A program made the position numbers and the translations under genes. A DNA stretch of 64,000 nt from Mucilaginibacter geliditolerans (GTDB lineage Bacteria; Bacteroidota; Bacteroidia; Sphingobacteriales; Sphingobacteriaceae). Location of the stretch: positions 1,054,001 through 1,118,000 of the forward strand of contig NZ_JACHBY010000001.1 of the NCBI RefSeq assembly GCF_014200495.1, in the 5' to 3' direction. This document shows positions 1 through 64,000 of this stretch, in pieces. The notes below the pieces were generated by a model. The model saw only the letters and a list, made by a program, of their open reading frames with translations. It was not told the origin of the DNA and ran no database searches. Position 1 is the stretch's first letter; every line of letters starts with the position of its first letter.

Positions 1-2031
1 ATTTATGTTCATTATAACCGGTATCGTTTTGCCCGGTGCTATCATGATCTTCCTGAATGCTTTTAATTCCTTATCAGCCCTTGATACTGCTGAGTTAACT
101 TTACTAACATAGATCTGCACAATTTCCTTACCGGCAACGCTTCCTGAGTTTTTCACTTTTACAGATACGGCGATCTTATCAGCAGGCGTATAATCTTTTT
201 TATCAGTTAACAGGCCTGTATAAGTGAAATTGGTGTATGACAATCCGTAACCAAAGCAATATAATGGGTCGATCTTTTTAGTATCGTACCAACGATATCC
301 TACTAATATTCCCTCTTTATAAGTAGTGGTTGTATCTTTGCCCGGATAGGTATTTAAAGCAATTGCAGGTGAATCATTCATCGATACCGGGAAAGTAAAT
401 GGCATTTTGCCTGATGGATTTACAGCGCCTTTTAGCACATCGGCCAAAGCGTTACCGGCTTCGGTGCCATTAAACCATGACCAAACTATAGTGCTATTTG
501 TTTTCTTGATTTCGTTAAGATCATAAGGCGCACCTGCCATTATCACGATGATAGTTTTAGGATTAGCAGCAGTAACCGCGTTAACCAACGCCTGTTCGCC
601 AAAAGGCAATTCCAGATTTTTCCGGTCATGATTTTCGCTCTCATATTCACGGTTCGATCCGATGCACACGATGGCAACATCTGTTGTTTTGGCCAAACCC
701 ACAGCTTCATTTATTAATGCCATATCAGGCTTATCATACCCCGCATTTTGCTCAGCCGTATTACTTGCTAAATAGTTGGCTTTGTAACCTTGCGCAAATT
801 TAATATCAGCAGTTTTTCCAAATCTTGATCTGATACCAGCCAATGCGTTTACCTCATACTTAACTTTTACACTTGCGCCAAAGCCACCTGTAGCAAAAGT
901 ACGTGTAGCGTTATCGCCGATCACCGCGATGCTTTTAACTTTATCTGTATTTAAAGGCAGCAGATGATCATCGTTTTTTAACAGCACAATTGATTCTGAT
1001 GCGATATCATAAGCCGCTTTACCATGTTCAGGTGTAGCGATAGAACCTTTTAGATGATCCGCACTCATTGATGTATGATATATCACCCATAGGATCCGCC
1101 TTACTTTTTCATCTATGGTTTTTTCTGAAACCTGGCCTGCTTTAACAGCCGCAATTAAAGGTTTGGCAAAATACCATTGGTCATAAGGGCCGTTTGATCC
1201 CATTTCGACATCCAGGCCGACATTTGCTGCTGCTACGGTATGGTGTGTTCCGCCCCAGTCTGATATTACTATGCCCTTAAACCCCCATTCAGTTTTTAAT
1301 ACCTTATCCAGCAGGAAATCATTTTCAGAACACCAGTAACCATTTATTTTATTATAGGCCGACATAATAGTGTAAGCGTCACCCTGCTCTATGGCTGCCT
1401 TAAATGCAGGCAGGTAAATTTCGCGCAACGCCCTTTCGTCGATAATCTCATTAATAACACCGCGGTTAACTTCCTGATTATTGGCGGCAAAGTGTTTTAT
1501 GCAGGCTGCCACATGCTGACTTTGGATGCCTTTTACAGCCTGTATTGCCAGTTGTCCGTTCAAATACGGATCCTCCGAATAATACTCATAAGTACGACCG
1601 CAAAGTGGTATACGGCAAATATTAAATGCCGGTGCAAGCATTACGATTTTATTACGGGCATTAGCCTCCTCTCCCATTACAACACCATATTTATGCGCCA
1701 TTTCGGGGTTCCAGGTTGCGGCTATTGCTGAGCCATTGGGCAAAAATGTTGCAGAGTCGGTTGTCCAATTAGCGGAATTCCAGCCAAAACGTTCTTCCTC
1801 ACGGCGTACGCCTAATGGCCCATCATCATAACTAACCTCGGGGATACCCAAACGTGGCACGCCGGCTGAATAAAATGTAGCACTGCCGTGCAGCATAGCC
1901 ACCTTTTCTTCAAGCGTCATTTTTTTAATGATACCGCTTATCTTAACCTGCAGCGCTGCCTCTGTATTGTTTTGTGCCGAAGCGTTAACAAATAAAAAAA
2001 GTATTATAACGCCGGCTATCGCATATTTCAT
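1..2031 (-). CDS. Glycoside hydrolase family 3 beta-glucosidase-type enzyme (3' end outside the window)
   Basis: The reading frame stays open from the ATG at 2031 to the left edge, giving about 677 codons and no stop, so the C-terminus is missing. The N-terminus (MKYAIAGVIILFLFVNASAQ) is a signal peptide, so the enzyme is exported. A GH3 N-terminal barrel follows, with LPNGSAIAATWNPE, a CIKHFAANNQE motif and the nucleophile region VISDWGGTHH, whose Asp is the usual GH3 catalytic residue. The last part seen reads LKAFRKIMIAPGKTIPV, the fibronectin-III-like domain that normally closes three-domain GH3 enzymes, so only a few dozen residues should be missing. In this locus it probably removes terminal glucose from xylogluco-oligosaccharides after GH31 action. 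That substrate is inferred from context; GH3 also includes beta-xylosidases. Confidence 0.9.
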   Translation of the reverse strand, partial: MKYAIAGVIILFLFVNASAQNNTEAALQVKISGIIKKMTLEEKVAMLHGSATFYSAGVPRLGIPEVSYDDGPLGVRREEERFGWNSANWTTDSATFLPNGSAIAATWNPEMAHKYGVVMGEEANARNKIVMLAPAFNICRIPLCGRTYEYYSEDPYLNGQLAIQAVKGIQSQHVAACIKHFAANNQEVNRGVINEIIDERALREIYLPAFKAAIEQGDAYTIMSAYNKINGYWCSENDFLLDKVLKTEWGFKGIVISDWGGTHHTVAAANVGLDVEMGSNGPYDQWYFAKPLIAAVKAGQVSEKTIDEKVRRILWVIYHTSMSADHLKGSIATPEHGKAAYDIASESIVLLKNDDHLLPLNTDKVKSIAVIGDNATRTFATGGFGASVKVKYEVNALAGIRSRFGKTADIKFAQGYKANYLASNTAEQNAGYDKPDMALINEAVGLAKTTDVAIVCIGSNREYESENHDRKNLELPFGEQALVNAVTAANPKTIIVIMAGAPYDLNEIKKTNSTIVWSWFNGTEAGNALADVLKGAVNPSGKMPFTFPVSMNDSPAIALNTYPGKDTTTTYKEGILVGYRWYDTKKIDPLYCFGYGLSYTNFTYTGLLTDKKDYTPADKIAVSVKVKNSGSVAGKEIVQIYVSKVNSAVSRADKELKAFRKIMIAPGKTIPVIMNIN

Positions 2032-2258
2032 AAATAGGATTTATATAAGTTTAGTTTGTTGATTTATTTTAAAAGAGGTAGTGGAATTATAAAGCCATTA
2101 CAGAGATTTGATTCCCTGTAAGCAGGCATATAATTAGTACAGTAAAACTAGGTTTATACCAAAGAATGGAATACCAGTATTGATAACGTTTATGTTATAA
2201 ATGTTAAACAGTGACAAATTAAAGGCAGCTAACTGATAAGGCTACTAATAGTTTGTAA

Positions 2259-3230
2259 CTACTTAGTAAAGTTAACTACGCCTGACGGATTGATTTTAAG
2301 AATATTGCCCTTGCTATCAAAATTTAAGCTATCAATGCAAAGCTCCCGTAACACATAGGCCTGTTTTTGAGGATGGATACGATGATATAAAATGTAGTAT
2401 TGTCCATTTTCAGCGAAAACGGTATGATGACCCGGGCCAAAGGTTGTGCTATCGGCTGAGGTGGAGAGAATAGGATCATTTTCGCCCTCTTTCCACGGGC
2501 CTAACGGTGAGCTGCCAATTGAATAACGTATTTGATAAGTACCATCAATAGCTTTGCCATATGAATACATTAAATAATATAAACCCTTGCGTTTCACCAG
2601 GTGAGGCGCTTCAAAATAATGCGGAGGGGTAATATCTATTGGTTTACCATCAAAGGTTATCATATCCTTTTTGAGCTTAACAGCCATACAATGCCCGTTT
2701 ACCCAATTATAACCCGAGCCCCAGTATAAATAAGCCTGCCCATCGCTATCAACAAAACAATCGGGGTCGATATTATGTACCTGCGGGTAATCATTTTTGG
2801 TTACCAATGGCGAATTATCCGCCTTTGTGTTCTTCCACGGTCCAAGCGGATGATCGCTCACTCCTGCCCAAACCTCGCTGCCAACAGCAACGTACATATA
2901 AAATTTACCATTTACCTTGCGAATAGATGGTGCCCAAACCATTGCATCGCCGGATGTTGGGCTGGTGCATTGTTTTTTGGTTGGCCAGTTAATATGCCTG
3001 CGGGTGAAAGTTTTAAAATCCTTCGTTTCTAAAACACCAAGTTCCTCAGCTCCCCACGGATCAATAGTAGCATAAATATAATAGGTGCCTTTATCTTTAA
3101 TTATTGTAGGATCGGCATAATAGCCTGCAACAATAGGATTTTTAATAAAATTACCCTGCGCTGAGCAGTTAAGTGCAATGGCAATAAGCAATAGTATTAA
3201 ATAAGGAATTAAACTTTTAGCTCTTTTCAT
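2259..3230 (-). CDS. Glycoside hydrolase family 43 (arabinofuranosidase/xylosidase type)
   Basis: A 323-residue exported enzyme with a hydrophobic leader in residues 1-24. The single five-bladed GH43 propeller shows the three expected acidic residues: Asp40 in YYADPTII (base), Asp156 in HNIDPDCFVDSDG (pKa modulator) and Glu208 in YFEAPHLVKRKG (general acid). No extra carbohydrate-binding module is present, and the length is normal for a single-domain GH43. It lies 73 bp downstream of the GH27 gene on the same strand and probably shares its transcript. In a xyloglucan locus it could release arabinofuranose from arabinoxyloglucan side chains, but an exact subfamily and substrate cannot be set by eye. 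Confidence 0.88.
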   Translation of the reverse strand: MKRAKSLIPYLILLLIAIALNCSAQGNFIKNPIVAGYYADPTIIKDKGTYYIYATIDPWGAEELGVLETKDFKTFTRRHINWPTKKQCTSPTSGDAMVWAPSIRKVNGKFYMYVAVGSEVWAGVSDHPLGPWKNTKADNSPLVTKNDYPQVHNIDPDCFVDSDGQAYLYWGSGYNWVNGHCMAVKLKKDMITFDGKPIDITPPHYFEAPHLVKRKGLYYLMYSYGKAIDGTYQIRYSIGSSPLGPWKEGENDPILSTSADSTTFGPGHHTVFAENGQYYILYHRIHPQKQAYVLRELCIDSLNFDSKGNILKINPSGVVNFTK

Positions 3231-3303
3231 ATCATTAAAATCCAGTTAGCTGATCCTGATTCTTTTAATTACTTCTTTTATCCGCTCCCCGGCCTATCAT
3301 TTT

Positions 3304-4665
3304 CTATTTTACAGATAGCTTAAATAAAGCTGCACCATGTTTATTGATTTGCTGATGATAGTTTTTCCTGAATGAGCCGATATCCTGCTTTTTCCAGAGA
3401 TCCCTTACCTCCACTTTACCTTTCAACCCTAATGATGCAAAATCTACGTTCACATCGCCAGTGGTTTCGCCGAGGTTAAACATGGCTACGTATAGATCTT
3501 TACCGTTTGGCACATGCGAGTACCAAACCATACTGCCATCCTTACGATAAAGCTCTCGCGGGTTTTCGCCCTGCTGATTTACAGCGATAACTTCACTGTT
3601 ATTAAATAGTTGCAGTTCAAACGGTCTGTTCTCGGGCAGGTTACCGCCCAGCATCAATGGCGAACGGAATATACTCCAGAAGGTCATGTGGGTATATTCC
3701 TCATCTTGAGTAAACCTACTGTAACGCTCTTCACCAACCGGGCCGCGTTTTGATAGTTTACCTATCTGTATCATATCACAATCTGGCCAGTGACCGGGGC
3801 CGCCTTTGCCCTGCCATTGCTCGGCATAGCCTACCATCCCGATTATTTCTTTCCAGTTATCCCAAAAATCATCTGCCATTCGCCACATATTACCATTTTT
3901 AGCGACATGATCAGCCTCACTTAAAGCGGTGGCACCTGGTGACAGGCTCAATACTATTGGCCTGCCGCAGTTTTGTATCGCTTTATGGTAGCCCTCAATT
4001 TCTGCTTCGCGATAAGGCCTTGCTATATCATCAACCTTAATAAAATCAACTCCCCATGAGGCATATAATTCCAATATGGAATTTAAATATTCTTGCGCTC
4101 CCGGCTTTTTCATATCAATACCGTACATGTGATTCATCCATGGGCAGGTTGAGCTGGTATCGGCTATCATATCAGCCGTTATACCGTTTGTGCCCTTTAC
4201 AGGTGATTTAGCCCACACAGCCTGGCGCGGAATGCCACGCATTACGTGGATACCAAACTTTAAACCTAATGAATGCATATAGGCTGCCAGCGGTGCAAAG
4301 CCCTTACCACCAAATGCTGACGGAAATTTTGTAGGTTGCGGCATCAACCTGCCGTATTCATCCATGGTAAGCCATGGAATATAAGAGCCGTCCTGCAAAT
4401 TCTTCTGAAAAGGGTTTCCGATATTACTTCCTACAGGATTATCATATGACCATAAAAAATCGACCACAATATACTGCCAGCCATATTGTTTAAGATTTTG
4501 TGCCACATAATCAGCATTAGCCTTTACCTCGTCCTCATGCACTGCGGATCCAAAACAATTGTAACTATTCCACCCCATAGGTGGTGTTGGTGCAATAGTT
4601 TGGGCTATCGAAGGATTGTAATAACTAACAAAAAATAGAATAGCCAAAGAGCAGATATATTTCAT
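3304..4665 (-). CDS. Glycoside hydrolase family 27 alpha-galactosidase / beta-L-arabinopyranosidase type
   Basis: A 453-residue exported enzyme. The ATG at 4665 is chosen because it begins a clean signal peptide (MKYICSLAILFFVSYYNPSIAQ). An in-frame TTG at 4692 would add nine residues but overlaps a promoter -7 element. GH27 marks are PPMGWNSYNCFG at the start of the barrel, WGVDFIKVDDI (nucleophile Asp) and WRMADDFWDNW (acid/base Asp), followed by a C-terminal beta domain. Family members remove alpha-galactose or beta-L-arabinopyranose. Xyloglucan normally carries beta-galactose, so the true target may be galactomannan or an arabinopyranosyl side chain. It heads a run GH27-GH43 and possibly GH3. 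Confidence 0.88.
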   Translation of the reverse strand: MKYICSLAILFFVSYYNPSIAQTIAPTPPMGWNSYNCFGSAVHEDEVKANADYVAQNLKQYGWQYIVVDFLWSYDNPVGSNIGNPFQKNLQDGSYIPWLTMDEYGRLMPQPTKFPSAFGGKGFAPLAAYMHSLGLKFGIHVMRGIPRQAVWAKSPVKGTNGITADMIADTSSTCPWMNHMYGIDMKKPGAQEYLNSILELYASWGVDFIKVDDIARPYREAEIEGYHKAIQNCGRPIVLSLSPGATALSEADHVAKNGNMWRMADDFWDNWKEIIGMVGYAEQWQGKGGPGHWPDCDMIQIGKLSKRGPVGEERYSRFTQDEEYTHMTFWSIFRSPLMLGGNLPENRPFELQLFNNSEVIAVNQQGENPRELYRKDGSMVWYSHVPNGKDLYVAMFNLGETTGDVNVDFASLGLKGKVEVRDLWKKQDIGSFRKNYHQQINKHGAALFKLSVK

Positions 4666-4689
4666 ATTGGTTTTATAATTGTTTATTGT

Positions 4690-4719
4690 CAAAAATACAC
4701 TTATTTATCAAAATACAAA
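4690..4719 (-). promoter_or_regulatory. Candidate Bacteroidota promoter for the GH27-GH43 transcript
   Basis: On the minus strand TTTG (4719-4716) is followed after 18 bases by TATTTTTG (4697-4690), which fits the Bacteroidota -33 TTTG / -7 TAnnTTTG pattern. The start site would fall near 4683, about 18 bases before the ATG at 4665. This supports the ATG over the upstream TTG start. Confidence 0.45.
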
Positions 4720-4816
4720 GGGTCCTGATTCTATAGTAAAACTATTTTTTACCACTTAAAGCAAATGCTTTAAAATTGAATTTTAATACAAGAAATGCTA
4801 ATGCAGGCTACTTAAA

Positions 4817-7800
4817 TCAGGTGGTTTCTATCTCTTTTTTACGGATCGCAATTACGTATTCAGATGGCACTGTTCCATACTCATCCTTAAACACTTTTGA
4901 AAAATAGGTTGGATTATTAAATCCTACTTCATAAGCTATGTTGGCAATACTTAACTGGCTTTTCTCTAATAACTGCACGGCTCTTTTTAATCGCACCGTT
5001 CTGATGCAATCAACAGGTGTTTTGCCCGTAAGCGCTAACAATCTTTTGTAAAGTGATACACGGCTTAGTGACATTTGCCGGCTCAATTCCTCGACCGAGA
5101 AATTATAATTGGTGATATTTTTTTCAATACAGTCAAAAACATTCTTCAGGAACTTTTCATCCTCCGATACAATTTCCAGGTCCTGAACCTGTATCTCCAT
5201 TTGTTTTTGATAGGTTTTTTTGAATGTTTGCTGCATGGCCAATAGCCCACTGATCTTTGAAAGTAAGATCTCGAAATTAAATGGTTTGCCGATATAGTCG
5301 TTCGCGCCGTTTGTTAAACCTATCAGCTGGTCTTCTTCTTCGGTTAAAGCCGTTAGCAGGATGATGGGTATGTGGGCGGTGCGGCTATCGCTCCTTATTT
5401 TTTTGCAAAGATCGAGGCCATTCATTTCGGGCATGCTTACGTCACTTACTATTAGGTTTGGATGTAGGGCAAGTGCTTTTTGCCAGCCTTCCTTGCCATC
5501 GGCCGCCTCTATAATGTTAAAAGTATGCTTTAAATTGTCTTTTAAATAAAAACGTAAATCATCGTTATCCTCAATTATTAACACAACCGGTTTCTTTTCC
5601 GATTCCCAGGTTGGTTTTGCATGTTTTGTAACCTCATCCTGCTGTTTAACAACAGGCACTTCTGACATAACATTCTCTTCTTCAATATTTAATGGCAATT
5701 GTATAATAAAGGCACTTCCATTGCCGGGTTCACTTTCCACGTATATTTCACCTGAGTGCATTTTCACAAACTCATGACTTATGGCTAAACCTATACCACT
5801 TCCCTGGTTCAACAAACCTTCGGGCAAATTAACCTGGAAAAACCGTTCAAATATCTTTTCCTGTTTCTCTTTGGATATGCCGATGCCTGTATCAACCACT
5901 TTTATCTCCAGCAATTGCTTATCAGGGTAGATAACATCCGTATTTATCAGACGTAGTAAAACGCTGATATGGCCGCCCGATGCAGTAAACTTAAATGAAT
6001 TGGAAAGCAGGTTAAACAGTATCCGCTCAATTTTATCATGATCGAATTTTGCGCATAGCGAATCAACCTCAGTATCAAATAAATAGCCTATATGATTTTG
6101 ATCAGCCAGATCAGTAAATGAAGCCGCTACCTCCTTTATAAATTTAACAATATCGCCCTTTTGCAAATCAAGCCTCAGCTCCCTGGATTCCATTTTCCTG
6201 AAATCAAGTAATTGATTAACAAGGTTCAGCAAGCGCCTTCCGTTACGTTTGATCATTAGTAACTGATTCTTTTGCTCTGATCTGTCAATGTTTTTTATCA
6301 GTGTATCAATAGGTGATATAATTAACGATAAAGGCGTTCTGAACTCATGGCTTACGTTGGTGAAAAACTTAATCTTCATCAGGTCGAGCTCATGCATGCG
6401 GTGTGCTTCTGCACGCTCAGCTGCCAGCCTGCGTTCTCCCTCCAACTTATCCTGCATTATTTCAAATTCCTTTTTCAATTTGAGGATCCCTCTGTGGCGG
6501 ATATAGAACAATATGCTTATTATCAATACAAAATATAATATATAGGCTAACGTTGATTTCCAGAACGGTGGCAATATTGTAATATTGAGCGTTATTGTAC
6601 TTACATTTTTAGGATTATTGATATTTCTGGCCCTTACTTTAAACACATAATCGCCGGCATCTAAATTGGTATAAGTTACTTTACGTGAGCCAGCTGGCGA
6701 TGTAAGCCATTCTTTATCAAAACCCTCCAACTGATACTGGTATTTTATTTTATTGGGATTAAAATAATCACACGCAGCAAATGAAATACTAAAAACGTTT
6801 TGGTTGTGATTTAAAACCAATGACTGTGTTTTTGTAATGGATGAGGTTAAAACCACTTTGCCATTAATCGTATCCCCGGCATTTACTGTTTTATTAAACA
6901 GCTGAAAATCGGTAAACAGCAACTGAGGTTTTATATCAGGTGAGCTTATGGTTGTGGGATCAAATAAATTAAACCCGTGAGCGCCGCCAAATATCATATC
7001 CCCGTTCCTGAGTTTCAATGCCGAATTAGCATTAAACTCATTCCCCTGCAAACCATCAAATTCATTGTATTTATGAATTTCATAGGTATAGCTGTCATTA
7101 CTTTGTATAAGCTTTATACTAGCAACTCCATTTGCACTGCTTACCCAAATACGGCCGCTATTATCTTCCAATATGCTCCATATATTATTACTGGGTAGTC
7201 CCTGCCTTTCTTCGATGTTTATAAACTTCCCGGTATGGGTATTTAATATACTCAAGCCTTCTTTGGTTCCAATCCAAATTAAGCCTCTGTGATCCTGTAT
7301 AATACTGTTAACATCATCGGCTACCAGGCTATTAGGATTATTTGGTTTATTAAAATAATGTTTACTCCATCTGCCATATTCATTAATTACGTCAACACCT
7401 TTATCCCGTCCTATCCAAATATTTTTTTGCTTATCCTCATACATAACTGATGTATAGTTTGATAAGGTTGAAAAACGGGGATGGTTAAAATCGTCGGTTT
7501 TACCATCATAAATATTTAAGCCACCTGTGAATGTGCCTACCCATAACTTGTTTGCGGAGTCTTCAATTATGGTATAAACGCGGTCATCTGATAAACTACC
7601 CGGAACATCATCCTTATGCCGGTAATGAACAAATTTATCCCCTTCCAAACGTTCCAGACCACCAAAATAAGTACCTATCCATAGTTTATGATTATGATCG
7701 ATACACAAACTAACAACTATATCATTCGATAAGCTGTTGGGGTTTGCAGGGTCGTGTTTATATTGGGTATATTTTTTAGTTTTTTTATCGAAAAACAGTA

Positions 7801-8974
7801 AGCCTCCCCCATTAGTGCCGATCCATAAATTACCGTTTGCATCCTCTGCAAAACAATCAACATCCTCATACGGTAAACTTGAGCTATCCAGCAGATAATG
7901 ACGCACAAGCGGGAATTGTATTATTCCTTTATGGAAGTAACTGATACCCTGTTTAAACGTGCCCGCCCATATAATACCTATGTTATCTTTATACAACACT
8001 ACAGCATTCCCCCTTAAGGATTTGGGGTCATCGTCGCGGTTTAATATGTAATTAATTTTATGGGTTTTTATATTAACCATGTTAATACCGCCATGGTCAG
8101 TACCTATCCAAATGGTATTATCATCGCCCTGTACCACGTTATTAATAACATTTGAGTTAAGGCTGATCACATCGCCACCTTTAACAAAATGCTGCAGCCC
8201 GTTGGCTTTGGTATTATAATAATAAACCCCTATAGCGCTTTCTGAAACATATATCCATAGGTTCTGGTCATTATCAACCATGGCAGAGTAAGGTTGCAGC
8301 TTGTTGTTATTTGCCTTGCATAAACTATATGTTCTTAATAAAACTCTGTTTGCACGGGTATCTAATTTATCAATAACGCCATCGTTGTAAATCAGCCAAA
8401 CAAAACCATCCTGTGTTTTAACCACTTCCTCAACACTATTTGAATAAAGCACAATTTTTGATTTTGCAGTAGTATTGTAAGCAACAGTAGTTTTAGCATT
8501 GGGATTGTAACAATAGACGCCTTCATTTTTGGTTAAAAACCAAAAGTTACCTGTATTATCCTTCTTTAACGATACTAACTCATCAGCCTTTATATTGTAT
8601 TTCAGCAGTTCATCAGCAACATTGTTCGAGAATTTTTCGGTATTGGGGTCATAAATGCTTACGCCATTATTAGTATATACCCACATTTTCTTATCCGGCC
8701 CCTCATAAATATGTTCAACATAATTATTGATGAGTGAATTAGCGTCGTTTGCATCATGCTTAAACACTTTAAACTCGTAGCCATCGTATCTGTTTAAACC
8801 CGCGGTTGTACCAAACCACATAAAACCTTCGGCATCCTTATAAATGCAAATAACCCGGTTATTGGAGAGCCCATTTGTAATATCTAATTGGGAGAACTGG
8901 TATTCGTTATTTTGCGCAAACACACATTGCGACACAACAAAACACAATACAATTGATATGTAAAATTTTAACAT
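4817..8974 (-). CDS. Hybrid two-component system sensor/regulator (HTCS) of the glycan locus
   Basis: A single 1385-residue protein with a full phosphorelay. After a signal sequence (MLKFYISIVLCFVVSQCVFAQ) come about 14 periplasmic propeller repeats of the type GFMWFGTTAGLNRYDGYEF, then a Y_Y_Y domain and one membrane span (ILYFVLIISILFYIRHRGI). The cytoplasmic part has a HisKA domain with FFTNVSHEFRTPLSLI, a HATPase (VVDTGIGISKEKQEKIF and GSGIGLAISHEF), a receiver (VLIIEDNDDLR, IVSDVSMPEMNGLDLC) and a C-terminal AraC helix-turn-helix ending VGFNNPTYFSKVFKDEYG. HTCS proteins bind a glycan breakdown product outside and switch on the neighbouring glycosidase genes, so this is the expected regulator of the cluster. 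The ATG at 8974 is preferred over an in-frame TTG nine codons upstream. Confidence 0.93.
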   Translation of the reverse strand: MLKFYISIVLCFVVSQCVFAQNNEYQFSQLDITNGLSNNRVICIYKDAEGFMWFGTTAGLNRYDGYEFKVFKHDANDANSLINNYVEHIYEGPDKKMWVYTNNGVSIYDPNTEKFSNNVADELLKYNIKADELVSLKKDNTGNFWFLTKNEGVYCYNPNAKTTVAYNTTAKSKIVLYSNSVEEVVKTQDGFVWLIYNDGVIDKLDTRANRVLLRTYSLCKANNNKLQPYSAMVDNDQNLWIYVSESAIGVYYYNTKANGLQHFVKGGDVISLNSNVINNVVQGDDNTIWIGTDHGGINMVNIKTHKINYILNRDDDPKSLRGNAVVLYKDNIGIIWAGTFKQGISYFHKGIIQFPLVRHYLLDSSSLPYEDVDCFAEDANGNLWIGTNGGGLLFFDKKTKKYTQYKHDPANPNSLSNDIVVSLCIDHNHKLWIGTYFGGLERLEGDKFVHYRHKDDVPGSLSDDRVYTIIEDSANKLWVGTFTGGLNIYDGKTDDFNHPRFSTLSNYTSVMYEDKQKNIWIGRDKGVDVINEYGRWSKHYFNKPNNPNSLVADDVNSIIQDHRGLIWIGTKEGLSILNTHTGKFINIEERQGLPSNNIWSILEDNSGRIWVSSANGVASIKLIQSNDSYTYEIHKYNEFDGLQGNEFNANSALKLRNGDMIFGGAHGFNLFDPTTISSPDIKPQLLFTDFQLFNKTVNAGDTINGKVVLTSSITKTQSLVLNHNQNVFSISFAACDYFNPNKIKYQYQLEGFDKEWLTSPAGSRKVTYTNLDAGDYVFKVRARNINNPKNVSTITLNITILPPFWKSTLAYILYFVLIISILFYIRHRGILKLKKEFEIMQDKLEGERRLAAERAEAHRMHELDLMKIKFFTNVSHEFRTPLSLIISPIDTLIKNIDRSEQKNQLLMIKRNGRRLLNLVNQLLDFRKMESRELRLDLQKGDIVKFIKEVAASFTDLADQNHIGYLFDTEVDSLCAKFDHDKIERILFNLLSNSFKFTASGGHISVLLRLINTDVIYPDKQLLEIKVVDTGIGISKEKQEKIFERFFQVNLPEGLLNQGSGIGLAISHEFVKMHSGEIYVESEPGNGSAFIIQLPLNIEEENVMSEVPVVKQQDEVTKHAKPTWESEKKPVVLIIEDNDDLRFYLKDNLKHTFNIIEAADGKEGWQKALALHPNLIVSDVSMPEMNGLDLCKKIRSDSRTAHIPIILLTALTEEEDQLIGLTNGANDYIGKPFNFEILLSKISGLLAMQQTFKKTYQKQMEIQVQDLEIVSEDEKFLKNVFDCIEKNITNYNFSVEELSRQMSLSRVSLYKRLLALTGKTPVDCIRTVRLKRAVQLLEKSQLSIANIAYEVGFNNPTYFSKVFKDEYGTVPSEYVIAIRKKEIETT

Positions 8975-9185
8975 GGTTTGACAATTGGTAATAGCATCCA
9001 AAATGGACGGGATACGTATCTACTAAGATATGTAAATAAAGGTTTAAACGACACTAATTATCCAAATAAAAGCACCTCTTTTAGCGCTTATTTTCAGTTT
9101 TATACAGGGACGTGATAAAATAATATTAGCAAATGAAATATTAGTATCAATACCTATTATTCATTAAAAAAATTCCTTTTCAAAC

Positions 9186-9217
9186 AACAATACCGCTGAC
9201 TTTAGAGCGGTATTGTT
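9186..9217 (-). terminator. Hairpin downstream of the GH31 gene
   Basis: A 12-bp perfect stem (9186-9197 with 9206-9217) and an 8-base loop lie 44 bases past the stop of the GH31 gene, before the HTCS gene. There is no strong T-run directly after it on the minus strand, so termination efficiency is uncertain. Confidence 0.55.
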
Positions 9218-9261
9218 TATGTCGATACGGTATGAATAATAAGAAGATAGCACAGTCGCAA

Positions 9262-11655
9262 TTAAATCTTAACTGTTAATGCTTTACCTGTATAAATGAT
9301 CACCTTATCTGCTTTGGCTACAGCATCTGTATTAACTCCATGACCGTCATTAACCAGCACTACATTAAAAGTGTGTTTTTTGATCATTCCATTAAAGTTA
9401 CCCTTGGTATCAGAAATAGTTAGCTGGTGGGTTTTATCATTCCAGGTGAATTTAAAAGTAGCTGAGGCACCTTTTTCGTAATTGTAATTATCGTTTTCAT
9501 CCTCATAATATTCGAACTGGCCATTAGCGCCGGGGTATATCCTTAGTTCGATATTATTGGCAGGTTTTTCAGTAGCATATTGCATAACAGGCCCCATTGG
9601 CACCATTGAACCTGCTTTAATATACAACGGTATAATATCTATTGGCGCCACCGATTCGATACGCTGGCCGCCGTCATATTGCTTGCCGGTATAAAAATCA
9701 TACCATTTGGTTGATGCAGGCAGGTATACATTGCGGGTTGTTTTGCCATGCTCAGTTACCGGGTTAACTAAAAACGCCGGGCCAAACATATACTGATCCG
9801 GAATGCTGTATATATTTTTATCGCCACGGAAATCAAATGCCAGCGAGCGCATAATGGTATAATTTTCATTAGTTACACGGCCAGCCAGCGAGTAAATGTA
9901 TGGCAATAGACGGTAACGTAATTTATCAAATTTAAGCAGGATGGCTTTAGTATTATCATCCCAGTTATTGGAGAATAATGCCCTTTCACCCTTTCCGTGG
10001 ATACGCATGATGGGGCTGAAAGTACCGAACTGGAACCAGCGGATAAACAGCTCACGCATTTCGGGCTGAGACCAATCGGGAATACCATCAGGGGATGTTC
10101 TTGATATATAGCCGCCGATATCGGATGTCCAGTAAGGGATACCTGATATGCAGGCATTGATACCCTGCGGGATCTGACTTTTTAAGGCATTGAACGTTGT
10201 AGTAACATCCGACGACCATAGCGCAGCCGCGTTGCGCTGCTCACCGGCAAACGACTGCCTGATGAGGAAAAATGCCCTTTTATTAGGGATATCCTTGCGC
10301 CAGCCCTGGTAAATACCTTTAGAATGTTCCAGGGAATACGTATTAAAATAATCGATGCCTTTACCTACAGAGAAATCGGCTTTGCGGCGTTCATCAAGCA
10401 AAGCGCCATTATCAGGTTCGCATTGATCAACCCACCAGGCATCCCAGCCATAGCGTTTTACAACACTATCGCGGGCCTGTGCCCAGTACATTGCACGGGC
10501 CTTGGGATTGTGGGCATCATAGTAAGTATCCCAGGTATGAGTAACAAAATTATCCCAGGTAATGCTGGTTAAGTAGCCCTTGCTTTTCAGCGCGTCAAAA
10601 TCTTTTGTTCCGCTGCCAAATACCGGCCATATAGATATCATGGCATGTATGTTTGCCTTGTGCAGCTCATCAATCATAGCTTTGGGGTCGGGGTACCTAT
10701 CGTGGTTCATTACATGCGAACCTATTGGCAACGGTGCCCACCAGTACCAATCCTGCACTATAGCATCAACCGGGATATTATTTTTACGGTAATTATCCTT
10801 TACACTCAAAATCTCCGGCTGGCTCTTATACCTATCCTGCGACTGGAATAAGCCAAACACCCATTTGGCAAACATTGGCGCTTTACCAGTAGCTATACGA
10901 TATGAATTAATGATACGGTCAAAATCGGGACCATAGAAGAAATAATAATCAACCTGCCTGCCACTTTCGGATACATATTTGAACTTAGTATTACCAGCTT
11001 CGGCACCATAAAAGTTTGATGCAGAATAGTTATCCCACATTAAACCATAACCTTTGGTTGATAGTAAAACAGGGATGGCGCCCGTCATATACTTGATGAG
11101 CATTTGCTGATCACGTCCCTTATAATTGATGGACAGGGTATCTTCCGGATGGCAGCCCAAGCCAAACAGTGCCTCATCGGCAGGCGAGTTGAACTCGGAA
11201 GTGCAATTGTAGGTATTGATGCCTGCAATGGTTGCGGCCTGCATGCTTTTGTTATCTATTTTATCTTCAGAGGTTATTACATTACCTTTTTTATCAAGAT
11301 AAGTAATAGCGTTGGTAACTTTATCAATAACCAGTTTCAGTTTTGCTGTGGTGATGGTAACTGCGCCATTACCGTCGGCGACTGTAAAACCGGTTTTAGT
11401 GAGCCATTTATTGTTAACCACTAATGATTCCTTTTGAGAGAAATCATTGAACATGGTGTACTTTACTTCGATAATATCATCGGTACAAACTTTAACTTTC
11501 ATTTTACCCTTATCAAGGGAGAAAGTAACGCCATCTGCATCCTTTGTGTAGGATTTAATTGCTGCATTAGCCGTACTTACACTAAAAATACTAATAAGTG
11601 CAATAGCAACAGAACAAGTATTTCGCCTAAGCAACCTTAAATTTTTCTTTAACAT
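9262..11655 (-). CDS. Glycoside hydrolase family 31, alpha-xylosidase type (copy 1)
   Basis: A 797-residue exported enzyme with a signal peptide ending near residue 31 (VSTANA). It has the GH31 N-terminal beta domain, the catalytic barrel and C-terminal beta domains. The nucleophile Asp410 lies in DAWWVDQCEPDN and the likely acid/base Asp483 in AALWSSDVTTTF. The WxDxxEP form of the nucleophile motif is the one seen in alpha-xylosidases and related GH31 enzymes of xyloglucan loci. The first domain also shows GLFQSQDRYKSQPEI, a stretch that shapes the -1 subsite region. It is transcribed alone, between two hairpins, and is a paralogue of the gene at 16796-19204. Substrate (xylose on xyloglucan) is inferred from the company of GH74 and GH29. 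Confidence 0.9.
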   Translation of the reverse strand: MLKKNLRLLRRNTCSVAIALISIFSVSTANAAIKSYTKDADGVTFSLDKGKMKVKVCTDDIIEVKYTMFNDFSQKESLVVNNKWLTKTGFTVADGNGAVTITTAKLKLVIDKVTNAITYLDKKGNVITSEDKIDNKSMQAATIAGINTYNCTSEFNSPADEALFGLGCHPEDTLSINYKGRDQQMLIKYMTGAIPVLLSTKGYGLMWDNYSASNFYGAEAGNTKFKYVSESGRQVDYYFFYGPDFDRIINSYRIATGKAPMFAKWVFGLFQSQDRYKSQPEILSVKDNYRKNNIPVDAIVQDWYWWAPLPIGSHVMNHDRYPDPKAMIDELHKANIHAMISIWPVFGSGTKDFDALKSKGYLTSITWDNFVTHTWDTYYDAHNPKARAMYWAQARDSVVKRYGWDAWWVDQCEPDNGALLDERRKADFSVGKGIDYFNTYSLEHSKGIYQGWRKDIPNKRAFFLIRQSFAGEQRNAAALWSSDVTTTFNALKSQIPQGINACISGIPYWTSDIGGYISRTSPDGIPDWSQPEMRELFIRWFQFGTFSPIMRIHGKGERALFSNNWDDNTKAILLKFDKLRYRLLPYIYSLAGRVTNENYTIMRSLAFDFRGDKNIYSIPDQYMFGPAFLVNPVTEHGKTTRNVYLPASTKWYDFYTGKQYDGGQRIESVAPIDIIPLYIKAGSMVPMGPVMQYATEKPANNIELRIYPGANGQFEYYEDENDNYNYEKGASATFKFTWNDKTHQLTISDTKGNFNGMIKKHTFNVVLVNDGHGVNTDAVAKADKVIIYTGKALTVKI

Positions 11656-11774
11656 TAATTATGATTTAGTATTAATTGGTTTACAGGATTTATGCCGTAA
11701 AACTATTGCTAATGGCCTTAACAAAATGCCACAAAAGTTAATACTTAGTATAATAAATGTTAATGAAAAGGGAT

Positions 11775-11803
11775 TATAGCCATTACTAATGGTAATGGCT
11801 ATA
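11775..11803 (-). terminator. Hairpin after the haloperoxidase/DUF3298 operon
   Basis: A 12-bp perfect stem (11775-11786 with 11792-11803) with a 5-base loop lies about 28 bases beyond the stop of the DUF3298 gene. On the minus strand it is followed by a short T-rich stretch. It separates this operon from the GH31 gene. Confidence 0.55.
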
Positions 11804-11831
11804 AATTGTATAGAGAAATATCCCCTGTTAG

Positions 11832-12647
11832 CTATTTTATGTAATTTTTCACTACTGAATTGGGTAACAGTAATATTTTTATCGCTGCATATGGCACTAG
11901 CAGCTCTGTTTTACCTGCAGCATACGGCTTAATTGTGTATACGTTATATAAGAACTGTATGCCTTCGGACGTAATGAGGTAATTAGCCGGCAAGCTAAAT
12001 TTCTTGTCCTTAAAAAAGTAAGTCCGCCCATTATTAAGTGTGGCAGTATCTTTCAGGGCTTCATTTTTACGAAATATTTGTTCGGCTGCCTGGTTTAATT
12101 TATCCTGGTATCCGGCTACGAATAAATCACGCAGCGCGATGCTCTTATTTGCCTTTGCATCCCAGTTTACGTAAGATGTAAGCTCAATACCATGCGGACC
12201 ACCGTTATATGAATAGCCCGAGATTTCTACAGTTAGTATGTCTGAATCCTGTTTCAGCACTTTAGCATGCCCATCGAGCAAAAAGATCAGCGTTGATTTT
12301 GGTTGCTCCTTTTTAAAAGCTTTGTAAGTACCTATAAAATTATCGGCAAGCTGGTTGTATCCCGTATCAGTTTTACCTGCGTTTGTCGCAAACAATTTGA
12401 TAAAGCTTTGTGTAACCGAATCATTTAACGTTTTTTTACCGTCAAAATCGGGATAGCTTATTTTTACTATTGTACAAGTACTATCCGGGCCGTTTCCGCA
12501 ATCCGCATCGCGTTGTTTAAAGGCTTTATAGGTATAAGCTAACGTATCTTTTGTACCTGCTGATTGCTTATTACCCTGCACACCAGCATTACAGGCTGCA
12601 AAGCTTCCTGCAATAAGTAATAAACCAATATTTTTAATGTACTTCAT
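11832..12647 (-). CDS. DUF3298-type lipoprotein
   Basis: A 271-residue protein read from the ATG at 12647, which gives a lipoprotein signal (MKYIKNIGLLLIAGSFAACN) with a lipobox Cys. An in-frame start six codons upstream overlaps the previous gene and is less likely. The body resembles the DUF4163/DUF3298 (RsiV/PdaC-like) family: the segment YSYNGGPHGIELTSYVNWDAKANKSIALRDLF is typical, with the GGPHG turn and the ALRDLF motif. Function of family members is mostly unknown; some bind or sense cell-wall ligands. It starts one base after the stop of the DoxX-like gene, so the two are co-transcribed and probably translationally coupled. Confidence 0.75.
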   Translation of the reverse strand: MKYIKNIGLLLIAGSFAACNAGVQGNKQSAGTKDTLAYTYKAFKQRDADCGNGPDSTCTIVKISYPDFDGKKTLNDSVTQSFIKLFATNAGKTDTGYNQLADNFIGTYKAFKKEQPKSTLIFLLDGHAKVLKQDSDILTVEISGYSYNGGPHGIELTSYVNWDAKANKSIALRDLFVAGYQDKLNQAAEQIFRKNEALKDTATLNNGRTYFFKDKKFSLPANYLITSEGIQFLYNVYTIKPYAAGKTELLVPYAAIKILLLPNSVVKNYIK

Positions 12648-12648
12648 C

Positions 12649-13452
12649 TTAAACTGCGGGTACATGGTTATTTAATGGGAGATTACTTGCTGTACGCGAT
12701 GATTGCGGTAAAAGTAATAACAATGCTAATATTGTACCATAACTTCCACCTCGTTCAATCCATTCAAATACTTCCCAATGCGGGTAGAATAGCTCGGTGC
12801 CTATTTTCCATATCAGCAATACTATCAAAATCCCACGAAGCGGCTTGATCAATATTAAACAGGCGGAAACTATTTCAAAAATCCCAACAACAAAAGCAAC
12901 TTTGGCAGGGTTTGAGAAGCCGAGTGATGTATACTGGCTCATGATACCTTTCTTATCCAACAGGTTAAGCCATCCGTGACCGGTTAATAACAAAAACACT
13001 ACTATCCTTAAACATATGGTCGCTGTAGCCAATGTTTTTTCGTCGGTCATTATATTGGGCTTAATAACGGCAAACCATTCTTTTAAGCTTTTGCCACTAA
13101 AGCCACACAGCAATAACAATGTTAACGGCGCACCAAAATTGCCCGCGCGTTCAATAAATTCAGCAAATGGCTCACCTGATAAGGGGCGCAACGATGCTGT
13201 AATAATCCCCCATACTACCAACCACAATAATGCTGCACGCGTTGGATATACTAATAATGTTATACCAAGGAGTATATCAACCGACCCTAATATAGGCATC
13301 AGGTGGTATGCCATATCGTGCCCTATGCCGAATACTGCAAAATAATTGCACCAGATCTGTTTGGTGATGATGCCGAATGCACCATGGCCAATAAAACACA
13401 TGGCCGATGCTACCCTAAGTGTGTAATATACTTTATTATCAACTGCTAACAT
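12649..13452 (-). CDS. DoxX-like integral membrane protein with an internal duplication
   Basis: A 267-residue protein with about eight membrane spans. The two halves are recognisably repeats: LRVASAMCFIGHGAFG near residue 13 matches LRIVVFLLLTGHGWLN near residue 147, and EFIERAGNFGAPLTLLLL matches EWIERGGSYGTILALLLL at the ends. Each half resembles one DoxX-type four-helix unit with a conserved GHG motif in helix 1. The exact activity is unknown; DoxX-family proteins are linked to quinone and thiol redox. It begins 8 bases after the haloperoxidase gene and is followed directly by the DUF3298 gene. Confidence 0.65.
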   Translation of the reverse strand: MLAVDNKVYYTLRVASAMCFIGHGAFGIITKQIWCNYFAVFGIGHDMAYHLMPILGSVDILLGITLLVYPTRAALLWLVVWGIITASLRPLSGEPFAEFIERAGNFGAPLTLLLLCGFSGKSLKEWFAVIKPNIMTDEKTLATATICLRIVVFLLLTGHGWLNLLDKKGIMSQYTSLGFSNPAKVAFVVGIFEIVSACLILIKPLRGILIVLLIWKIGTELFYPHWEVFEWIERGGSYGTILALLLLLPQSSRTASNLPLNNHVPAV

Positions 13453-13460
13453 AATTACCG

Positions 13461-14777
13461 TTAGTTTTTTAGTTTAAGTTTTTGGATGATAAAATCACCG
13501 ATCTCGTGACCCTGCAATGTTCCTTTTTGTACACTGTTGAGAAAATGAATACCACCATAATTCCTGCTTAAGGCCGTTTCATCGGCGGCTTTATTAAATG
13601 AATCAAAATGACGCTGCAGACCAATATACCTCATTTCTGTTGTATCCTGAAATTTGAAGTTATCGCCAAACAAATGCGTTAACACAGTTGCTGATGCCGC
13701 GCTGATATCAGCATGCCCGGCCGGATATTCAGGAAAAGGTGGCGTTTGCAGCATCGGCAGCCATTCGCGGTCAACAGTTTCATTTATTTGCGATACCGGC
13801 CTAATATAAGAGTACTCATATTTGGCCTCCCAACTACCTATAAATGAGTCGAACAATGCGATAGAAGTAAGCGCATATGCTTGTGCTACTTTTACTGCGT
13901 TGGCATGGGTTTGCTTGCAGGCAATAGAGGTTATACCTATCCAGTGACCACCAGGTGTTATTTTTTTATCAGCAAACATCATATGCCCGCTATGCTGTAC
14001 CACAAAAGGGTTATCATCCCAAAAACGGGCAATAATTTTTTGTTCGACAGTAAGATTTTTATTTAAGCGATAAACCTGTAGCGCCTGTTTTACATAAGCG
14101 CTGTTTGTATCGGCGCTGTAAGCAGGTGGTGGAGGTAAAGGGAACTGCCTGGATGAGTTAATCACAAATGGCTCCATAGTTCCCCAGCAATATTCCACCC
14201 CGTCGAAATAATCAGGAGGGGTTGGGCGCCACATGGCGTGGCCATTGTCGCCCAGGTATTTAGGTTTACCACGGGTTTGCGGGTAATTATCAACCATTGC
14301 CCTTTTAATGATCAATTTACCTATCTTTTCGCCAAATGCTATTGACCGGGCGTAGGTAGAGTCGTCCATAGTTTGTTTAAACATGGGGTAAACCTTATCC
14401 TCGTAATCCTGCAGAGTATCAATAGAAAAAGTTATTTTATGGGCTACTATAAAAAATGCTTTGGTAGCTGCCAGTGTAAAGTTATATGTCTTTCCCTTTT
14501 CGGGTACAGGTGGCGCATCAAAGCCTTTTATCTGGGTGATAAGGGAGCTGTATGTTGGATCGGCATAACGCATGGCTTCATAGGAAGCCAGGTTAGCATA
14601 GCCATAAATACGACTGGCTACCGGCGGGGTAAACACATCATAAATAATAACCTTTGTAAGCTCCTCTTCATTTGCATGCAAAATTTCCGCATCATTAATA
14701 ACCGCTGGTTTTTTTCCGCAATTGGTGAGAAATAAAACCGATAGTAACAGCATTAATGAGGCTTTGTGATATTTCAT
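13461..14777 (-). CDS. Vanadium-dependent haloperoxidase / PAP2-type lipoprotein
   Basis: A 438-residue protein with a lipoprotein signal (MLLLSVLFLTNCGKK). The C-terminal half has the PAP2/vanadate-binding motifs: EYPAGHADISAASATV (motif 2 with the catalytic His) and SRNYGGIHFLNS (motif 3 with the vanadate-ligand His). The phosphatases and haloperoxidases of this fold share these residues. The long helical N-terminal half (ASRIYGYANLASYEAMRYADP) is typical of the secreted bacteroidete haloperoxidase-like proteins. Whether it oxidises halides or removes phosphate cannot be told from sequence. It is first gene of a three-gene operon with the DoxX-like and DUF3298 genes. Confidence 0.85.
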   Translation of the reverse strand: MKYHKASLMLLLSVLFLTNCGKKPAVINDAEILHANEEELTKVIIYDVFTPPVASRIYGYANLASYEAMRYADPTYSSLITQIKGFDAPPVPEKGKTYNFTLAATKAFFIVAHKITFSIDTLQDYEDKVYPMFKQTMDDSTYARSIAFGEKIGKLIIKRAMVDNYPQTRGKPKYLGDNGHAMWRPTPPDYFDGVEYCWGTMEPFVINSSRQFPLPPPPAYSADTNSAYVKQALQVYRLNKNLTVEQKIIARFWDDNPFVVQHSGHMMFADKKITPGGHWIGITSIACKQTHANAVKVAQAYALTSIALFDSFIGSWEAKYEYSYIRPVSQINETVDREWLPMLQTPPFPEYPAGHADISAASATVLTHLFGDNFKFQDTTEMRYIGLQRHFDSFNKAADETALSRNYGGIHFLNSVQKGTLQGHEIGDFIIQKLKLKN

Positions 14778-15131
14778 ATTTTGTGTCTGTTTTAGATCTA
14801 TTACCCGATATCTGAGCGTTAAACGCTTAATTGGAAAACTTTACCAATATATATAATATTCAGTATGATACCATTTAAAGGTTTAGCTATCGTCCACACA
14901 TTACCTACTAAACAAGCGTCAGCATGTATGTAAACACTTTATTTGGGTTTTATCAATAATGGATTATGCGTTAATCAGGCTAAATAATATGCCGGATTTA
15001 ATAGTTAAACCCGGCAGTATTGGTCATTGGGGTAAAATTAGGATGGTTTGCTAAATAAGAGTAGTATTATTTTACCAAATAATATAAGAATAATCACTTT
15101 AAAACTACAAAAACACACCAATGCAGTCTAT
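14778..15131. other. Intergenic region between GH29 and the haloperoxidase operon
   Basis: No open frame of note. It must hold the promoter of the minus-strand haloperoxidase operon. A 13-bp perfect palindrome, AGCGTTAAACGCT at 14815-14827, lies about 40 bases upstream of the haloperoxidase start and could be an operator. No full TTTG/TAnnTTTG promoter pair was found. Confidence 0.4.
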
Positions 15132-16775
15132 TTATGCAGGAAGAATCTTAAAGCTATAGGCCACCTGGTCTGCTATATTATCCGGCAAATTGATGGTTAA
15201 GGCATCATTATTTCGATCAAACGACAACTCCTGGCCGGTGCTGACTAACTTAACACTACCTATTTTACCGGAATAATGCGGACTGTTCAATCCTAATACT
15301 TTTATAACAGCTTTACCATCAGCAGGTAAACCCAATGCTATAGCATAAAGTATATCGCCTTTTGTTGTAAACCTAATATCGCTGCCCGAAAATGGCTTTC
15401 CTTTACCTTCATTAAAGCCCTGGGCAGTTAACGCATTCACAGACTCACTTGCCGGGCCTTCACCAAAAATCTTCCATGGCCGTGTACCGAATATAGCTTC
15501 GCCATTTTGTTTATTCCACACGGTTATGCCTTCAACAATGGCTAATTCCTCACTATCTATTGTGCCATCTCCCCTAACCGGTACGTTCAGCAATAGGTTA
15601 CCGTTTTTGCTTACTACATCAATTAAGGTATGGATAACCGTTTTCGAGCTTTTATAGCCTTTCTGCTCGTATAACCTTCTGTCATAATGCCAGTTGCCTA
15701 TGCAGGTATCCGTTTGCCACGGCAAGGGCTCAATCTGGTTGCTTTGGCCGCGTTCGATATCCCATACCATGCATTTGCGCTGCTGCTCATTTAATATTTT
15801 GCCAGTTATTATAGCATCAAGCTTTCCATTATTCTTTTTAATGTTACGGTTATATATGTGCGCAGCAATACGCAAACCCACATCGCTTACCGGGTATAGT
15901 GGCAAAATATTATCATCAAAGTAAACCAAATCGGGATCATAATTATTAACCAGATCAATTGTGCGATTAAAAAAATCGTTGCAATACTTTTTATCAGGAA
16001 TGCTGGCACCATTCATCCAGCCCCACTGATCGCTTCCATCTAAACCAACCTTGTGCCTTTGTGCATAAAGTGCCTGTGGATCGTAACCATCCCACCACTT
16101 ACTTTTACCCATATCTTTGGTAATATTACCATCATAAGGCACACCTGCCAACGGACCGGTTTTATCCGCGCCCTGCGCAGTTTGATAAAACATCCAGGCA
16201 TGGGCGGCGTGTACGCTTACGCCAAACTTTAGTCCGTTGTTTTTAGCAGCTTTTGCCCAGCCACCTATCAGGTCTTTTTTAGGGCCTAATTTGGTAGAGT
16301 TCCAGCTGTGGTATTTGCTGTTATAGTTATCAAAATTATCGTGGTGGTTTGCTAACGCGAAGAAATATTTAGCTCCGGCATTCTTATATAAATTAACCAG
16401 ATGCTCCGGATCCCAGTTCTCGGCCTTCCATTCGTTTATCACATCCTTAAAGCCAAACTTCGATGGATGCCCATATTTTTCTACATGAAATTTATAATCA
16501 TCACTTCCCTCAATATACATCATACGTGCGTACCAATCACCATGCTCGGGCTGGCATTGCGGCCCCCAATGCGCCCATATCCCAAATTTGGCATCACGGT
16601 ACCACTCTGGCGCTTTATAATTCTGTAATGAATCCCAATTAGGGCTAAACGGCCCAGTGTCCATGGTTTCATCAAACGAAATACTCCCTAACAGGTGTTC
16701 GGCACCCAGCGCTTTTGTTATGGCTAAACCCGGCATAACGCCTAGCGCGGATTTTATTAAAGTCCTTCTTCTCAT
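15132..16775 (-). CDS. Glycoside hydrolase family 29 alpha-L-fucosidase
   Basis: A 547-residue exported enzyme. The leader MRRRTLIKSALGVMPGLAIT has consecutive arginines followed by a mild hydrophobic stretch, suggesting Tat export. The GH29 barrel shows KFGIWAHWGPQCQPEHGDWY near residue 64, YFFALANHHDNFDNYNS near 137 and the nucleophile Asp287 in DLVYFDDN. A C-terminal beta domain follows. Family members release alpha-linked fucose; fucosylated galactose is a known cap on xyloglucan side chains, so this fits the locus. The start lies 20 bases after the stop of the second GH31 gene, in one operon with GH74. Confidence 0.9.
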   Translation of the reverse strand: MRRRTLIKSALGVMPGLAITKALGAEHLLGSISFDETMDTGPFSPNWDSLQNYKAPEWYRDAKFGIWAHWGPQCQPEHGDWYARMMYIEGSDDYKFHVEKYGHPSKFGFKDVINEWKAENWDPEHLVNLYKNAGAKYFFALANHHDNFDNYNSKYHSWNSTKLGPKKDLIGGWAKAAKNNGLKFGVSVHAAHAWMFYQTAQGADKTGPLAGVPYDGNITKDMGKSKWWDGYDPQALYAQRHKVGLDGSDQWGWMNGASIPDKKYCNDFFNRTIDLVNNYDPDLVYFDDNILPLYPVSDVGLRIAAHIYNRNIKKNNGKLDAIITGKILNEQQRKCMVWDIERGQSNQIEPLPWQTDTCIGNWHYDRRLYEQKGYKSSKTVIHTLIDVVSKNGNLLLNVPVRGDGTIDSEELAIVEGITVWNKQNGEAIFGTRPWKIFGEGPASESVNALTAQGFNEGKGKPFSGSDIRFTTKGDILYAIALGLPADGKAVIKVLGLNSPHYSGKIGSVKLVSTGQELSFDRNNDALTINLPDNIADQVAYSFKILPA

Positions 16776-16795
16776 AATTGGATATACAGTCTAAT

Positions 16796-19204
16796 TTACA
16801 ACTTAACTATCATTGATTTACCAGCATAAATAACTGTTTTATCAATTTTATCAGCAGTTGCAGAATCAGAGCCATGCGCGCCATTCACCATCACTATATT
16901 AAAGGTATGCTGTTTCAGCATGCCCGGAAAACTGCCTTTTGTAGCTGATATAGTAAGCTGTTGTTGTTTATCGTTCCAATTTAGTTTAAAAGTGGCATAA
17001 CTACCATGTTCGTAATTGTAGTTATCATTTTCATCCTCGTAGTACTCAAAACTGCCATTTGCTCCGCGATAAATCCTTAGTTCGATCTTATCAGCAGGTT
17101 TTTCAGTGGCATATTCCATTACCGGGCCCATCGGGATAATTGATCCGGCCTTAACATACAGTGGCATGGTTTCAATTGGTGCGGCGGCGGTAATGGTTTG
17201 TCCACCATTGTAAACCTGGCCAGTATAGAAATCATACCATTTTGCAGCTGCCGGTAAATAAACACTGCGGGTTGTTTTCCCTGCAGCTGCATTGCTGCCG
17301 CTATACAGTTGTTCGGTTACCGGGTTTACCATAAATGCCGGCCCGAACATATACTGATCAGGGATGCCGTACACATTGGTGTCTGTTCTGAAATCAAATG
17401 CCAGCGAGCGCATAATGGTATAGTTATCCTGAGTTACTTTGGCTGAAAGCGAATAGATATAAGGTAACAGACGATAACGCAGCTTATCATATTTTAACAG
17501 GATATTCCTGGTTTTTTCATCCCAGTTTTTTGAGAATATGGCACGCTCACCTTTACCATGGATCCTGAACACGGGGCAAAATGCTCCGAACTGGAACCAA
17601 CGGGTAAACAGCTCACGATATTCAGGTTTCGACCAATCAGGCGAACCCCAGTGCAGGTGATAACCACCGATATCTGATGTAAAATATGGGATACCTGATG
17701 CGCAGGCGTTAATGCCCTGCGGTATCTGTCTTTTGTAGGATGCGAAGGTACAGGTAATATCAGACGACCATAAAGTTGCCGCGTTACGCTGCTCACCCGC
17801 AAATGATTGGCGAATCAGGAAGAAGGCGCGTTTACCCGGGATATCCTTGCGCCAGCCCTCATATATTCCTGTTGAATGCTCTAATGAGTAGGTATTAAAA
17901 TAATCGATCCCTTTGCCGGTATAGAAATTGCTTTGGCGGCGGGCATCCAGCAGATCGGTGTTATCAGGTTCGCATTGGTCAACCCACCAGGCGTCCCAGC
18001 CATAGCGTTTTATTAAACTGTCCCTTGCCTCCCGCCAGTATAATTTGCGGGCAGCAGGATTGTGGGAGTCATAATAATTATCATACGTATGCGTCATAAA
18101 GTTTAACCAGGTAATATCGGTTAAACCGCCGATCTTCTCTAAAGCGGCATAGTTTGGTGTTCCTTTACCTAATACCGGCCAGATAGAGATCATGGCATGC
18201 ATGTGCGATTGATGCAATTCATCAACCATAGCCTTAGGGTTTGGGTATCTTGTAGGGTTCATGATATGTGAGCCAATCGGGAACGGATCCCAGTAAAACC
18301 AATCCTGAACAATTACATCAACCGGGATATGATTATTACGATAGTTATTCTTAACGGAGATGATCTCATCCTGGCTCATATACCTATCCTGCGACTGGAA
18401 TAAACCGAATGCCCATTTAGGGAACATCGGAGCTTTGCCTGTTGTTATGCGGTACAGATCAATGATATGGTCAAAGTTGGGGCCGTAGAAAAAATAATAA
18501 TCAACCTGTTTACCACTTTCTGATACATATTTGAACTTGGTATTACCGGCTTCGGCACCATAAAAGTTTGAGGCGGCATAATTGTCCCACATCAATCCGA
18601 ATCCCTTGGTTGATAACAGAACCGGGATTGCCCCAGTCATGTATTTGATCAGCATTTCCTGGTTACGTCCTTTGTAATTTATGGATAATGAATCCAGCGG
18701 GTGGCAGCCTAAACCAAACAAACCTTCATCAGCCGGAGAAACAAACTGTGTTGAACAGTTATAAGTATTGATGCCTGCGATGGTAACAGCCTGCATGGTT
18801 TTGTTATCCGTTTTATCTTCGGCAGTTATTACTTGTCCTGCTTTGGTTAAATAGCTGATGGCGTTGGTTGCTTTATCTACAACCACTTTTAGTTTTGATG
18901 TGGTTATTACCACATTACTGCCTGCATCGGTTACCGTAAATACGGCAGGCGAACTCCATTTATTAGTAACTACCAATGATTCTTTATTCTGAAAAGAATT
19001 GAGTGTGGTATACTTTACTTCGATGATATCAGCGCTGCAAACTTTTATTTTGATAGCGCCTTTATCCAGCTTAAAGTTAACGCCATCCGCTTCCTTACTG
19101 AAACTTTGGACAGTAGCGGAGGCATTTGTGACCGCTATGCACGAAAGAAGCAATAAGGATACCCCTACTTTGCAAAGGCCGGAATGTAAATTTTTAAATA
19201 ACAT
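16796..19204 (-). CDS. Glycoside hydrolase family 31, alpha-xylosidase type (copy 2)
   Basis: An 802-residue exported paralogue of the GH31 enzyme at 9262-11655, colinear along the whole length and with most positions identical by eye. It keeps the nucleophile motif DAWWVDQCEPDN and the acid/base region TLWSSDITCTF. Visible differences are an insertion in the C-terminal domain (VTEQLYSGSNAAAGKTTR against VTEHGKTTR) and a shorter, aromatic loop near the active site (GGYHLHWGSPDWSKPEY against GGYISRTSPDGIPDWSQPEM). The second change lies where GH31 enzymes often contact the leaving group, so the two may prefer different oligosaccharides. It sits 28 bases after GH74 and 20 before GH29, clearly in one operon. 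Confidence 0.9.
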   Translation of the reverse strand: MLFKNLHSGLCKVGVSLLLLSCIAVTNASATVQSFSKEADGVNFKLDKGAIKIKVCSADIIEVKYTTLNSFQNKESLVVTNKWSSPAVFTVTDAGSNVVITTSKLKVVVDKATNAISYLTKAGQVITAEDKTDNKTMQAVTIAGINTYNCSTQFVSPADEGLFGLGCHPLDSLSINYKGRNQEMLIKYMTGAIPVLLSTKGFGLMWDNYAASNFYGAEAGNTKFKYVSESGKQVDYYFFYGPNFDHIIDLYRITTGKAPMFPKWAFGLFQSQDRYMSQDEIISVKNNYRNNHIPVDVIVQDWFYWDPFPIGSHIMNPTRYPNPKAMVDELHQSHMHAMISIWPVLGKGTPNYAALEKIGGLTDITWLNFMTHTYDNYYDSHNPAARKLYWREARDSLIKRYGWDAWWVDQCEPDNTDLLDARRQSNFYTGKGIDYFNTYSLEHSTGIYEGWRKDIPGKRAFFLIRQSFAGEQRNAATLWSSDITCTFASYKRQIPQGINACASGIPYFTSDIGGYHLHWGSPDWSKPEYRELFTRWFQFGAFCPVFRIHGKGERAIFSKNWDEKTRNILLKYDKLRYRLLPYIYSLSAKVTQDNYTIMRSLAFDFRTDTNVYGIPDQYMFGPAFMVNPVTEQLYSGSNAAAGKTTRSVYLPAAAKWYDFYTGQVYNGGQTITAAAPIETMPLYVKAGSIIPMGPVMEYATEKPADKIELRIYRGANGSFEYYEDENDNYNYEHGSYATFKLNWNDKQQQLTISATKGSFPGMLKQHTFNIVMVNGAHGSDSATADKIDKTVIYAGKSMIVKL

Positions 19205-19232
19205 AAACGTTTATATTTTTTAGGTTGACTAT

Positions 19233-21497
19233 TTATTTTGATTGACTGATATCGCCGTAAAAAGTTCCGCGGCCATGTGTACCTACATATACCCGCCCGT
19301 ATTTTTTAGGATCACCTGTAATTTGCAGAATCAAGCTCCAGCGATGGGTATCATCATTAATACGCACCCAGTTTTTACCTTTATCATCAGAACGAAATAT
19401 ACCATCCACCCCATTTATGGTGCCTGCTAAGTACAGTGCCGAATAATTGCTTTTAGGAGCAGCTTTACCAAATCCAAAACCATGTATCTCGGTAACACCG
19501 TTTATCTTTTCAAAATCTGCCGAACCTTTTTTGGCATGATACAATCCGTCAAAATCAGCTATCCATAGGTCGCCCTCTTTATCTGGCGCGGCATATAAAC
19601 GGTCCTGTCCGCCACGTATATCGCCCCGGTTTGAGGTACGATCGGGTAAGCCATTTGGCAGATGAAAATCCTGACCGGTAAAAGTGATTCCGTTATCGGT
19701 GCTTGTATAAAGTTTCCCGTTAAACAGGTCCATCGCGTAAAATTTGGCGTCGTTTAGCGGGTCGGCTATTACACGGGTATTATTGGGCAGAACTGCTATT
19801 TGTTTCCAGCTCGTGCCTTTATCAGTGGTGACATAGGGTGTGCTGCGTTGTGGCGTCCATATCCATGTAGTGCCTAAAGCTGACACACTAATAAATCCAT
19901 CCTTGCCGCCAGGCTGCGGTGTGCTTATTGTTGGCTGCCATGTTTTGCCACCATCCAATGAATAGCCGATATTGCCCCCACCTACCTGTGTTGACCCTAC
20001 TCCCACCCTAACCACAATATTACTATTTTGAGCGCCACAAGTTACACCATCGGTATTAGCAAAATGCGGGTTTATAAAATTCCCTTCGGGAGCAGGTTCA
20101 TCCAGGTTATTATGTACAAAGCCGCCATAATCACCTATTGCAGATATTAACGGAACACCCTTTGGCGGGCTCAATAGCTCTAAGGCTACTGTTTCTTCAA
20201 TGCCTTTATTTTTAGTCCCCCAGGTGGTGGGTTTGCCTTTATCAACATCGGTAAGGTCAAAAGTTTCGTGCAAGCCATAACCTGTAGTAAATATGGCGTG
20301 ATCTGAGTTGAAAGGATCAATCTCCAAATCGAATAACCAGTGTATGGGCGTGTGTGATACATAAGGTGCATCTGTATAATCAAACTTGCCATTGCCGCTA
20401 CCTGTAAATACTGGTTTCCATATTGAGCCAGCATCCAGGCTTCTGAAAATATCGTCGCCGCCAGCCTTACCATAACGGTGGAAGGTGCTTACGATAATAG
20501 TTTGCGGGTGCTGCGGATCAACAGCCACTGCAGCGTAGCCAAATCCCAATTGATTTTCGGGTTGAGGCTTTATTGGAGTAATGTTTATCCATGAACCATT
20601 GCTTGTATTAAATTTATATACAGCGCCATCCGTCATCACATCAGGCCCTGGATTCGTACCATAGGTGATATATAAGGTTCCATCGGCTGATAATATAGCA
20701 TGGGTTGGCATCAGGTCGATAGGCTCGCCGGGAATAGCCGCCCACGTTGCGCCGGCATCGGTACTGCGGAATAAATTTTCCTTCTCTTTTTGTGAGATCC
20801 CGACATATATAGTGGCGCTCTTATTATCAGCTTTACTTTTAGGATCGAATACAACGAAGATCATCCCGTTTGGCCTTGGATGATATCTTGCTTTAGGGAT
20901 AATTATAGTATCTGCAACAGGGATATTCATCTCGGGGAAACTATTTACACGGTTCCATGTAACGGCGGCATCTTCACTCTTCCAAAGGCCATCCAAACGG
21001 GTTGCCATGTAAATAATGTTGCCATTGTTAGGGTCTACCGCCATGCGCTCGCCATTACCCCTGCCGTTCTCATTACCGCCCATTCTGAAAGGCACATCGG
21101 TACGCTTAAATGTTTTCCCCCTATCGTCCGAACGCAATATAGCATTAGGAATACGAATAGTAGTATAAGTGCCGCAAGCCATATATACACGGTTAGGGTC
21201 ATTAGCATCCAACGCGATGCCTTCAACCCCCATCAGGTTGCGGTCGTTATAGGATACCCAATCGAGCAGTGGTTCCCATGCTTTTGTCGCCTCGTTCCAT
21301 TTATATGCGCCACCCATATCGGTACGGCAGTACAAAAGGTTCTTTTCTGTAGGGTGATAGATAACGCCGTCAACAAATCCACCACCACGCATCTGTACAT
21401 TTTTCCATTGATATGGTTCACTAGGCACCTGTGCATTGACTGCCGTTCTTAAACTAACAGCTATAAGTAATACGAATAACAATAAATTCCTCTTCAT
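19233..21497 (-). CDS. Glycoside hydrolase family 74 endo-xyloglucanase
   Basis: A 754-residue exported enzyme from the ATG at 21497, which opens a clean signal peptide (MKRNLLLFVLLIAVSLRTAV). An upstream in-frame ATG at 21518 adds seven residues. The two seven-bladed propellers of GH74 are marked by repeated SxDxGxTW Asp-box motifs (RSTDAGATW, SLDGGKTW, DKGTSW, SDDKGKNW). The two catalytic aspartates are expected at RTDMGGAYKW and AIGDYGGFVH, and both are present. GH74 cuts the beta-1,4-glucan backbone of xyloglucan, so this gene gives the locus its main substrate call. It leads the operon GH74-GH31-GH29. Confidence 0.92.
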   Translation of the reverse strand: MKRNLLLFVLLIAVSLRTAVNAQVPSEPYQWKNVQMRGGGFVDGVIYHPTEKNLLYCRTDMGGAYKWNEATKAWEPLLDWVSYNDRNLMGVEGIALDANDPNRVYMACGTYTTIRIPNAILRSDDRGKTFKRTDVPFRMGGNENGRGNGERMAVDPNNGNIIYMATRLDGLWKSEDAAVTWNRVNSFPEMNIPVADTIIIPKARYHPRPNGMIFVVFDPKSKADNKSATIYVGISQKEKENLFRSTDAGATWAAIPGEPIDLMPTHAILSADGTLYITYGTNPGPDVMTDGAVYKFNTSNGSWINITPIKPQPENQLGFGYAAVAVDPQHPQTIIVSTFHRYGKAGGDDIFRSLDAGSIWKPVFTGSGNGKFDYTDAPYVSHTPIHWLFDLEIDPFNSDHAIFTTGYGLHETFDLTDVDKGKPTTWGTKNKGIEETVALELLSPPKGVPLISAIGDYGGFVHNNLDEPAPEGNFINPHFANTDGVTCGAQNSNIVVRVGVGSTQVGGGNIGYSLDGGKTWQPTISTPQPGGKDGFISVSALGTTWIWTPQRSTPYVTTDKGTSWKQIAVLPNNTRVIADPLNDAKFYAMDLFNGKLYTSTDNGITFTGQDFHLPNGLPDRTSNRGDIRGGQDRLYAAPDKEGDLWIADFDGLYHAKKGSADFEKINGVTEIHGFGFGKAAPKSNYSALYLAGTINGVDGIFRSDDKGKNWVRINDDTHRWSLILQITGDPKKYGRVYVGTHGRGTFYGDISQSK

Positions 21498-21621
21498 AAG
21501 ATAGCTTCTGAAAAACATGCGATAATTAAATCCGCTTACCGGTATAAGAATTGGCTTTGTTTGTGAATAAATCGGTTTTTACAAAGGCGTAAGGTATTAT
21601 ACATCTATTGAAAAGATGTAC

Positions 21622-21651
21622 ACATTTGTATCTATCATATGCAACAAATGT
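21622..21651. promoter_or_regulatory. Inverted repeat upstream of the GH74 operon
   Basis: ACATTTGT at 21622-21629 and ACAAATGT at 21644-21651 form a perfect 8-bp inverted repeat with a 14-base spacer. The centres are 22 bp apart, two helical turns, which suits a dimeric regulator. It lies about 130 bases before the GH74 start. The binding protein is unknown; the local HTCS is one candidate. Confidence 0.35.
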
Positions 21652-21796
21652 TCACACAGCTAATTGATTAGCAAAATGAGATAAAAACACATTTCTTGCT
21701 GATTATAAATAATTTACACATTTAAACAGCGAAAAAACGAGTCAAAACAAGGGCAACAGCTGATCTTAAAAGGAGTATGATGGAAATCGGACGTGC

Positions 21797-22477
21797 TTAT
21801 CGTCCATTTATATCAGTGGCAAGTACTTCGCTCATGTAATCAAAAAAAGGGCGCATATTACGGAAAGTTATACTTGCTTCTTTAATGAAATTTTCATGCA
21901 GTACTTCTTCATCCGTAAACCGCCGGATAAGCAGGAATTGCTTGTAGCGCAACAATTCTATCCCATCGTTATTGGCGTCATAACCTTTTGGTGTGGTCTT
22001 TAGCTGTTCGCCCCGTAAGGTGCCGAACGTATCTATAAAAGTTTTACTGTTCAGAATGTTTTGCAATGGTGCTGCATCAAAAGCAATGTCATCCCTGATA
22101 AGTTTCAGATCCGCCGGGTTAGGCCCGCGAAACCCACCCACTATCAAGCTATTGCCAGGTTCAAAACGAAAATAATAGCCACCACGGCGGTATTTGCCGG
22201 CACGGCGGAACCCACCACTCCAGCATGTTTTGAACGGGATCTTATCTTTTGAAAAGCGTGTATCCTTATAAATGCGGTGCAGGCTCTTTTTGCCACTAAG
22301 CGTTTCAATCACATCATGTATATTCAATTCCTGCAACAGGGCATCTGCAAAGCTTTCTACAAAACCAAGCTCATGCTGATAAACCTCTTTATGAAGGGCA
22401 AACCATTCGCGGTTGTTGTTATTTTTCAACTCGCGTACAAAGTCAAAGGTTGACGCAGGCAATACAGGAATACTCAT
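21797..22477 (-). CDS. DUF2461 family protein
   Basis: A 226-residue cytoplasmic protein of the DUF2461 (TIGR02453) family. The opening FDFVRELKNNNNREWFALHKEVY is diagnostic: FxxLxxNNxREWF is the conserved start of this family. Also seen are RIYKDTRFSKDKIPFKT and GGYYFRFEPG, two further conserved blocks. The biochemical role of the family is unknown. It is the first minus-strand gene upstream of the glycan locus but has its own 3' end about 280 bases before GH74, so it need not be functionally linked. Confidence 0.85.
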   Translation of the reverse strand: MSIPVLPASTFDFVRELKNNNNREWFALHKEVYQHELGFVESFADALLQELNIHDVIETLSGKKSLHRIYKDTRFSKDKIPFKTCWSGGFRRAGKYRRGGYYFRFEPGNSLIVGGFRGPNPADLKLIRDDIAFDAAPLQNILNSKTFIDTFGTLRGEQLKTTPKGYDANNDGIELLRYKQFLLIRRFTDEEVLHENFIKEASITFRNMRPFFDYMSEVLATDINGR

Positions 22478-22542
22478 ACAACAAAACTAGTGGTTAAACT
22501 ATTATGAATTGTACCATCGATAGTAATTATCTAAATTCGAAA

Positions 22543-23307
22543 ATGAAAAGAATCACTCTGCGCCTTTTGCTTAGTCTGTTGTTATTGTTCCCCGGCTTTT
22601 CGCTTTTGGCGCAGAAACGTTTGGTAAAGGTGATTTATATAGGTGACAGTATTACCTTTGGTGCCGGGCTTGATGATGCAGCTACTCAAGCTCCACCTGC
22701 AAAAGCAAGCGCTTATTTAAAAGCACAACGTGGGATAGATTCGGTTGAATTTTCGAACCAGGGACATAATGGCTATACCACTGTGGATTTTTCACCAGGT
22801 GGCGTCTCTTTTAATGCTGCTGAAAAAGCGGTTAACAGTTTTTCAGCCAAACCTGGGATCTTGATCTTTTCAATTATGCTGGGCACAAATGACAGCGCTA
22901 TAAAAGGCACACACGGAGCGCCCGTATCGCCCGAGGCTTATTATAAAAACATGAAAAGCATTGTAGATAAACTATTGAATGATTTTCCGCAATGCAGAGT
23001 TGTGATCAACCGACCGCTGTGGTATAGCCCAAACACTTATAACGGTGCACAGTATTTACAAGAAGGACTGGACAGACTGCAAAGTTATTTTACACCTATA
23101 AAAAATCTGGTAAACAGCTATCAAAACCACCAGGTATTTTTAGGCGACACAGTAGCGTTCAACTATTTTAAAATTAACTATTTAACCAGACTAAGACCTG
23201 AAGATGGGCGCCAGGGCACATTTTACTTGCATCCTAACAAAGATGGCGCTGCTGATCTGGGCGTTTTTTGGGGTAAGGCTATTTATGGTGTTATAGGTAA
23301 GCGGTAG
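22543..23307 (+). CDS. Secreted SGNH/GDSL-type hydrolase
   Basis: A 254-residue protein read from the ATG at 22543, which starts the signal peptide MKRITLRLLLSLLLLFPG; an upstream in-frame ATG at 22504 would put 13 polar residues in front. Block I VIYIGDSITFGAG holds the nucleophile Ser, block II is GHNGYTT and block III is LGTNDS. The C-terminal His lies in FYLHPNKDG; the usual Asp three residues before it is absent (Phe instead), so the triad may be completed differently or reduced to a dyad. Members deacylate sugars or lipids. Its nearness to the xyloglucan locus allows a role as a polysaccharide deacetylase, but it is on the opposite strand. Confidence 0.8.
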   Translation: MKRITLRLLLSLLLLFPGFSLLAQKRLVKVIYIGDSITFGAGLDDAATQAPPAKASAYLKAQRGIDSVEFSNQGHNGYTTVDFSPGGVSFNAAEKAVNSFSAKPGILIFSIMLGTNDSAIKGTHGAPVSPEAYYKNMKSIVDKLLNDFPQCRVVINRPLWYSPNTYNGAQYLQEGLDRLQSYFTPIKNLVNSYQNHQVFLGDTVAFNYFKINYLTRLRPEDGRQGTFYLHPNKDGAADLGVFWGKAIYGVIGKR

Positions 23308-23375
23308 ATTGTAGTTATCAATATTAAATTGCGCTATTGCTGGTCAAACATTCCTATCTTTAGATTAAAACGCAT

Positions 23376-23879
23376 ATGATGAAAAAATTTACGCTAATCT
23401 GCCTGCTTTGCGCGGCCTTCCTGTTGGGCTATGGTTTCAGCCGTGTAACCAACCCGGTTAATAGCGGTCCTCGAGTAACAGGCATCGGCGGTATTTTTTT
23501 TAAGGCCAAAGACCCCGCGGCGCTTAAAGCCTGGTACAGCAAGAACCTGGGCATTACCATTGGAGGATTCGGTTCAGATTTTGAATGGCACCAGGGCATG
23601 GACAGCACAAAAAAGGGGTTTACCATATGGGCGCCGTTTAAGGAAACCACCAAATACTTTCAGCCCTCTGAAAAGCAGTTCATGATCAATTATCGCGTGG
23701 AAGGCTTAGATCAACTTTTAGCCAATATGAAAGCGGCGGGTATCCTCCCGGTTGACAGCGTGCAAAAGGCGAGCTATGGTAATTTTGTACACTTGATGGA
23801 CCCGGAAGGCAACAAGATAGAATTATGGGAACCCAATGATGTGGAATTTGCAAAAATGAGCACCATCACCACCAAATAA
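23376..23879 (+). CDS. Exported or membrane-anchored VOC (glyoxalase-like) protein
   Basis: A 167-residue protein with an N-terminal hydrophobic segment (FTLICLLCAAFLLGYGF) that is likely a signal anchor. The rest is a single vicinal-oxygen-chelate unit: GIGGIFFKAKDPAALKAWYSKNLGI at the first beta-alpha and HLMDPEGNKIELWEPND at the last strand, where the Glu is the usual metal ligand. Such proteins act as isomerases, dioxygenases or resistance proteins; the substrate cannot be guessed. Periplasmic location is unusual for the fold. Confidence 0.75.
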   Translation: MMKKFTLICLLCAAFLLGYGFSRVTNPVNSGPRVTGIGGIFFKAKDPAALKAWYSKNLGITIGGFGSDFEWHQGMDSTKKGFTIWAPFKETTKYFQPSEKQFMINYRVEGLDQLLANMKAAGILPVDSVQKASYGNFVHLMDPEGNKIELWEPNDVEFAKMSTITTK

Positions 23880-23983
23880 ACGGCAACTGCGTCTATTAGC
23901 TTATGAGTGGTATTATCACCAATACAAAAAACTATTGTATTTTGAGTGTGATTTGATATCTTGCTAAATAAATATCAGCTATC

Positions 23984-24844
23984 ATGCGGCTTAAACTACG
24001 GGAGGAAAATACAAATGGTGAATTACTGTTTTTCAAGGAACAAACGGGTTTTGACAGGCTATCTTTTACCCGTGACCGCTTTGACAAGTATTTTACCATC
24101 GCATGGAACCCGGCAGAAAGCCAGACCATAACTATCGACGGTTCTGCCTATGATTTCCCGAAGGATTCTTTAGTAACCCTATTATTTAACCAATCCTTCA
24201 GCTTTGAAAATTCCATAAATATTGTCGCCTGGCAGTTTAATCGTGAATTCTACTGCATTATTGATCACGATAGCGAAGTGAGCTGTGTGGGCTTCCTGTT
24301 CAGCACTACAGACCATTTATTCATTAAACTAAATGACGAGGCAAAGCAAAAGTTGCAGCTGTTGTCGGACGTTTTCATTGAGGAATTCAATACCTCGGAC
24401 AATATCCAGAATGAAATGCTGCTGGTGCTGCTAAAGCGCCTGATCAGCTATGTAACCCGTTTGGCAAAGTTGGGATATGCCCCGGTAAAAAGGCTCCCGG
24501 ATGAAAGGTTTCACATCATCCGAAAGTTTAACCTGCTGGTGGAAGCAAATTTCAGATCGGAGCATGCTGTTAGTTTTTATGCAGAACAACTTTGTAAGTC
24601 ACCTAAGACGATATCTAATCTTTTTGCCATTTTCAACCAGAAAACCCCTTCGCAGATCATCCAGAAAAGAATCGTCGCAGAAGCCAAACGGCTTTTGTAC
24701 TATACAGACAGATCGATAAAGCACATCACTTTTGAGCTCGGTTTTGAAGACGTATCTTATTTCTCCAATTTTTTCAAAAAAAACATAGGCGTATCACCCT
24801 CTGATTTCAGAAACTCACCAAAAGAAGCCAAAGAAGGGAAATAA
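23984..24844 (+). CDS. AraC-family transcriptional regulator
   Basis: A 286-residue protein. Residues 1-170 form a cupin-like sensing domain (FTIAWNPAESQTITIDG). The C-terminal 100 residues carry two helix-turn-helix motifs, AVSFYAEQLCKSPKTISNLF and SIKHITFELGFEDVSYFSNFF, ending with the typical GVSPSDFR. It is followed after 94 bases by an alpha/beta hydrolase gene on the same strand, which is its most likely target. Confidence 0.88.
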   Translation: MRLKLREENTNGELLFFKEQTGFDRLSFTRDRFDKYFTIAWNPAESQTITIDGSAYDFPKDSLVTLLFNQSFSFENSINIVAWQFNREFYCIIDHDSEVSCVGFLFSTTDHLFIKLNDEAKQKLQLLSDVFIEEFNTSDNIQNEMLLVLLKRLISYVTRLAKLGYAPVKRLPDERFHIIRKFNLLVEANFRSEHAVSFYAEQLCKSPKTISNLFAIFNQKTPSQIIQKRIVAEAKRLLYYTDRSIKHITFELGFEDVSYFSNFFKKNIGVSPSDFRNSPKEAKEGK

Positions 24845-24938
24845 TCGCAACTAATCGGGAAATGTGTCCATCAGCCCCGCCTGCTTTTCATTGCACCTTT
24901 GTATCGTTGACATAAACAAAAAATCAACGATAAAGAAA

Positions 24939-25652
24939 ATGAAAACACTAAATGTAAACACCGAGATCAAAAATGTTGTACTGGTTCATGGCGCCTTTGC
25001 AGACGGCTCCGGCTTTAAAGCCCTTTATAACGAATTAACTAAAAATGGGTATAACGTATCGGTTGTACAGAATCCCTTAACTTCATTGGAAGACGATGTT
25101 TTGGCAACACACGTTGCTTTAGACAGGATCGCCGGTCCGGCAATCCTTGCCGGACACTCATGGGGCGGTGCCGTAATTACCGAAGCCGGTAACCACCCAA
25201 ACGTTGCTGCGCTGGTTTATATCGCTGCATTTCAGCCGGACAATGGTGAATCTGCCCTGCAATGGCTCCAGACAGCTGCCCCAGCCCCCGAAAACGGTGT
25301 ACTTCCTCCGGACGAGAAAGGCATTGTATACTATGACAAAGATAAATACCATACCGGCTTTTGTGCGGACATAGATGCTGATGAAGCAGCGTTTATGTAT
25401 GCATCTCAAGGCGCCTTTTATGCAAAGGGTTTCGTAACACCCATAACCCATGCCGCCTGGAGAGATAAACCAGCTTATGGCCTGATCGCCACCGAAGATA
25501 AAAGCATCGCCCCGGAGATTCAGCATGCGATGTACAAACGTTCCAATACTAAAGTTACCGAGATAAAGGGCAGCCATGTAATATTCATGTCGCAGCCTGA
25601 AAAAGTAGCGGCAGTTATTATAGAAGCCGCAACACAAGGCGCTCAGAAATAA
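24939..25652 (+). CDS. Alpha/beta hydrolase (EstC/esterase-like)
   Basis: A 237-residue cytoplasmic protein from the ATG at 24939, which follows a purine-rich stretch (AAAGAAA). The upstream in-frame start at 24864 would give a 25-residue extension unlike the family. Oxyanion/first-strand motif VVLVHGAFADGSGF, nucleophile elbow AGHSWGGAV and a final His in KGSHVIFMSQPE complete the catalytic set. Closest to the small esterase group that includes salicylate and aryl ester hydrolases. A possible weak -7 element CACCTTTG lies at 24894-24901. It ends just before a strong terminator. Confidence 0.85.
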   Translation: MKTLNVNTEIKNVVLVHGAFADGSGFKALYNELTKNGYNVSVVQNPLTSLEDDVLATHVALDRIAGPAILAGHSWGGAVITEAGNHPNVAALVYIAAFQPDNGESALQWLQTAAPAPENGVLPPDEKGIVYYDKDKYHTGFCADIDADEAAFMYASQGAFYAKGFVTPITHAAWRDKPAYGLIATEDKSIAPEIQHAMYKRSNTKVTEIKGSHVIFMSQPEKVAAVIIEAATQGAQK

Positions 25653-25670
25653 CTATACTACACTTGACGA

Positions 25671-25720
25671 GTTAAAAAGACAGAGGCTTGCCCAAAACGG
25701 CAAGCCTCTGTCTTTTTAAC
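25671..25720. terminator. Strong bidirectional terminator
   Basis: A perfect 22-bp stem (25671-25692 with 25699-25720) closes a 6-base loop CAAAAC. The stem ends in A-run/T-run sequence on both sides, so it can stop transcription from the plus-strand hydrolase and the converging minus-strand gene at 25897. Confidence 0.9.
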
Positions 25721-25896
25721 GTTAATCCGTGCCTATATCCAGGGGGGGATTTAATATTCTAAGTTTGAATATAGGCTATAAATTTATCCCGTTTGAAATT
25801 TTCGTTTACAAAAAAAGTCGACCTTATTTTACCGTAAATAAAATTATACAGGAAAAGTTAAAAACAACAAGAATTACAATTATAAGATCATAAGCT

Positions 25897-26703
25897 CTAC
25901 ATACCACCAGCCTTGATCTTATAATAGGATTTGTAGGCGACAAGCCGTTGCAACAAATCCCTGTTAGTCTTTACTATTTTGGCCGCTTCTGCCTCACCGG
26001 CGGGCATAATGATATACCCATAAGGCCCTTTCTTATCCCCTAAGACAGTATTATCCGGGTTATTTACAAATGGGCCATGATCTGTGTCACCACCAATATC
26101 GGCATTATTCATATAGGGAGCATAAAACATGTAATGGGGCATGCTCATGGTCATTATTTTGTTATTAGTCGGGTCGCCCGGATACCCGCGCATAACCGGA
26201 GCCAGCATATAAGATACTCCGGGGCGTGACGGGGCCTTGTATATGCCTTTCCTGATCCGGTCTATCACTATGTCTTTGATCTGCCTGGCAGTAAATTTTC
26301 CGGATGCACGCATGGCCGCCACAGCCTGGTAAACAGGAAAAATCGCTTTAGTGCCTGCGGCATCGAAGCTAATGGGCATGGTAAGGTCGTTCCTGAATTC
26401 TCCCCATTCCCATTCTGTGCGGGTAATAAAACAGATAAATCCATTCGTTCCTTTTTGAGCGATATAATAACCTTTTGCCGGATCTAATAAATAAACAGTG
26501 GCGCCCTTACGCAGATGAGGGGGCAATGCACTTAACGCATAGTCCCTCTCCAGGTCTACCGGCATTTTTTCAAGCTTTGAATCCGCCATTTTTTGGCAAA
26601 AACCTTTGGTAGGTAACAGTAAACACTGGGAAGTTATCAATAATACGGCAAGAAGAAGAAAGTACTGCTGACTTTTCTTTGGCAAACTGATTGAATTATT
26701 CAT
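25897..26703 (-). CDS. Secreted protein of unknown function
   Basis: A 268-residue protein not assigned to a family. Residues 13-36 are a hydrophobic leader, so it is exported. The mature part starts with LEKMPVDLERDYALSALPPHLRKGATVYLLD. It has no recognisable catalytic motif, membrane span or repeat. Notable is a segment rich in Met, Tyr, His and Pro (MTMSMPHYMFYAPYMNN), followed by GGDTDHGPFVNNPD, which could bind a metal or cofactor. Its 3' end faces the strong terminator at 25671-25720 and it has no operon partner. Confidence 0.7.
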   Translation of the reverse strand: MNNSISLPKKSQQYFLLLAVLLITSQCLLLPTKGFCQKMADSKLEKMPVDLERDYALSALPPHLRKGATVYLLDPAKGYYIAQKGTNGFICFITRTEWEWGEFRNDLTMPISFDAAGTKAIFPVYQAVAAMRASGKFTARQIKDIVIDRIRKGIYKAPSRPGVSYMLAPVMRGYPGDPTNNKIMTMSMPHYMFYAPYMNNADIGGDTDHGPFVNNPDNTVLGDKKGPYGYIIMPAGEAEAAKIVKTNRDLLQRLVAYKSYYKIKAGGM

Positions 26704-27115
26704 GATTGTGGGGTTATGTTAACAGACGGGTTTAAACATGATAAAGTTATCCGATACTACCATACATAATGAGGGGGAAAAAAGACAATTTAAGGGGTTA
26801 TTTGTGCCAGTTGGTTAACAGCCGTATCATGCATTGATCAATATTCAGCCTTGGATGGGTATTATTACCTCAAGAATAAAACAGCAGTCATTTATAAGTA
26901 ATTTTTTATACTATGACGGCCTTCACAACCCGGAGTTACCATACATTTGGCTTGATTATTTTAAATACAACTATCAGATTTACAAATAATTACATATAAT
27001 CTAATCGCCTAAAAGAATAACAAATCATAGTTCAAGCACGACTGCCTCTTAATTTTTGTTAATGAAGCTGTTGATCGTGTTTTTATCTTCGCAACATTAA
27101 ACCCCTATTATTATA
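26704..27115. other. Divergent intergenic region
   Basis: No gene seen. It must carry promoters for the minus-strand secreted protein and the plus-strand barrel protein. A perfect plus-strand -7-like element TACATTTG lies at 26942-26949 but no TTG is found at the proper distance upstream, so it is only a weak candidate. Confidence 0.3.
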
Positions 27116-28381
27116 ATGCTTTTTTGCAGGAATTTGCTGTCGTCATTTTGTTTACTTAGTCAGGCCGTATTCGCCAGCGCTAAAAAACAGCCAGTCGATT
27201 CATTGTATAAAACGAAAGATCTGCAAGATGTTATCAGGTCAGTTGCCAAAAGTAAAGCCGATGCTGATACCGCCAAATCACATTCTAATCTATCATTTTT
27301 CCCTTCCGTTGGATATAACCCGAGTTATGGTTTAGAACTTGGACTGGTATTGTCCGGCGGAGAAAATCATGGTGATCCGACGAATACAACTTTTTCTATC
27401 TTTAATACAAATATCTTTCTATCAACAAATGGACTTGCTTCAGCCGAGTTTAAACACAATGATTTTAGTAATGGGAACAAGTGGAATTTACAGGGTGATT
27501 ACGAAGTTGGAAGAACAATAGCCCTGGATTACGGTTTGGGAACCGGGCGTCCGCATCAGGGAGACGACAGCTTTGTACTTAACGGTTTACCCGTGACCAT
27601 TACTCCAGGCGTTATGCCTATTCAGTATACCTATTTGAAACTGTATGAAAAGGTATACCGCAAACTATTTGATGATTTTTATGCGGGTATGGGCCTCGTT
27701 GTTGATGGGTATCAGGATATTGATAAACCCAGGAGGGGAGCTGCAAGACGACGCAGTTATAATGTCATGTACAGTATAAAAAACGGTTATCCATTAGGCG
27801 GCTATTGGGCCAATGGGCTATTATTTAACTTGCAATATAATTCGCGCGACCATCCTAACAGGCCTTATAAAGGTATTTATGTAGATGTTGTCCTTCGTCT
27901 GAATTCAGAAGCACTGGGAAGTGAACACGATGCTACTCAATTAAAAACCGAACTTAGAAAATACTGGTCACTGTCGAGTGCTAATCCTGAACATGTTTTG
28001 GCTTTCTGGTTATGGGGTGATTATTTGTTAAAAGGTTCATTGCCTTATCTTGAATTACCCGGCACCGGTGCTGACGCGGATGAAAGAGGCGGCCGGCCGT
28101 ATACCATTGGAAGATTTAAGGGCACCTCCTTTTATTTTAACGAAATGGAATACCGATATCCCATTACGGAAAATAAGCTGTTGAGCGGCATTGCATTTGT
28201 AAATGCGCAGACCGGCAGTAATCAGCAAAACATTCATTTATTTGAAAGATGGAACACGGGAGAAGGTGGCGGCCTTCGCCTGCTGTTTAACAAATATACC
28301 CGCTCAAATATTTGTATGGATTATGGAGTAGGTAACTATGGCACAAGAGGACTATTCGTAGCCTTAAATGAAACATTTTGA
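27116..28381 (+). CDS. Omp85/BamA-type outer-membrane beta-barrel without POTRA domains
   Basis: A 421-residue protein with a signal peptide (LLSSFCLLSQAVFA). The mature part begins with a short helical linker and then FFPSVGYNPSYGLELGLVLSGG, the first barrel strand. Near the end GRFKGTSFYFNEMEYRYPI matches the conserved region of the Omp85 C-terminal barrel, and it closes with an aromatic-rich last strand ending in Phe, the usual BamA-recognition signal. POTRA repeats are missing, which sets it apart from BamA or TamA (usually 550-900 residues). It may be a lipase-associated or transport barrel. A second small barrel gene follows 76 bases downstream. Confidence 0.75.
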   Translation: MLFCRNLLSSFCLLSQAVFASAKKQPVDSLYKTKDLQDVIRSVAKSKADADTAKSHSNLSFFPSVGYNPSYGLELGLVLSGGENHGDPTNTTFSIFNTNIFLSTNGLASAEFKHNDFSNGNKWNLQGDYEVGRTIALDYGLGTGRPHQGDDSFVLNGLPVTITPGVMPIQYTYLKLYEKVYRKLFDDFYAGMGLVVDGYQDIDKPRRGAARRRSYNVMYSIKNGYPLGGYWANGLLFNLQYNSRDHPNRPYKGIYVDVVLRLNSEALGSEHDATQLKTELRKYWSLSSANPEHVLAFWLWGDYLLKGSLPYLELPGTGADADERGGRPYTIGRFKGTSFYFNEMEYRYPITENKLLSGIAFVNAQTGSNQQNIHLFERWNTGEGGGLRLLFNKYTRSNICMDYGVGNYGTRGLFVALNETF

Positions 28382-28457
28382 TCGTAAAGCATATAACCAT
28401 CATTGATAATATCTATACTATAAATTTAAGAACAGAATAAACACACCCATTAATATT

Positions 28458-29087
28458 ATGATTAAGCACTTACCATTTTACTTTAGAATAAGCCTTTTAC
28501 TGGTATTTTTTTTCAGCGCCCTTAATTGTTTAGCCGTTCCGGTAAAATCGCAATTTGCCGACAGTACCAAAACAGATTTACCATGGTATAAAAAACTTTC
28601 CGTTATTGGCGAATATCAATATTTCAAAACATGTCACCACAGCCGTTTTGATGGCGGCTATGCGTTCGTGGATTATAATGCAACAGCCAATTTCGCTATG
28701 GGGCTTGGTATTGGTTATGATTATAGCACATTACATATAGACAATGGCTATAACCTGAGACATGTAAAAGTATTGCCGGTTCTCGCTGATTTTCGCTATG
28801 TTCCCTTCTCCGATTGGATCGTCTGTCCGTTCGCCGTTGCGGACATTGGTTATTCCACCTTCATCAAATATGAACAAGAAGACCCGACGCATGTTGAAAG
28901 TACCAGGAATGTAACAGACAGGGGCCTGTACACCTTTGGTGGGGGCGGATTATTGGTCAAACTGAGTCATAAGGTAACCATATATACCAGCGCAGGCTTT
29001 ACCGGAATGCATATGTCTTTTAGCAACCTGGATGTAAATCCCCGTGGCTTGTCTAATCAGATAGGGGTAAAAGTAAATTTGCAATAA
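28458..29087 (+). CDS. Small outer-membrane beta-barrel protein
   Basis: A 209-residue protein with a signal sequence (ISLLLVFFFSALNCLAVP). The mature part alternates hydrophobic and polar residues in eight or so predicted strands (LSVIGEYQYFKTCHHS, FAMGLGIGYDYSTLHI, KVLPVLADFRYVPFS) and resembles OmpA/OmpW-like eight-strand barrels. No periplasmic domain. Function unknown. It ends only 6 bases from the end of the converging VirJ-like gene, and no terminator hairpin lies between them. Confidence 0.65.
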   Translation: MIKHLPFYFRISLLLVFFFSALNCLAVPVKSQFADSTKTDLPWYKKLSVIGEYQYFKTCHHSRFDGGYAFVDYNATANFAMGLGIGYDYSTLHIDNGYNLRHVKVLPVLADFRYVPFSDWIVCPFAVADIGYSTFIKYEQEDPTHVESTRNVTDRGLYTFGGGGLLVKLSHKVTIYTSAGFTGMHMSFSNLDVNPRGLSNQIGVKVNLQ

Positions 29088-29093
29088 AGCTAT

Positions 29094-29855
29094 TTACTTT
29101 ATTTTTCTATTGTTTCTCAGCGACGAAACAATTTGTATATAGCTATTTTGGTAATGATGATCTCCGGGAAGGAATTTAACAAAAAAGTTTTGCATCGTGA
29201 TATCAGCCAGCGGCTTCGGATTTTCAGCCTCTCCATAGAAACAGTATACAGGGATGTCTATCTTTTCCACTTCGGGCTTTACTTTGTAAATCCTGTTATC
29301 ATCCCCGGTGGTAAACAGGTCGGCAAAGTGAACCCTGAAGTCTGTGGATAAATAAGGGGAGAGTAGCTGGAGTTTGCTGACTTTGGCTTTTAAATCATCA
29401 GGAAGCCGGTTATAGATAAATGGAACCACATCGGCACCAAAGGAATAACCGCTCAAAACAATTCGTTTTATCTTCCATTCCACGCTGTATTTGCTGATCA
29501 GCTTAATAAAATCAGCTGCGGTTTCATCCGGATTTTTTTGATGCCAAAAGTACGTCCGGGAGTTAAACCCTATAACATGATAGCCTCTTTTTGCGAATTG
29601 AACGGCCAATGTATCATTAAAACCCAGCCAGCCCCCATCGCCAGAAAGCAGAACGATCATTTTTGAGGACATTGGGTTTGACGGCTGATAAATAATTAAA
29701 GGAAGTCCAAATTCCTCGGTTTCAATACCTCTGTTTGCAACTGTCCTTTTCTTTAGCAAAAGGCCGCAACTGCTCAAAGAGACCACAACTAACAGGCAGA
29801 TACAAATTTCTTTCCAGCCGTTTTTATAAATGTTATACCTAACCCGTAAAAGCAT
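29094..29855 (-). CDS. AcvB/VirJ-type lipoprotein hydrolase (copy 1)
   Basis: A 253-residue alpha/beta hydrolase with a lipoprotein signal ending LVVVSLSSC (Cys30). VirJ-domain marks: VLLSGDGGWLGFN near residue 68 and the nucleophile elbow LSGYSFGADVVPFIYNRLP with Ser138; a late His in LPGDHHYQNSY fits the triad. In Agrobacterium AcvB is known to hydrolyse lysyl-phosphatidylglycerol in the periplasm, and its gene sits by the MprF homologue lpiA. Here the same pairing is seen: mprF, VirJ-2, VirJ-1 in order. Gap to the preceding gene is 6 bases. Confidence 0.85.
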   Translation of the reverse strand: MLLRVRYNIYKNGWKEICICLLVVVSLSSCGLLLKKRTVANRGIETEEFGLPLIIYQPSNPMSSKMIVLLSGDGGWLGFNDTLAVQFAKRGYHVIGFNSRTYFWHQKNPDETAADFIKLISKYSVEWKIKRIVLSGYSFGADVVPFIYNRLPDDLKAKVSKLQLLSPYLSTDFRVHFADLFTTGDDNRIYKVKPEVEKIDIPVYCFYGEAENPKPLADITMQNFFVKFLPGDHHYQNSYIQIVSSLRNNRKIK

Positions 29856-29861
29856 TTATAA

Positions 29862-30563
29862 TTATAGCGCATTTTTTGCTATTTCGGGATAGCTTTTTGC
29901 ATAATGGTGATCCCCGGTCAAAATAACAACCTTAAAATTAGATTTTTTTATTGCCCCTAATGGCTTTTCTTTTTCATCCTCGCCATAGTAACAGGTTACA
30001 GGGATATCCATTAATTTAACTTCTGCCACAATATTCATTGACCGGACAGCATTACCGGATCCCAGCATGTCCATCACATGAATTTCAAAATCCGTATACG
30101 AAGAGGGCGAAATTAATTGGACTAATACTATTTTATTTCTTATAGCCTGGGGCAAACGATTGTAGATAAAGGGGGTGACATCTGCCCCAAATGAAAATCC
30201 ACAGATGATGATCTTCTGCTTATGCCATTCGTTTACGTAGGTGTTCAATAGCAGGGCAATGTCATTTGCTGTTTCCTGGGGCGTTTTCTTTTTCCAGAAA
30301 TATTTAAAACTGTTTAGTCCGATAACATTAAACCCCTCGGCAGCATAAGTTTCAACAAGTTTTTGACTGAAACTGTTCCAGCCGCCGTCTCCTGAAATAA
30401 AAAGAACAAGTCTATCTTCTTTGTCCGTTGTAGCTTTAGTAATAATCACTGGCAGATCTGCAGCAAAAATTCGTCCCTCAGCGCACCTACCAGTTGCATT
30501 CACATTGCCGGCATCTAATGTTCCGGCCAATAATAACATTACAGCTAATTTTAAACGTTTCAT
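29862..30563 (-). CDS. AcvB/VirJ-type hydrolase (copy 2)
   Basis: A 233-residue paralogue of the next gene downstream, with a cleavable signal peptide (MKRLKLAVMLLLAGTLDAGN) instead of a lipobox, so it should be soluble in the periplasm. It keeps LFISGDGGWNSFS, the elbow ICGFSFGADVTPFIYNRLP (Ser124) and LTGDHHYAKSYP with the likely catalytic His. The tandem copies differ in anchoring, which suggests either different lipid access or different aminoacyl groups. It starts 5 bases after the mprF stop. Confidence 0.85.
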   Translation of the reverse strand: MKRLKLAVMLLLAGTLDAGNVNATGRCAEGRIFAADLPVIITKATTDKEDRLVLFISGDGGWNSFSQKLVETYAAEGFNVIGLNSFKYFWKKKTPQETANDIALLLNTYVNEWHKQKIIICGFSFGADVTPFIYNRLPQAIRNKIVLVQLISPSSYTDFEIHVMDMLGSGNAVRSMNIVAEVKLMDIPVTCYYGEDEKEKPLGAIKKSNFKVVILTGDHHYAKSYPEIAKNAL

Positions 30564-30568
30564 TATAA

Positions 30569-33139
30569 TCAGGGTTTCATTACCTTATTAAGCGCATTTG
30601 GCAGACTGATCAGGTCATAATGATTCTCATAGATCAGATATTTATTTTGCCACACAGGCAAAAACTTCTCCTTGAAATCCCTAAGCCCCCTATAATGCCT
30701 GAACTGCTGAAGTTTTTCATAAGCAAATTTTAATGTTTTTTCAGGTAGGTCTTTTGCCTGGTCAATTCCGGACAAAGGCGCTAATCCAAGATTAAGGTAT
30801 TTATACTGATTAGCTTTGCAATACCCTATTAACGCGATAATAAGCGCGTCGCTTACGCCAGCCGGAGCCTCATTGGTTTTCCTTATCAGGTCGTATGTTG
30901 CTTCTTCCGGCGCAAAATCTGGTATAATATTCAGAAAGCCGAAAACCTGCTCATCATCATTTTCGACCGTGATAATGGTTTGATTTTTCAGCTTCTTCCA
31001 GTCAAACATCCCCTGGGTAAAAACAATTTCTTCACGATTTGTGCTTTTAAGCCAGTCATTAGAAACGTATTCCAGTTTTTGAAGCAAGCCGTCCTTTATT
31101 GGGGCATCATAAATTTGGGTTTTAAAGCCGTTCTTCTGAAGACTGTTCAAACCGTTCCGCATGGATTTTTTATTCTTCCCTTCCAAAGTAAATTGGCCAA
31201 GGTCAACTATCGCTTCCTGGCCAATAATCAGCGTTTTTTTTCCAAGCGACTGAAAAAGCTGCAGGCTTCCTTCATCCACCCGGTAATAAGCTGAACGCAA
31301 GCCCGATTCTAAACAGAACTCTTCAAACTCTTCAAGTAATACCATTTCATCCGCTGCATCTTTGCAAACAGGTTGTTCCAGGACTACGGCGAAGCTACCG
31401 GCCGTCCTGTAAGAAATCAGGCCCTCACGGCGGGTACCAAAATAGAGCAATTTATCTTCGTAGGTTTTGAAGTAATCCACAGGGGAAGAGCCTAACATTT
31501 TAACAAGTTGCTTAGCCTTTGCAAAGTCATCATCATCATGTTCAACGCTAACAAAATAAGGCTTTAGCAGTGTATAGAAGATCAGCCCGATCGACAAAGT
31601 ACCACTGATGCGAATCGTGTTTAAAAACACAGCGGCAAACCTTGTACGAGGGGTCAAGTCCTTTACATCGAGCAAAATGAAGTTATAGAAGGTGTGCTTT
31701 ATGGAATCGATAAGATGAAAATCGATACCGAAATGCCTTTCGTCTAAAAAGTAAAAGCCGGTAACGCCATAAACAGTAATTCCGCAGAATATCAATATGG
31801 CTGTTTCTATCCCAATCGTTTGCAGGCGCAGACTATGCTTTACATAATACTGTTTCCTGGTAAACCAAAGCACCAATAAAACAAAAAAGGCTACTATGCC
31901 CTCTTCATAGTCGATCGCTTTGGTCAAATTTCCAATTAATGATATCACGCATAATAAAATTGCAAATCTCCAGGCGTTCTTTAATCCTTTAAAAAGGAAT
32001 GCAGAAGTAATAATAAGCAGTAGGCCTGCAATAAATACCAGATAATTGGATACAGAAATAGTATCGGCCGATAAAAAAGATTTTAGCAGTCTTACACGAT
32101 ACGCGAGCGCAGGTGTGAGCACTGAAATAATATTGATCAGGCCTAGTCCTAAAAGTAAAAATGCCGGGATCACCCGGAGCACCATATTTCCTTTTCTAAG
32201 CGTAAAACTAACAATACCAGCAACCACCGGCAGCCAAAACTCAAATAAGCGATAAATAAGGGTTATGGCCAACGCTTCAGAAGTAGAATAACCATAATGC
32301 TTTAAGATGACCGTCAGCGAAAACTCAATGGCTCCAATTCCTCTTAAAAATGGAGAAACAACAAGTATTAAAGTAGCTATAACATACCCGATCAAAGCTA
32401 TTTTCCAGCTTGCATCGGCCCCCATAACCAGCATAGCAATGTAAAGATGTGCAACACCTGTAAGATCTATCAGGACTGAGTAAACGTTTATAAGCGAGAA
32501 CCACATTTTAAAATCCGGATGATCTTTAAACTCTGTGTTTATTTTAGGTATAAACCTGTTAAGTAAGCGATACACCCACCCCTTTCTCAAAAAAGAGGTC
32601 AGGACATAAAGCATCAATATGAGGAAGAAAATTATAATAGCGACCGCCTGGTTGGCATTTTTCCAGCTATCGCCGCTGAGTGTCAGATAGATCAATACCG
32701 GAATTGAAATCAGTATGATGGAAACGATACCTGTAAAACCATATATGGTGCTGGCAAAATGGATCCGGGTACGATTGTCCTCGCTGGTTTCCTTTTGAAT
32801 ATCTTTGGTAAAGAATGCCAAAGATGTTATGCTTCCACCGGGCAGGAAAATACTGATCAAATTCCGCTTTAAAAATAAGATCGCAGATTTCCCAAAGCTT
32901 AACTCCAACTGGAGTGCCCTAAAACTGGCTTGGTACATCAGGGCTTGCAAACTGATATATAGAGCAGTAAGTACAATTCCGGCAATGATCCAAAAAGGAT
33001 TGCCGTAACGAATATAATTGCTTACATTTTTAAGTTCCTCGCCCTGGCTCCTGATAAAGTAAATAGCCAGGATTAGTAATAGCAGGCCGGTAATTTCACT
33101 CAGGTATAATCTGGGTTTTATAAGAAGCTTTTTTAACAT
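30569..33139 (-). CDS. mprF: MprF: aminoacyl-phosphatidylglycerol synthase/flippase
   Basis: An 856-residue protein from the ATG at 33139 (an in-frame TTG eight codons upstream lies in the predicted leader). The N-terminal part has about 14 membrane spans and the flippase domain, with FLKRNLISIFLPGGSITSLAFF and LRGIGAIEFSLTVILKHYG. The C-terminal 300 residues are the soluble DUF2156 transferase: FKTYEDKLLYFGTRREGLIS, then KNKKSMRNGLNSLQKNGF and LNLGLAPLSGI. MprF moves lysine or alanine from tRNA to phosphatidylglycerol and flips the product, lowering surface charge and giving resistance to cationic peptides. First gene of the mprF-virJ-virJ operon. Confidence 0.92.
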   Translation of the reverse strand: MLKKLLIKPRLYLSEITGLLLLILAIYFIRSQGEELKNVSNYIRYGNPFWIIAGIVLTALYISLQALMYQASFRALQLELSFGKSAILFLKRNLISIFLPGGSITSLAFFTKDIQKETSEDNRTRIHFASTIYGFTGIVSIILISIPVLIYLTLSGDSWKNANQAVAIIIFFLILMLYVLTSFLRKGWVYRLLNRFIPKINTEFKDHPDFKMWFSLINVYSVLIDLTGVAHLYIAMLVMGADASWKIALIGYVIATLILVVSPFLRGIGAIEFSLTVILKHYGYSTSEALAITLIYRLFEFWLPVVAGIVSFTLRKGNMVLRVIPAFLLLGLGLINIISVLTPALAYRVRLLKSFLSADTISVSNYLVFIAGLLLIITSAFLFKGLKNAWRFAILLCVISLIGNLTKAIDYEEGIVAFFVLLVLWFTRKQYYVKHSLRLQTIGIETAILIFCGITVYGVTGFYFLDERHFGIDFHLIDSIKHTFYNFILLDVKDLTPRTRFAAVFLNTIRISGTLSIGLIFYTLLKPYFVSVEHDDDDFAKAKQLVKMLGSSPVDYFKTYEDKLLYFGTRREGLISYRTAGSFAVVLEQPVCKDAADEMVLLEEFEEFCLESGLRSAYYRVDEGSLQLFQSLGKKTLIIGQEAIVDLGQFTLEGKNKKSMRNGLNSLQKNGFKTQIYDAPIKDGLLQKLEYVSNDWLKSTNREEIVFTQGMFDWKKLKNQTIITVENDDEQVFGFLNIIPDFAPEEATYDLIRKTNEAPAGVSDALIIALIGYCKANQYKYLNLGLAPLSGIDQAKDLPEKTLKFAYEKLQQFRHYRGLRDFKEKFLPVWQNKYLIYENHYDLISLPNALNKVMKP

Positions 33140-33188
33140 GAAATCAAAACGTGGTTTATCCAATATTTTTAAGGTGTAGATAATTACT

Positions 33189-33221
33189 CAAAGGTAAAAC
33201 CTATTTCCATTCTTCATCAAA
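33189..33221 (-). promoter_or_regulatory. Promoter of the mprF-virJ-virJ operon
   Basis: On the minus strand TTTG (33221-33218) and TACCTTTG (33196-33189) are 21 bases apart, a full match to the Bacteroidota -33/-7 pattern. The start site would be near 33182, leaving a leader of about 43 bases before the mprF ATG at 33139. Confidence 0.6.
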
Positions 33222-33761
33222 CCACTAAATTTTTCATTGTCTTTTTACTGTCATTTACTAAAGCTGATTAATCACAAAGGTCTCATTTCAACAATTATTG
33301 TGGCAAAAACTACAACAGTTATAAAATATACGTTGATAAAACCATAACCGGTATATAGTAAAACCTATTGCTTAGCATTTCGTATAACGACGCAACCCTT
33401 ATTAAAAAAACGATGCAAGCTGAACTTGAAAACAATACCGCCGTTATACTTCACCTGGACCATCCAGGTCTGTCAGAAATAATTGTTGCAACAAATGCGG
33501 ATCTGAGAAAATCAAACGAATACCAAGACCAGCGCCGGTGAAGGTGCTCACGTTTTGGTTGCCCGTCAAAAGATACAACGGATGCCTGAGAAAGTATTAT
33601 TCCTTCCGGTCCACAGACCATTGCGACCAAATTTCGCAAGGAGGAGGAACCGGTAAAGCCTGACAACGTAGGGAGCAGTAAAACAAGTGACCACCTTCCA
33701 ATTTTTCAAATAATGATGCTGTTTTCGATTTTCGCGTTGTCCTATTGTAAGCAGTCGTTTT
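33222..33761. other. Gene-poor stretch between mprF and an alpha/beta hydrolase
   Basis: No supported gene. A minus-strand frame at 33451-33666 (71 codons, GSSSLRNLVAMVCGPEGII...) overlaps two others and has no family match that can be seen. A short plus frame at 33413-33541 (42 codons) lies antisense to it. The stretch may be a decayed gene. Confidence 0.35.
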
Positions 33762-34454
33762 TTAAGCGTGACTATATTTATCTTCCAGTCTGTATAAAAT
33801 ATCAACCAATTTATCCGGACGTTCTTTCATCACATTGTGCCCGCAATGTATTGTTTCAACATGCCAATCAGGAGAATCTTTTAAGTCCTCATATTGTTTG
33901 ACAAAGGGAGACTGTTCCCAACCACTGAGATAAATGAATGTACGGTTAAGAATTCGTTCATAATTTCCATTCAAGTTTAAGCTTTGCATAAATGTTGCCA
34001 GCGGATGTGGTCTTCTTCGATCATCTACCCCCGGCCGATCTGCTACAGTGAAACCATCATTGCCGGCTCCGGCTACAAAACGTTGTCGGTATATTTCACT
34101 CGTAAGACTCCAGCAGGAATCTCCATCTTTGGGAATGTAGGCATCAATATAAACAAGTGCATGTATACTTTCCGGAATTTTATCTGCAACACCTGTGATA
34201 ACCAGTCCGGCATAGCTATGGCCGCATAAGATCACATCAGTGAGGTTTTCTTTTAAGAAGACATCTATGACGAACTGGATATGCGTATCTAAATTTATGA
34301 TTCTGTTTGGTATACTGGATTGAGTTTCAAGACCCGGTAAGGTTAATGAAATACACTTTTTTCCTAACCGTTCCAGGTTTTCAGTTATTGGGTCATACGC
34401 CCAGCTACCGTGCCATCCGCCTGGAATAAACATATAGGTTTTTTCATTTTTCAT
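33762..34454 (-). CDS. Alpha/beta hydrolase (EstC-like)
   Basis: A 230-residue cytoplasmic protein. First-strand motif MFIPGGWHGSWAYDPITENL, nucleophile elbow LCGHSYAGLVITGV and C-terminal HCGHNVMKERPDKLVD with the likely catalytic His. It belongs to the same broad esterase group as the protein at 24939-25652, but the two are clearly diverged. No operon partner: the nearest upstream feature is a Crp/Fnr remnant. Confidence 0.85.
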   Translation of the reverse strand: MKNEKTYMFIPGGWHGSWAYDPITENLERLGKKCISLTLPGLETQSSIPNRIINLDTHIQFVIDVFLKENLTDVILCGHSYAGLVITGVADKIPESIHALVYIDAYIPKDGDSCWSLTSEIYRQRFVAGAGNDGFTVADRPGVDDRRRPHPLATFMQSLNLNGNYERILNRTFIYLSGWEQSPFVKQYEDLKDSPDWHVETIHCGHNVMKERPDKLVDILYRLEDKYSHA

Positions 34455-34581
34455 AAGAGTTTGCTACTTCTGGTTCATCTTTTTATTATTAATTTATGAC
34501 GAGACAAAGATGGTCGCTAATAGCGCAAACAACACATAAAGTAACTTAAGAAATACCCTTAAAGTAGATTAAGGGTAACGC

Positions 34582-34668
34582 CTATTTTTTGAGGAGATCT
34601 TTACGAACTCTACTCAAGAACTCAGGGGTAATCCCTAAGTATGAGACAATTTGTGTATTTGGAAACCT
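34582..34668 (-). pseudogene. Remnant of a Crp/Fnr-family regulator (C-terminal end)
   Basis: The minus-strand frame reads RFPNTQIVSYLGITPEF and then LSRVRKDLLKK before a TAG stop. This is the recognition-helix end of the bacteroidete Crp/Fnr family (consensus IASYLGITPETLSRIRK). An in-frame TGA lies directly upstream at 34669-34671, and the nitrilase gene ends 19 bases further on, so the rest of the regulator (about 160 codons) is gone. Confidence 0.7.
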
Positions 34669-34686
34669 TCAAAGGCTTCTGCAGTA

Positions 34687-35631
34687 TCAAAGCCAGGCGA
34701 CTTTTTGCTCCGAATGATGATCCTGCCCTATGATTTCCTTGTACAATTCGGGTCTACGGGCTTTTATATACCTATACCCTCCGGCTTGATATAATTTATC
34801 TGCCGATAATTCTGCTATAACAAATTCATTCTCAAGCGAACGGCACTCTGCTATTACATCTCCGTACGGATCTATTACCATGGAGCATCCATTTTTTAAT
34901 TGATCATCATCCATTCCTATCGGATTAGAAAATACAGCATAAATGGCATTGTCGTAAGCGCGAGCAGGTAACCATTTCATTAACCACTCCCTGCCTTTTA
35001 ATCCATCAAATTCATTTCTGATCGTTTGCCCGTTCAATTCCTTGTCCAACCAAAGCGAGGCATCAACAAAACCTGCACCTGGTCTGGGGGATGGTGTGCA
35101 CATCGTAACATGTGGCATAAAAATGATATCCGCTCCTAATAAGGCTGTCGCCCTCACATTTTCTATCACATTGTTATCATAACAAATCAGGATTCCACAT
35201 TTCCAGCCAAACAATTCGAATACAGTATATGAATCACCCGCCAGAAGATGAGGATTAATAAAAGGATGCAATTTTCTATGCTTGGCTATTAGTCCGGTTT
35301 TATCTACACATATCTGGGCTTTAAATAGATTTCCTTGTTCGTCTTTTTCAAATAGCCCGGTCAATATGGCAATATTGTATTCTTTAGCAATATCTTTAAG
35401 TATGGCAATACTTGGTCCTTGCGGCAAAATTTCTGCCAGGTCCAACATTTGTTCTTTGGAAAGATTCCTTGCAAATGTATAGCCCGTTATTGAACATTCA
35501 TGAAAAGCAATAACTTGCGCACCCTGTTGAGCAGCCTTAGCAGCTAACTGTTTGATAATATCAAGATTGTAATATTTATCGCCGCTTTTGTTCTCAAATT
35601 GAGCGGTCGCTATTTTCAGGTTTTCCTTCAT
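34687..35631 (-). CDS. Carbon-nitrogen hydrolase (nitrilase superfamily)
   Basis: A 314-residue cytoplasmic enzyme with the full nitrilase catalytic set: Glu45 in IAFHECSITGY, Lys120 in AKHRKLHPF and Cys150 in CGILICYDN. The following HVTMCTPSPRPG and GLKGREWLMKWLPARAYDNA segments belong to the amidase branch that includes N-carbamoyl-putrescine and aliphatic amidases. The exact substrate is not evident. A perfect TAATTTTG -7 element (35655-35648, minus strand) lies 17 bases before the start but lacks a good -33 partner. The AraC gene upstream (35701-36510) is a likely regulator. Confidence 0.88.
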   Translation of the reverse strand: MKENLKIATAQFENKSGDKYYNLDIIKQLAAKAAQQGAQVIAFHECSITGYTFARNLSKEQMLDLAEILPQGPSIAILKDIAKEYNIAILTGLFEKDEQGNLFKAQICVDKTGLIAKHRKLHPFINPHLLAGDSYTVFELFGWKCGILICYDNNVIENVRATALLGADIIFMPHVTMCTPSPRPGAGFVDASLWLDKELNGQTIRNEFDGLKGREWLMKWLPARAYDNAIYAVFSNPIGMDDDQLKNGCSMVIDPYGDVIAECRSLENEFVIAELSADKLYQAGGYRYIKARRPELYKEIIGQDHHSEQKVAWL

Positions 35632-35700
35632 GATTGTTTTTTATATGCAAAATTAACCGGCTGGATAATTGCTGTATTGTAAAAAACCGACAATCGGATA

Positions 35701-36510
35701 TTATTGAACCTGCATAAAATTTATGACGGACGGGTTATAGCCTGATTTGTATTGCATCGGTGTTAAACCAGTATTTATTTTAAAATACTTGTTCAAATGG
35801 GCCTGATCATAAAAGCCGTAGGCGTAAATAATTTCTGTAAGGCTTTTACCGAAAGAAATGTTTTGAAGGGATTTTAAAAAGAATTGAAATCTTATTATAT
35901 CCGTAAATTTTTTTGGTGAGGAGCCGATATAATGGTTGAATTTACGCTCTAGTTGCCGCTCCGTAACGGGAAGGACTTTGATCAGATCTTCTACCGAAAC
36001 CATGCCACGATTCTGGTAAATGATGTTTACCGCATTTTTTAAATTTTGATCCACCTGATTAATAGATGCTAGTCTTTTCATCAGGAACCGCTCAAAAAAT
36101 GAGATAAGCTGATCTATAGAAGATGCCCCCAGAAGTTGATCCTCAAGATCAGAGGCGTCTTGTCTGAAAACATCAGTAAGTTTAACAATCGCGTTATTAA
36201 GTTCGGAGGCGGCCACTCCTAAAAGTGCATGGATACCAAATGGCTGCAGAACCGCAACCAGCATTGATAGTCTGCCATTTAAAGTTATGTTATTATAATG
36301 TGTGATCTGCCCGTAAATAAAACTCCTTGGTTGTAATTGCTCTAATGTGTTTGTATTGTTATTCTGGATTAACGGAGTAGCAAAATGAAACACAATACCT
36401 GGATTCCCATCAGAAAAAAACCGATAGCAAGAATGTTCATCATCGTTACTTTCAACAAACAGATAGTGCTTAACAATGGATTTCAATTCATTCGATGGAG
36501 GTAGTTGCAT
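35701..36510 (-). CDS. AraC-family transcriptional regulator
   Basis: A 269-residue protein. The N-terminal part (LKSIVKHYLFVESNDDEHSCYRFF and GNPGIVFHFATPLI) is the sensing domain typical of bacteroidete AraC proteins. The C-terminal part has the HTH pair VSVEDLIKVLPVTERQLERKF and LTEIIYAYGFYDQAHLNKYF, ending TGLTPMQYKSGY. It is 69 bases upstream of the nitrilase gene on the same strand. Confidence 0.88.
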   Translation of the reverse strand: MQLPPSNELKSIVKHYLFVESNDDEHSCYRFFSDGNPGIVFHFATPLIQNNNTNTLEQLQPRSFIYGQITHYNNITLNGRLSMLVAVLQPFGIHALLGVAASELNNAIVKLTDVFRQDASDLEDQLLGASSIDQLISFFERFLMKRLASINQVDQNLKNAVNIIYQNRGMVSVEDLIKVLPVTERQLERKFNHYIGSSPKKFTDIIRFQFFLKSLQNISFGKSLTEIIYAYGFYDQAHLNKYFKINTGLTPMQYKSGYNPSVINFMQVQ

Positions 36511-36948
36511 TCAATCGGTCTTATTTTGCAAATTAATATAAATATTAATCTTTTCCATTAGCCTTTCGTTAAGAACCTAACAAATCCCTCATTCTTCCTT
36601 TAAACCCTATAGCTATTTCCCTAAAACCCATTGCCCTGGGCGGTAGATCATGGGTAAGGCTATGTCAGTATTCTCTATTTGATAGTATAGCAAATATCCC
36701 TTTTCAATGGATACGTAAAGTCCCCCGGGTGGGGCTGCTTACTTATTCTCTGGAATGTTAAATTGACAAACTACTGCAAATATCTATGCTATTTAATTAT
36801 AATAACAGCAGATCAATTATCTCTTATTGCTAATCCACGTTGCACCCTTTCTAACAATGTTTCACTTAGGGAGATTTAAAGATATTTGCATAAAATAGGG
36901 CGCCAGAAATTCATTTTTGTGGTTTTGCCCTTAACTTAGTATAATACA
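36511..36948. other. Divergent intergenic region
   Basis: No gene seen in 438 bases. It holds the promoter of the plus-strand Crp/Fnr gene (listed separately) and should hold that of the minus-strand AraC gene, for which no clear element was found. Confidence 0.4.
36885..36919 (+). promoter_or_regulatory. Candidate promoter of the Crp/Fnr gene
   Basis: TTTG at 36885-36888 and CATTTTTG at 36912-36919 are 23 bases apart and fit the -33/-7 pattern with one mismatch. The start site would lie near 36926, about 23 bases before the ATG. Confidence 0.4.
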
Positions 36949-37521
36949 ATGGAAGCCAAAGAAATCTTAAAAATTCATGTAGCTAAACTAGCTTCATTGA
37001 CCGATGACCAGTTTGATTATTTCTTTTCGTTTTTTAAGAAACAGAGTTTAAAAAAAGGGCAGGTGATAATCAATGAAGGCGATGTTGTCGATTGCGAATA
37101 TTTCGTACTTTCCGGCTGCTTAAAATCTTTTTTTATCAATGACGATCTAAAAATGTTCATCCTGCAATTTGCCATGCCAACCTGGTGGGCTTCTGATTAC
37201 AATGCCCTGTATAACCATACCCGGGCCACGATCAGCGTTGACTGCATTACTGATACAGAAGTACTTTGTTTGAGCAATGCTGACCGGGAAAAACTATGCG
37301 ACGAACTTCACAACGCGGAACATTTTTTCCGGTGGCGAACCAATAAAGGTTATGTCGCTGCGAATAAAAGACTGCTTTCCTTTATGAACAATAATGTAAA
37401 AAGCCGGTATGAAGAACTCTTAAAGCTATACCCTGAACTTTATAATATAGTGCCTAAAAGCCTGATAGCCGCCTATCTGGGTGTTTCCAGGGAAACACTT
37501 AGCCGGTTATATCAAGCCTGA
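36949..37521 (+). CDS. Crp/Fnr-family transcriptional regulator
   Basis: A 190-residue protein. The cyclic-nucleotide-type beta-roll covers residues 1-120 (QVIINEGDVVDCEYFVLSGC) and a long dimer helix follows. The C-terminal winged helix ends in YLGVSRETLSRLYQA. Its recognition helix SRETLSR has Arg181, Glu182 and Arg186 where E. coli CRP has Arg180, Glu181 and Arg185, the residues that read TGTGA. Two perfect TGTGA-N6-TCACA palindromes lie directly downstream (37524-37539 and 37561-37576), so it probably controls the following YceI operon. No Fnr-type cysteines are present, so the effector is not an iron-sulfur cluster; cAMP contacts are also not obvious. Confidence 0.9.
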   Translation: MEAKEILKIHVAKLASLTDDQFDYFFSFFKKQSLKKGQVIINEGDVVDCEYFVLSGCLKSFFINDDLKMFILQFAMPTWWASDYNALYNHTRATISVDCITDTEVLCLSNADREKLCDELHNAEHFFRWRTNKGYVAANKRLLSFMNNNVKSRYEELLKLYPELYNIVPKSLIAAYLGVSRETLSRLYQA

Positions 37522-37522
37522 A

Positions 37523-37540
37523 ATGTGATATAGGTCACAT
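37523..37540. promoter_or_regulatory. CRP-type operator 1
   Basis: ATGTGATATAGGTCACAT matches the CRP consensus TGTGA-N6-TCACA exactly, with the outer A/T pair also symmetric. It starts two bases after the stop codon of the Crp/Fnr gene. Confidence 0.75.
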
Positions 37541-37559
37541 AAATTATACGCTCGTCATA

Positions 37560-37577
37560 ATGTGACTTAGGTCACAT
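37560..37577. promoter_or_regulatory. CRP-type operator 2
   Basis: ATGTGACTTAGGTCACAT is a second exact TGTGA-N6-TCACA palindrome. Its centre is 37 bp from that of operator 1. It lies about 45 bases before the likely start site of the YceI transcript, close to the -41.5 position used by class II CRP activation. Confidence 0.75.
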
Positions 37578-37598
37578 AGCTACCCGGAATTTCCTGCC

Positions 37599-37606
37599 CA
37601 ACTTTG
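37599..37606 (+). promoter_or_regulatory. Candidate -7 element of the YceI operon
   Basis: CAACTTTG fits TAnnTTTG with one mismatch and sits 24 bases before the YceI ATG. No -33 TTTG is found where expected; operator 2 overlaps that position, which suggests an activator-dependent promoter. Confidence 0.35.
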
Positions 37607-37630
37607 TTTTATAATTCAAACACAAAGAAA

Positions 37631-38149
37631 ATGGAAAATCAAAAATTTCAAATTGTAAGCACTCAAAGCAATATTGACTGGGTGGGCAAAAAGGTAACCG
37701 GCGCACACAATGGCACCATAGCAGTTAAGGAAGGCGAACTCGTTTTAAATAACGGTAAACTTACCGGTGGTAAATTCGTCATCGATACTACATCCATCAA
37801 AATACTGGATGTAACCGATCCTGCAACTAATGCACAATTCTTCGGTCACCTGGCTTCTGATGATTTCTTCTCTACTGAAAAATATCCCGAAGCAATTCTA
37901 AAGATCACTTCTGTTTCAGATAAACATATCGAAGGCGATCTAACCATTAAAGATATTACCCATCCTGTGGCTTTTGATGCGGCTGTTAATATTAATGATG
38001 ATATATTAACTGCAACCGGCAAGCTAGTCATCGACCGTACCAAATATGGTATGAAATTCCGCTCAGGTAATTTCTTTAAGGATTTGGGCGATACCCTGAT
38101 CTACAATGATTTTGAACTGAATGTAAGTTTAACCGCTAAAGCTGCCTAA
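37631..38149 (+). CDS. YceI-family protein
   Basis: A 172-residue protein read from the ATG at 37631 (an in-frame TTG nine codons upstream lies in the leader, near the -7 element). YceI lipocalin-like marks: SNIDWVGKKVTGAHNGTI at the start, ATNAQFFGHLASDDFFSTEKYP in the middle (the conserved hxxhLxSxDFF block) and DRTKYGMKFRSG near the end. There is no signal peptide, so it acts in the cytoplasm, unlike E. coli YceI. The fold binds isoprenoid or amphipathic lipids such as quinones. First gene of a six-gene plus-strand run with short gaps. Confidence 0.88.
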   Translation: MENQKFQIVSTQSNIDWVGKKVTGAHNGTIAVKEGELVLNNGKLTGGKFVIDTTSIKILDVTDPATNAQFFGHLASDDFFSTEKYPEAILKITSVSDKHIEGDLTIKDITHPVAFDAAVNINDDILTATGKLVIDRTKYGMKFRSGNFFKDLGDTLIYNDFELNVSLTAKAA

Positions 38150-38177
38150 TAAGCCGCTTTAGCATAAATAGTAAGCC

Positions 38178-38399
38178 ATGCCGTATGTAAAAATAGAAGT
38201 AACCCGTGAAGGGGTTACAAGAGAACAAAAGCAAGCCCTTATTAAAGGGGTAACTGACCTGTTGAGTGATGTATTAAACAAAGACCCTCAATTAACCTAC
38301 GTAGTGATCCAGGAATATGATTTGGATGACTGGGGTCATAATGGTGAACAGGTATCTGTGCTGAGAGAAAAAGGGATTACCGCTGAAAGAAAAAACTAA
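38178..38399 (+). CDS. 4-oxalocrotonate tautomerase family protein
   Basis: A 73-residue protein starting MPYVKIEVTREGVTREQK, so that Pro becomes the N-terminal catalytic residue after Met removal. The length and the pattern VTREQKQALIKGVTDLL followed by VVIQEYDLDDWG are normal for the family, whose members tautomerise or dehalogenate small unsaturated acids. Follows YceI by 28 bases and overlaps almost directly with the SDR gene (1-base gap). Confidence 0.9.
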   Translation: MPYVKIEVTREGVTREQKQALIKGVTDLLSDVLNKDPQLTYVVIQEYDLDDWGHNGEQVSVLREKGITAERKN

Positions 38400-38400
38400 A

Positions 38401-39135
38401 ATGAAGAAGCAAACAATAATAGTTACAGGTGCCTCATCTGGCATTGGTAAAGAAGTAGCCCGCCACTTTTTAGCAAAGGGAGACAACGTAGTGATCAACT
38501 CCTCAACTGCTGAAAAGCTGGAACAGGTTTACCAGGAACTCGGGGGAGGTGAAAACCTGGCCATGGTAGTCGGTAATGTATACGATAAAAAAACCGGCGA
38601 GAAACTTTTGACGACTGCCATTGAAAAATTTGGTTCGGCAGACGTGCTGGTAAACAACGCCGGCATATTTGAAACCAGGCCTTTTCTCGAAGTAGACGAA
38701 GCTTACCTCGACCGCTTTCTGAATACAAACCTGAAAGGTACTTTCTTTACCACCCAAGCCATTATTCCTCAAATGCTGAAGCAGCATGATGGCGTAGTGA
38801 TCAATATCGGCACACCCCTGGTTAATCACGGCCTCGGCGGAGTGCCCATTACTGCACAAATGGCATCAAAGGGTGCAGTACATGCACTTACCATACAGTT
38901 AGCAGCTGAGTTTGGTAAAGATAACATCAGGGTGAATACGATAGCACCCGGTACAATCCGCACCCCAATGCATGGTGATAAGGCTGATCAAACCTCAGGT
39001 TTACATCTGCTGAACCGTGTTGGTGAAGTGAAAGACATTGCAGAAATGGTTTATACAGTTGCAAAGAGTAACTTTATTAACGGCGCCATTATTAATGTGG
39101 ATGGTGGTTTGGGAGCCGGGCATAATCTGAATTAA
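38401..39135 (+). CDS. Short-chain dehydrogenase-like protein with an altered catalytic Tyr
   Basis: A 244-residue Rossmann protein. Cofactor motif TGASSGIGKEVARHF (TGxxxGIG) and NNAGIFETRPF are normal, and the Lys of the YxxxK motif is kept in ASKGAVHALTIQLA. The Tyr four residues before that Lys is Gln: the sequence reads PITAQMASKGAV (codon CAA at 38857-38859), and the upstream catalytic Ser region reads NIGTPLVNHG. Classical SDRs need this Tyr, so the protein is either a non-enzymatic NAD(P)-binding protein or uses another residue. Translationally close to its neighbours (1-base gap on each side). Confidence 0.85.
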   Translation: MKKQTIIVTGASSGIGKEVARHFLAKGDNVVINSSTAEKLEQVYQELGGGENLAMVVGNVYDKKTGEKLLTTAIEKFGSADVLVNNAGIFETRPFLEVDEAYLDRFLNTNLKGTFFTTQAIIPQMLKQHDGVVINIGTPLVNHGLGGVPITAQMASKGAVHALTIQLAAEFGKDNIRVNTIAPGTIRTPMHGDKADQTSGLHLLNRVGEVKDIAEMVYTVAKSNFINGAIINVDGGLGAGHNLN

Positions 39136-39136
39136 C

Positions 39137-39586
39137 ATGAAAACGCTTTTATTGACCGCTTTTTTGTCCTGCATATTGCTGGTATTAAAAGCACAAAACT
39201 TAAAGAAAATGGAAACAACTCAAGATTCAACAGCAATCGCCAAGGCATTGGAAGATTACTATTTCAAAGGAATTTATGAAGGGGATATTAATACCTTAGG
39301 CCATATTTTAAATCCCGGCACCTTACTGTTCGGTGACGTAAAGGGCCAGCCATATGCCAAAACGCTCGACCAGTACTTGGATGGTGTTGCCCATCGTCAA
39401 AGCCCCAAAGATTCCGGCAAACCTTTTAAGGGAACGATTATTTCTATCGATGTGGTCAATTCCATAGCAGTTGCCAGGGTACATGTTAAAATGTATGAGT
39501 TTAATTATGACGAGTTCCTTTCATTTCATAAGATTGACAACCAATGGGTGATCGTTAATAAAATGATCAGCGATGTAACCGAATAA
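39137..39586 (+). CDS. Exported NTF2-like (SnoaL/lumazine-binding type) protein
   Basis: A 149-residue protein with a signal peptide (MKTLLLTAFLSCILLVLKAQ). The body is a single NTF2-like fold: ALEDYYFKGIYEGDINTLGHIL near residue 37 and FLSFHKIDNQWVIVNKMISD at the end, as in the putative lumazine-binding family common in Bacteroidota. Active-site residues are not fixed in this fold. A start at the second Met (residue 25) would make it cytoplasmic, but the position of the first ATG, one base after the SDR stop, favours the longer form. Confidence 0.75.
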   Translation: MKTLLLTAFLSCILLVLKAQNLKKMETTQDSTAIAKALEDYYFKGIYEGDINTLGHILNPGTLLFGDVKGQPYAKTLDQYLDGVAHRQSPKDSGKPFKGTIISIDVVNSIAVARVHVKMYEFNYDEFLSFHKIDNQWVIVNKMISDVTE

Positions 39587-39597
39587 ATTTTAGCACT

Positions 39598-40683
39598 ATG
39601 TGGTATCAAACAAAAGCATCTGAAATACTGGGCATTCAATACCCAATTCTGCAAGGGCCGTTTGGTGGTAACTTGTCATCCGTTGAGCTTGTATCAACAG
39701 TATCTAATGCCGGAGGGCTTGGAGGCTATGGTGCTTACACATTAAGCCCGCAGGAGATTATCGACGTAGATCAACGAATTAAAGCGACAACCAATAAACC
39801 CTACAATATCAATCTGTGGGTTTCCGATACAGATGCCATAGATGGCTCAGTTTCAGACGAGCAGTTTAAACAGACTCAGGCTCTGTTCAAGCCCTACTTT
39901 GACGAGTTGGGAATTGGGTTGCCCGAAAAACCGGCGCCATTCAAATCCCGCTTTGAAAACCAGGTTGAGGTGATCCTGCATCAGAAACCGCCGGTATTCA
40001 GCTTTATGTTTGGTATCCCATCTGCTGATATCCTTGAACAATGCCACCGGCTTGGTATTGTTACCGTTGGCGCTGCAACCACGCTGGATGAAGCTATTCT
40101 TTTAGAATCAGCCGGTGTTGACACGATCATAGCCTCGGGTTTTGAGGCAGGTGGGCACCGGCCATCGTTCCTTGCACCGGCGGAATCCTCCACAATTGGA
40201 ACATTTGTACTGCTCCAACTGATCAAAGAAAAGGTAAAGACGCCGATTATTGCCGCAGGCGGTATAGCCAACGGAAAGGGTGTTGCAGCAGCATTGGCTC
40301 TTGGCGCTGACGCTGCACAGATCGGTACTGCATTCCTGGCAACTGATGAGTCGAACGCCACAGCCATTCACCGGCAAACGCTGTTTTCGGATGCAGCTAA
40401 ATATACTACCCTATCGCGGGCATTTACCGGAAGACTCGGCAGGGGAATAACCAGCCGGGTTGCAAAGGATTTGGTAAACATGGAAAAAGGGTTTCTGCCA
40501 TTCCCGCTTCAAACACAGTTTATGTCACATTTAAGAAAAGCCGCCATCGAGCAGGAAAAATGGGATATGATCTTATTCTGGGGCGGCCAGATAGCGCCTG
40601 TGCTAAAACATACAAGGGCCGGTGAATTAATGAAGTCGATAGTAGAAGAAACCACGGACTACTTTGACTATTTAAAAACCTGA
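39598..40683 (+). CDS. Nitronate monooxygenase (2-nitropropane dioxygenase family)
   Basis: A 361-residue FMN-dependent barrel protein. Typical marks are YPILQGPFGGNLSSVELVSTV near the start, TVGAATTLDEAILLESAGVD, IIASGFEAGGHRPSF (the GxEAGGHxG-like motif with the catalytic His) and IIAAGGIANGKGVAAALALG followed by GADAAQIGTAFLAT, the phosphate-binding loops. Members oxidise toxic alkyl nitronates such as propionate-3-nitronate. The sixth-gene context of redox and tautomerase proteins supports a detoxification role. Confidence 0.9.
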   Translation: MWYQTKASEILGIQYPILQGPFGGNLSSVELVSTVSNAGGLGGYGAYTLSPQEIIDVDQRIKATTNKPYNINLWVSDTDAIDGSVSDEQFKQTQALFKPYFDELGIGLPEKPAPFKSRFENQVEVILHQKPPVFSFMFGIPSADILEQCHRLGIVTVGAATTLDEAILLESAGVDTIIASGFEAGGHRPSFLAPAESSTIGTFVLLQLIKEKVKTPIIAAGGIANGKGVAAALALGADAAQIGTAFLATDESNATAIHRQTLFSDAAKYTTLSRAFTGRLGRGITSRVAKDLVNMEKGFLPFPLQTQFMSHLRKAAIEQEKWDMILFWGGQIAPVLKHTRAGELMKSIVEETTDYFDYLKT

Positions 40684-40738
40684 GACAGGGCAGAAACAGG
40701 ATATGTGTCTGAACAAAACGATATAAAATCATAATATC

Positions 40739-41578
40739 ATGAACACTTCAAAAGTATGGTACGTAACCGGGGCCTCCCAGGGGCTGGGACTGATCCTCGT
40801 GAAAAAATTACTTGAAAACGGCTACAGGGTTGCCGCAACGTCTCGCGATGCACATACGCTGAGCCAGGCTGTCGGCTTGATAGACAAGGACCGCTTTCTT
40901 CCGCTGGCTGTCGATTTGAACAACCAGGATTGCATTGATGATTCCATACAGCAAACGCTGGCAATATTTGGGCGGATAGATGTGGTGGTTAATAATGCGG
41001 GTTACGGAATGGCCGGAACAGTGGAAGAAATATCAGAACAGGACATCAGGAACATTTTTAATGTTAATGTATTCGCAACCATAGATGTAGTAAAGAGTGT
41101 GCTGCCAGTGATGCGCAGCCAGCGATCAGGTTATATCATAAATATTGGTTCTGTGGCTGGTTTTGTGGGTGCTCCCGGCTGGTCAGTTTATTCTGCTACT
41201 AAAGCCGCTGTTGCTGCATTTTCTGAAGTGATCGCGCTGGATGTGAAAGAATTTGGAATTAAGGTTACTGTAGCCGAACCATCAGGATTTCGGACCGGAT
41301 TTTTGACTAAAAATTCGCTCGCGCTGACCAATACTAAAATCGAGGGTTATGAAGCAGTAAAAAATACCCAGGACCGTTACCTGTCTTCGGACGGAAAGCA
41401 GGCTGGCGACCCGGATCGTGCAGCGGAAATATTTATGGAATTAGCTGAAAGTCCCGAACCGCCAATGCATCTGTTTCTCGGGAATGATGCCTATAACCGT
41501 GCTTCAAAAAAACTAGCCGATATGTCAGGGGAACTGGAGCAATGGAAATCCATAACTATCGGGGCCGATTTTAAATAA
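40739..41578 (+). CDS. Short-chain dehydrogenase/reductase
   Basis: A 279-residue classical SDR with cofactor motif VTGASQGLGLILVKKL, NNAGYGMAG, catalytic Ser in NIGSVAGFVGAPGWS and an intact YSATKAAVAAF (YxxxK). The C-terminal part (EPSGFRTGFLTKNS, DPDRAAEIFMELAE) is like the bacterial retinol-dehydrogenase-like or KR-type oxidoreductases. It differs from the SDR at 38401-39135 by keeping the catalytic Tyr. A 55-base gap separates it from the monooxygenase gene, so it is probably the last gene of the transcript. Confidence 0.9.
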   Translation: MNTSKVWYVTGASQGLGLILVKKLLENGYRVAATSRDAHTLSQAVGLIDKDRFLPLAVDLNNQDCIDDSIQQTLAIFGRIDVVVNNAGYGMAGTVEEISEQDIRNIFNVNVFATIDVVKSVLPVMRSQRSGYIINIGSVAGFVGAPGWSVYSATKAAVAAFSEVIALDVKEFGIKVTVAEPSGFRTGFLTKNSLALTNTKIEGYEAVKNTQDRYLSSDGKQAGDPDRAAEIFMELAESPEPPMHLFLGNDAYNRASKKLADMSGELEQWKSITIGADFK

Positions 41579-41924
41579 CGATTCATGACCCATCAGATAG
41601 TCCAAAATCTGCGTTTGGAGATATATAAGTTACAGATTTGCCGGAGATGTTTCTTCTTCTCTCTAAATTTCAACGCGAATAAACATTTTACATATTTGTC
41701 CGGCATGCATTAGAATTATTATATTTCTATTTCCAATAGTACAAATAATAATTGTTACTATGATTAAAAAAAACCTTACCCACTCCTACTTGATCAACCT
41801 ACTTCGACAACCCAATTCCTCGCATTAATCGATATCGTGCTCCACTTCACCAAACATATTAAAACACTAAGTTATTAACCTCTTCATCGTAACAACGAGA
41901 TAAGAAATTCCATATATTCCTTCA
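41579..41924. other. Non-coding stretch at an apparent junction
   Basis: No supported gene. Short frames (for example 41760-41828, 22 codons) are too small to support. It lies between the redox operon and a decayed small ORF, and looks like decayed sequence. Confidence 0.35.
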
Positions 41925-42064
41925 ATGGAAAAAAAGAAAAGTTACCCCGGAAGAAGTTGTTGAATTCATGAAAAAAAATGGCGAAACCATTACTATCGAA
42001 CAAACACAAACAGCGCGTATTTGAAGATATTCATGGTACAGATTTCGAACAAAGACGCTATTAA
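41925..42064 (+). pseudogene. Frameshifted copy of a small Bacteroidota ORF family
   Basis: From the ATG at 41925 the frame breaks within a run of seven A. Dropping one A gives MEKRKVTPEEVVEFMKKNGE followed by TITIEQTQ. A second shift is needed to reach KQRVFEDIHGTDFEQRRY and the stop at 42062-42064. The opening and the TITIEQ core match the small ORF at 59259-59438. The middle part seems to be deleted. Confidence 0.55.
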
Positions 42065-42069
42065 TTAAA

Positions 42070-42097
42070 AATGCCCTTCGCTCTTTCGAAGGGCATT
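42070..42097 (-). terminator. Terminator of the M16/TlpA/MutS operon
   Basis: An 11-bp perfect stem (42070-42080 with 42087-42097) with a 6-base loop. On the minus strand it is followed by TTTTTAATTAA, so it looks like the intrinsic terminator of the minus-strand operon that ends at 42177. Confidence 0.75.
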
Positions 42098-42176
42098 ATA
42101 ATCAAACTATTAACTAAATCATTTATCGTAATGAAAAACGTAAAGAACGAAGAGTATTTTTTAAACCTTAGCCAGG

Positions 42177-44969
42177 TTATTGTTTTGTCGTTTCCGGCAT
42201 CAAAACCAGCCTGATATAATTGTCCCCACTCAGGTATTTGCCGGCCATGGTTTTCACATCGCCGGGTTTTACCGTATCCAGTAAGCTGTTGTACTGGTTA
42301 ACCTCGTTAAGGTCCTGGCCGTTCTGCAATTGCCCGTTCAGGTAGCCTAGCCAGAAATCATTGGTCTTTAATTGCGGCTCAAAGCTGGTTTTATCTTCCG
42401 CGCGCCATTTGTCTACATTTCCCTGCAGGGGGCCGTCGGTTTTAAGCTTACCTATCTCATCCAGTGTTGAAGCAATTAGCTTTTCTACATTCTGCGGCGC
42501 GCAGCCGAAATGAATTAGGAAACTGTAACGCTGCTGTGGCAGTAATACCGTATTCTCTTGCACACCCGGACTGTAAACACCGCTTTCGTCCTCACGCAGC
42601 CGCTCCAACAGGCGAATCTCCAGGGTTTCTTTCAAAGCGTCCATCTTAACATTGTTCTCCGGGCTATAAGCATACTTGCTGGTATATAACAGGTAAACCG
42701 TTGCTTTGGGTTCGCTGCCCTTATAAACGGTCTTTTCGATTCTGCCAGCCGGTGGGTGGATGTTCAGGTCCTTTGCGTGTTCCTGCTGATTGGTTACAGG
42801 TAAGGAACCCAGGTATTTTTCCAATAATGGCTTAATGGTATTCGTATCAATACTGCCCACAAAGGTGAAAGTGAAATTGCTTGCGTCGGCAAAACGTTCT
42901 TTATAAACATGGTATGCCCTATCCAGGCTGATCTGTTCCAGCTTTTCCAGGCTTGGCCCTGTTCTTCGGATGTTGTAATTTCCCAGTACCGCGCTCACCG
43001 TATCACTAAATACGCTATTGGGGTCGCTGCCCCTGTTGGCCAGACCGGCTTTGGAGCGTGCTATGATTCCCTTAAATATCGCTGTATCTTCCCTGGGTTC
43101 GGTAAAGTAGGCATAGATCATTTGCATCGCTGTTTCCAGGTCTTTTGGCGTTGCCCCGCCATTAATGCCCTGGAACCTTTCGTTGATATAAGGCCTTACA
43201 CTCAGTTGTTTGCCCTCCAAATATTTACTCAGTTCCCCGGTGTTATAATTACCAACACCCCCTGCCGCTATAAGACCTGCCGCATTGGCTGCCGACTGGT
43301 AATCCGCATCACTGTACAGGGACGTGCCCCCGGGAGCATAAGCGCTGAAAAGGACCTGGTCATTTTTAAAGTCGGTAGGCTTGAGCAATACCTTTACCCC
43401 GTTACTTAAGGTAATGCTAGTGATGTTCAGTTCCTTGTTCTGCTCTTCGCTTTTGATCTTGCCGGCGACAGGCATAACACTTAATAGCGGCTTACTACTT
43501 ACTTCATCTTTATAAGGGCTAAGCATTTCTGCCTCCACGGCTTTTAACCAGCCGTTTACTGTAGCTTCATCAGGCAGACTGCTTTTGTCTTTTTCGGGTG
43601 CTAAGATCAGTATATCGCGGTTAGTACCGGTGATATAGGTTTTAGCAAGGTTGTTCACATCCGCTAAGGTAATGCCTGGCATGTCGCCTTTGGTTAATTG
43701 GTATTCCTTTTCAATCCCGGGAGACGCTTCGCCGGTTAAGAAATAAGCCTGGTATTCCTTCACATAACTACCGGAATTGGTTTTGTTTTTTTCTTTTACG
43801 GCGCTTTCTATCCCGTTCAGTTGCGTAATTTTCGCCCGTTCAAGTTCGGTTTCGGTAAAGCCGAACCGTTTTAATCTTTCCGTTTCGCGCCATACCGCTT
43901 TCAAGCCTTTTTCCAATTCGCCTGGTTTAGCCTGTACACTGGCATCATAAGCATCCAGGCCGCCCATAAAACCGGATATGCCTGCGCTGCCACTGATAAA
44001 CGGCGGATCAGCTTTTCTTAATAATTCCGCGTAGCGTTCGCTTAACATCTGGTCAAAAAGGCCCTGTACCAATGCAATGCGGTAATCTGCCGCTGTTTTT
44101 AATTCAGGTGCTTTATGCTTGATCATGATCTCGGCCTGGGTTGCAGTCATTTCTTTATCAGTTACCGCTATGAACTGGTTCTTACCGGTTAGCGGCACGG
44201 TGTATTTAGTACGTACTCTTTCGTGTACCGGGTTTTTTAAGCTGGCGAACTGTTGTTTTACCTGGGCTTCGATCTGGTCTACATTGATATCGCCTACTAC
44301 GATCAGTGCCTGCAGATCGGGCCGGTACCAATCGTTATAGAAACGCGCTATAGCCGGTCTTTTAAAGTTATCCAGCACTGTATCCAAACCGATCGGTATG
44401 CGTACCGCGTATCTTGAATTATTCAGGATAACCGGCCAGTATTGCCGTTGCATTCTTTCGCCGGCGCCTTTGCCAAGCCGCTTCTCTTCCAGCACCACGC
44501 CGCGCTCCTTGTCGATCTCTCCGGGGTCGAGCAGCGCCTCGTGTGCCCAGTCGCGCATGATCTCCAGGCCGCCTTTTAACAGTTCCGGTTTGTCCGAAGG
44601 GATGGGCAATTCGTATACGGTTTCATCAAAGCTGGTATAGGCGTTTATATCAGCGCCAAAGCGAACGCCCGCTTTTTGCAGGTAATCCACCAGTTGGTTA
44701 TGCGGAAAATGTTTGGTGCCGTTAAAACTCATGTGTTCCATGAAATGCGCCAGCCCGCGCTGGTCTTCATCCTCCAGCACCGAGCCTGCTTTGTTCACCA
44801 AATACAGCATCACCCTGTTCTTCGGCTCTTCGTTATGACGGATGTAATACGTGAAGCCATTGGCCAGCTTTCCCGTGCGGACCGCCTGATCAAGGGGGAG
44901 GTTTTGCGCTGAGGAGGCACCGATAGTTCCCACAACAAGGCCAGTAATAAAAAGAAGTTTGATTTTCAT
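42177..44969 (-). CDS. M16-family (pitrilysin/insulinase) metallopeptidase
   Basis: A 930-residue exported protein (signal MKIKLLFITGLVVGTIGASS). It is a full two-half M16 enzyme: the first half holds the zinc motif RGLAHFMEHMSFNG with His75, Glu78 and His79, and a second Glu in GVVLEEKRLGKG. The second half, from about residue 500, is the inactive partner. Such enzymes cut peptides inside a closed chamber in the periplasm. The gene lies 7 bases after the TlpA gene and is the last of the operon, so its peptide substrate may be what the SusC/SusD pair imports or what the ABC system exports. Confidence 0.9.
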   Translation of the reverse strand: MKIKLLFITGLVVGTIGASSAQNLPLDQAVRTGKLANGFTYYIRHNEEPKNRVMLYLVNKAGSVLEDEDQRGLAHFMEHMSFNGTKHFPHNQLVDYLQKAGVRFGADINAYTSFDETVYELPIPSDKPELLKGGLEIMRDWAHEALLDPGEIDKERGVVLEEKRLGKGAGERMQRQYWPVILNNSRYAVRIPIGLDTVLDNFKRPAIARFYNDWYRPDLQALIVVGDINVDQIEAQVKQQFASLKNPVHERVRTKYTVPLTGKNQFIAVTDKEMTATQAEIMIKHKAPELKTAADYRIALVQGLFDQMLSERYAELLRKADPPFISGSAGISGFMGGLDAYDASVQAKPGELEKGLKAVWRETERLKRFGFTETELERAKITQLNGIESAVKEKNKTNSGSYVKEYQAYFLTGEASPGIEKEYQLTKGDMPGITLADVNNLAKTYITGTNRDILILAPEKDKSSLPDEATVNGWLKAVEAEMLSPYKDEVSSKPLLSVMPVAGKIKSEEQNKELNITSITLSNGVKVLLKPTDFKNDQVLFSAYAPGGTSLYSDADYQSAANAAGLIAAGGVGNYNTGELSKYLEGKQLSVRPYINERFQGINGGATPKDLETAMQMIYAYFTEPREDTAIFKGIIARSKAGLANRGSDPNSVFSDTVSAVLGNYNIRRTGPSLEKLEQISLDRAYHVYKERFADASNFTFTFVGSIDTNTIKPLLEKYLGSLPVTNQQEHAKDLNIHPPAGRIEKTVYKGSEPKATVYLLYTSKYAYSPENNVKMDALKETLEIRLLERLREDESGVYSPGVQENTVLLPQQRYSFLIHFGCAPQNVEKLIASTLDEIGKLKTDGPLQGNVDKWRAEDKTSFEPQLKTNDFWLGYLNGQLQNGQDLNEVNQYNSLLDTVKPGDVKTMAGKYLSGDNYIRLVLMPETTKQ

Positions 44970-44976
44970 AGGTATT

Positions 44977-46110
44977 TTAATTGAATAGGGTAGCTAATTT
45001 TTTATTTAGTTCATCACCACGCAAATTTTTAGCAATAATCTTTCCGCTTGGATCAATCAGGTAGTTTTGCGGAATAGCTCTGATGCCATAAGCTTTGGCG
45101 GCCTCATTATCCCAAAATTTAAGATCAGATACCTGCGTCCATTCCAAGCCATCGGCTTTAATTGCAGCCAGCCAGGCATCCTTTTTGCCCGGGCGATCCA
45201 AAGAAACGCCTAACACCGTAAAGTTTTTGGTTTTATATTTACCATAAGCTTTAACCACATTAGGGTTTTCGCCACGGCAAGGGCCACACCATGAAGCCCA
45301 GAAATCGACCAATACATATTTACCGCGGAAACTTGCCAATGAAACTGGTTTATCATTCACATCATTTTGTGTGAATACAGGCGCTATAGCACCAATTGAG
45401 GTTGCCCGTGCAGCATCTATAGATTTTGCAAAAGCTAAACCTGCAGTAGTATTACGCACACCTGCAGATAGTCCTTTGTAAAGTGGCTCAATGGAAGTAA
45501 CCTCGATATCCTGACCCGCCACTTCAGTTAATGCCATCAGGCTCACATAAGAATCCGGGTTTTCTTTAATGTAACGGCGCTGCAATTCTTTTCGTTGTTC
45601 CATTGCTGTATCAAACTTGCTTTGTAAACCGTTTACAAATTTCTGGTCTTTCTTTTTGTCAGCCGGAGCTGCCGCGTATTCCGCATTAATAGCTTTTAAT
45701 GTTTTTTCGGGACCTGCAAGAACTGCTTCGTACTTTGCATTATCATCATTAACCTTTGAACCGGTTATTATTGCATACTTAACCGAATCTTTTGCAGTGA
45801 TATTGATATTGCCTTTTTCAAGGTATAGCATAGTTACATCAGCGTCCCCGGCTAAACGAGCCAAACCTTCACCATAATGATCTAATACCAATTGAGCCCT
45901 GGCCGGTTCTGCTACTGTACCAGTGAATTGAAAGGCACCATTATCGATCAAAGCGGAATCAACAACTTGTTTGCCATTCACCATTTGTAACAAATAGGCC
46001 TTTGCAGGCGCCTTATAATTTCCAATTTTAGCTTTTAATACATAATTGTTGCTTTGCGCCCACACCGTTGCCGGAGCAATTGCCAAAGCCAGTAAAATCA
46101 TTCTTTTCAT
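44977..46110 (-). CDS. TlpA-family thiol-disulfide protein with a DUF4369 domain
   Basis: A 377-residue exported protein (signal MKRMILLALAIAPATVWA). Residues 22-120 match DUF4369 (YVLKAKIGNYKAPAKAYLLQ). A helical linker follows, then a thioredoxin domain with the active site WASWCGPCRGENP (Cys275 and Cys278) and cis-Pro in YGIRAIPQNYLID. It would reduce disulfides in periplasmic proteins or peptides. Position between two MutS-like genes and an M16 peptidase in one transcript suggests that its target is shared with the peptidase. Confidence 0.9.
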   Translation of the reverse strand: MKRMILLALAIAPATVWAQSNNYVLKAKIGNYKAPAKAYLLQMVNGKQVVDSALIDNGAFQFTGTVAEPARAQLVLDHYGEGLARLAGDADVTMLYLEKGNINITAKDSVKYAIITGSKVNDDNAKYEAVLAGPEKTLKAINAEYAAAPADKKKDQKFVNGLQSKFDTAMEQRKELQRRYIKENPDSYVSLMALTEVAGQDIEVTSIEPLYKGLSAGVRNTTAGLAFAKSIDAARATSIGAIAPVFTQNDVNDKPVSLASFRGKYVLVDFWASWCGPCRGENPNVVKAYGKYKTKNFTVLGVSLDRPGKKDAWLAAIKADGLEWTQVSDLKFWDNEAAKAYGIRAIPQNYLIDPSGKIIAKNLRGDELNKKLATLFN

Positions 46111-46141
46111 CTCGTTTTATTATTAATTGATTAGTGTTTAT

Positions 46142-47479
46142 TTATTCTTCTTCCAGCATTTTCAGTATCCCCTCATTCTCAATGATCATCATGCCATGGC
46201 GGTCACTTGAAATGCCTTCTGTTAATTGATATGTGTAAGTTGGGATGTTTCCGCTCATAATGGTAGGCAGGTAAAGTGACCGGATGTTGCTTTGTTTATT
46301 TAACACCTCTCCCGCTTCTATGATATGCGTGGAAATAATGAACAAACAATTGCGGTATTCGCTGAAGGCTGCCGTTACGGCAAGTGTCGCATCATAAGCA
46401 TCCTTTACATTGGTGCCTTTAAACAACTCATCAAAAATGATGACCAGGTCCTTTTCATCATTTACTTCTTCAGCTACCTTCTTTACCCTTAATACTTCCG
46501 CGTAAAAGTGACTGTAGCCCATATCCAAATTATCCGGCACATTAATGGAACTATAGATGCCCTGTTTTACCGAGAACTGCATGTCCATTGCTGCTACCGG
46601 AAAACCCATGTGCGCCAGGTAAACGTTAATGCCAAAGGCTTTCATGAACGTAGACTTGCCAGCCATATTCGCTCCCGTTAAAAAGATCATATTGCTGTCC
46701 TGGTTGAAAGACACCGGGTTGGCTACCGCCTTGTGGATATTGGGGTGCCTTAATGAGGTTGCTGTTAAGCAGTTGTTTTCTTTGGGCAAGGCTATTGCAT
46801 AACTGAAGCCTTTTTCTTTTGCTAAGTTAGCCACTGTTATATATACATCCAGCTGATAAAAAATTTCCATTACTGTTTGTAAGGCTGATCTCATTGTATA
46901 CCTTAACAGGTGGTCGTACCTTGCTGATTTTTGCAGGGTATATGGAGTGGCAATGGTTTGTTCTTCTGACAGCCATTCGAGTTTTGGGTCATTCAAAATG
47001 TTTTTTGCAGTCAATAGTTCACCCTGGAAAGGATGATATTGTTCTTTTTTTTCATCATCCTTTAATTGGCTGATAAAGGTTTTACAGCTATTCAATAAAG
47101 CGATGGTTTGCTGTAAGCCGTTTTGAAGTTTTGGATACTCTTCATCTTGTACTATAGTGGCCATTAGTTTCTTCTTTGTCAGGATGAGCAGCGTGACGGG
47201 GTAATTATTTGAGGTGCTGCCATTAAGGTAGTTCTCCATCATACCAAACTGCTCATTACTGAACGGGAATGTGGTTTGCTTGCCTTGAAAGTATTTGAAG
47301 GTTTCGCTACGCATGTTTATACTTTCAGGATCATCCAGCGGATTTTGGAACATCTTTTGGAGAAGCTGTTCCCCTCCTGCTGTTCTTACTTTGTTGAACA
47401 GACTGAAGATCGAATGCTGCTTGTATTTGCCCAGCATGTTCAGGTCTTCCAATGTTTGTTTATCGGCTATGAAACTCAT
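46142..47479 (-). CDS. MutS-like ATPase lacking mismatch-recognition domains (copy A)
   Basis: A 445-residue protein with the MutS core (domain III, residues 1-230) and ATPase (domain V, residues 235-440) only. Domain III shows DLNMLGKYKQHSIFSLFNKV, then GGEQLLQKMFQNPLDDPESINMR (the GSLLxxLdxTxTxxGxRlLrxWL-like region). The ATPase has Walker A TGANMAGKSTFMKAF, a Walker B-like VIIFDELFKGTN and IISTHIIEAGEVL. The N-terminal clamp and mismatch-reading domains I and II are missing, so it cannot work as classical MutS. Overlaps copy B by 4 bases (ATGA). Confidence 0.88.
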   Translation of the reverse strand: MSFIADKQTLEDLNMLGKYKQHSIFSLFNKVRTAGGEQLLQKMFQNPLDDPESINMRSETFKYFQGKQTTFPFSNEQFGMMENYLNGSTSNNYPVTLLILTKKKLMATIVQDEEYPKLQNGLQQTIALLNSCKTFISQLKDDEKKEQYHPFQGELLTAKNILNDPKLEWLSEEQTIATPYTLQKSARYDHLLRYTMRSALQTVMEIFYQLDVYITVANLAKEKGFSYAIALPKENNCLTATSLRHPNIHKAVANPVSFNQDSNMIFLTGANMAGKSTFMKAFGINVYLAHMGFPVAAMDMQFSVKQGIYSSINVPDNLDMGYSHFYAEVLRVKKVAEEVNDEKDLVIIFDELFKGTNVKDAYDATLAVTAAFSEYRNCLFIISTHIIEAGEVLNKQSNIRSLYLPTIMSGNIPTYTYQLTEGISSDRHGMMIIENEGILKMLEEE

Positions 47480-48822
47480 TTGGTTATGCCCTCCTTGCTT
47501 TTCTTTAATAATTCCAGGATGCCTTCATTGTTAATAATGATCATCCCGTGGCGGTCATCAGTAATACCTGTTTCCAATGTATAGGTGTATTCGGGTATTG
47601 TACCATTCATCCGGGTAGGCAGGTATTTAAAGCTGATATTGTTATGTTCCTTCAGCACCTCTCCCGCCTCTATGATATGCGTGGAAATCACAAACATGCT
47701 GTTACGCTTTTTGGCAAATGCCGAGGTGATAGCAATTGTGGCCTCATAGGCATCCTTTACATTGGTGCCTCTGAACAACTCATCAAAGATCACGAAGATG
47801 TTCCTGCCTGTGCTCAATTCTTTGGCGACCTTTTTTATCCGCAGTACTTCTGCATAAAAATGACTGGCTCCAATCCCTAAGTTATCCGGCAGGTTGATCG
47901 TGGTATAAATGCCATCCAGTACCGAAAACTCCATTTGCTTTGCCGGTACTGGGAAGCCCATGTGCGCCAAATACATCGAAATTCCAAGCGATTTCATAAA
48001 AGTTGATTTACCTGCCATATTCGCCCCTGTTAAAAAAACAACGTTGCTGTCAGGCATAATGTGGATGGTATTGGGTACCGCGTTTTTTAGTTGCGGATGG
48101 TAAAAGCCTTCTATTTTGATCACATGCCCTTCCTTGAACAAGGCTTTTGCGAAAATATAGTTGCGTTCGGTGGCTACTTTGGCTATGGTTATGTATACAT
48201 CCAACTGGTAAATGTATCGTAATAACTGCTGTACTGTTTCACGATAGCGGAACCTCAGCATTAAATCGCAGGCTGCCAGTTTCTCATGAGGCAGCTTACT
48301 TTTTGGGTTTTCCTGTAGCAGTAAACTAATAGGTTCCGAGCTTAAAAGCGTTTGAATCTTTATTGTTTCCTCATCGCTTTTAAAAGGGCCGTCTGATGAT
48401 AGCAGCGTGTTTTTTAACAGGCTGTTTAATTGCTGTATAATTTCCACCAACGCGCTTATCCCGTTAACTATCTGCTTATAGTCGGCGTTTGATGCCACCA
48501 GGCTTGTCAGCATTTTTTCCAGCGATGGCTTTTCTGCCGGGAGCTTTGTCCTTTCGTCCGTATTAGCCAAATATTGCTCTGCCGGGTCAAACAGTTCGGA
48601 GCTGAACGGGAACTCGGCTTTTACTGTTTTCAGATATCTGATCTTTTCACTGCGCGCATTGATCGCCTCTGCTTCCGAAAGCGGGTAATTAAACAGTTCT
48701 TCCAGCAGCCTGGAGCCGTTTAGCGTTGAGGTACGGTTGAACAGGGAAAGGATAGAATCCGTTCCCTGTTTACCATAGATATTCAGATCTTCCTGCGTTT
48801 GCTTGTCTGTCGTGAATAACAT
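47476..48822 (-). CDS. MutS-like ATPase lacking mismatch-recognition domains (copy B)
   Basis: A 448-residue paralogue of copy A with the same layout: domain III (DLNIYGKQGTDSILSLFNRT, NGSRLLEELFNYPLSEAEAINAR) and ATPase (Walker A TGANMAGKSTFMKSL, VIFDELFRGTNVKDAYEA, VISTHIIEAGEVL). Both copies keep NMAGKST and the STH motif, so both should hydrolyse ATP. Because the two differ in the clamp region (for example an insertion in copy B around residue 90-100) they may form an asymmetric pair. It starts 2 bases after the GldF-GldG gene and the 4-base overlap with copy A implies coupled translation. Confidence 0.88.
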   Translation of the reverse strand: MLFTTDKQTQEDLNIYGKQGTDSILSLFNRTSTLNGSRLLEELFNYPLSEAEAINARSEKIRYLKTVKAEFPFSSELFDPAEQYLANTDERTKLPAEKPSLEKMLTSLVASNADYKQIVNGISALVEIIQQLNSLLKNTLLSSDGPFKSDEETIKIQTLLSSEPISLLLQENPKSKLPHEKLAACDLMLRFRYRETVQQLLRYIYQLDVYITIAKVATERNYIFAKALFKEGHVIKIEGFYHPQLKNAVPNTIHIMPDSNVVFLTGANMAGKSTFMKSLGISMYLAHMGFPVPAKQMEFSVLDGIYTTINLPDNLGIGASHFYAEVLRIKKVAKELSTGRNIFVIFDELFRGTNVKDAYEATIAITSAFAKKRNSMFVISTHIIEAGEVLKEHNNISFKYLPTRMNGTIPEYTYTLETGITDDRHGMIIINNEGILELLKKSKEGITK

Positions 48823-48824
48823 AC

Positions 48825-51272
48825 TTATTTTCGTTTACGGCGGATAAGGAAAATGGCGGCAAAGATCAATATGAGACCAGGCAATACATATATGTATATG
48901 ATCTTTAAGAAACTTACGTGGTCTGTACTTACTGTTACCCGGTTGTCTTTGGCATCCGGACGTGAGGTATCTACAGGATATTGGCCATAATCTAACCAGC
49001 TGAATAATGCTGTGCTGAAATAGAAATTACTTACCTGTGGGGTGTATCTTCCTAACTCCGAATTACTAAACAGGTCGGCATCACCACTAACAACGATGCG
49101 CTGCTCCTTACCATTGATTTGACGTGTTAAGGCCAATGCGGTAGTAAAGGTCTCCTTTGAAATATTTTTGTTATCAGCAGACGTCGATAGTTTTACTGTT
49201 TTTTTTGCTCCAACTTTGTGTAAGCCACCCATTGGTACAGCGGTAGCATAACCACCACCGCCAGCAGCCATTATATGAACCCCGCCGTTTTGAGCTGTGT
49301 TGGCATCGTCTTTATTATTTACAATATCCAAATCGGGGTTTCGCCTCATGGTATTACTAACTACTCCGGCTTTTGTTATCAGCAAAGGCTGAATATGAAA
49401 TCCGCTGGTATCATGAAAAGATAAGCCCGCCACGCCGTTCATCGAAACAGGCAAAGTGTCTACAGAAGGTTTATCCAGCATTTTAGAGAAACTGATGGCG
49501 GCTTTTGTTAAATTAGGCAATACTAATGTCGGCGCATAATCTTCACTTTCTTGCTCCAGCATACCATTATTCAACTGTACTCCTAATGTTTTCAGTAAAG
49601 GATTTAGCATTTGCTGCCTGCCAGGTTCACCGGCTATTAACAAGTTGCCGCCTTTAGCAATATAGGCTTGTATCTTTTGGATGGCTACCGCGCTTAATTC
49701 ATTCTGCGGATCTGCAATTACTAACGCCTTAATATTGTCAGCGATATTTTGGGTGTTTAACGAAAGTGTATCTACATCAAACCCCTGATTAATAAGCGCG
49801 TAACGAAAAGTTTTGTCAGTAGAAACTGTTTTATACTCCCTATCACCTTTCTTACCGGTTTTGCGCTCCCCTTCACCAGTTACAAAACCAATTACAGGCA
49901 TGTCAGCTTTTAATAGCCTTTTAAAGGCAGCCGAAACTTCGGTTTCACTCGGCCAAACCATCTGGTCATTGAAAACCCGCAAAAAAGTGGACCTTCCTTT
50001 ATAGGTTAATTTCATCACAAACCTGTTCATTTCCGGCTTCAGGTCAATTTCTTTTTTGATCTGTTCCGGTGTTTCAAACATAGACATCTTCAAATCAGAT
50101 CCTTTGGCCCTTTGTTCGGCAATTTCTTTTATTGTTTTGCCTTTATAACCTTCAAACAGGTTGTAACCTAAGGCTAAGGGCATATCATAATAACTCACGT
50201 AATGAAAATCGATATCCGGCTTAAACCTTAAATAAGATTCCCATCTCCCTAAGTATTCGTTGCGTGCTTCTGGCATCCCAAACCAATAATAATTATCCAA
50301 AAAATTGCTGTAAGCAGTAACTTCCAGCTTGTCATCGCCCAATTCTTTGATGATCTGTTGTGCATTTGGAGTTAACGTATTATCCTGGTTTGCTGTTGTA
50401 TCCCAATAACCGATCAAACTTGGGAGGGAAGTAATATAACCAATAGCTAAAGCTGAAACAACAATAGCAATGTAACGCCCTGCAGAAACATACCATGGTT
50501 TTGTTTCGCGCCCTGATTGTAACTTATATATGGTTAACCCCAGGAAAATGTACACAATAACGAAAAAATAGATCACATCCTTAGTGGTGATCAATCCTCC
50601 AAGCATATGGTGGGTTCGGCCCGAAAGGGATAGAAAATAAGTCAGGTCGCGTACAAAATCTACGCTCTGCCATAAGTTACCTATGTAACTCAAAACACCT
50701 ATCATTACAAAAGTACTTACAGCTGCCACTATCTGGTAACTGGTTAAACTGGACATAAAAAGCCCAATGGCCGAATAAGCACATAACAACAGGTAAAAGC
50801 CAAGGGCGGCGGCCAACAGCATCCCATAATCTGCCGACTTGATATCAAAAATACCAGCCACCATAAAAATGCCTATTACAAGCAATAGTATGAAGCTGTA
50901 TGCCATCATAGCCAGGTATTTGCCGAAAACAATTTCCCTTACTTTTACCGGGGAAGAGTAAAGCAGGCTTATGGTGCCGCCATTAATTTCCCGGCTGATT
51001 AGGCCCATGGTTAACAATGGAATATACAAATACAAGTTTTGCATAACCCCATTGAATAAACCCTGATATGGATTTGTAAATACCTCTGCTGTTAGTTGCC
51101 TCAGATATTGCAACCCCATGCCGCCCATTTCCTGTGTGGTAGCTATCTGGTTTACTACTTTGGTATAGGTAATTGCACATTCTACCATAAAAGCGATGGT
51201 TAAAAACCAGGCTATAGGTGAGTAAAACAGGTTGCGCAGTTCTGCTTTTGCTATTTTAAAAGTTAATTTCAT
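48825..51272 (-). CDS. ABC-2 permease fused to a GldG-like extracytoplasmic domain
   Basis: An 815-residue protein. Residues 1-250 hold about six membrane spans of the ABC-2 (GldF-like) type, with TYTKVVNQIAT after span 1. Residues 270-790 form a long GldG/ABC_transp_aux domain (DTTANQDNTLTPNAQQIIKEL and KALVIADPQNELSAVAIQKIQ), then one C-terminal span (IIYIYVLPGLILIFAAIFLI). In gliding bacteria these are two proteins, GldF and GldG; here they are one. It pairs with the ATPase gene 11 bases upstream. No gliding motor genes are in the window, so a general transport role is more likely. Confidence 0.88.
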   Translation of the reverse strand: MKLTFKIAKAELRNLFYSPIAWFLTIAFMVECAITYTKVVNQIATTQEMGGMGLQYLRQLTAEVFTNPYQGLFNGVMQNLYLYIPLLTMGLISREINGGTISLLYSSPVKVREIVFGKYLAMMAYSFILLLVIGIFMVAGIFDIKSADYGMLLAAALGFYLLLCAYSAIGLFMSSLTSYQIVAAVSTFVMIGVLSYIGNLWQSVDFVRDLTYFLSLSGRTHHMLGGLITTKDVIYFFVIVYIFLGLTIYKLQSGRETKPWYVSAGRYIAIVVSALAIGYITSLPSLIGYWDTTANQDNTLTPNAQQIIKELGDDKLEVTAYSNFLDNYYWFGMPEARNEYLGRWESYLRFKPDIDFHYVSYYDMPLALGYNLFEGYKGKTIKEIAEQRAKGSDLKMSMFETPEQIKKEIDLKPEMNRFVMKLTYKGRSTFLRVFNDQMVWPSETEVSAAFKRLLKADMPVIGFVTGEGERKTGKKGDREYKTVSTDKTFRYALINQGFDVDTLSLNTQNIADNIKALVIADPQNELSAVAIQKIQAYIAKGGNLLIAGEPGRQQMLNPLLKTLGVQLNNGMLEQESEDYAPTLVLPNLTKAAISFSKMLDKPSVDTLPVSMNGVAGLSFHDTSGFHIQPLLITKAGVVSNTMRRNPDLDIVNNKDDANTAQNGGVHIMAAGGGGYATAVPMGGLHKVGAKKTVKLSTSADNKNISKETFTTALALTRQINGKEQRIVVSGDADLFSNSELGRYTPQVSNFYFSTALFSWLDYGQYPVDTSRPDAKDNRVTVSTDHVSFLKIIYIYVLPGLILIFAAIFLIRRKRK

Positions 51273-51283
51273 TATAGGATGGA

Positions 51284-52216
51284 TTAGGATTGCGTTGATT
51301 TGGTAGATAGTTGTTTGAAAATCTCATCAAGGGCCGTTTTGTCAAGGTTAATCTCTCTTAAGCGCCAGCCGTTATGTATGCTCGCCGCTATAAGCCTTTC
51401 CGTAATTTCACGGTCACCTGTAAAATAAACGCGGGCTTGCCGTTCCGTTACAAACTCCACTTTATCCACGCCAGCTATCTTCAATAGCTCCGCTGCCACC
51501 GGAGGGTTTTCCATTTGCATCAACACGCTATGTGGCTCCACGTAGTTATTGAAAGCATCCATGGTATCAGAAAAAACAATGCGGCCATCAGCTATCATTT
51601 TTATCTCTTTACATAACATCTGCACTTCTGATAAAACATGGGAAGAAAAAATAACGGCATGTTCTACAGCAATTTCTTTGATCAGTGACCGTACCTCGGT
51701 AATCTGGTTAGGGTCTAAACCATTGGTTGGTTCATCCATTACCACCAGCTTCGGTTTATGAATAATAGACTGCGCGATGCCTACCCGCTGGCGGTAACCA
51801 CCCGACAGGTTCTTGATCAGGCGGTTGCTGAAGTGAGTTATACCGCAACGATCTTTTGCTTCCTCCAGGGCTGGTTTAATATCCATTTTATCCATTTTCC
51901 GTAGCTCAGCCGCATAAATGAGGTATTCATCTACTGTCAGGTCTAAGTACAACGGTGGATTTTGAGGAAGGAAGCCGATTTGCCTTTTAGCTAATTCCGG
52001 CTGTTCACGGATATCTATTCCGTTAATTAGCACAGTGCCTTCCGTTTGGTTTAAAACACCGCACATGATGTTCATGGTGGTAGATTTACCTGCGCCGTTT
52101 GAGCCAAGCAAGCCTAATATCCCAGTCCGGTTTATTTCCAGGTCAATATCGCGGATGGCCCAGGAAGTGCTGTAGCGGTGCGATAATTTTTTAATACTCA
52201 AGATTGAATTTTCCAT
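51284..52216 (-). CDS. ABC transporter ATP-binding protein (GldA-like)
   Basis: A 310-residue ATPase from the ATG at 52216 (an upstream in-frame start at 52264 adds 16 residues unlike the family). Walker A LGSNGAGKSTTMN, Q-loop IGFLPQNPPLY, signature LSGGYRQRVGIAQ, Walker B LVVMDEPTNGLDP and switch His in VIFSSHVLSE are all present. A C-terminal 90-residue extension (KVEFVTERQARVYFTGDR) is typical of the ABC-2 group. Together with the fused permease it forms a complete exporter. Confidence 0.93.
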   Translation of the reverse strand: MENSILSIKKLSHRYSTSWAIRDIDLEINRTGILGLLGSNGAGKSTTMNIMCGVLNQTEGTVLINGIDIREQPELAKRQIGFLPQNPPLYLDLTVDEYLIYAAELRKMDKMDIKPALEEAKDRCGITHFSNRLIKNLSGGYRQRVGIAQSIIHKPKLVVMDEPTNGLDPNQITEVRSLIKEIAVEHAVIFSSHVLSEVQMLCKEIKMIADGRIVFSDTMDAFNNYVEPHSVLMQMENPPVAAELLKIAGVDKVEFVTERQARVYFTGDREITERLIAASIHNGWRLREINLDKTALDEIFKQLSTKSTQS

Positions 52217-52309
52217 ATTTGGTTTTTTATTGAAATACGAGCCCCAGTCCGGGGTACAAATCATACCCTGGATATTGGACTAAAGTGTTTATTATCAGAA
52301 ATTTACTAT

Positions 52310-53731
52310 TTAATGATACCCGGGGTTTTGTGTAAGCGCGATGTTTAAATTTCGCTGCGTTTGTGGTATTGCGTATAAGGCACTAAAAGGCTGCCAACCA
52401 GCTAATACAGCAGGCGCTTGTCCGCTTGCCGGGTACTTGGTATCAATACTAGTCCTGTTCAAATCAAACCACCTGTTACCCATTTCGGTGAACATTTCTG
52501 TCCGTCTTTCTTTCAAAACGGCGCCTAATACAGCAGTTTTTGATGTGGCATCAACTTTAGTACCTGTTAAGCCTGCCCTGGTGCGTATAGTATTTATATC
52601 TGTTATAGCCTGGCTAAGGTTATTAAGTTGTGCCGCAGCTTCGGCGCGTACCAGGTATATATCAGCATACCTTAACAGCATATAATCTGTAGCAGGGGTG
52701 GTTGGAGATTGATCCTTATATTTAGCAGGATAATATACGTTCTGGCCATTCACCACATTCACACCCAGCCAATTTGCCATGCGCAGGTCGCCGGTTTCAA
52801 ACTGATTTATCAAAGAGTCTGTTACCGGATAGTTTGGCGCTGAATCTGTAGAATAAGGTATAAAATTTCCTGCTTCACTAGATCCCTGATATTGATTTAG
52901 GATTGGCACCTGCCAGATAGCCTCATTACTTTCATCCAAAAACACCTTTGTAAGATCTGTCGATAGGCTAAAGCTGCCAGAGTTAATGACCGAATCAGCT
53001 TCGCTATAAGCAGCCTGCCAGTTGCGCTGGTATAAATTGACTTTGGCTTGTAATGCTCTTACCGTATAAAGATTAGCACGCAAGTGGCCTGCCGAAGGAT
53101 AGGTTGCCGTTAATTTTTTAGCGGCATCGTTAAGGTCGGTTTCAATCTGTGTATATATAGCTGCAGACGTAGTGCGGGGTAAATGAGCATTGGTATTATA
53201 ATCAGTTGTAGTAACTAAAGGCACGCCACCAAATAAATTAACCATGTTAAAATAACAATAGGCCCGTACAAACTCCATTTCTCCTGTAATTTGTTTAACG
53301 AATGACGCGGATAAAGCGCTGTTGCCTGTTATACCACTCAGTATATCATTTACCTGGTAAATTTCTGTATAATGCGCTAACCATATATCATTTATTTCGC
53401 TGTTTAGCGCAGTGAGGCTGTAATTGAAAAATACTGTTTGATCACTATTAGAACTGTTATTACTTACATCATGCCCCGAAAGAGATGTAACAAAAGTAAA
53501 TTCCCCATCCTGGTAAGGAATTCCTCCCCCGCCAGGGGTTAAAGAATATACACCGGCAACAGTTGAAAGGGCCGTAGAGCTATCTGCAAATGCCTGCTGT
53601 CTTGTAATATTTGATGGTGGATTGGCAGGTATTTCAATTAACTTTTTGCATGAAGCAAAGCTACTGAGGGCAATAACCAAACCACCCGCCAGTATTTTAT
53701 TTTGATTAGAAAATATTTTTTTCATGATCAT
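52310..53731 (-). CDS. SusD/RagB-family surface lipoprotein
   Basis: A 473-residue protein with a lipoprotein signal (ILAGGLVIALSSFASCKKL; the second Met, at 53725, may be the real start). The SusD body has TPR-like helices with DLNDAAKKLTATYPSAGH and the C-terminal RTRAGLTG, KERRTEMFTEMGNRWFDLNRT region. The SusD partner caps the SusC channel and binds the ligand at the surface. It starts 7 bases after the SusC stop. The substrate is not a common polysaccharide judging by the absence of glycosidases around it. Confidence 0.93.
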   Translation of the reverse strand: MIMKKIFSNQNKILAGGLVIALSSFASCKKLIEIPANPPSNITRQQAFADSSTALSTVAGVYSLTPGGGGIPYQDGEFTFVTSLSGHDVSNNSSNSDQTVFFNYSLTALNSEINDIWLAHYTEIYQVNDILSGITGNSALSASFVKQITGEMEFVRAYCYFNMVNLFGGVPLVTTTDYNTNAHLPRTTSAAIYTQIETDLNDAAKKLTATYPSAGHLRANLYTVRALQAKVNLYQRNWQAAYSEADSVINSGSFSLSTDLTKVFLDESNEAIWQVPILNQYQGSSEAGNFIPYSTDSAPNYPVTDSLINQFETGDLRMANWLGVNVVNGQNVYYPAKYKDQSPTTPATDYMLLRYADIYLVRAEAAAQLNNLSQAITDINTIRTRAGLTGTKVDATSKTAVLGAVLKERRTEMFTEMGNRWFDLNRTSIDTKYPASGQAPAVLAGWQPFSALYAIPQTQRNLNIALTQNPGYH

Positions 53732-53738
53732 TAATTAT

Positions 53739-56700
53739 CTAAAATTTAAGATTTAAACCAAATGCGATAATACGTTGTAAAGGAAATCCGGTAAAACTAC
53801 CTGGTTGTTCAGGATCACCGAATTTATAATTGGTGAAGGTGAACAAGTTTTGCGCACTAGCAGTAATACTGGCACTCTTAACGTTAACTTTTTCCATCCA
53901 GGCATCAGGTAAGGCATATGAGAATGCCGCGGTTTTAACACGCAGGTAAGTATCATTGGTATAAGCCCCGGTTGATTGCTCGAAAGTATATGCACTGTTA
54001 ACATATGGTGAATTGTAACCAGATACCAATCGCTGAAGCGTAGCATGCGTATCGCCAGGGCCTGTCCAATATTTACCGAGTATATATGCAGGTTGATTAG
54101 ACTCAGAACCTGGAGGCTGGCTATAAAGTGAAGAAATAGCATTAGGTTGCATACTGCTAGAGAACTGGCAGAAAATATAAAGGCTAAATCTTTTATAACT
54201 GAAATTATTGCCAAAACCACCTTCATAGTTATTTTCTCTGTTACCAATTATCACTTCGTCGCCACCTTGTGCGGCTGTTCCGTAGTTTGGATTTGAAGTA
54301 ACTGATCCGTTAGCCGCGTAATACTCAAACTGACCAGTAGTAGGGTTTACATCCTTATACCTGTAACCAAATACTACAGAAGTAGGCTGACCTACTACAT
54401 ACTGTGAGGCATAAGAAGACGATGCCAGGTTAGGGAATGAAAGCAGTTTATTCCGGTTAAATGTTAGGTTAAAGTTGCTTGTCCAGTTAAAATTCTTGCT
54501 TTTTATGTTGTTTGTTGCTAGTGTAAATTCCCAACCTTTGTTTTGAACTTCACTATTTTGGTTTTCAAACACAGTAGCAAAACCGGCTTGTGCGGCCAAT
54601 GGATATTGAACCAACTCATCGCCCTGGCGGTCCCTGTAATAGGTAGCATTTAACAATATGCGGTTATTCAAAAAGCCCAAATCTATCGATGCATTGATTG
54701 ATTTTTTGGTTGCCCATTGAAAATCAGGATTGTAAAGGTTCTTTGGGATGTTTTGCCTAATGCCCTGGAAAGGCGTGGTATTACCATATGGGTAAGGGCC
54801 ATACAATGCCTGATATTGATAAGCTTGGGTAGCATCACTTCCTGTTGTTCCGTAACTTCCGGAAAGTTTACCAAAACTCATAAAAGGAAGGGCATCTTTA
54901 AATGCTTTCTCCTCAGAGAAGATCCAGCCGGCGCCTACAGAACCAAAACTACCAAACTGTTTGCCCGGGCCAAAATTACTGGAACCATCACGCCTGCCAC
55001 TAAATTCTAAAATATATTTTTCATCATAAACATATTTCAAACGGCCAAAAAAGGCTACGTATTTAGTAATGCCTTGTACATCGAAATTATTACTTGTGGC
55101 CGCTCCATCAATTGACCCCAGGAAAGCAGGATTTGAATAACCATAACCATAGGTTTGCTCTTGATACGTTGTATTATATTGATAGCTACCACCCAGTAAA
55201 GCGGTCAATGTTCCTTTACCAAAAGTTTTGTTATAATTGATCTGCGGCTCAACGCTAAGGGCTTGATTGTTGGTATTAGCAAACTCTGCACTTGAAGTAG
55301 CAATTTCATATGTTTCCGGCGGTAGCGCATTTGCAGGGGATATGCCATGCTCTGTACCACCATTACGGTTGTAGCCCACGGTACTTCCAATTGTTAACCC
55401 CTTTATTATTTCATAGTTAAAATTTATTGAAGTATTGTAATTAAAAGTTTGCAGATTGTTAGGTTGCAATAAACCAGCATATAAATTATTATAAATTTCT
55501 ATTCCCTTGTAAAACCAAATTAAATTACCGTTCGCATCTCGCTGATCGGGTGCATTAGGAGGTAACGTTACGTAAGAGCTGCCTCCAAAACCTGCAGAAT
55601 AATTTCGATCATATGAAAAATCCTGGATGAAGGTAACGCTTAACTTTTTATTTGCCGAGGTAGTGGTTAGCGCGCTGTGTAAGCTGTATCTCTGATCGGA
55701 AAAATCACCCGGGTAATTAAAGTCTGAACGTGTATAACCACCAGATACAAGAAAAGTGCTGTTGGGGGATCCGCCAGATACGGTGGCATGGATATCTGTA
55801 TTGTTGGTAGAATTTCCTTGAATTACCTTTTGCCAGTTGGTGTATTTGTTTTGATCGTAATCAAAAAGATCGGGCGCATAAGCACCTGAATAATCATTTG
55901 GATTATTATTTGGCGTTATACCGTCAAATCCATAAGCATCTTTTCTTAATTGGAGGTATTGCGGGGTATTTAAAAATTGTATAGGCCTGGCAACTTCGTT
56001 GTACTGTGTGGTTGCATTTAATTCGACAGTTGTTTTACCTACTTTTCCTTTTTTTGTGGTTATTAAAATAACACCGCTGGCACCTTTTGTACCATAAATA
56101 GCGGTCGCATCCGCAGAACTAAGGACAGTGATACTTTCTATATCATTGGGGTTAATACCATTAAAAGCACCTATACCAGTTGCCTGGTCAATTCCTCCGC
56201 TAAAAGATTGTCCCATGGCAAGATTGCCTAATTGACTAATGTTAATATTTTGCGAAGCGAAAGGTACTCCATCTACAAGAAAGTAAGGTTGGTCATAAGG
56301 TTTCATGTTAAGGTTAGCAGTGGTAGCCAATCCGCTTTGGCCATGTATCTGCACTAATGTTGTTGAGCCGGGTACACCGTTCTCTGCAATAATGTTAAGC
56401 CCGGGAACTTGCCCTTCTAATGCCAGCAAAGGATTGGTTACCGGTTGAACTCCGATCTGGTCGGCGTTAACAGTATATACATTTCCAACACTAAAACGCT
56501 TAGATTCAGTACCGTAACCAATAATCTGTATTTGGTTAAGCGCCGAAGGTATATTGTGCAAAACCAGATTAAGCCAAATATTCCTGTTATTGATCTGCAC
56601 AATTCTTTCAAGCTTCTTATAGCCAATATAGGTTACGGTCAATGTATAGCTTTCTTGCGGTAAACTACCAAAATGAAATTCGCCCTTATTATCAGTCATC

Positions 56701-57206
56701 ACTACATAAGAGAACCCTTTTAAGTTTAAGCTTACGTTTGCTCCAGCCAAAGGTTGGCCGAGGCTATCTATGACTTTTCCGTGTACTTCTCCGGAGACGG
56801 CGAATACCCTGGCGGCATTATCCCGAAAATTATTGATTATTGAGGATTCTTTTAGGGATATTTCTACTGATTTGTCCTCAATCTTATAATCTAAAGGTTG
56901 CTCGTCAAAAACCATTTTCAACACATCAGTTAATTCCACGTTTTTCACGTAGATGGTCACCGATTTGGCAGCCTGAATAGTTGCGGTGGTATAAGCGAAA
57001 TCATAACCAGTCTGATTCCGGATTTGCTCAAATACAGTAGTTAATGATGCATTCCGTTCAGACAAAGTAACCTTTTGCGCAAGAGTGCTGGCGCTCACCT
57101 GCATGAAGGCTAAGAATAGCATCAGGGTGGTTAATTTCATGAACAACAAGAGTTTTTTTGTAAAGCCGGGGGGCAACACAAAGTGTTCTGAGTAAATTTT
57201 GTACAT
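53739..57206 (-). CDS. SusC/RagA TonB-dependent receptor with an STN signalling domain
   Basis: A 1155-residue outer-membrane protein. N-terminal MYKIYSEHFVLPPGFTKKLL is typical for sphingobacterial SusC proteins, followed by a signal segment ending ASTLAQ. Residues 50-120 are a STN (secretin/TonB) domain that talks to FecR (LTTVFEQIRNQTGYDFAY). A carboxypeptidase-like domain follows (GKVIDSLGQPLAGANVSL), then the plug (VTNPLLALEGQVPGLNI, GVPGSTTLVQIHGQSGL) and a 22-strand barrel ending in FGLNLKF. The STN domain and the FecR and sigma genes just upstream mean that binding of the ligand induces the operon. Confidence 0.93.
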   Translation of the reverse strand: MYKIYSEHFVLPPGFTKKLLLFMKLTTLMLFLAFMQVSASTLAQKVTLSERNASLTTVFEQIRNQTGYDFAYTTATIQAAKSVTIYVKNVELTDVLKMVFDEQPLDYKIEDKSVEISLKESSIINNFRDNAARVFAVSGEVHGKVIDSLGQPLAGANVSLNLKGFSYVVMTDNKGEFHFGSLPQESYTLTVTYIGYKKLERIVQINNRNIWLNLVLHNIPSALNQIQIIGYGTESKRFSVGNVYTVNADQIGVQPVTNPLLALEGQVPGLNIIAENGVPGSTTLVQIHGQSGLATTANLNMKPYDQPYFLVDGVPFASQNINISQLGNLAMGQSFSGGIDQATGIGAFNGINPNDIESITVLSSADATAIYGTKGASGVILITTKKGKVGKTTVELNATTQYNEVARPIQFLNTPQYLQLRKDAYGFDGITPNNNPNDYSGAYAPDLFDYDQNKYTNWQKVIQGNSTNNTDIHATVSGGSPNSTFLVSGGYTRSDFNYPGDFSDQRYSLHSALTTTSANKKLSVTFIQDFSYDRNYSAGFGGSSYVTLPPNAPDQRDANGNLIWFYKGIEIYNNLYAGLLQPNNLQTFNYNTSINFNYEIIKGLTIGSTVGYNRNGGTEHGISPANALPPETYEIATSSAEFANTNNQALSVEPQINYNKTFGKGTLTALLGGSYQYNTTYQEQTYGYGYSNPAFLGSIDGAATSNNFDVQGITKYVAFFGRLKYVYDEKYILEFSGRRDGSSNFGPGKQFGSFGSVGAGWIFSEEKAFKDALPFMSFGKLSGSYGTTGSDATQAYQYQALYGPYPYGNTTPFQGIRQNIPKNLYNPDFQWATKKSINASIDLGFLNNRILLNATYYRDRQGDELVQYPLAAQAGFATVFENQNSEVQNKGWEFTLATNNIKSKNFNWTSNFNLTFNRNKLLSFPNLASSSYASQYVVGQPTSVVFGYRYKDVNPTTGQFEYYAANGSVTSNPNYGTAAQGGDEVIIGNRENNYEGGFGNNFSYKRFSLYIFCQFSSSMQPNAISSLYSQPPGSESNQPAYILGKYWTGPGDTHATLQRLVSGYNSPYVNSAYTFEQSTGAYTNDTYLRVKTAAFSYALPDAWMEKVNVKSASITASAQNLFTFTNYKFGDPEQPGSFTGFPLQRIIAFGLNLKF

Positions 57207-57361
57207 TTGCTAAGTTAGGGTTGTGCGTTTCGCCTTTCGTTTTCCAAGACAGGGAGGCTGGCGCGGTTCTTAAATAGTTAATAAATTGTTTGAGCTATCC
57301 TTTCTAAGTCATCCGGTTACAGCCAGGTGACTTTTTTTATGAGCTCGCGGTCTGGTATTGA

Positions 57362-58474
57362 TTATTCTATAACGGTTACCCTCCTTCCTTCAATTTTAAA
57401 GTGTACGCCTTTGGTATTTTCGAGTATATGTAAGATAGCGCTGATATTTTTGGAACGGCTGATCTGTGCATAGAATTTATTGGTCGTTATATCGCCTTCG
57501 TAGTTTATTTCGATATTATACCAGCGCGAAAGTTGCCTCATTACGGTTTGAATGTTGTCATTCTCAAAATAGAAGTCGCCGTTTCTCCAGGCCGTATATC
57601 TTCTGGTGTTGACGGCATTAATATGGCTGCCATCACTCTGCTGACCGGGTTCCAGGAACATGCCGTTCACTTTAACTTTCCCTTCGATAAGGGTGGTTTT
57701 AGTCGTTGGTTCATCAACATAGGCGTTCACGTTGAAAGTGGTGCCGATATCTTCGATGGTTTGCTTTTCGGTTTGTACCTTAAAAGGATGGTCAGCATTA
57801 TGCGCTACTTCAAATAAGGCCTCCCCTGTAATTCTCACAATTCTTTCTTTACCGTTAAATGCTGTAGGAAAGGTTATTGAGGATTGGGCATTTAGCCATA
57901 CTTTTGTTCCATCAGCCAATAGCAATGGATAAGGTGATTGTTCGCCCACAGCGGTAGATAAAGTGTTGTAGGAAACAGATAAATTGGCATTTGTACCAGC
58001 TGCTGTATAAGCTATTGCGCTTTGCCCGTTTACTCCAATCAATGTATTGCCTTGCTGTGCCAACGTACCCGATAATCCTTTGATCAGGATTATTTTTTTA
58101 CCATTAGCTAAGGTCAGTGTAGCCTGGTTATGACCAGGTAAAATGTCATTTTTATAATAAGCAGTTTGCTCGGATTGATGCTTGTGCAGGAAATAATAGC
58201 CGCCGAACGATATGCACATTACAATTGAAGCGGCAGCTGCAAATCGTGTCCATAAGCGTCTGGTGATTTTGTCAGGAAGGCGCGTATCAATTTGTTCGTT
58301 GATGCGATGTTCTATTACACTCTTAAGTTCATCAGCGTTTCCTAATTCTGCATCGTTCCATTCGCTTAAAGATTGAAATTTACTGAACCAGATGTGATAC
58401 AGGCGAATATCCTGATCACTGGCGCTACCCTGCCTTACTCGGTCAACAAGTTTTAAGAAATTTTCTTTTGTCAT
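57362..58474 (-). CDS. FecR-family anti-sigma factor
   Basis: A 370-residue protein: an N-terminal cytoplasmic domain (MTKENFLKLVDRVRQGSASD), one membrane span (FAAAASIVMCISFGGYYFL) and a periplasmic FecR domain (VGEQSPYPLLLADGTKVWLN, GEALFEVAHNADHPFKVQT), then a C-terminal DUF4974-like segment (DNIQTVMRQLSRWYNIEINY) that contacts the STN domain of SusC. Located 155 bases upstream of the SusC gene. Confidence 0.93.
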   Translation of the reverse strand: MTKENFLKLVDRVRQGSASDQDIRLYHIWFSKFQSLSEWNDAELGNADELKSVIEHRINEQIDTRLPDKITRRLWTRFAAAASIVMCISFGGYYFLHKHQSEQTAYYKNDILPGHNQATLTLANGKKIILIKGLSGTLAQQGNTLIGVNGQSAIAYTAAGTNANLSVSYNTLSTAVGEQSPYPLLLADGTKVWLNAQSSITFPTAFNGKERIVRITGEALFEVAHNADHPFKVQTEKQTIEDIGTTFNVNAYVDEPTTKTTLIEGKVKVNGMFLEPGQQSDGSHINAVNTRRYTAWRNGDFYFENDNIQTVMRQLSRWYNIEINYEGDITTNKFYAQISRSKNISAILHILENTKGVHFKIEGRRVTVIE

Positions 58475-58601
58475 TCCGTTTGACGGATTTTTAGCCCGCT
58501 TTCAATAGTAAGGCGAAAAAAGAGCGTCTATCCCCCAAAGGAATCAGAAATAAATTTAACAAAATTTCAATTTAATCGAAATCGATCTATATAAATGCGC
58601 T

Positions 58602-59171
58602 TTAAAGGAAAAAAAGCCATATAGAAACACTTCCCAGAGCCACTCGAAGCTTTTTTAGCGCTATAGTAATCTGATTTTCTACTGTTTTTTCAGAAATACC
58701 TAACTTTGTTGCAATTTCCCGGTTAGATAACTGTTCATTCCGGCTTAATTCAAATATCAGCCTCGCTCGCGCAGGCAATTTCGCACTCATTTGCGCGATT
58801 ACTGTTTTCAGTTCTTTAAGTTCCAAAGGATCGTCGTCAAATAATAGGTTTGCGGCATCCAGTTCATCCAAATTTACAAAACAGGCTTCCCGTACTTTGT
58901 TGCTGCGTAATATATCCGTGACTTTATATTTAACAGCAGCCTTTAAATATGACGGCAGTGAATTGATCTGTAAGCCTGACCGGTGATCCCATAACCACAC
59001 AAATACTTCCTGGATGACCTCCATGCAGGATTCTTGATCACGAAGTACGTTCCAGGCCGTTTGATACAATGATCGCCAGTAACGACTATAAAGTTCGCCA
59101 AATGCGGCCCGGTCATCCTTCCCTATAAGGGAGAGAATTTCCTGATCAGAAAGCGTGGGGAGTACTAACAT
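58602..59171 (-). CDS. ECF RNA polymerase sigma factor
   Basis: A 189-residue sigma-70 family factor. Region 2 is DRAAFGELYSRYWRSLYQTA with the later EVIQEVFVWLWDHRSGL; region 4 is LPARARLIFELSRNEQLSNR and then EIATKLGISEKTVENQITIAL. It starts the minus-strand block and is followed by FecR after 127 bases. The set sigma-FecR-SusC is the standard transenvelope switch of Bacteroidota. Confidence 0.93.
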   Translation of the reverse strand: MLVLPTLSDQEILSLIGKDDRAAFGELYSRYWRSLYQTAWNVLRDQESCMEVIQEVFVWLWDHRSGLQINSLPSYLKAAVKYKVTDILRSNKVREACFVNLDELDAANLLFDDDPLELKELKTVIAQMSAKLPARARLIFELSRNEQLSNREIATKLGISEKTVENQITIALKKLRVALGSVSIWLFFL

Positions 59172-59258
59172 GATGGCCGTAATTTACACAAAATTGATAT
59201 TAAATTAAAACAGGCGATAAACTATATTATAATAAATATTATAATATAGTTTACTTAA

Positions 59259-59438
59259 ATGAAAAAAAGACAGGTAAATCAAGAGAAGATTATTGAAATA
59301 CTAAGAAAGAGGGTTAAGCATAACAATCGAGCAAGCTCAAAGGTACTAGATTTTATGTACCTGATGGCTGAGATAACTTTAAGTCACCTAATACATATTC
59401 CTTATGAACATTTTATATTTTTTACAAAAAATGTTTAG
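59259..59438 (+). pseudogene. Small ORF with compensating frameshifts (family of the copy at 41925)
   Basis: The plain frame is 59 codons from ATG to TAG: MKKRQVNQEKIIEILRKR, then a scrambled centre, then KVLDFMYLMAEITLSHLI. In the next frame the centre reads GLSITIEQAQ. Removing one G near 59311 and adding one A near 59340 gives KGLSITIEQAQKVLDFMYLM, the expected family core. Either two compensating indels have occurred or the assembly has errors here. The family is common in Bacteroidota genomes and of unknown function. Confidence 0.5.
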
Positions 59439-59448
59439 CATGGTTTGA

Positions 59449-59685
59449 AAAAATTATTATTCAAGCACAACCGCCCTTGCCGGATACGATTATCTGTCAG
59501 GATTCTTCAAAAGTGGCAAAATTGTTAAAAACTCTATTACACCGAAACCGCATTTTGCGGCCAGCTGCCAGCTTAATCCTACCAGGACCGTTAAATTGTC
59601 TTATGATCAAAATGCACAGAATATACATTTCCTAAATAATTCAGCATTTTTATCTACTACGAATGTTTATTCGCCCAGTAATTAA
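59449..59685 (+). pseudogene. Possible 3' gene remnant
   Basis: An open frame of 78 codons with no start codon, beginning directly after a TGA and ending in TAA (KNYYSSTTALAGYDYLSGFF at the start, TTNVYSPSN at the end). The even composition and length suggest the tail of a lost exported protein. No family was recognised. Confidence 0.35.
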
Positions 59686-59743
59686 TATCAAGCCTGAAAT
59701 AGCCGACCAGATTGTTTTAAGTTATTATCATACTTACACTGCC

Positions 59744-60712
59744 TTAATACGCTGTCTGGTGCCGGTACACCAACAAGCCAAAAGGCAGCTTAGGTTCGAT
59801 CCAGGTCGATTTGGCCGGCAGTATTTCGCCCACATCCGCGATGCGGATAACATCCCCAATTTCAAGCGGGCATAATGTAAAAACAGTGGCATTAGGGCTA
59901 ATTTTCGTCAGGTCATGACCAAAAAAGACTTCACGGTCCTTAAACACTTCGGCAGCTAAGAACTCCGAATCATAAGCATACAAAGGATGCTGCGTCACCA
60001 GTTCATACCACTGCCCATCCAGCCGCATACCAAAGCGCCCCCGCAAATGCGGGTATACCGGCTCGTCGCTGAAAGATGATTTCATAAGGAATAAATGATT
60101 CAATTCCTCCCAGTCAAAGTTGGCATTGGAATACCGGTGATAAGGCAGTACTTTTAATTGATCGCCGGACATCAGGATAGCGGAAATATGACTAGCGGTC
60201 GCCCCTTCCAAACGATGATGCCCATCTGCTACATACAATGAGGTGACCTGCTTAAACCGCTCTGCCAGTTCCAGGCCGGCCAGCCAGATTTTATAGCTTT
60301 TTCCACAATGATCATAACGGACATAGGGTATTCCGGCAACTACATCGGCGATATAAGATGCTATTGACTGGTCAGGCAGATAGGTCAGCAATACAGGTTT
60401 ACCTTCTACGGCGATAATAGCCTTTACCTTTTCCGGTAATATGGCCTCATGCTTTTTAATTCGTCCTGCCCGGTAATCTTCCGTAGCCACCAAAGCCCAC
60501 ACCCCGGTTTGCCGAAGGCCGTTCTCCTCCACCTGGAAGATATAAAATTGCGCTTCCCGGACTTGTTGATAAGCACCTTCCCGCAGTAAAAGATCCAAAT
60601 AGGCGTTGCCATCTGCTGATTTCAGCGAGGCTTTCAAATTGTTGTCGCCAAATATGAATTGCTCCGCATATAACGGATGCGGGTTGATCGCCCTGAATGC
60701 TTTTATTTCCAT
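59744..60712 (-). CDS. DUF1015 family protein
   Basis: A 322-residue cytoplasmic protein with DUF1015 marks: MEIKAFRAINPHP near the start, EAILPEKVKAI and the conserved LYVADGHHRLEGA motif near residue 193. Family members are usually nearer 400 residues, so this one is somewhat short; the missing part lies in the N-terminal third. Function of the family is unknown; it is often found with serine or phosphoglycerate metabolism genes, none of which are seen here. Confidence 0.85.
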   Translation of the reverse strand: MEIKAFRAINPHPLYAEQFIFGDNNLKASLKSADGNAYLDLLLREGAYQQVREAQFYIFQVEENGLRQTGVWALVATEDYRAGRIKKHEAILPEKVKAIIAVEGKPVLLTYLPDQSIASYIADVVAGIPYVRYDHCGKSYKIWLAGLELAERFKQVTSLYVADGHHRLEGATASHISAILMSGDQLKVLPYHRYSNANFDWEELNHLFLMKSSFSDEPVYPHLRGRFGMRLDGQWYELVTQHPLYAYDSEFLAAEVFKDREVFFGHDLTKISPNATVFTLCPLEIGDVIRIADVGEILPAKSTWIEPKLPFGLLVYRHQTAY

Positions 60713-60822
60713 ATTTTAAAGGTAACGTTCCTGGCAGCACGTTGTTCTACTGTGCCATCTTATAAAATAAAGATAGTTGAGTGTGACCTGAAAGGGATAA
60801 AGTAGCTAAAGACATTGCAAAT

Positions 60823-60856
60823 TTTGACTGGTTCAGTACGACGCTAAATAACTTTG
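60823..60856 (+). promoter_or_regulatory. Candidate promoter of the ABC transporter operon
   Basis: TTTG at 60823-60826 and TAACTTTG at 60849-60856 are 22 bases apart, an exact match to the -33/-7 pattern. The start site would be near 60863, leaving a leader of about 125 bases before the GTG start at 60988, long enough for regulation. Confidence 0.5.
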
Positions 60857-60987
60857 TGCAATTAATTTGGAGAGAATGGCATTTCATATAAAGAGATATA
60901 AATGTGCTTCACCTACAGTTGCTGCGTATTGTTTAACTATTTTAGTAACAAAACAGCTCATTAAGCATTTAACATTAAATATCTTCT

Positions 60988-61671
60988 GTGGAAACTATAC
61001 TAAATATCTCCAACCTCAGCAAAACTTACCAGAGTGCAGGGCGTTCACTTACCGTGCTCGATGACATAAATTTCGCGATAACGGCAGGTTCAACTAATGC
61101 AATTGTAGGCCCATCCGGTAGCGGAAAAACAACGCTGTTAGGCCTGTGCGCGGGATTAGATCGTTCAAGTACCGGCAAAGTTGAGCTGAATAACATCAAT
61201 TTAGGTGATTTAAGTGAAGATCAGCGTGCGCAGGTACGTAACCAGTTTGTAGGCTTTATATTTCAGAACTTTCAGCTGTTGCCCACCTTAACCGCATTGG
61301 AAAACGTGATGGTGCCACTGGAGCTGCGTGGTGAAAAAAACATTAAAGCGAGAGCGACCGAGCTGTTAGACAAAGTAGGCCTGGCTGATCGCGGACACCA
61401 TTACCCGGCGCAATTATCGGGCGGCGAGCAGCAAAGAGTTTCCATAGCGAGAGCTTTTTCAAACCGGCCCAAATTGTTGTTTGCCGATGAACCAACTGGG
61501 AACTTAGATGCGGAAACCAGCGAAAAAGTTGTTAAATTATTATTCGACCTCAATAAAGAAGCTGGAACCACACTTATTTTAGTAACCCATGATCTGGATC
61601 TGGCCGCCAGAACGCAGCGTATCCTGCGCATAAAAGGAGGCCGTTTAATAGCCGATGAAAAAAACAATTAA
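60988..61671 (+). CDS. ABC transporter ATP-binding protein (LolD/YbbA type)
   Basis: A 227-residue ATPase starting with GTG. Walker A GPSGSGKTTLLG, Q-loop FIFQNFQLLPTL, signature LSGGEQQRVSIAR, Walker B LLFADEPTGNLD and switch His in LVTHDLDLA are present. The FQ-LLPTLTALENVMVPL block is specific to the LolD/MacB/YbbA group, which powers FtsX-like permeases. Its last 17 bases overlap the permease start. Confidence 0.93.
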   Translation: METILNISNLSKTYQSAGRSLTVLDDINFAITAGSTNAIVGPSGSGKTTLLGLCAGLDRSSTGKVELNNINLGDLSEDQRAQVRNQFVGFIFQNFQLLPTLTALENVMVPLELRGEKNIKARATELLDKVGLADRGHHYPAQLSGGEQQRVSIARAFSNRPKLLFADEPTGNLDAETSEKVVKLLFDLNKEAGTTLILVTHDLDLAARTQRILRIKGGRLIADEKNN

Positions 61672-64000
61672 ACAGGCTATGGGCACCTCCCCTATCAGTA
61701 ATAAAAGAAAAATAAACATTCCCTGGCTTTTTGAAATGGCCTGGCGCGACAGCCGTAAAAATCGCTCGCGGCTGTTTTTGTTTATTTCATCCATCATATT
61801 TGGCATCGCCGCGCTGGTGGCTATCTATGCCTTCAGGTACAACATACAAAACGATATTAATGAGCAGGCTACGACTCTTGTGGGTGCCGACCTGGTCATC
61901 AGCAGTAATAAACCCGTTGATCCCGCTATGCAGCCATTATTGGATTCAATAGGCCAAACCAGGTCGCAGGAACGAAGTTTCGCGTCGATGATCTATTTCC
62001 CTAAAAGCCAGGGTACCCGGCTGGTGCAGATACGGGCTTTACAGGGCGATTTTCCGTATTATGGCAGTATTGAAACTACCCCATTACAAGCCGCAGGCAA
62101 ATTCAGAAACGCTAAAATGGCGCTGGTTGACCGAACATTGATGCTGCAGTTTAATGCCCATGTAAATGATTCGATCAAAGTCGGTAACGTTACTTTTTTA
62201 ATTGCAGGTGTGTTGAACAAAGCGCCGGGACAAACGGGCATATCAACAAGTGTAGCGCCTATAGTTTATATACCATTACAATACCTGCAACAAACCGGCC
62301 TTACCGAAAAAGGCAGCCGTATTAACTACAGTTTTTATTACAAACTGGCTGGCAATATTAACGTAAATCAACTGGTTAAAAAAATTGATACACGGCTGGA
62401 TAAAGCCGAAATGAACTACGAAACCGTTGAAACCCGTAAAGAAAGCACCGGCCGCTCATTTGAAGACCTGACCCGATTTTTATCTTTAGTTGGCTTTATT
62501 GCATTATTACTAGGCTGTGTTGGCGTTGCCAGCGCCATACATATTTATATCCGCGAAAAGATTACCTCTATAGCTATTATGCGTTGCCTCGGGGTTAAAG
62601 CAGCCGAGGCATTTTTAATATTTTTGATACAAATTGTAGGCATTGGTTTTATAGGAGCAGTTATTGGCGCGGCCTTGGGCACGTTAATTCAACACCTGCT
62701 GCCTTTTTTACTCAAAGATTTTTTACCCTTTACGATTTCGGTTAATATATCATGGATGGCTATAGGGCAAGGTATTTTATTAGGGGTGATCATATCCATT
62801 CTTTTCGCGTTGTTGCCGTTAATTTCCATTCGCAATATTTCGCCGCTAAATACCTTGAGGATGTCATATGAAGACGTAAACCTTGCCAGCGATCCCTTAC
62901 GGTGGCTGGTTTACCTGCTCATCCTTTCCTTTGTGATCATATTTACCTTTTTGCAATTGGACAGTTGGGTGGGTACCCTGTTTTTCACTTTAGGTATTAT
63001 CATAGCTTTTTTAATACTTACCGTTGTGGCCTGGCTGTTAATGCGATTAATGAAATTGTTTATAAAAGCCTCATGGAACTACCTGCTGCGTCAGGGCTTT
63101 GCTAATCTTTACCGCCCCAATAACCAAACCATTATTCTTATTGTTTCCATTGGTTTAAGCACCGCTTTTATCTGTACGCTGTTTTTCATTCAGCAAATAG
63201 TAATCAATCAGGTTACTTTATCTTCCAGTGGTAACCAGCCTAATATGCTGTTGTTTGATATACAAAGCAGCCAGGAAAACGCCATCGCAGCGCTTACCCG
63301 GCAGCAAAACCTGCCAATTATGCAGCAGGTACCTGTAGTTACCATACGTTTGGAAAAAGTTAACGGTAAAACGGCCGCCGATGTAAAAAAAGATAACTCG
63401 ATCAAAGTTTCACATAAAGCATTTGCTAATGAATACCGGGTTACTTACCGGGATTCTCTCACGCCATCTGAAAAAATAATTGATGGTGCATGGGTTGGTA
63501 AGGCAGCGCCGGATAAAGAGGTAGTAGTATCTATTGAAGAGAGCTTTTCCAAACGAACGCATATCAACATGGGGGATCACCTGGTTTTTAATGTACAGGG
63601 CATAATGATGCCGGTTGTAGTCGGCAGTATCAGGAAAGTCAACTGGAATAAAATACAAACCAATTTCCAGGTGGTTTTTCCGACCGGTGTATTGGAAGAC
63701 GCGCCACAGTTTCATGTATTGCTTACACGTGTAGCATCGCCTAAAGCATCGGCACATTTTCAGCAATTAGTAGTACAGCAGTTCCCCAATGTTTCTATTG
63801 TCGATCTCGGACAGGTTTTAAGTGTTGTTGATGACCTGTTAACTAAAATAGGCTATGTAATAAAATTCATGAGCGCGTTTAGCATTATTACGGGATTAAT
63901 TGTGCTCATAGCTTCGGTAAGGATCAGTAAATACCAGCGTATAAACGAGAGCGTATTGCTCCGGTCATTAGGTGCCAGTAGGAAACAAATCTTTGCTATT
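61655..64000 (+). CDS. FtsX/YbbP-like ABC permease (3' end outside the window)
   Basis: An open frame runs from the ATG at 61655 to the right edge, 782 codons without a stop, so the C-terminus is missing. The N-terminus has a span (RLFLFISSIIFGIAALVAIY) and a periplasmic MacB-PCD-like domain (NEQATTLVGADLVISS). FtsX segments follow at residues about 270-420 (FLSLVGFIALLLGCVGVASA, IREKITSIAIMRCLGVKAAE) and again at the right edge (VIKFMSAFSIITGLIVLIAS, RINESVLLRSLGASRKQIF). The double FtsX layout is that of YbbP-like permeases. It overlaps the ATPase gene by 17 bases and should form a lipoprotein or lipid exporter of the MacB/Lol superfamily. Confidence 0.9.
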   Translation, partial: MKKTIKQAMGTSPISNKRKINIPWLFEMAWRDSRKNRSRLFLFISSIIFGIAALVAIYAFRYNIQNDINEQATTLVGADLVISSNKPVDPAMQPLLDSIGQTRSQERSFASMIYFPKSQGTRLVQIRALQGDFPYYGSIETTPLQAAGKFRNAKMALVDRTLMLQFNAHVNDSIKVGNVTFLIAGVLNKAPGQTGISTSVAPIVYIPLQYLQQTGLTEKGSRINYSFYYKLAGNINVNQLVKKIDTRLDKAEMNYETVETRKESTGRSFEDLTRFLSLVGFIALLLGCVGVASAIHIYIREKITSIAIMRCLGVKAAEAFLIFLIQIVGIGFIGAVIGAALGTLIQHLLPFLLKDFLPFTISVNISWMAIGQGILLGVIISILFALLPLISIRNISPLNTLRMSYEDVNLASDPLRWLVYLLILSFVIIFTFLQLDSWVGTLFFTLGIIIAFLILTVVAWLLMRLMKLFIKASWNYLLRQGFANLYRPNNQTIILIVSIGLSTAFICTLFFIQQIVINQVTLSSSGNQPNMLLFDIQSSQENAIAALTRQQNLPIMQQVPVVTIRLEKVNGKTAADVKKDNSIKVSHKAFANEYRVTYRDSLTPSEKIIDGAWVGKAAPDKEVVVSIEESFSKRTHINMGDHLVFNVQGIMMPVVVGSIRKVNWNKIQTNFQVVFPTGVLEDAPQFHVLLTRVASPKASAHFQQLVVQQFPNVSIVDLGQVLSVVDDLLTKIGYVIKFMSAFSIITGLIVLIASVRISKYQRINESVLLRSLGASRKQIFAI

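Follow-up and report, generated by a model that had tools for sequence, protein, structure and literature searches.

Here we describe a locus of Mucilaginibacter geliditolerans that represents one real, conserved and recurrent system, in which twin MutS-family ATPases are encoded together with an ABC transporter and a SusC-SusD receptor pair. The window, that is, the whole stretch of 64,000 nucleotides that was analyzed, carries ten genes of this system on the minus strand, running from position 59171 to 42177 as a putative operon. Our judgment is evenly balanced as to whether one lineage within the MutS family has moved away from DNA and now forms an obligate heterodimer that is the cytosolic ATPase subunit of the inner-membrane GldA-GldFG transporter, serving SusCD systems of Bacteroidota under sigma/FecR control, in which two kinds of ABC-superfamily ATPase would work with interchangeable receptors and peptidases. 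If this is true, MutS-family ATPases work in envelope transport, which would be surprising for the DNA-repair and transport fields. For the locus as a whole we tentatively prefer, at somewhat less than even probability, a ligand-sensing system for import and processing of a peptide or protein, with a dedicated ABC machine and the MutS pair as its cytosolic partner. All ten open reading frames lie where the initial annotation had placed them, and their families are matched in Pfam and NCBIfam:

58602..59171, minus strand: ECF sigma factor, 189 aa (TIGR02985, 138.6 bits vs a cut-off of 126.4)
57362..58474, minus strand: FecR-type anti-sigma factor, 370 aa, with one TM-like segment at 78-96 (PF04773, PF16344)
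53739..57206, minus strand: SusC with an STN signalling domain, 1155 aa (TIGR04056, 631.8 bits vs a cut-off of 368.25; STN, 1.2e-9)
52310..53731, minus strand: SusD-family protein, 473 aa (PF07980, 97.3 vs 23.1; PF14322), with a lipoprotein-like N-terminal SCKK noticed by eye
51284..52264, minus strand: GldA-like ABC ATPase, 326 aa (PF00005; TIGR03522, 257.4 bits, below the cut-off of 402.6)
48825..51272, minus strand: GldF/GldG-like fusion (GldFG), 815 aa (ABC2_membrane_2 and ABC_transp_aux; GldF model, 71.2 vs 288.5)
47476..48822, minus strand: MutA, an ATPase of MutS domains III and V, 448 aa (PF05192, PF00488)
46142..47479, minus strand: MutB, an ATPase of MutS domains III and V, 445 aa (PF05192, PF00488), overlapping MutA by 4 bases
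44977..46110, minus strand: TlpA-like thiol-disulfide protein (DUF4369 and AhpC/TSA, CGPC), with a signal-peptide-like N-terminus by eye
42177..44969, minus strand: M16 peptidase, PqqL/FusC-like (PF00675, PF05193; HFMEH active site), with a signal-peptide-like N-terminus
42070..42097, minus strand: terminator-like hairpin 3' of the M16 gene, a consensus match only (11-bp stem with 6 G-C pairs, T-rich tail)

The gaps between these genes are 127 bases between sigma and FecR, 155 between FecR and SusC, 7 between SusC and SusD, 45 between SusD and GldA, and then, in agreement with the earlier description, 11, 2, -4, 31 and 7 bases in order from GldA through M16. Terminator-like hairpins occur region-wide at chance frequency (18 found vs 19.0 expected), and so does, in the window, the Bacteroidota promoter motif TTTG-N-TANNTTTG (6 vs 4.07 expected). 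It is the conservation counts across relatives that make the locus more than a product of chance. Conservation beyond close strains had been set beforehand as the test, and the core recurs in at least four orders among the matches listed, Sphingobacteriales, Chitinophagales, Bacteroidales and Flavobacteriales.

The family survey covered 301 genomes, from which the sequences of 43 further twin-type MutS loci were retrieved. A gene was counted if it had the same orientation at any place within the retrieved sequence (up to about 20 kb), strict position being required only for GldFG upstream and for M16 next to the pair. The co-occurrence that the initial annotation had proposed to look for is indeed found: GldFG lies directly upstream of the MutS twins in 42 of the 43 family loci, and SusC and SusD are each present in 42, FecR in 39 and the sigma gene in 37, while L057 and L076 have sigma and FecR downstream only. 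Among the matches listed, GldFG is likewise directly upstream in 14 of 15 named loci, and the fifteenth, L123, begins right at the edge of a contig and received no score for any gene. This gives 56 of 57 scorable twin-type loci. Exceptions are L051, in which the twins have no adjoining GldFG, L077 with a single MutS, L121 without SusCD in its stretch, and L127, whose SusCD is on the opposite strand; the fragmentary L166 (Niabella) was excluded. None of the 24 solo MutS loci has GldFG directly upstream of its MutS gene; these 24 include one at a contig edge and two MutS fragments (L094 and L095). By a hand tally of MutA and GldFG searches over the 301 genomes, all 36 genomes with twin-type MutS have GldFG (35 with the pair and one with MutB alone, among the matches listed), while it is found in 23 of the remaining 265 (Fisher p about 3e-31, the genomes not being independent). 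Per-genome copy counts are lower bounds, with up to three GldFG and up to five MutA candidates scored per genome.

MutA and MutB are 47% identical to each other. In both proteins the Walker A motif TGxNMAGKST, the DE of Walker B and the His after it are invariant (14/14 of each), and the two form separate clades (56/58 each), so that they are, as judged from their sequences, two ancient paralogues. In 9 of 58 loci they are joined in a single polypeptide; the protein search behind these natural fusions scored the best 7990 candidates sharing most words, and the alignment of the pair was based on the fusions. If the first start codon is taken, the median spacing in the 48 split pairs is -4, and the gap between GldFG and MutA is 20 bases or less in 46 of 56 loci. 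On these genetics MutA and MutB would form an obligate heterodimeric ATPase with two sites, and the pair may be the cytosolic partner of the transporter; it would most probably serve there as a clamp or regulator driven by ATP, and not act on mismatched DNA. Since GldFG upstream in nearly all scorable loci and the natural fusions make the genetics so tight, the question of a MutS-transporter link is directly testable.

Like KamC, MutS2 and MutS, the two proteins have domain III and an ABC-type domain V with intact motifs, but here they are a hetero-pair linked to an ABC transporter, and Pfam and NCBIfam gave no match to a mismatch, connector, clamp or Smr domain in either. Mismatch repair was thus rejected, as there are MutS domains III and V only and the best full-length score is 149.1 vs 480. 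Identity with MutS2 was also rejected (86.4 and 75.3 vs 400; no Smr match), and so was identity with KamC (NF052383, 125.2 and 109.9 vs a cut-off of 300). As to phage defence, PADLOC run on six proteins returned only generic ATPase-motif or ABC-ATPase models among the matches listed (for the fused protein, the best 25 of 31). The earlier statement that the MutS pair fits no known pathway is borne out in the literature searched (open-licence PMC papers), in which neither such a pathway nor a description of a SusCD-GldAFG-MutS system was found. The strain also has a solo MutS paralogue, which follows a fused B12 mutase (MM_CoA_mutase, MeaB and B12-binding), while the other eight solo neighbours listed differ from it. 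One may imagine from this paralogue, and from the KamC model scores themselves, that MutA-MutB is a KamC-like ATPase reactivating an enzyme of cobalamin or another cofactor, but the scores are below the cut-off, no such enzyme is among the ten genes and the other solo neighbours do not share it, and the chance of this is very slight. It is also improbable that MutA-MutB works on the ribosome or nucleic acid, in MutS2-like rescue or protection, and is merely co-regulated with the import genes, considering the domains not matched, the strict linkage to GldFG and the covariation described below.

Covariation was calculated from 36 loci with all eight genes, reduced to 31 by dereplication (26 reduced to 21 when M16 is included), taking gene copies upstream of the MutS pair only, and M16 downstream. 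In the 31 loci, MutA covaries with GldFG (0.76), GldA (0.75) and FecR (0.70), far less with SusC (0.34), and not with SusD (0.07) or sigma (-0.01). Among the 21 loci with M16 the separation into modules is weaker (MutA-SusC 0.59, M16-SusC 0.68). The initial view of the ten genes as one system holds for the recurrent core, but the system is modular: in its evolution the MutS pair follows the ABC genes and FecR, and the receptor much less. Because SusCD-GldA-GldFG loci without MutS exist, the pair is an add-on to the ABC machine. Such loci might also suggest that it is an operon passenger with no tie to the transporter, but the converse is nearly absent, GldFG adjoining all but one of the scorable twin-type loci; with the association carried by four orders and the covariation added, a passenger is scarcely credible.

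For FecR, the covariation is stronger with MutA (0.70) and MutB (0.71) than with SusC (0.36) or sigma (0.08). Among 33 loci with GldFG and without the twins (31 clean; L198 runs into a contig end and the MutA of L218 is cut off), GldA-GldFG sits between sigma and FecR in five, which links the transporter to the sensor. Both observations would suit a signalling arm in which MutA-MutB monitors the transporter's state and has FecR as its target. FecR is equally present without MutS (31/33 loci), however, and we know of no FecR system that uses a MutS protein, so that such an arm seems very improbable.

The names GldA and GldF-GldG given in the initial annotation are right as to family, since the proteins belong to the families of the gliding proteins and share the GldG-type auxiliary domain, but by score they are relatives and not orthologues. 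A role in gliding was rejected because the scores are below the GldA and GldF equivalog cut-offs; it is to be noted that permease and auxiliary domain are fused here and that SusCD is joined to them. GldFG has a NosY-like membrane domain (about 1-257), an IFT52-like domain (about 457-768), which is taken to be periplasmic, and a C-terminal TM segment. Compared with NosDFY- and PmtCD-type ABC-2 systems, the IFT52-like domain is present, and no NosD-like gene was found among the ten genes by Pfam. ABC-2-type units are usually exporters, and GldFG as such a unit fits poorly with nutrient uptake. From the predicted fold, GldA would drive GldFG either to remove what has been imported, or membrane-active pieces of it, from the inner membrane, or to transmit mechanical work to the periplasm.

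An exporter-type unit leaves room for other readings. LanFEG, in lantibiotic immunity, and PmtCD, for phenol-soluble modulins, remove peptides from the membrane. The GldA-like ATPase also scores against drrA (193.9 bits) and the lantibiotic-protection ATPase family (172.2 bits), both below cut-off, GldFG has PmtCD as one of its weaker fold matches (E 0.017 and 0.15), and peptidases vary among the loci. In Butyricimonas (L122) the core adjoins OEP/TolC, HlyD-type and MacB-like genes. It might be possible, then, that a toxic peptide is sensed, destroyed in the periplasm and pulled from the inner membrane by GldA-GldFG, with MutA-MutB assisting or protecting the target. Such defence against peptide antibiotics is unlikely, though less so than the other alternatives, as a TonB-type importer would concentrate the toxin and so is not needed, and the efflux-pump context is that of a single locus. 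Alternatively, GldA-GldFG may secrete a self-made ligand, a metallophore or a signal, which SusCD retrieves and M16 and TlpA process. An exporter-type unit and a TonB-type receptor do stand within one operon, and the GldFG fold is of export type, but no biosynthesis gene is among the ten genes or the 18 neighbour ORFs scanned, and the covariation between SusC and GldFG is only moderate (0.40). In addition, the small precursor-peptide gene that the initial annotation had suggested nearby did not emerge: no shared peptide was recognised when the intergenic stretches of the window were compared with four close relatives (L036-L039), although short ORFs do occur there. The comparison, at the DNA level, covered four of the five stretches and gave patchy similarity to these relatives, with the exception of the SusC-FecR gap, which is common to L037. 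We hold this loop to have little probability.

We return to the preferred reading, import and processing of a peptide or protein. The Sigma-FecR-STN-SusC-SusD order and families are those of SusCD importers under ECF sigma/FecR control, and the TIGR04056 barrel followed by a SusD_RagB protein makes an import pair; the locus differs from such importers by its ABC transporter, MutS pair, M16 and TlpA. From families and gene order, a ligand bound by SusC/SusD would signal through STN to FecR and sigma and turn the operon on, while the peptide or small protein would enter the periplasm via SusCD. There disulfides may be opened by TlpA when this is required, and cleavage of the ligand would fall to M16 or, in sister loci, to a different peptidase, as the signal-peptide-like N-termini and active sites suggest. 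The best solved matches of SusC are the homologues RagA and BT_2264; some SusC homologues import glycans and some peptides, and these matches therefore leave the ligand class undecided. No glycosidase is among the ten genes in the profile search, as had been noted, so that the locus is not a standard polysaccharide locus and lacks the carbohydrate-active enzyme by which a polysaccharide utilisation locus is recognised. A peptide or protein ligand, as initially proposed, is judged plausible. The further idea of a cysteine-bearing ligand is weak, because TlpA-like genes are scarce (8 of 43 family loci and none of the 14 scored named loci; the unscored L123 has one).

The M16 peptidase matches, at the level of family similarity, PDB 9ldy (551 bits), PqqL 6ofs (233.4) and 6b03 (166.8), the last of which we take to be FusC, its own entry being named putative zinc protease. 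As a system part M16 is common, occupying one of the two positions that follow the pair in 28 of 43 family loci, but it is replaceable (a zincin in L045, a trypsin-PDZ protein in L062), and sister loci carry a zincin, trypsin, subtilase or M14 peptidase. In the available portion of the survey by Grinter (2019; PMC6793856), Fus and YddB-PqqL protease-associated import clusters, which join a TonB-dependent receptor, an M16 protease of the periplasm and a transporter in the inner membrane, are reported in Proteobacteria, and the one mention of SusC, in the legend of a figure, presents it as a distant separate group. The present layout resembles this proteobacterial type of import but is not a member of it, since the receptor is SusC-SusD and not of the FusA family, and sigma/FecR control, the ABC-2/NosY-like GldFG, the MutS pair and the Bacteroidota host differ as well. 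If our reading is true, Bacteroidota possess their own counterpart to the Fus protein-piracy systems. Some sister loci also encode PKD_2 and DUF4843 lipoproteins, for which no PDB match above chance level was found, and their proposed kinship to BT2261/BT2262, which we take to be the solved candidate relatives, was dropped. Besides these, and to be weighed against the preferred reading, a GH2-like protein was seen by eye in L073 and a weak esterase match in L048.

Every gene product of the locus belongs to a known family, and all ten genes listed by the initial annotation are present with the gaps described for them, as scans of open reading frames and domain profiles revealed. Two gene sets of the window are considered here:

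42177..59171, minus strand: ECF sigma factor, FecR, STN-SusC, SusD, GldA-like ABC ATPase (GldA), GldF/GldG-like fusion (GldFG), two MutS domain III+V ATPases (MutA, MutB), TlpA, M16 peptidase
3304-19204, minus strand: carbohydrate cluster of alpha-galactosidase, hybrid two-component regulator, two GH31 and alpha-L-fucosidase

The M16 active-site motif (HFMEH) and the TlpA motif (CGPC) are both intact, and both proteins have, judged by eye, signal-peptide-like N-termini. MutA and MutB carry Walker A TGxNMAGKST and Walker B DE with the next histidine, invariant (14/14) in each alignment; the domain-profile scan matched domains III and V and no other MutS domain. Folds of the proteins are predicted ones. 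That such a pair acts on the ribosome seems improbable to us.

Is such a locus kept in other genomes? A MutA protein search (E <= 1e-60) gave matches in 93 of 301 genomes of the family, 57 of which have only a distant solo copy, i.e., a lone MutS III+V gene, or a fragment. The 43 twin-type loci fetched, window excluded, hold two genes in 33 cases, a single twin ORF in 9, and one MutB-type gene in L077. With genes assigned by their resemblance to the ten proteins of the locus, GldFG lies directly upstream of twin MutS in 42 of the 43, and M16, present in 28, is always within the next two genes; same-strand partners within the fetched stretch are SusC (42), SusD (42), FecR (39), sigma (37) and a TlpA-like gene (8). 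Loci of named relatives outside this set number 15 among the matches listed (Chitinophagales 6, Bacteroidales 5, Sphingobacteriales 2, Flavobacteriales 1, no order given 1); 14 are scorable, with GldFG upstream in all and, within flanks of lesser length, SusC in 10 and SusD in 11. SusCD is on the opposite strand in L127, and the core stands without SusCD in the fetched stretch of L121 (Bacteroidetes MAG). Among 24 solo MutS loci, none has GldFG directly upstream, none a same-strand SusC, and one a same-strand SusD. The co-occurrence proposed for checking by the initial annotation is borne out for the core, which recurs in family loci and in named loci of four orders; the locus type is a conserved system. 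That the MutS pair is just an operon passenger is hardly credible with GldFG so constantly upstream. The literature searched, seen in part, gave no description of a recurrent MutS-type hetero-pair linked to an ABC transporter.

Some loci have further genes. In MutA-MutB fusion loci (L047, L055, L056, L058-L061), M16 is followed by a second GldFG lacking its own GldA. L122 (Butyricimonas sp. Marseille-P3923) has GldA-GldFG pairs in tandem as well as MutA-MutB, and immediately behind these stand genes for OEP/TolC, HlyD-type, ABC ATPase and MacB-like proteins. Near the L121 core lies:

L121:13412-16255: SNF2-type helicase gene

The transporter also exists without the pair. GldFG was found by protein search in 59 of the same 301 genomes. 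By hand tally, these include every one of the 36 genomes that have twin-type MutS (the pair in 35, MutB alone in 1), leaving 23 without it. The 33 further GldFG loci, including one with a cut-off MutA and one stopping at a contig end, have GldA adjacent in all, SusC in 30, SusD in 29, FecR in 31, sigma in 27 and M16 next in 12. Twins without adjacent GldFG occur at one locus, L051, whose genome has GldFG elsewhere. The MutS pair is an add-on to the transporter. Five of the 33 (L210, L211, L212, L220, L223) show the order sigma-GldA-GldFG-FecR-SusC-SusD, which places the transporter between the sensor genes. In L209, L214 and L224-L229, one GldA is flanked by two GldFG copies without MutS, possibly encoding heteromeric GldFG transporters; in most of these the set stands behind SusD and two ORFs aligned with DUF4843/PKD_2 proteins.

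Covariation, taken as correlated pairwise identities, was examined in 31 dereplicated twin loci with all eight genes (999 permutations). GldA and GldFG correlate at 0.87, MutA and MutB at 0.86, SusC and SusD at 0.73. MutA follows GldFG (0.76), GldA (0.75) and FecR (0.70), then SusC (0.34), SusD (0.07) and sigma (-0.01); its value was reached in 0/999 permutations each for MutB, GldFG, GldA, FecR and SusC, in 128/999 for SusD and in 511/999 for sigma. Because of this pattern, the ABC genes, the MutS pair and FecR are regarded as one co-evolving machine, whereas the receptors and sigma factors combined with it change. A clean module split is argued against by the 21 loci also holding M16, where MutA-SusC stands at 0.59 and M16 correlates both with SusC (0.68) and with MutB (0.79). 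The window and L036 display the module pattern directly: MutA 87%, GldFG 86% and M16 86% identical, SusC 63%, SusD 56%, FecR 40% and sigma 33%; L037 is milder (MutA 79%, GldFG 83%, M16 64%, SusC 70%, sigma 73%). FecR correlates with MutA at 0.70, SusC at 0.36 and the neighbouring sigma gene at 0.08; sigma genes may be swapped without their FecR partner. Action of MutA-MutB on FecR itself, to which the 0.70 is relevant, is very doubtful.

What does such a locus do? The nearest solved relatives of M16 are 9ldy, PqqL and FusC-type entries, and FusC is reported to cleave imported ferredoxin in the periplasm (PMC6793856). Fus systems have a similar layout, although the window receptor falls outside the Fus type. 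Among 18 of many unlabelled neighbour ORFs scanned with Pfam, sister loci have a Met-zincin (L045), a trypsin-PDZ (L062), a subtilase (L201) and two M14 (L226). A GH2-like protein in L073 (by eye) counts against a purely peptide ligand, as does L048 with its weak match to PHB-depolymerase/esterase; solved SusC relatives do not settle the ligand. Our tentative preference, at somewhat less than even chance, is for import and processing of a peptide or protein, with MutA-MutB as cytosolic partner of the ABC machine; the ligand, the direction of GldFG, contact of MutA-MutB with GldA-GldFG and the signalling are presumed in it. Peptide-antibiotic defence is possible with clearly lower probability, and an export and re-import loop is rather unlikely.

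A solo paralogue, 39% identical to MutA, is found in the window's own genome (contig C11; L079 and L003 are the same locus):

L079:9989-11338: solo MutS III+V gene, preceded 312 bases upstream in the same orientation by a gene for a fused MM-CoA-mutase/MeaB/B12-binding protein

This B12-mutase neighbour recalls KamC, a MutS-like family, while the other eight solo neighbours displayed differ; KamC-like reactivation by MutA-MutB has only a slight chance of being correct.
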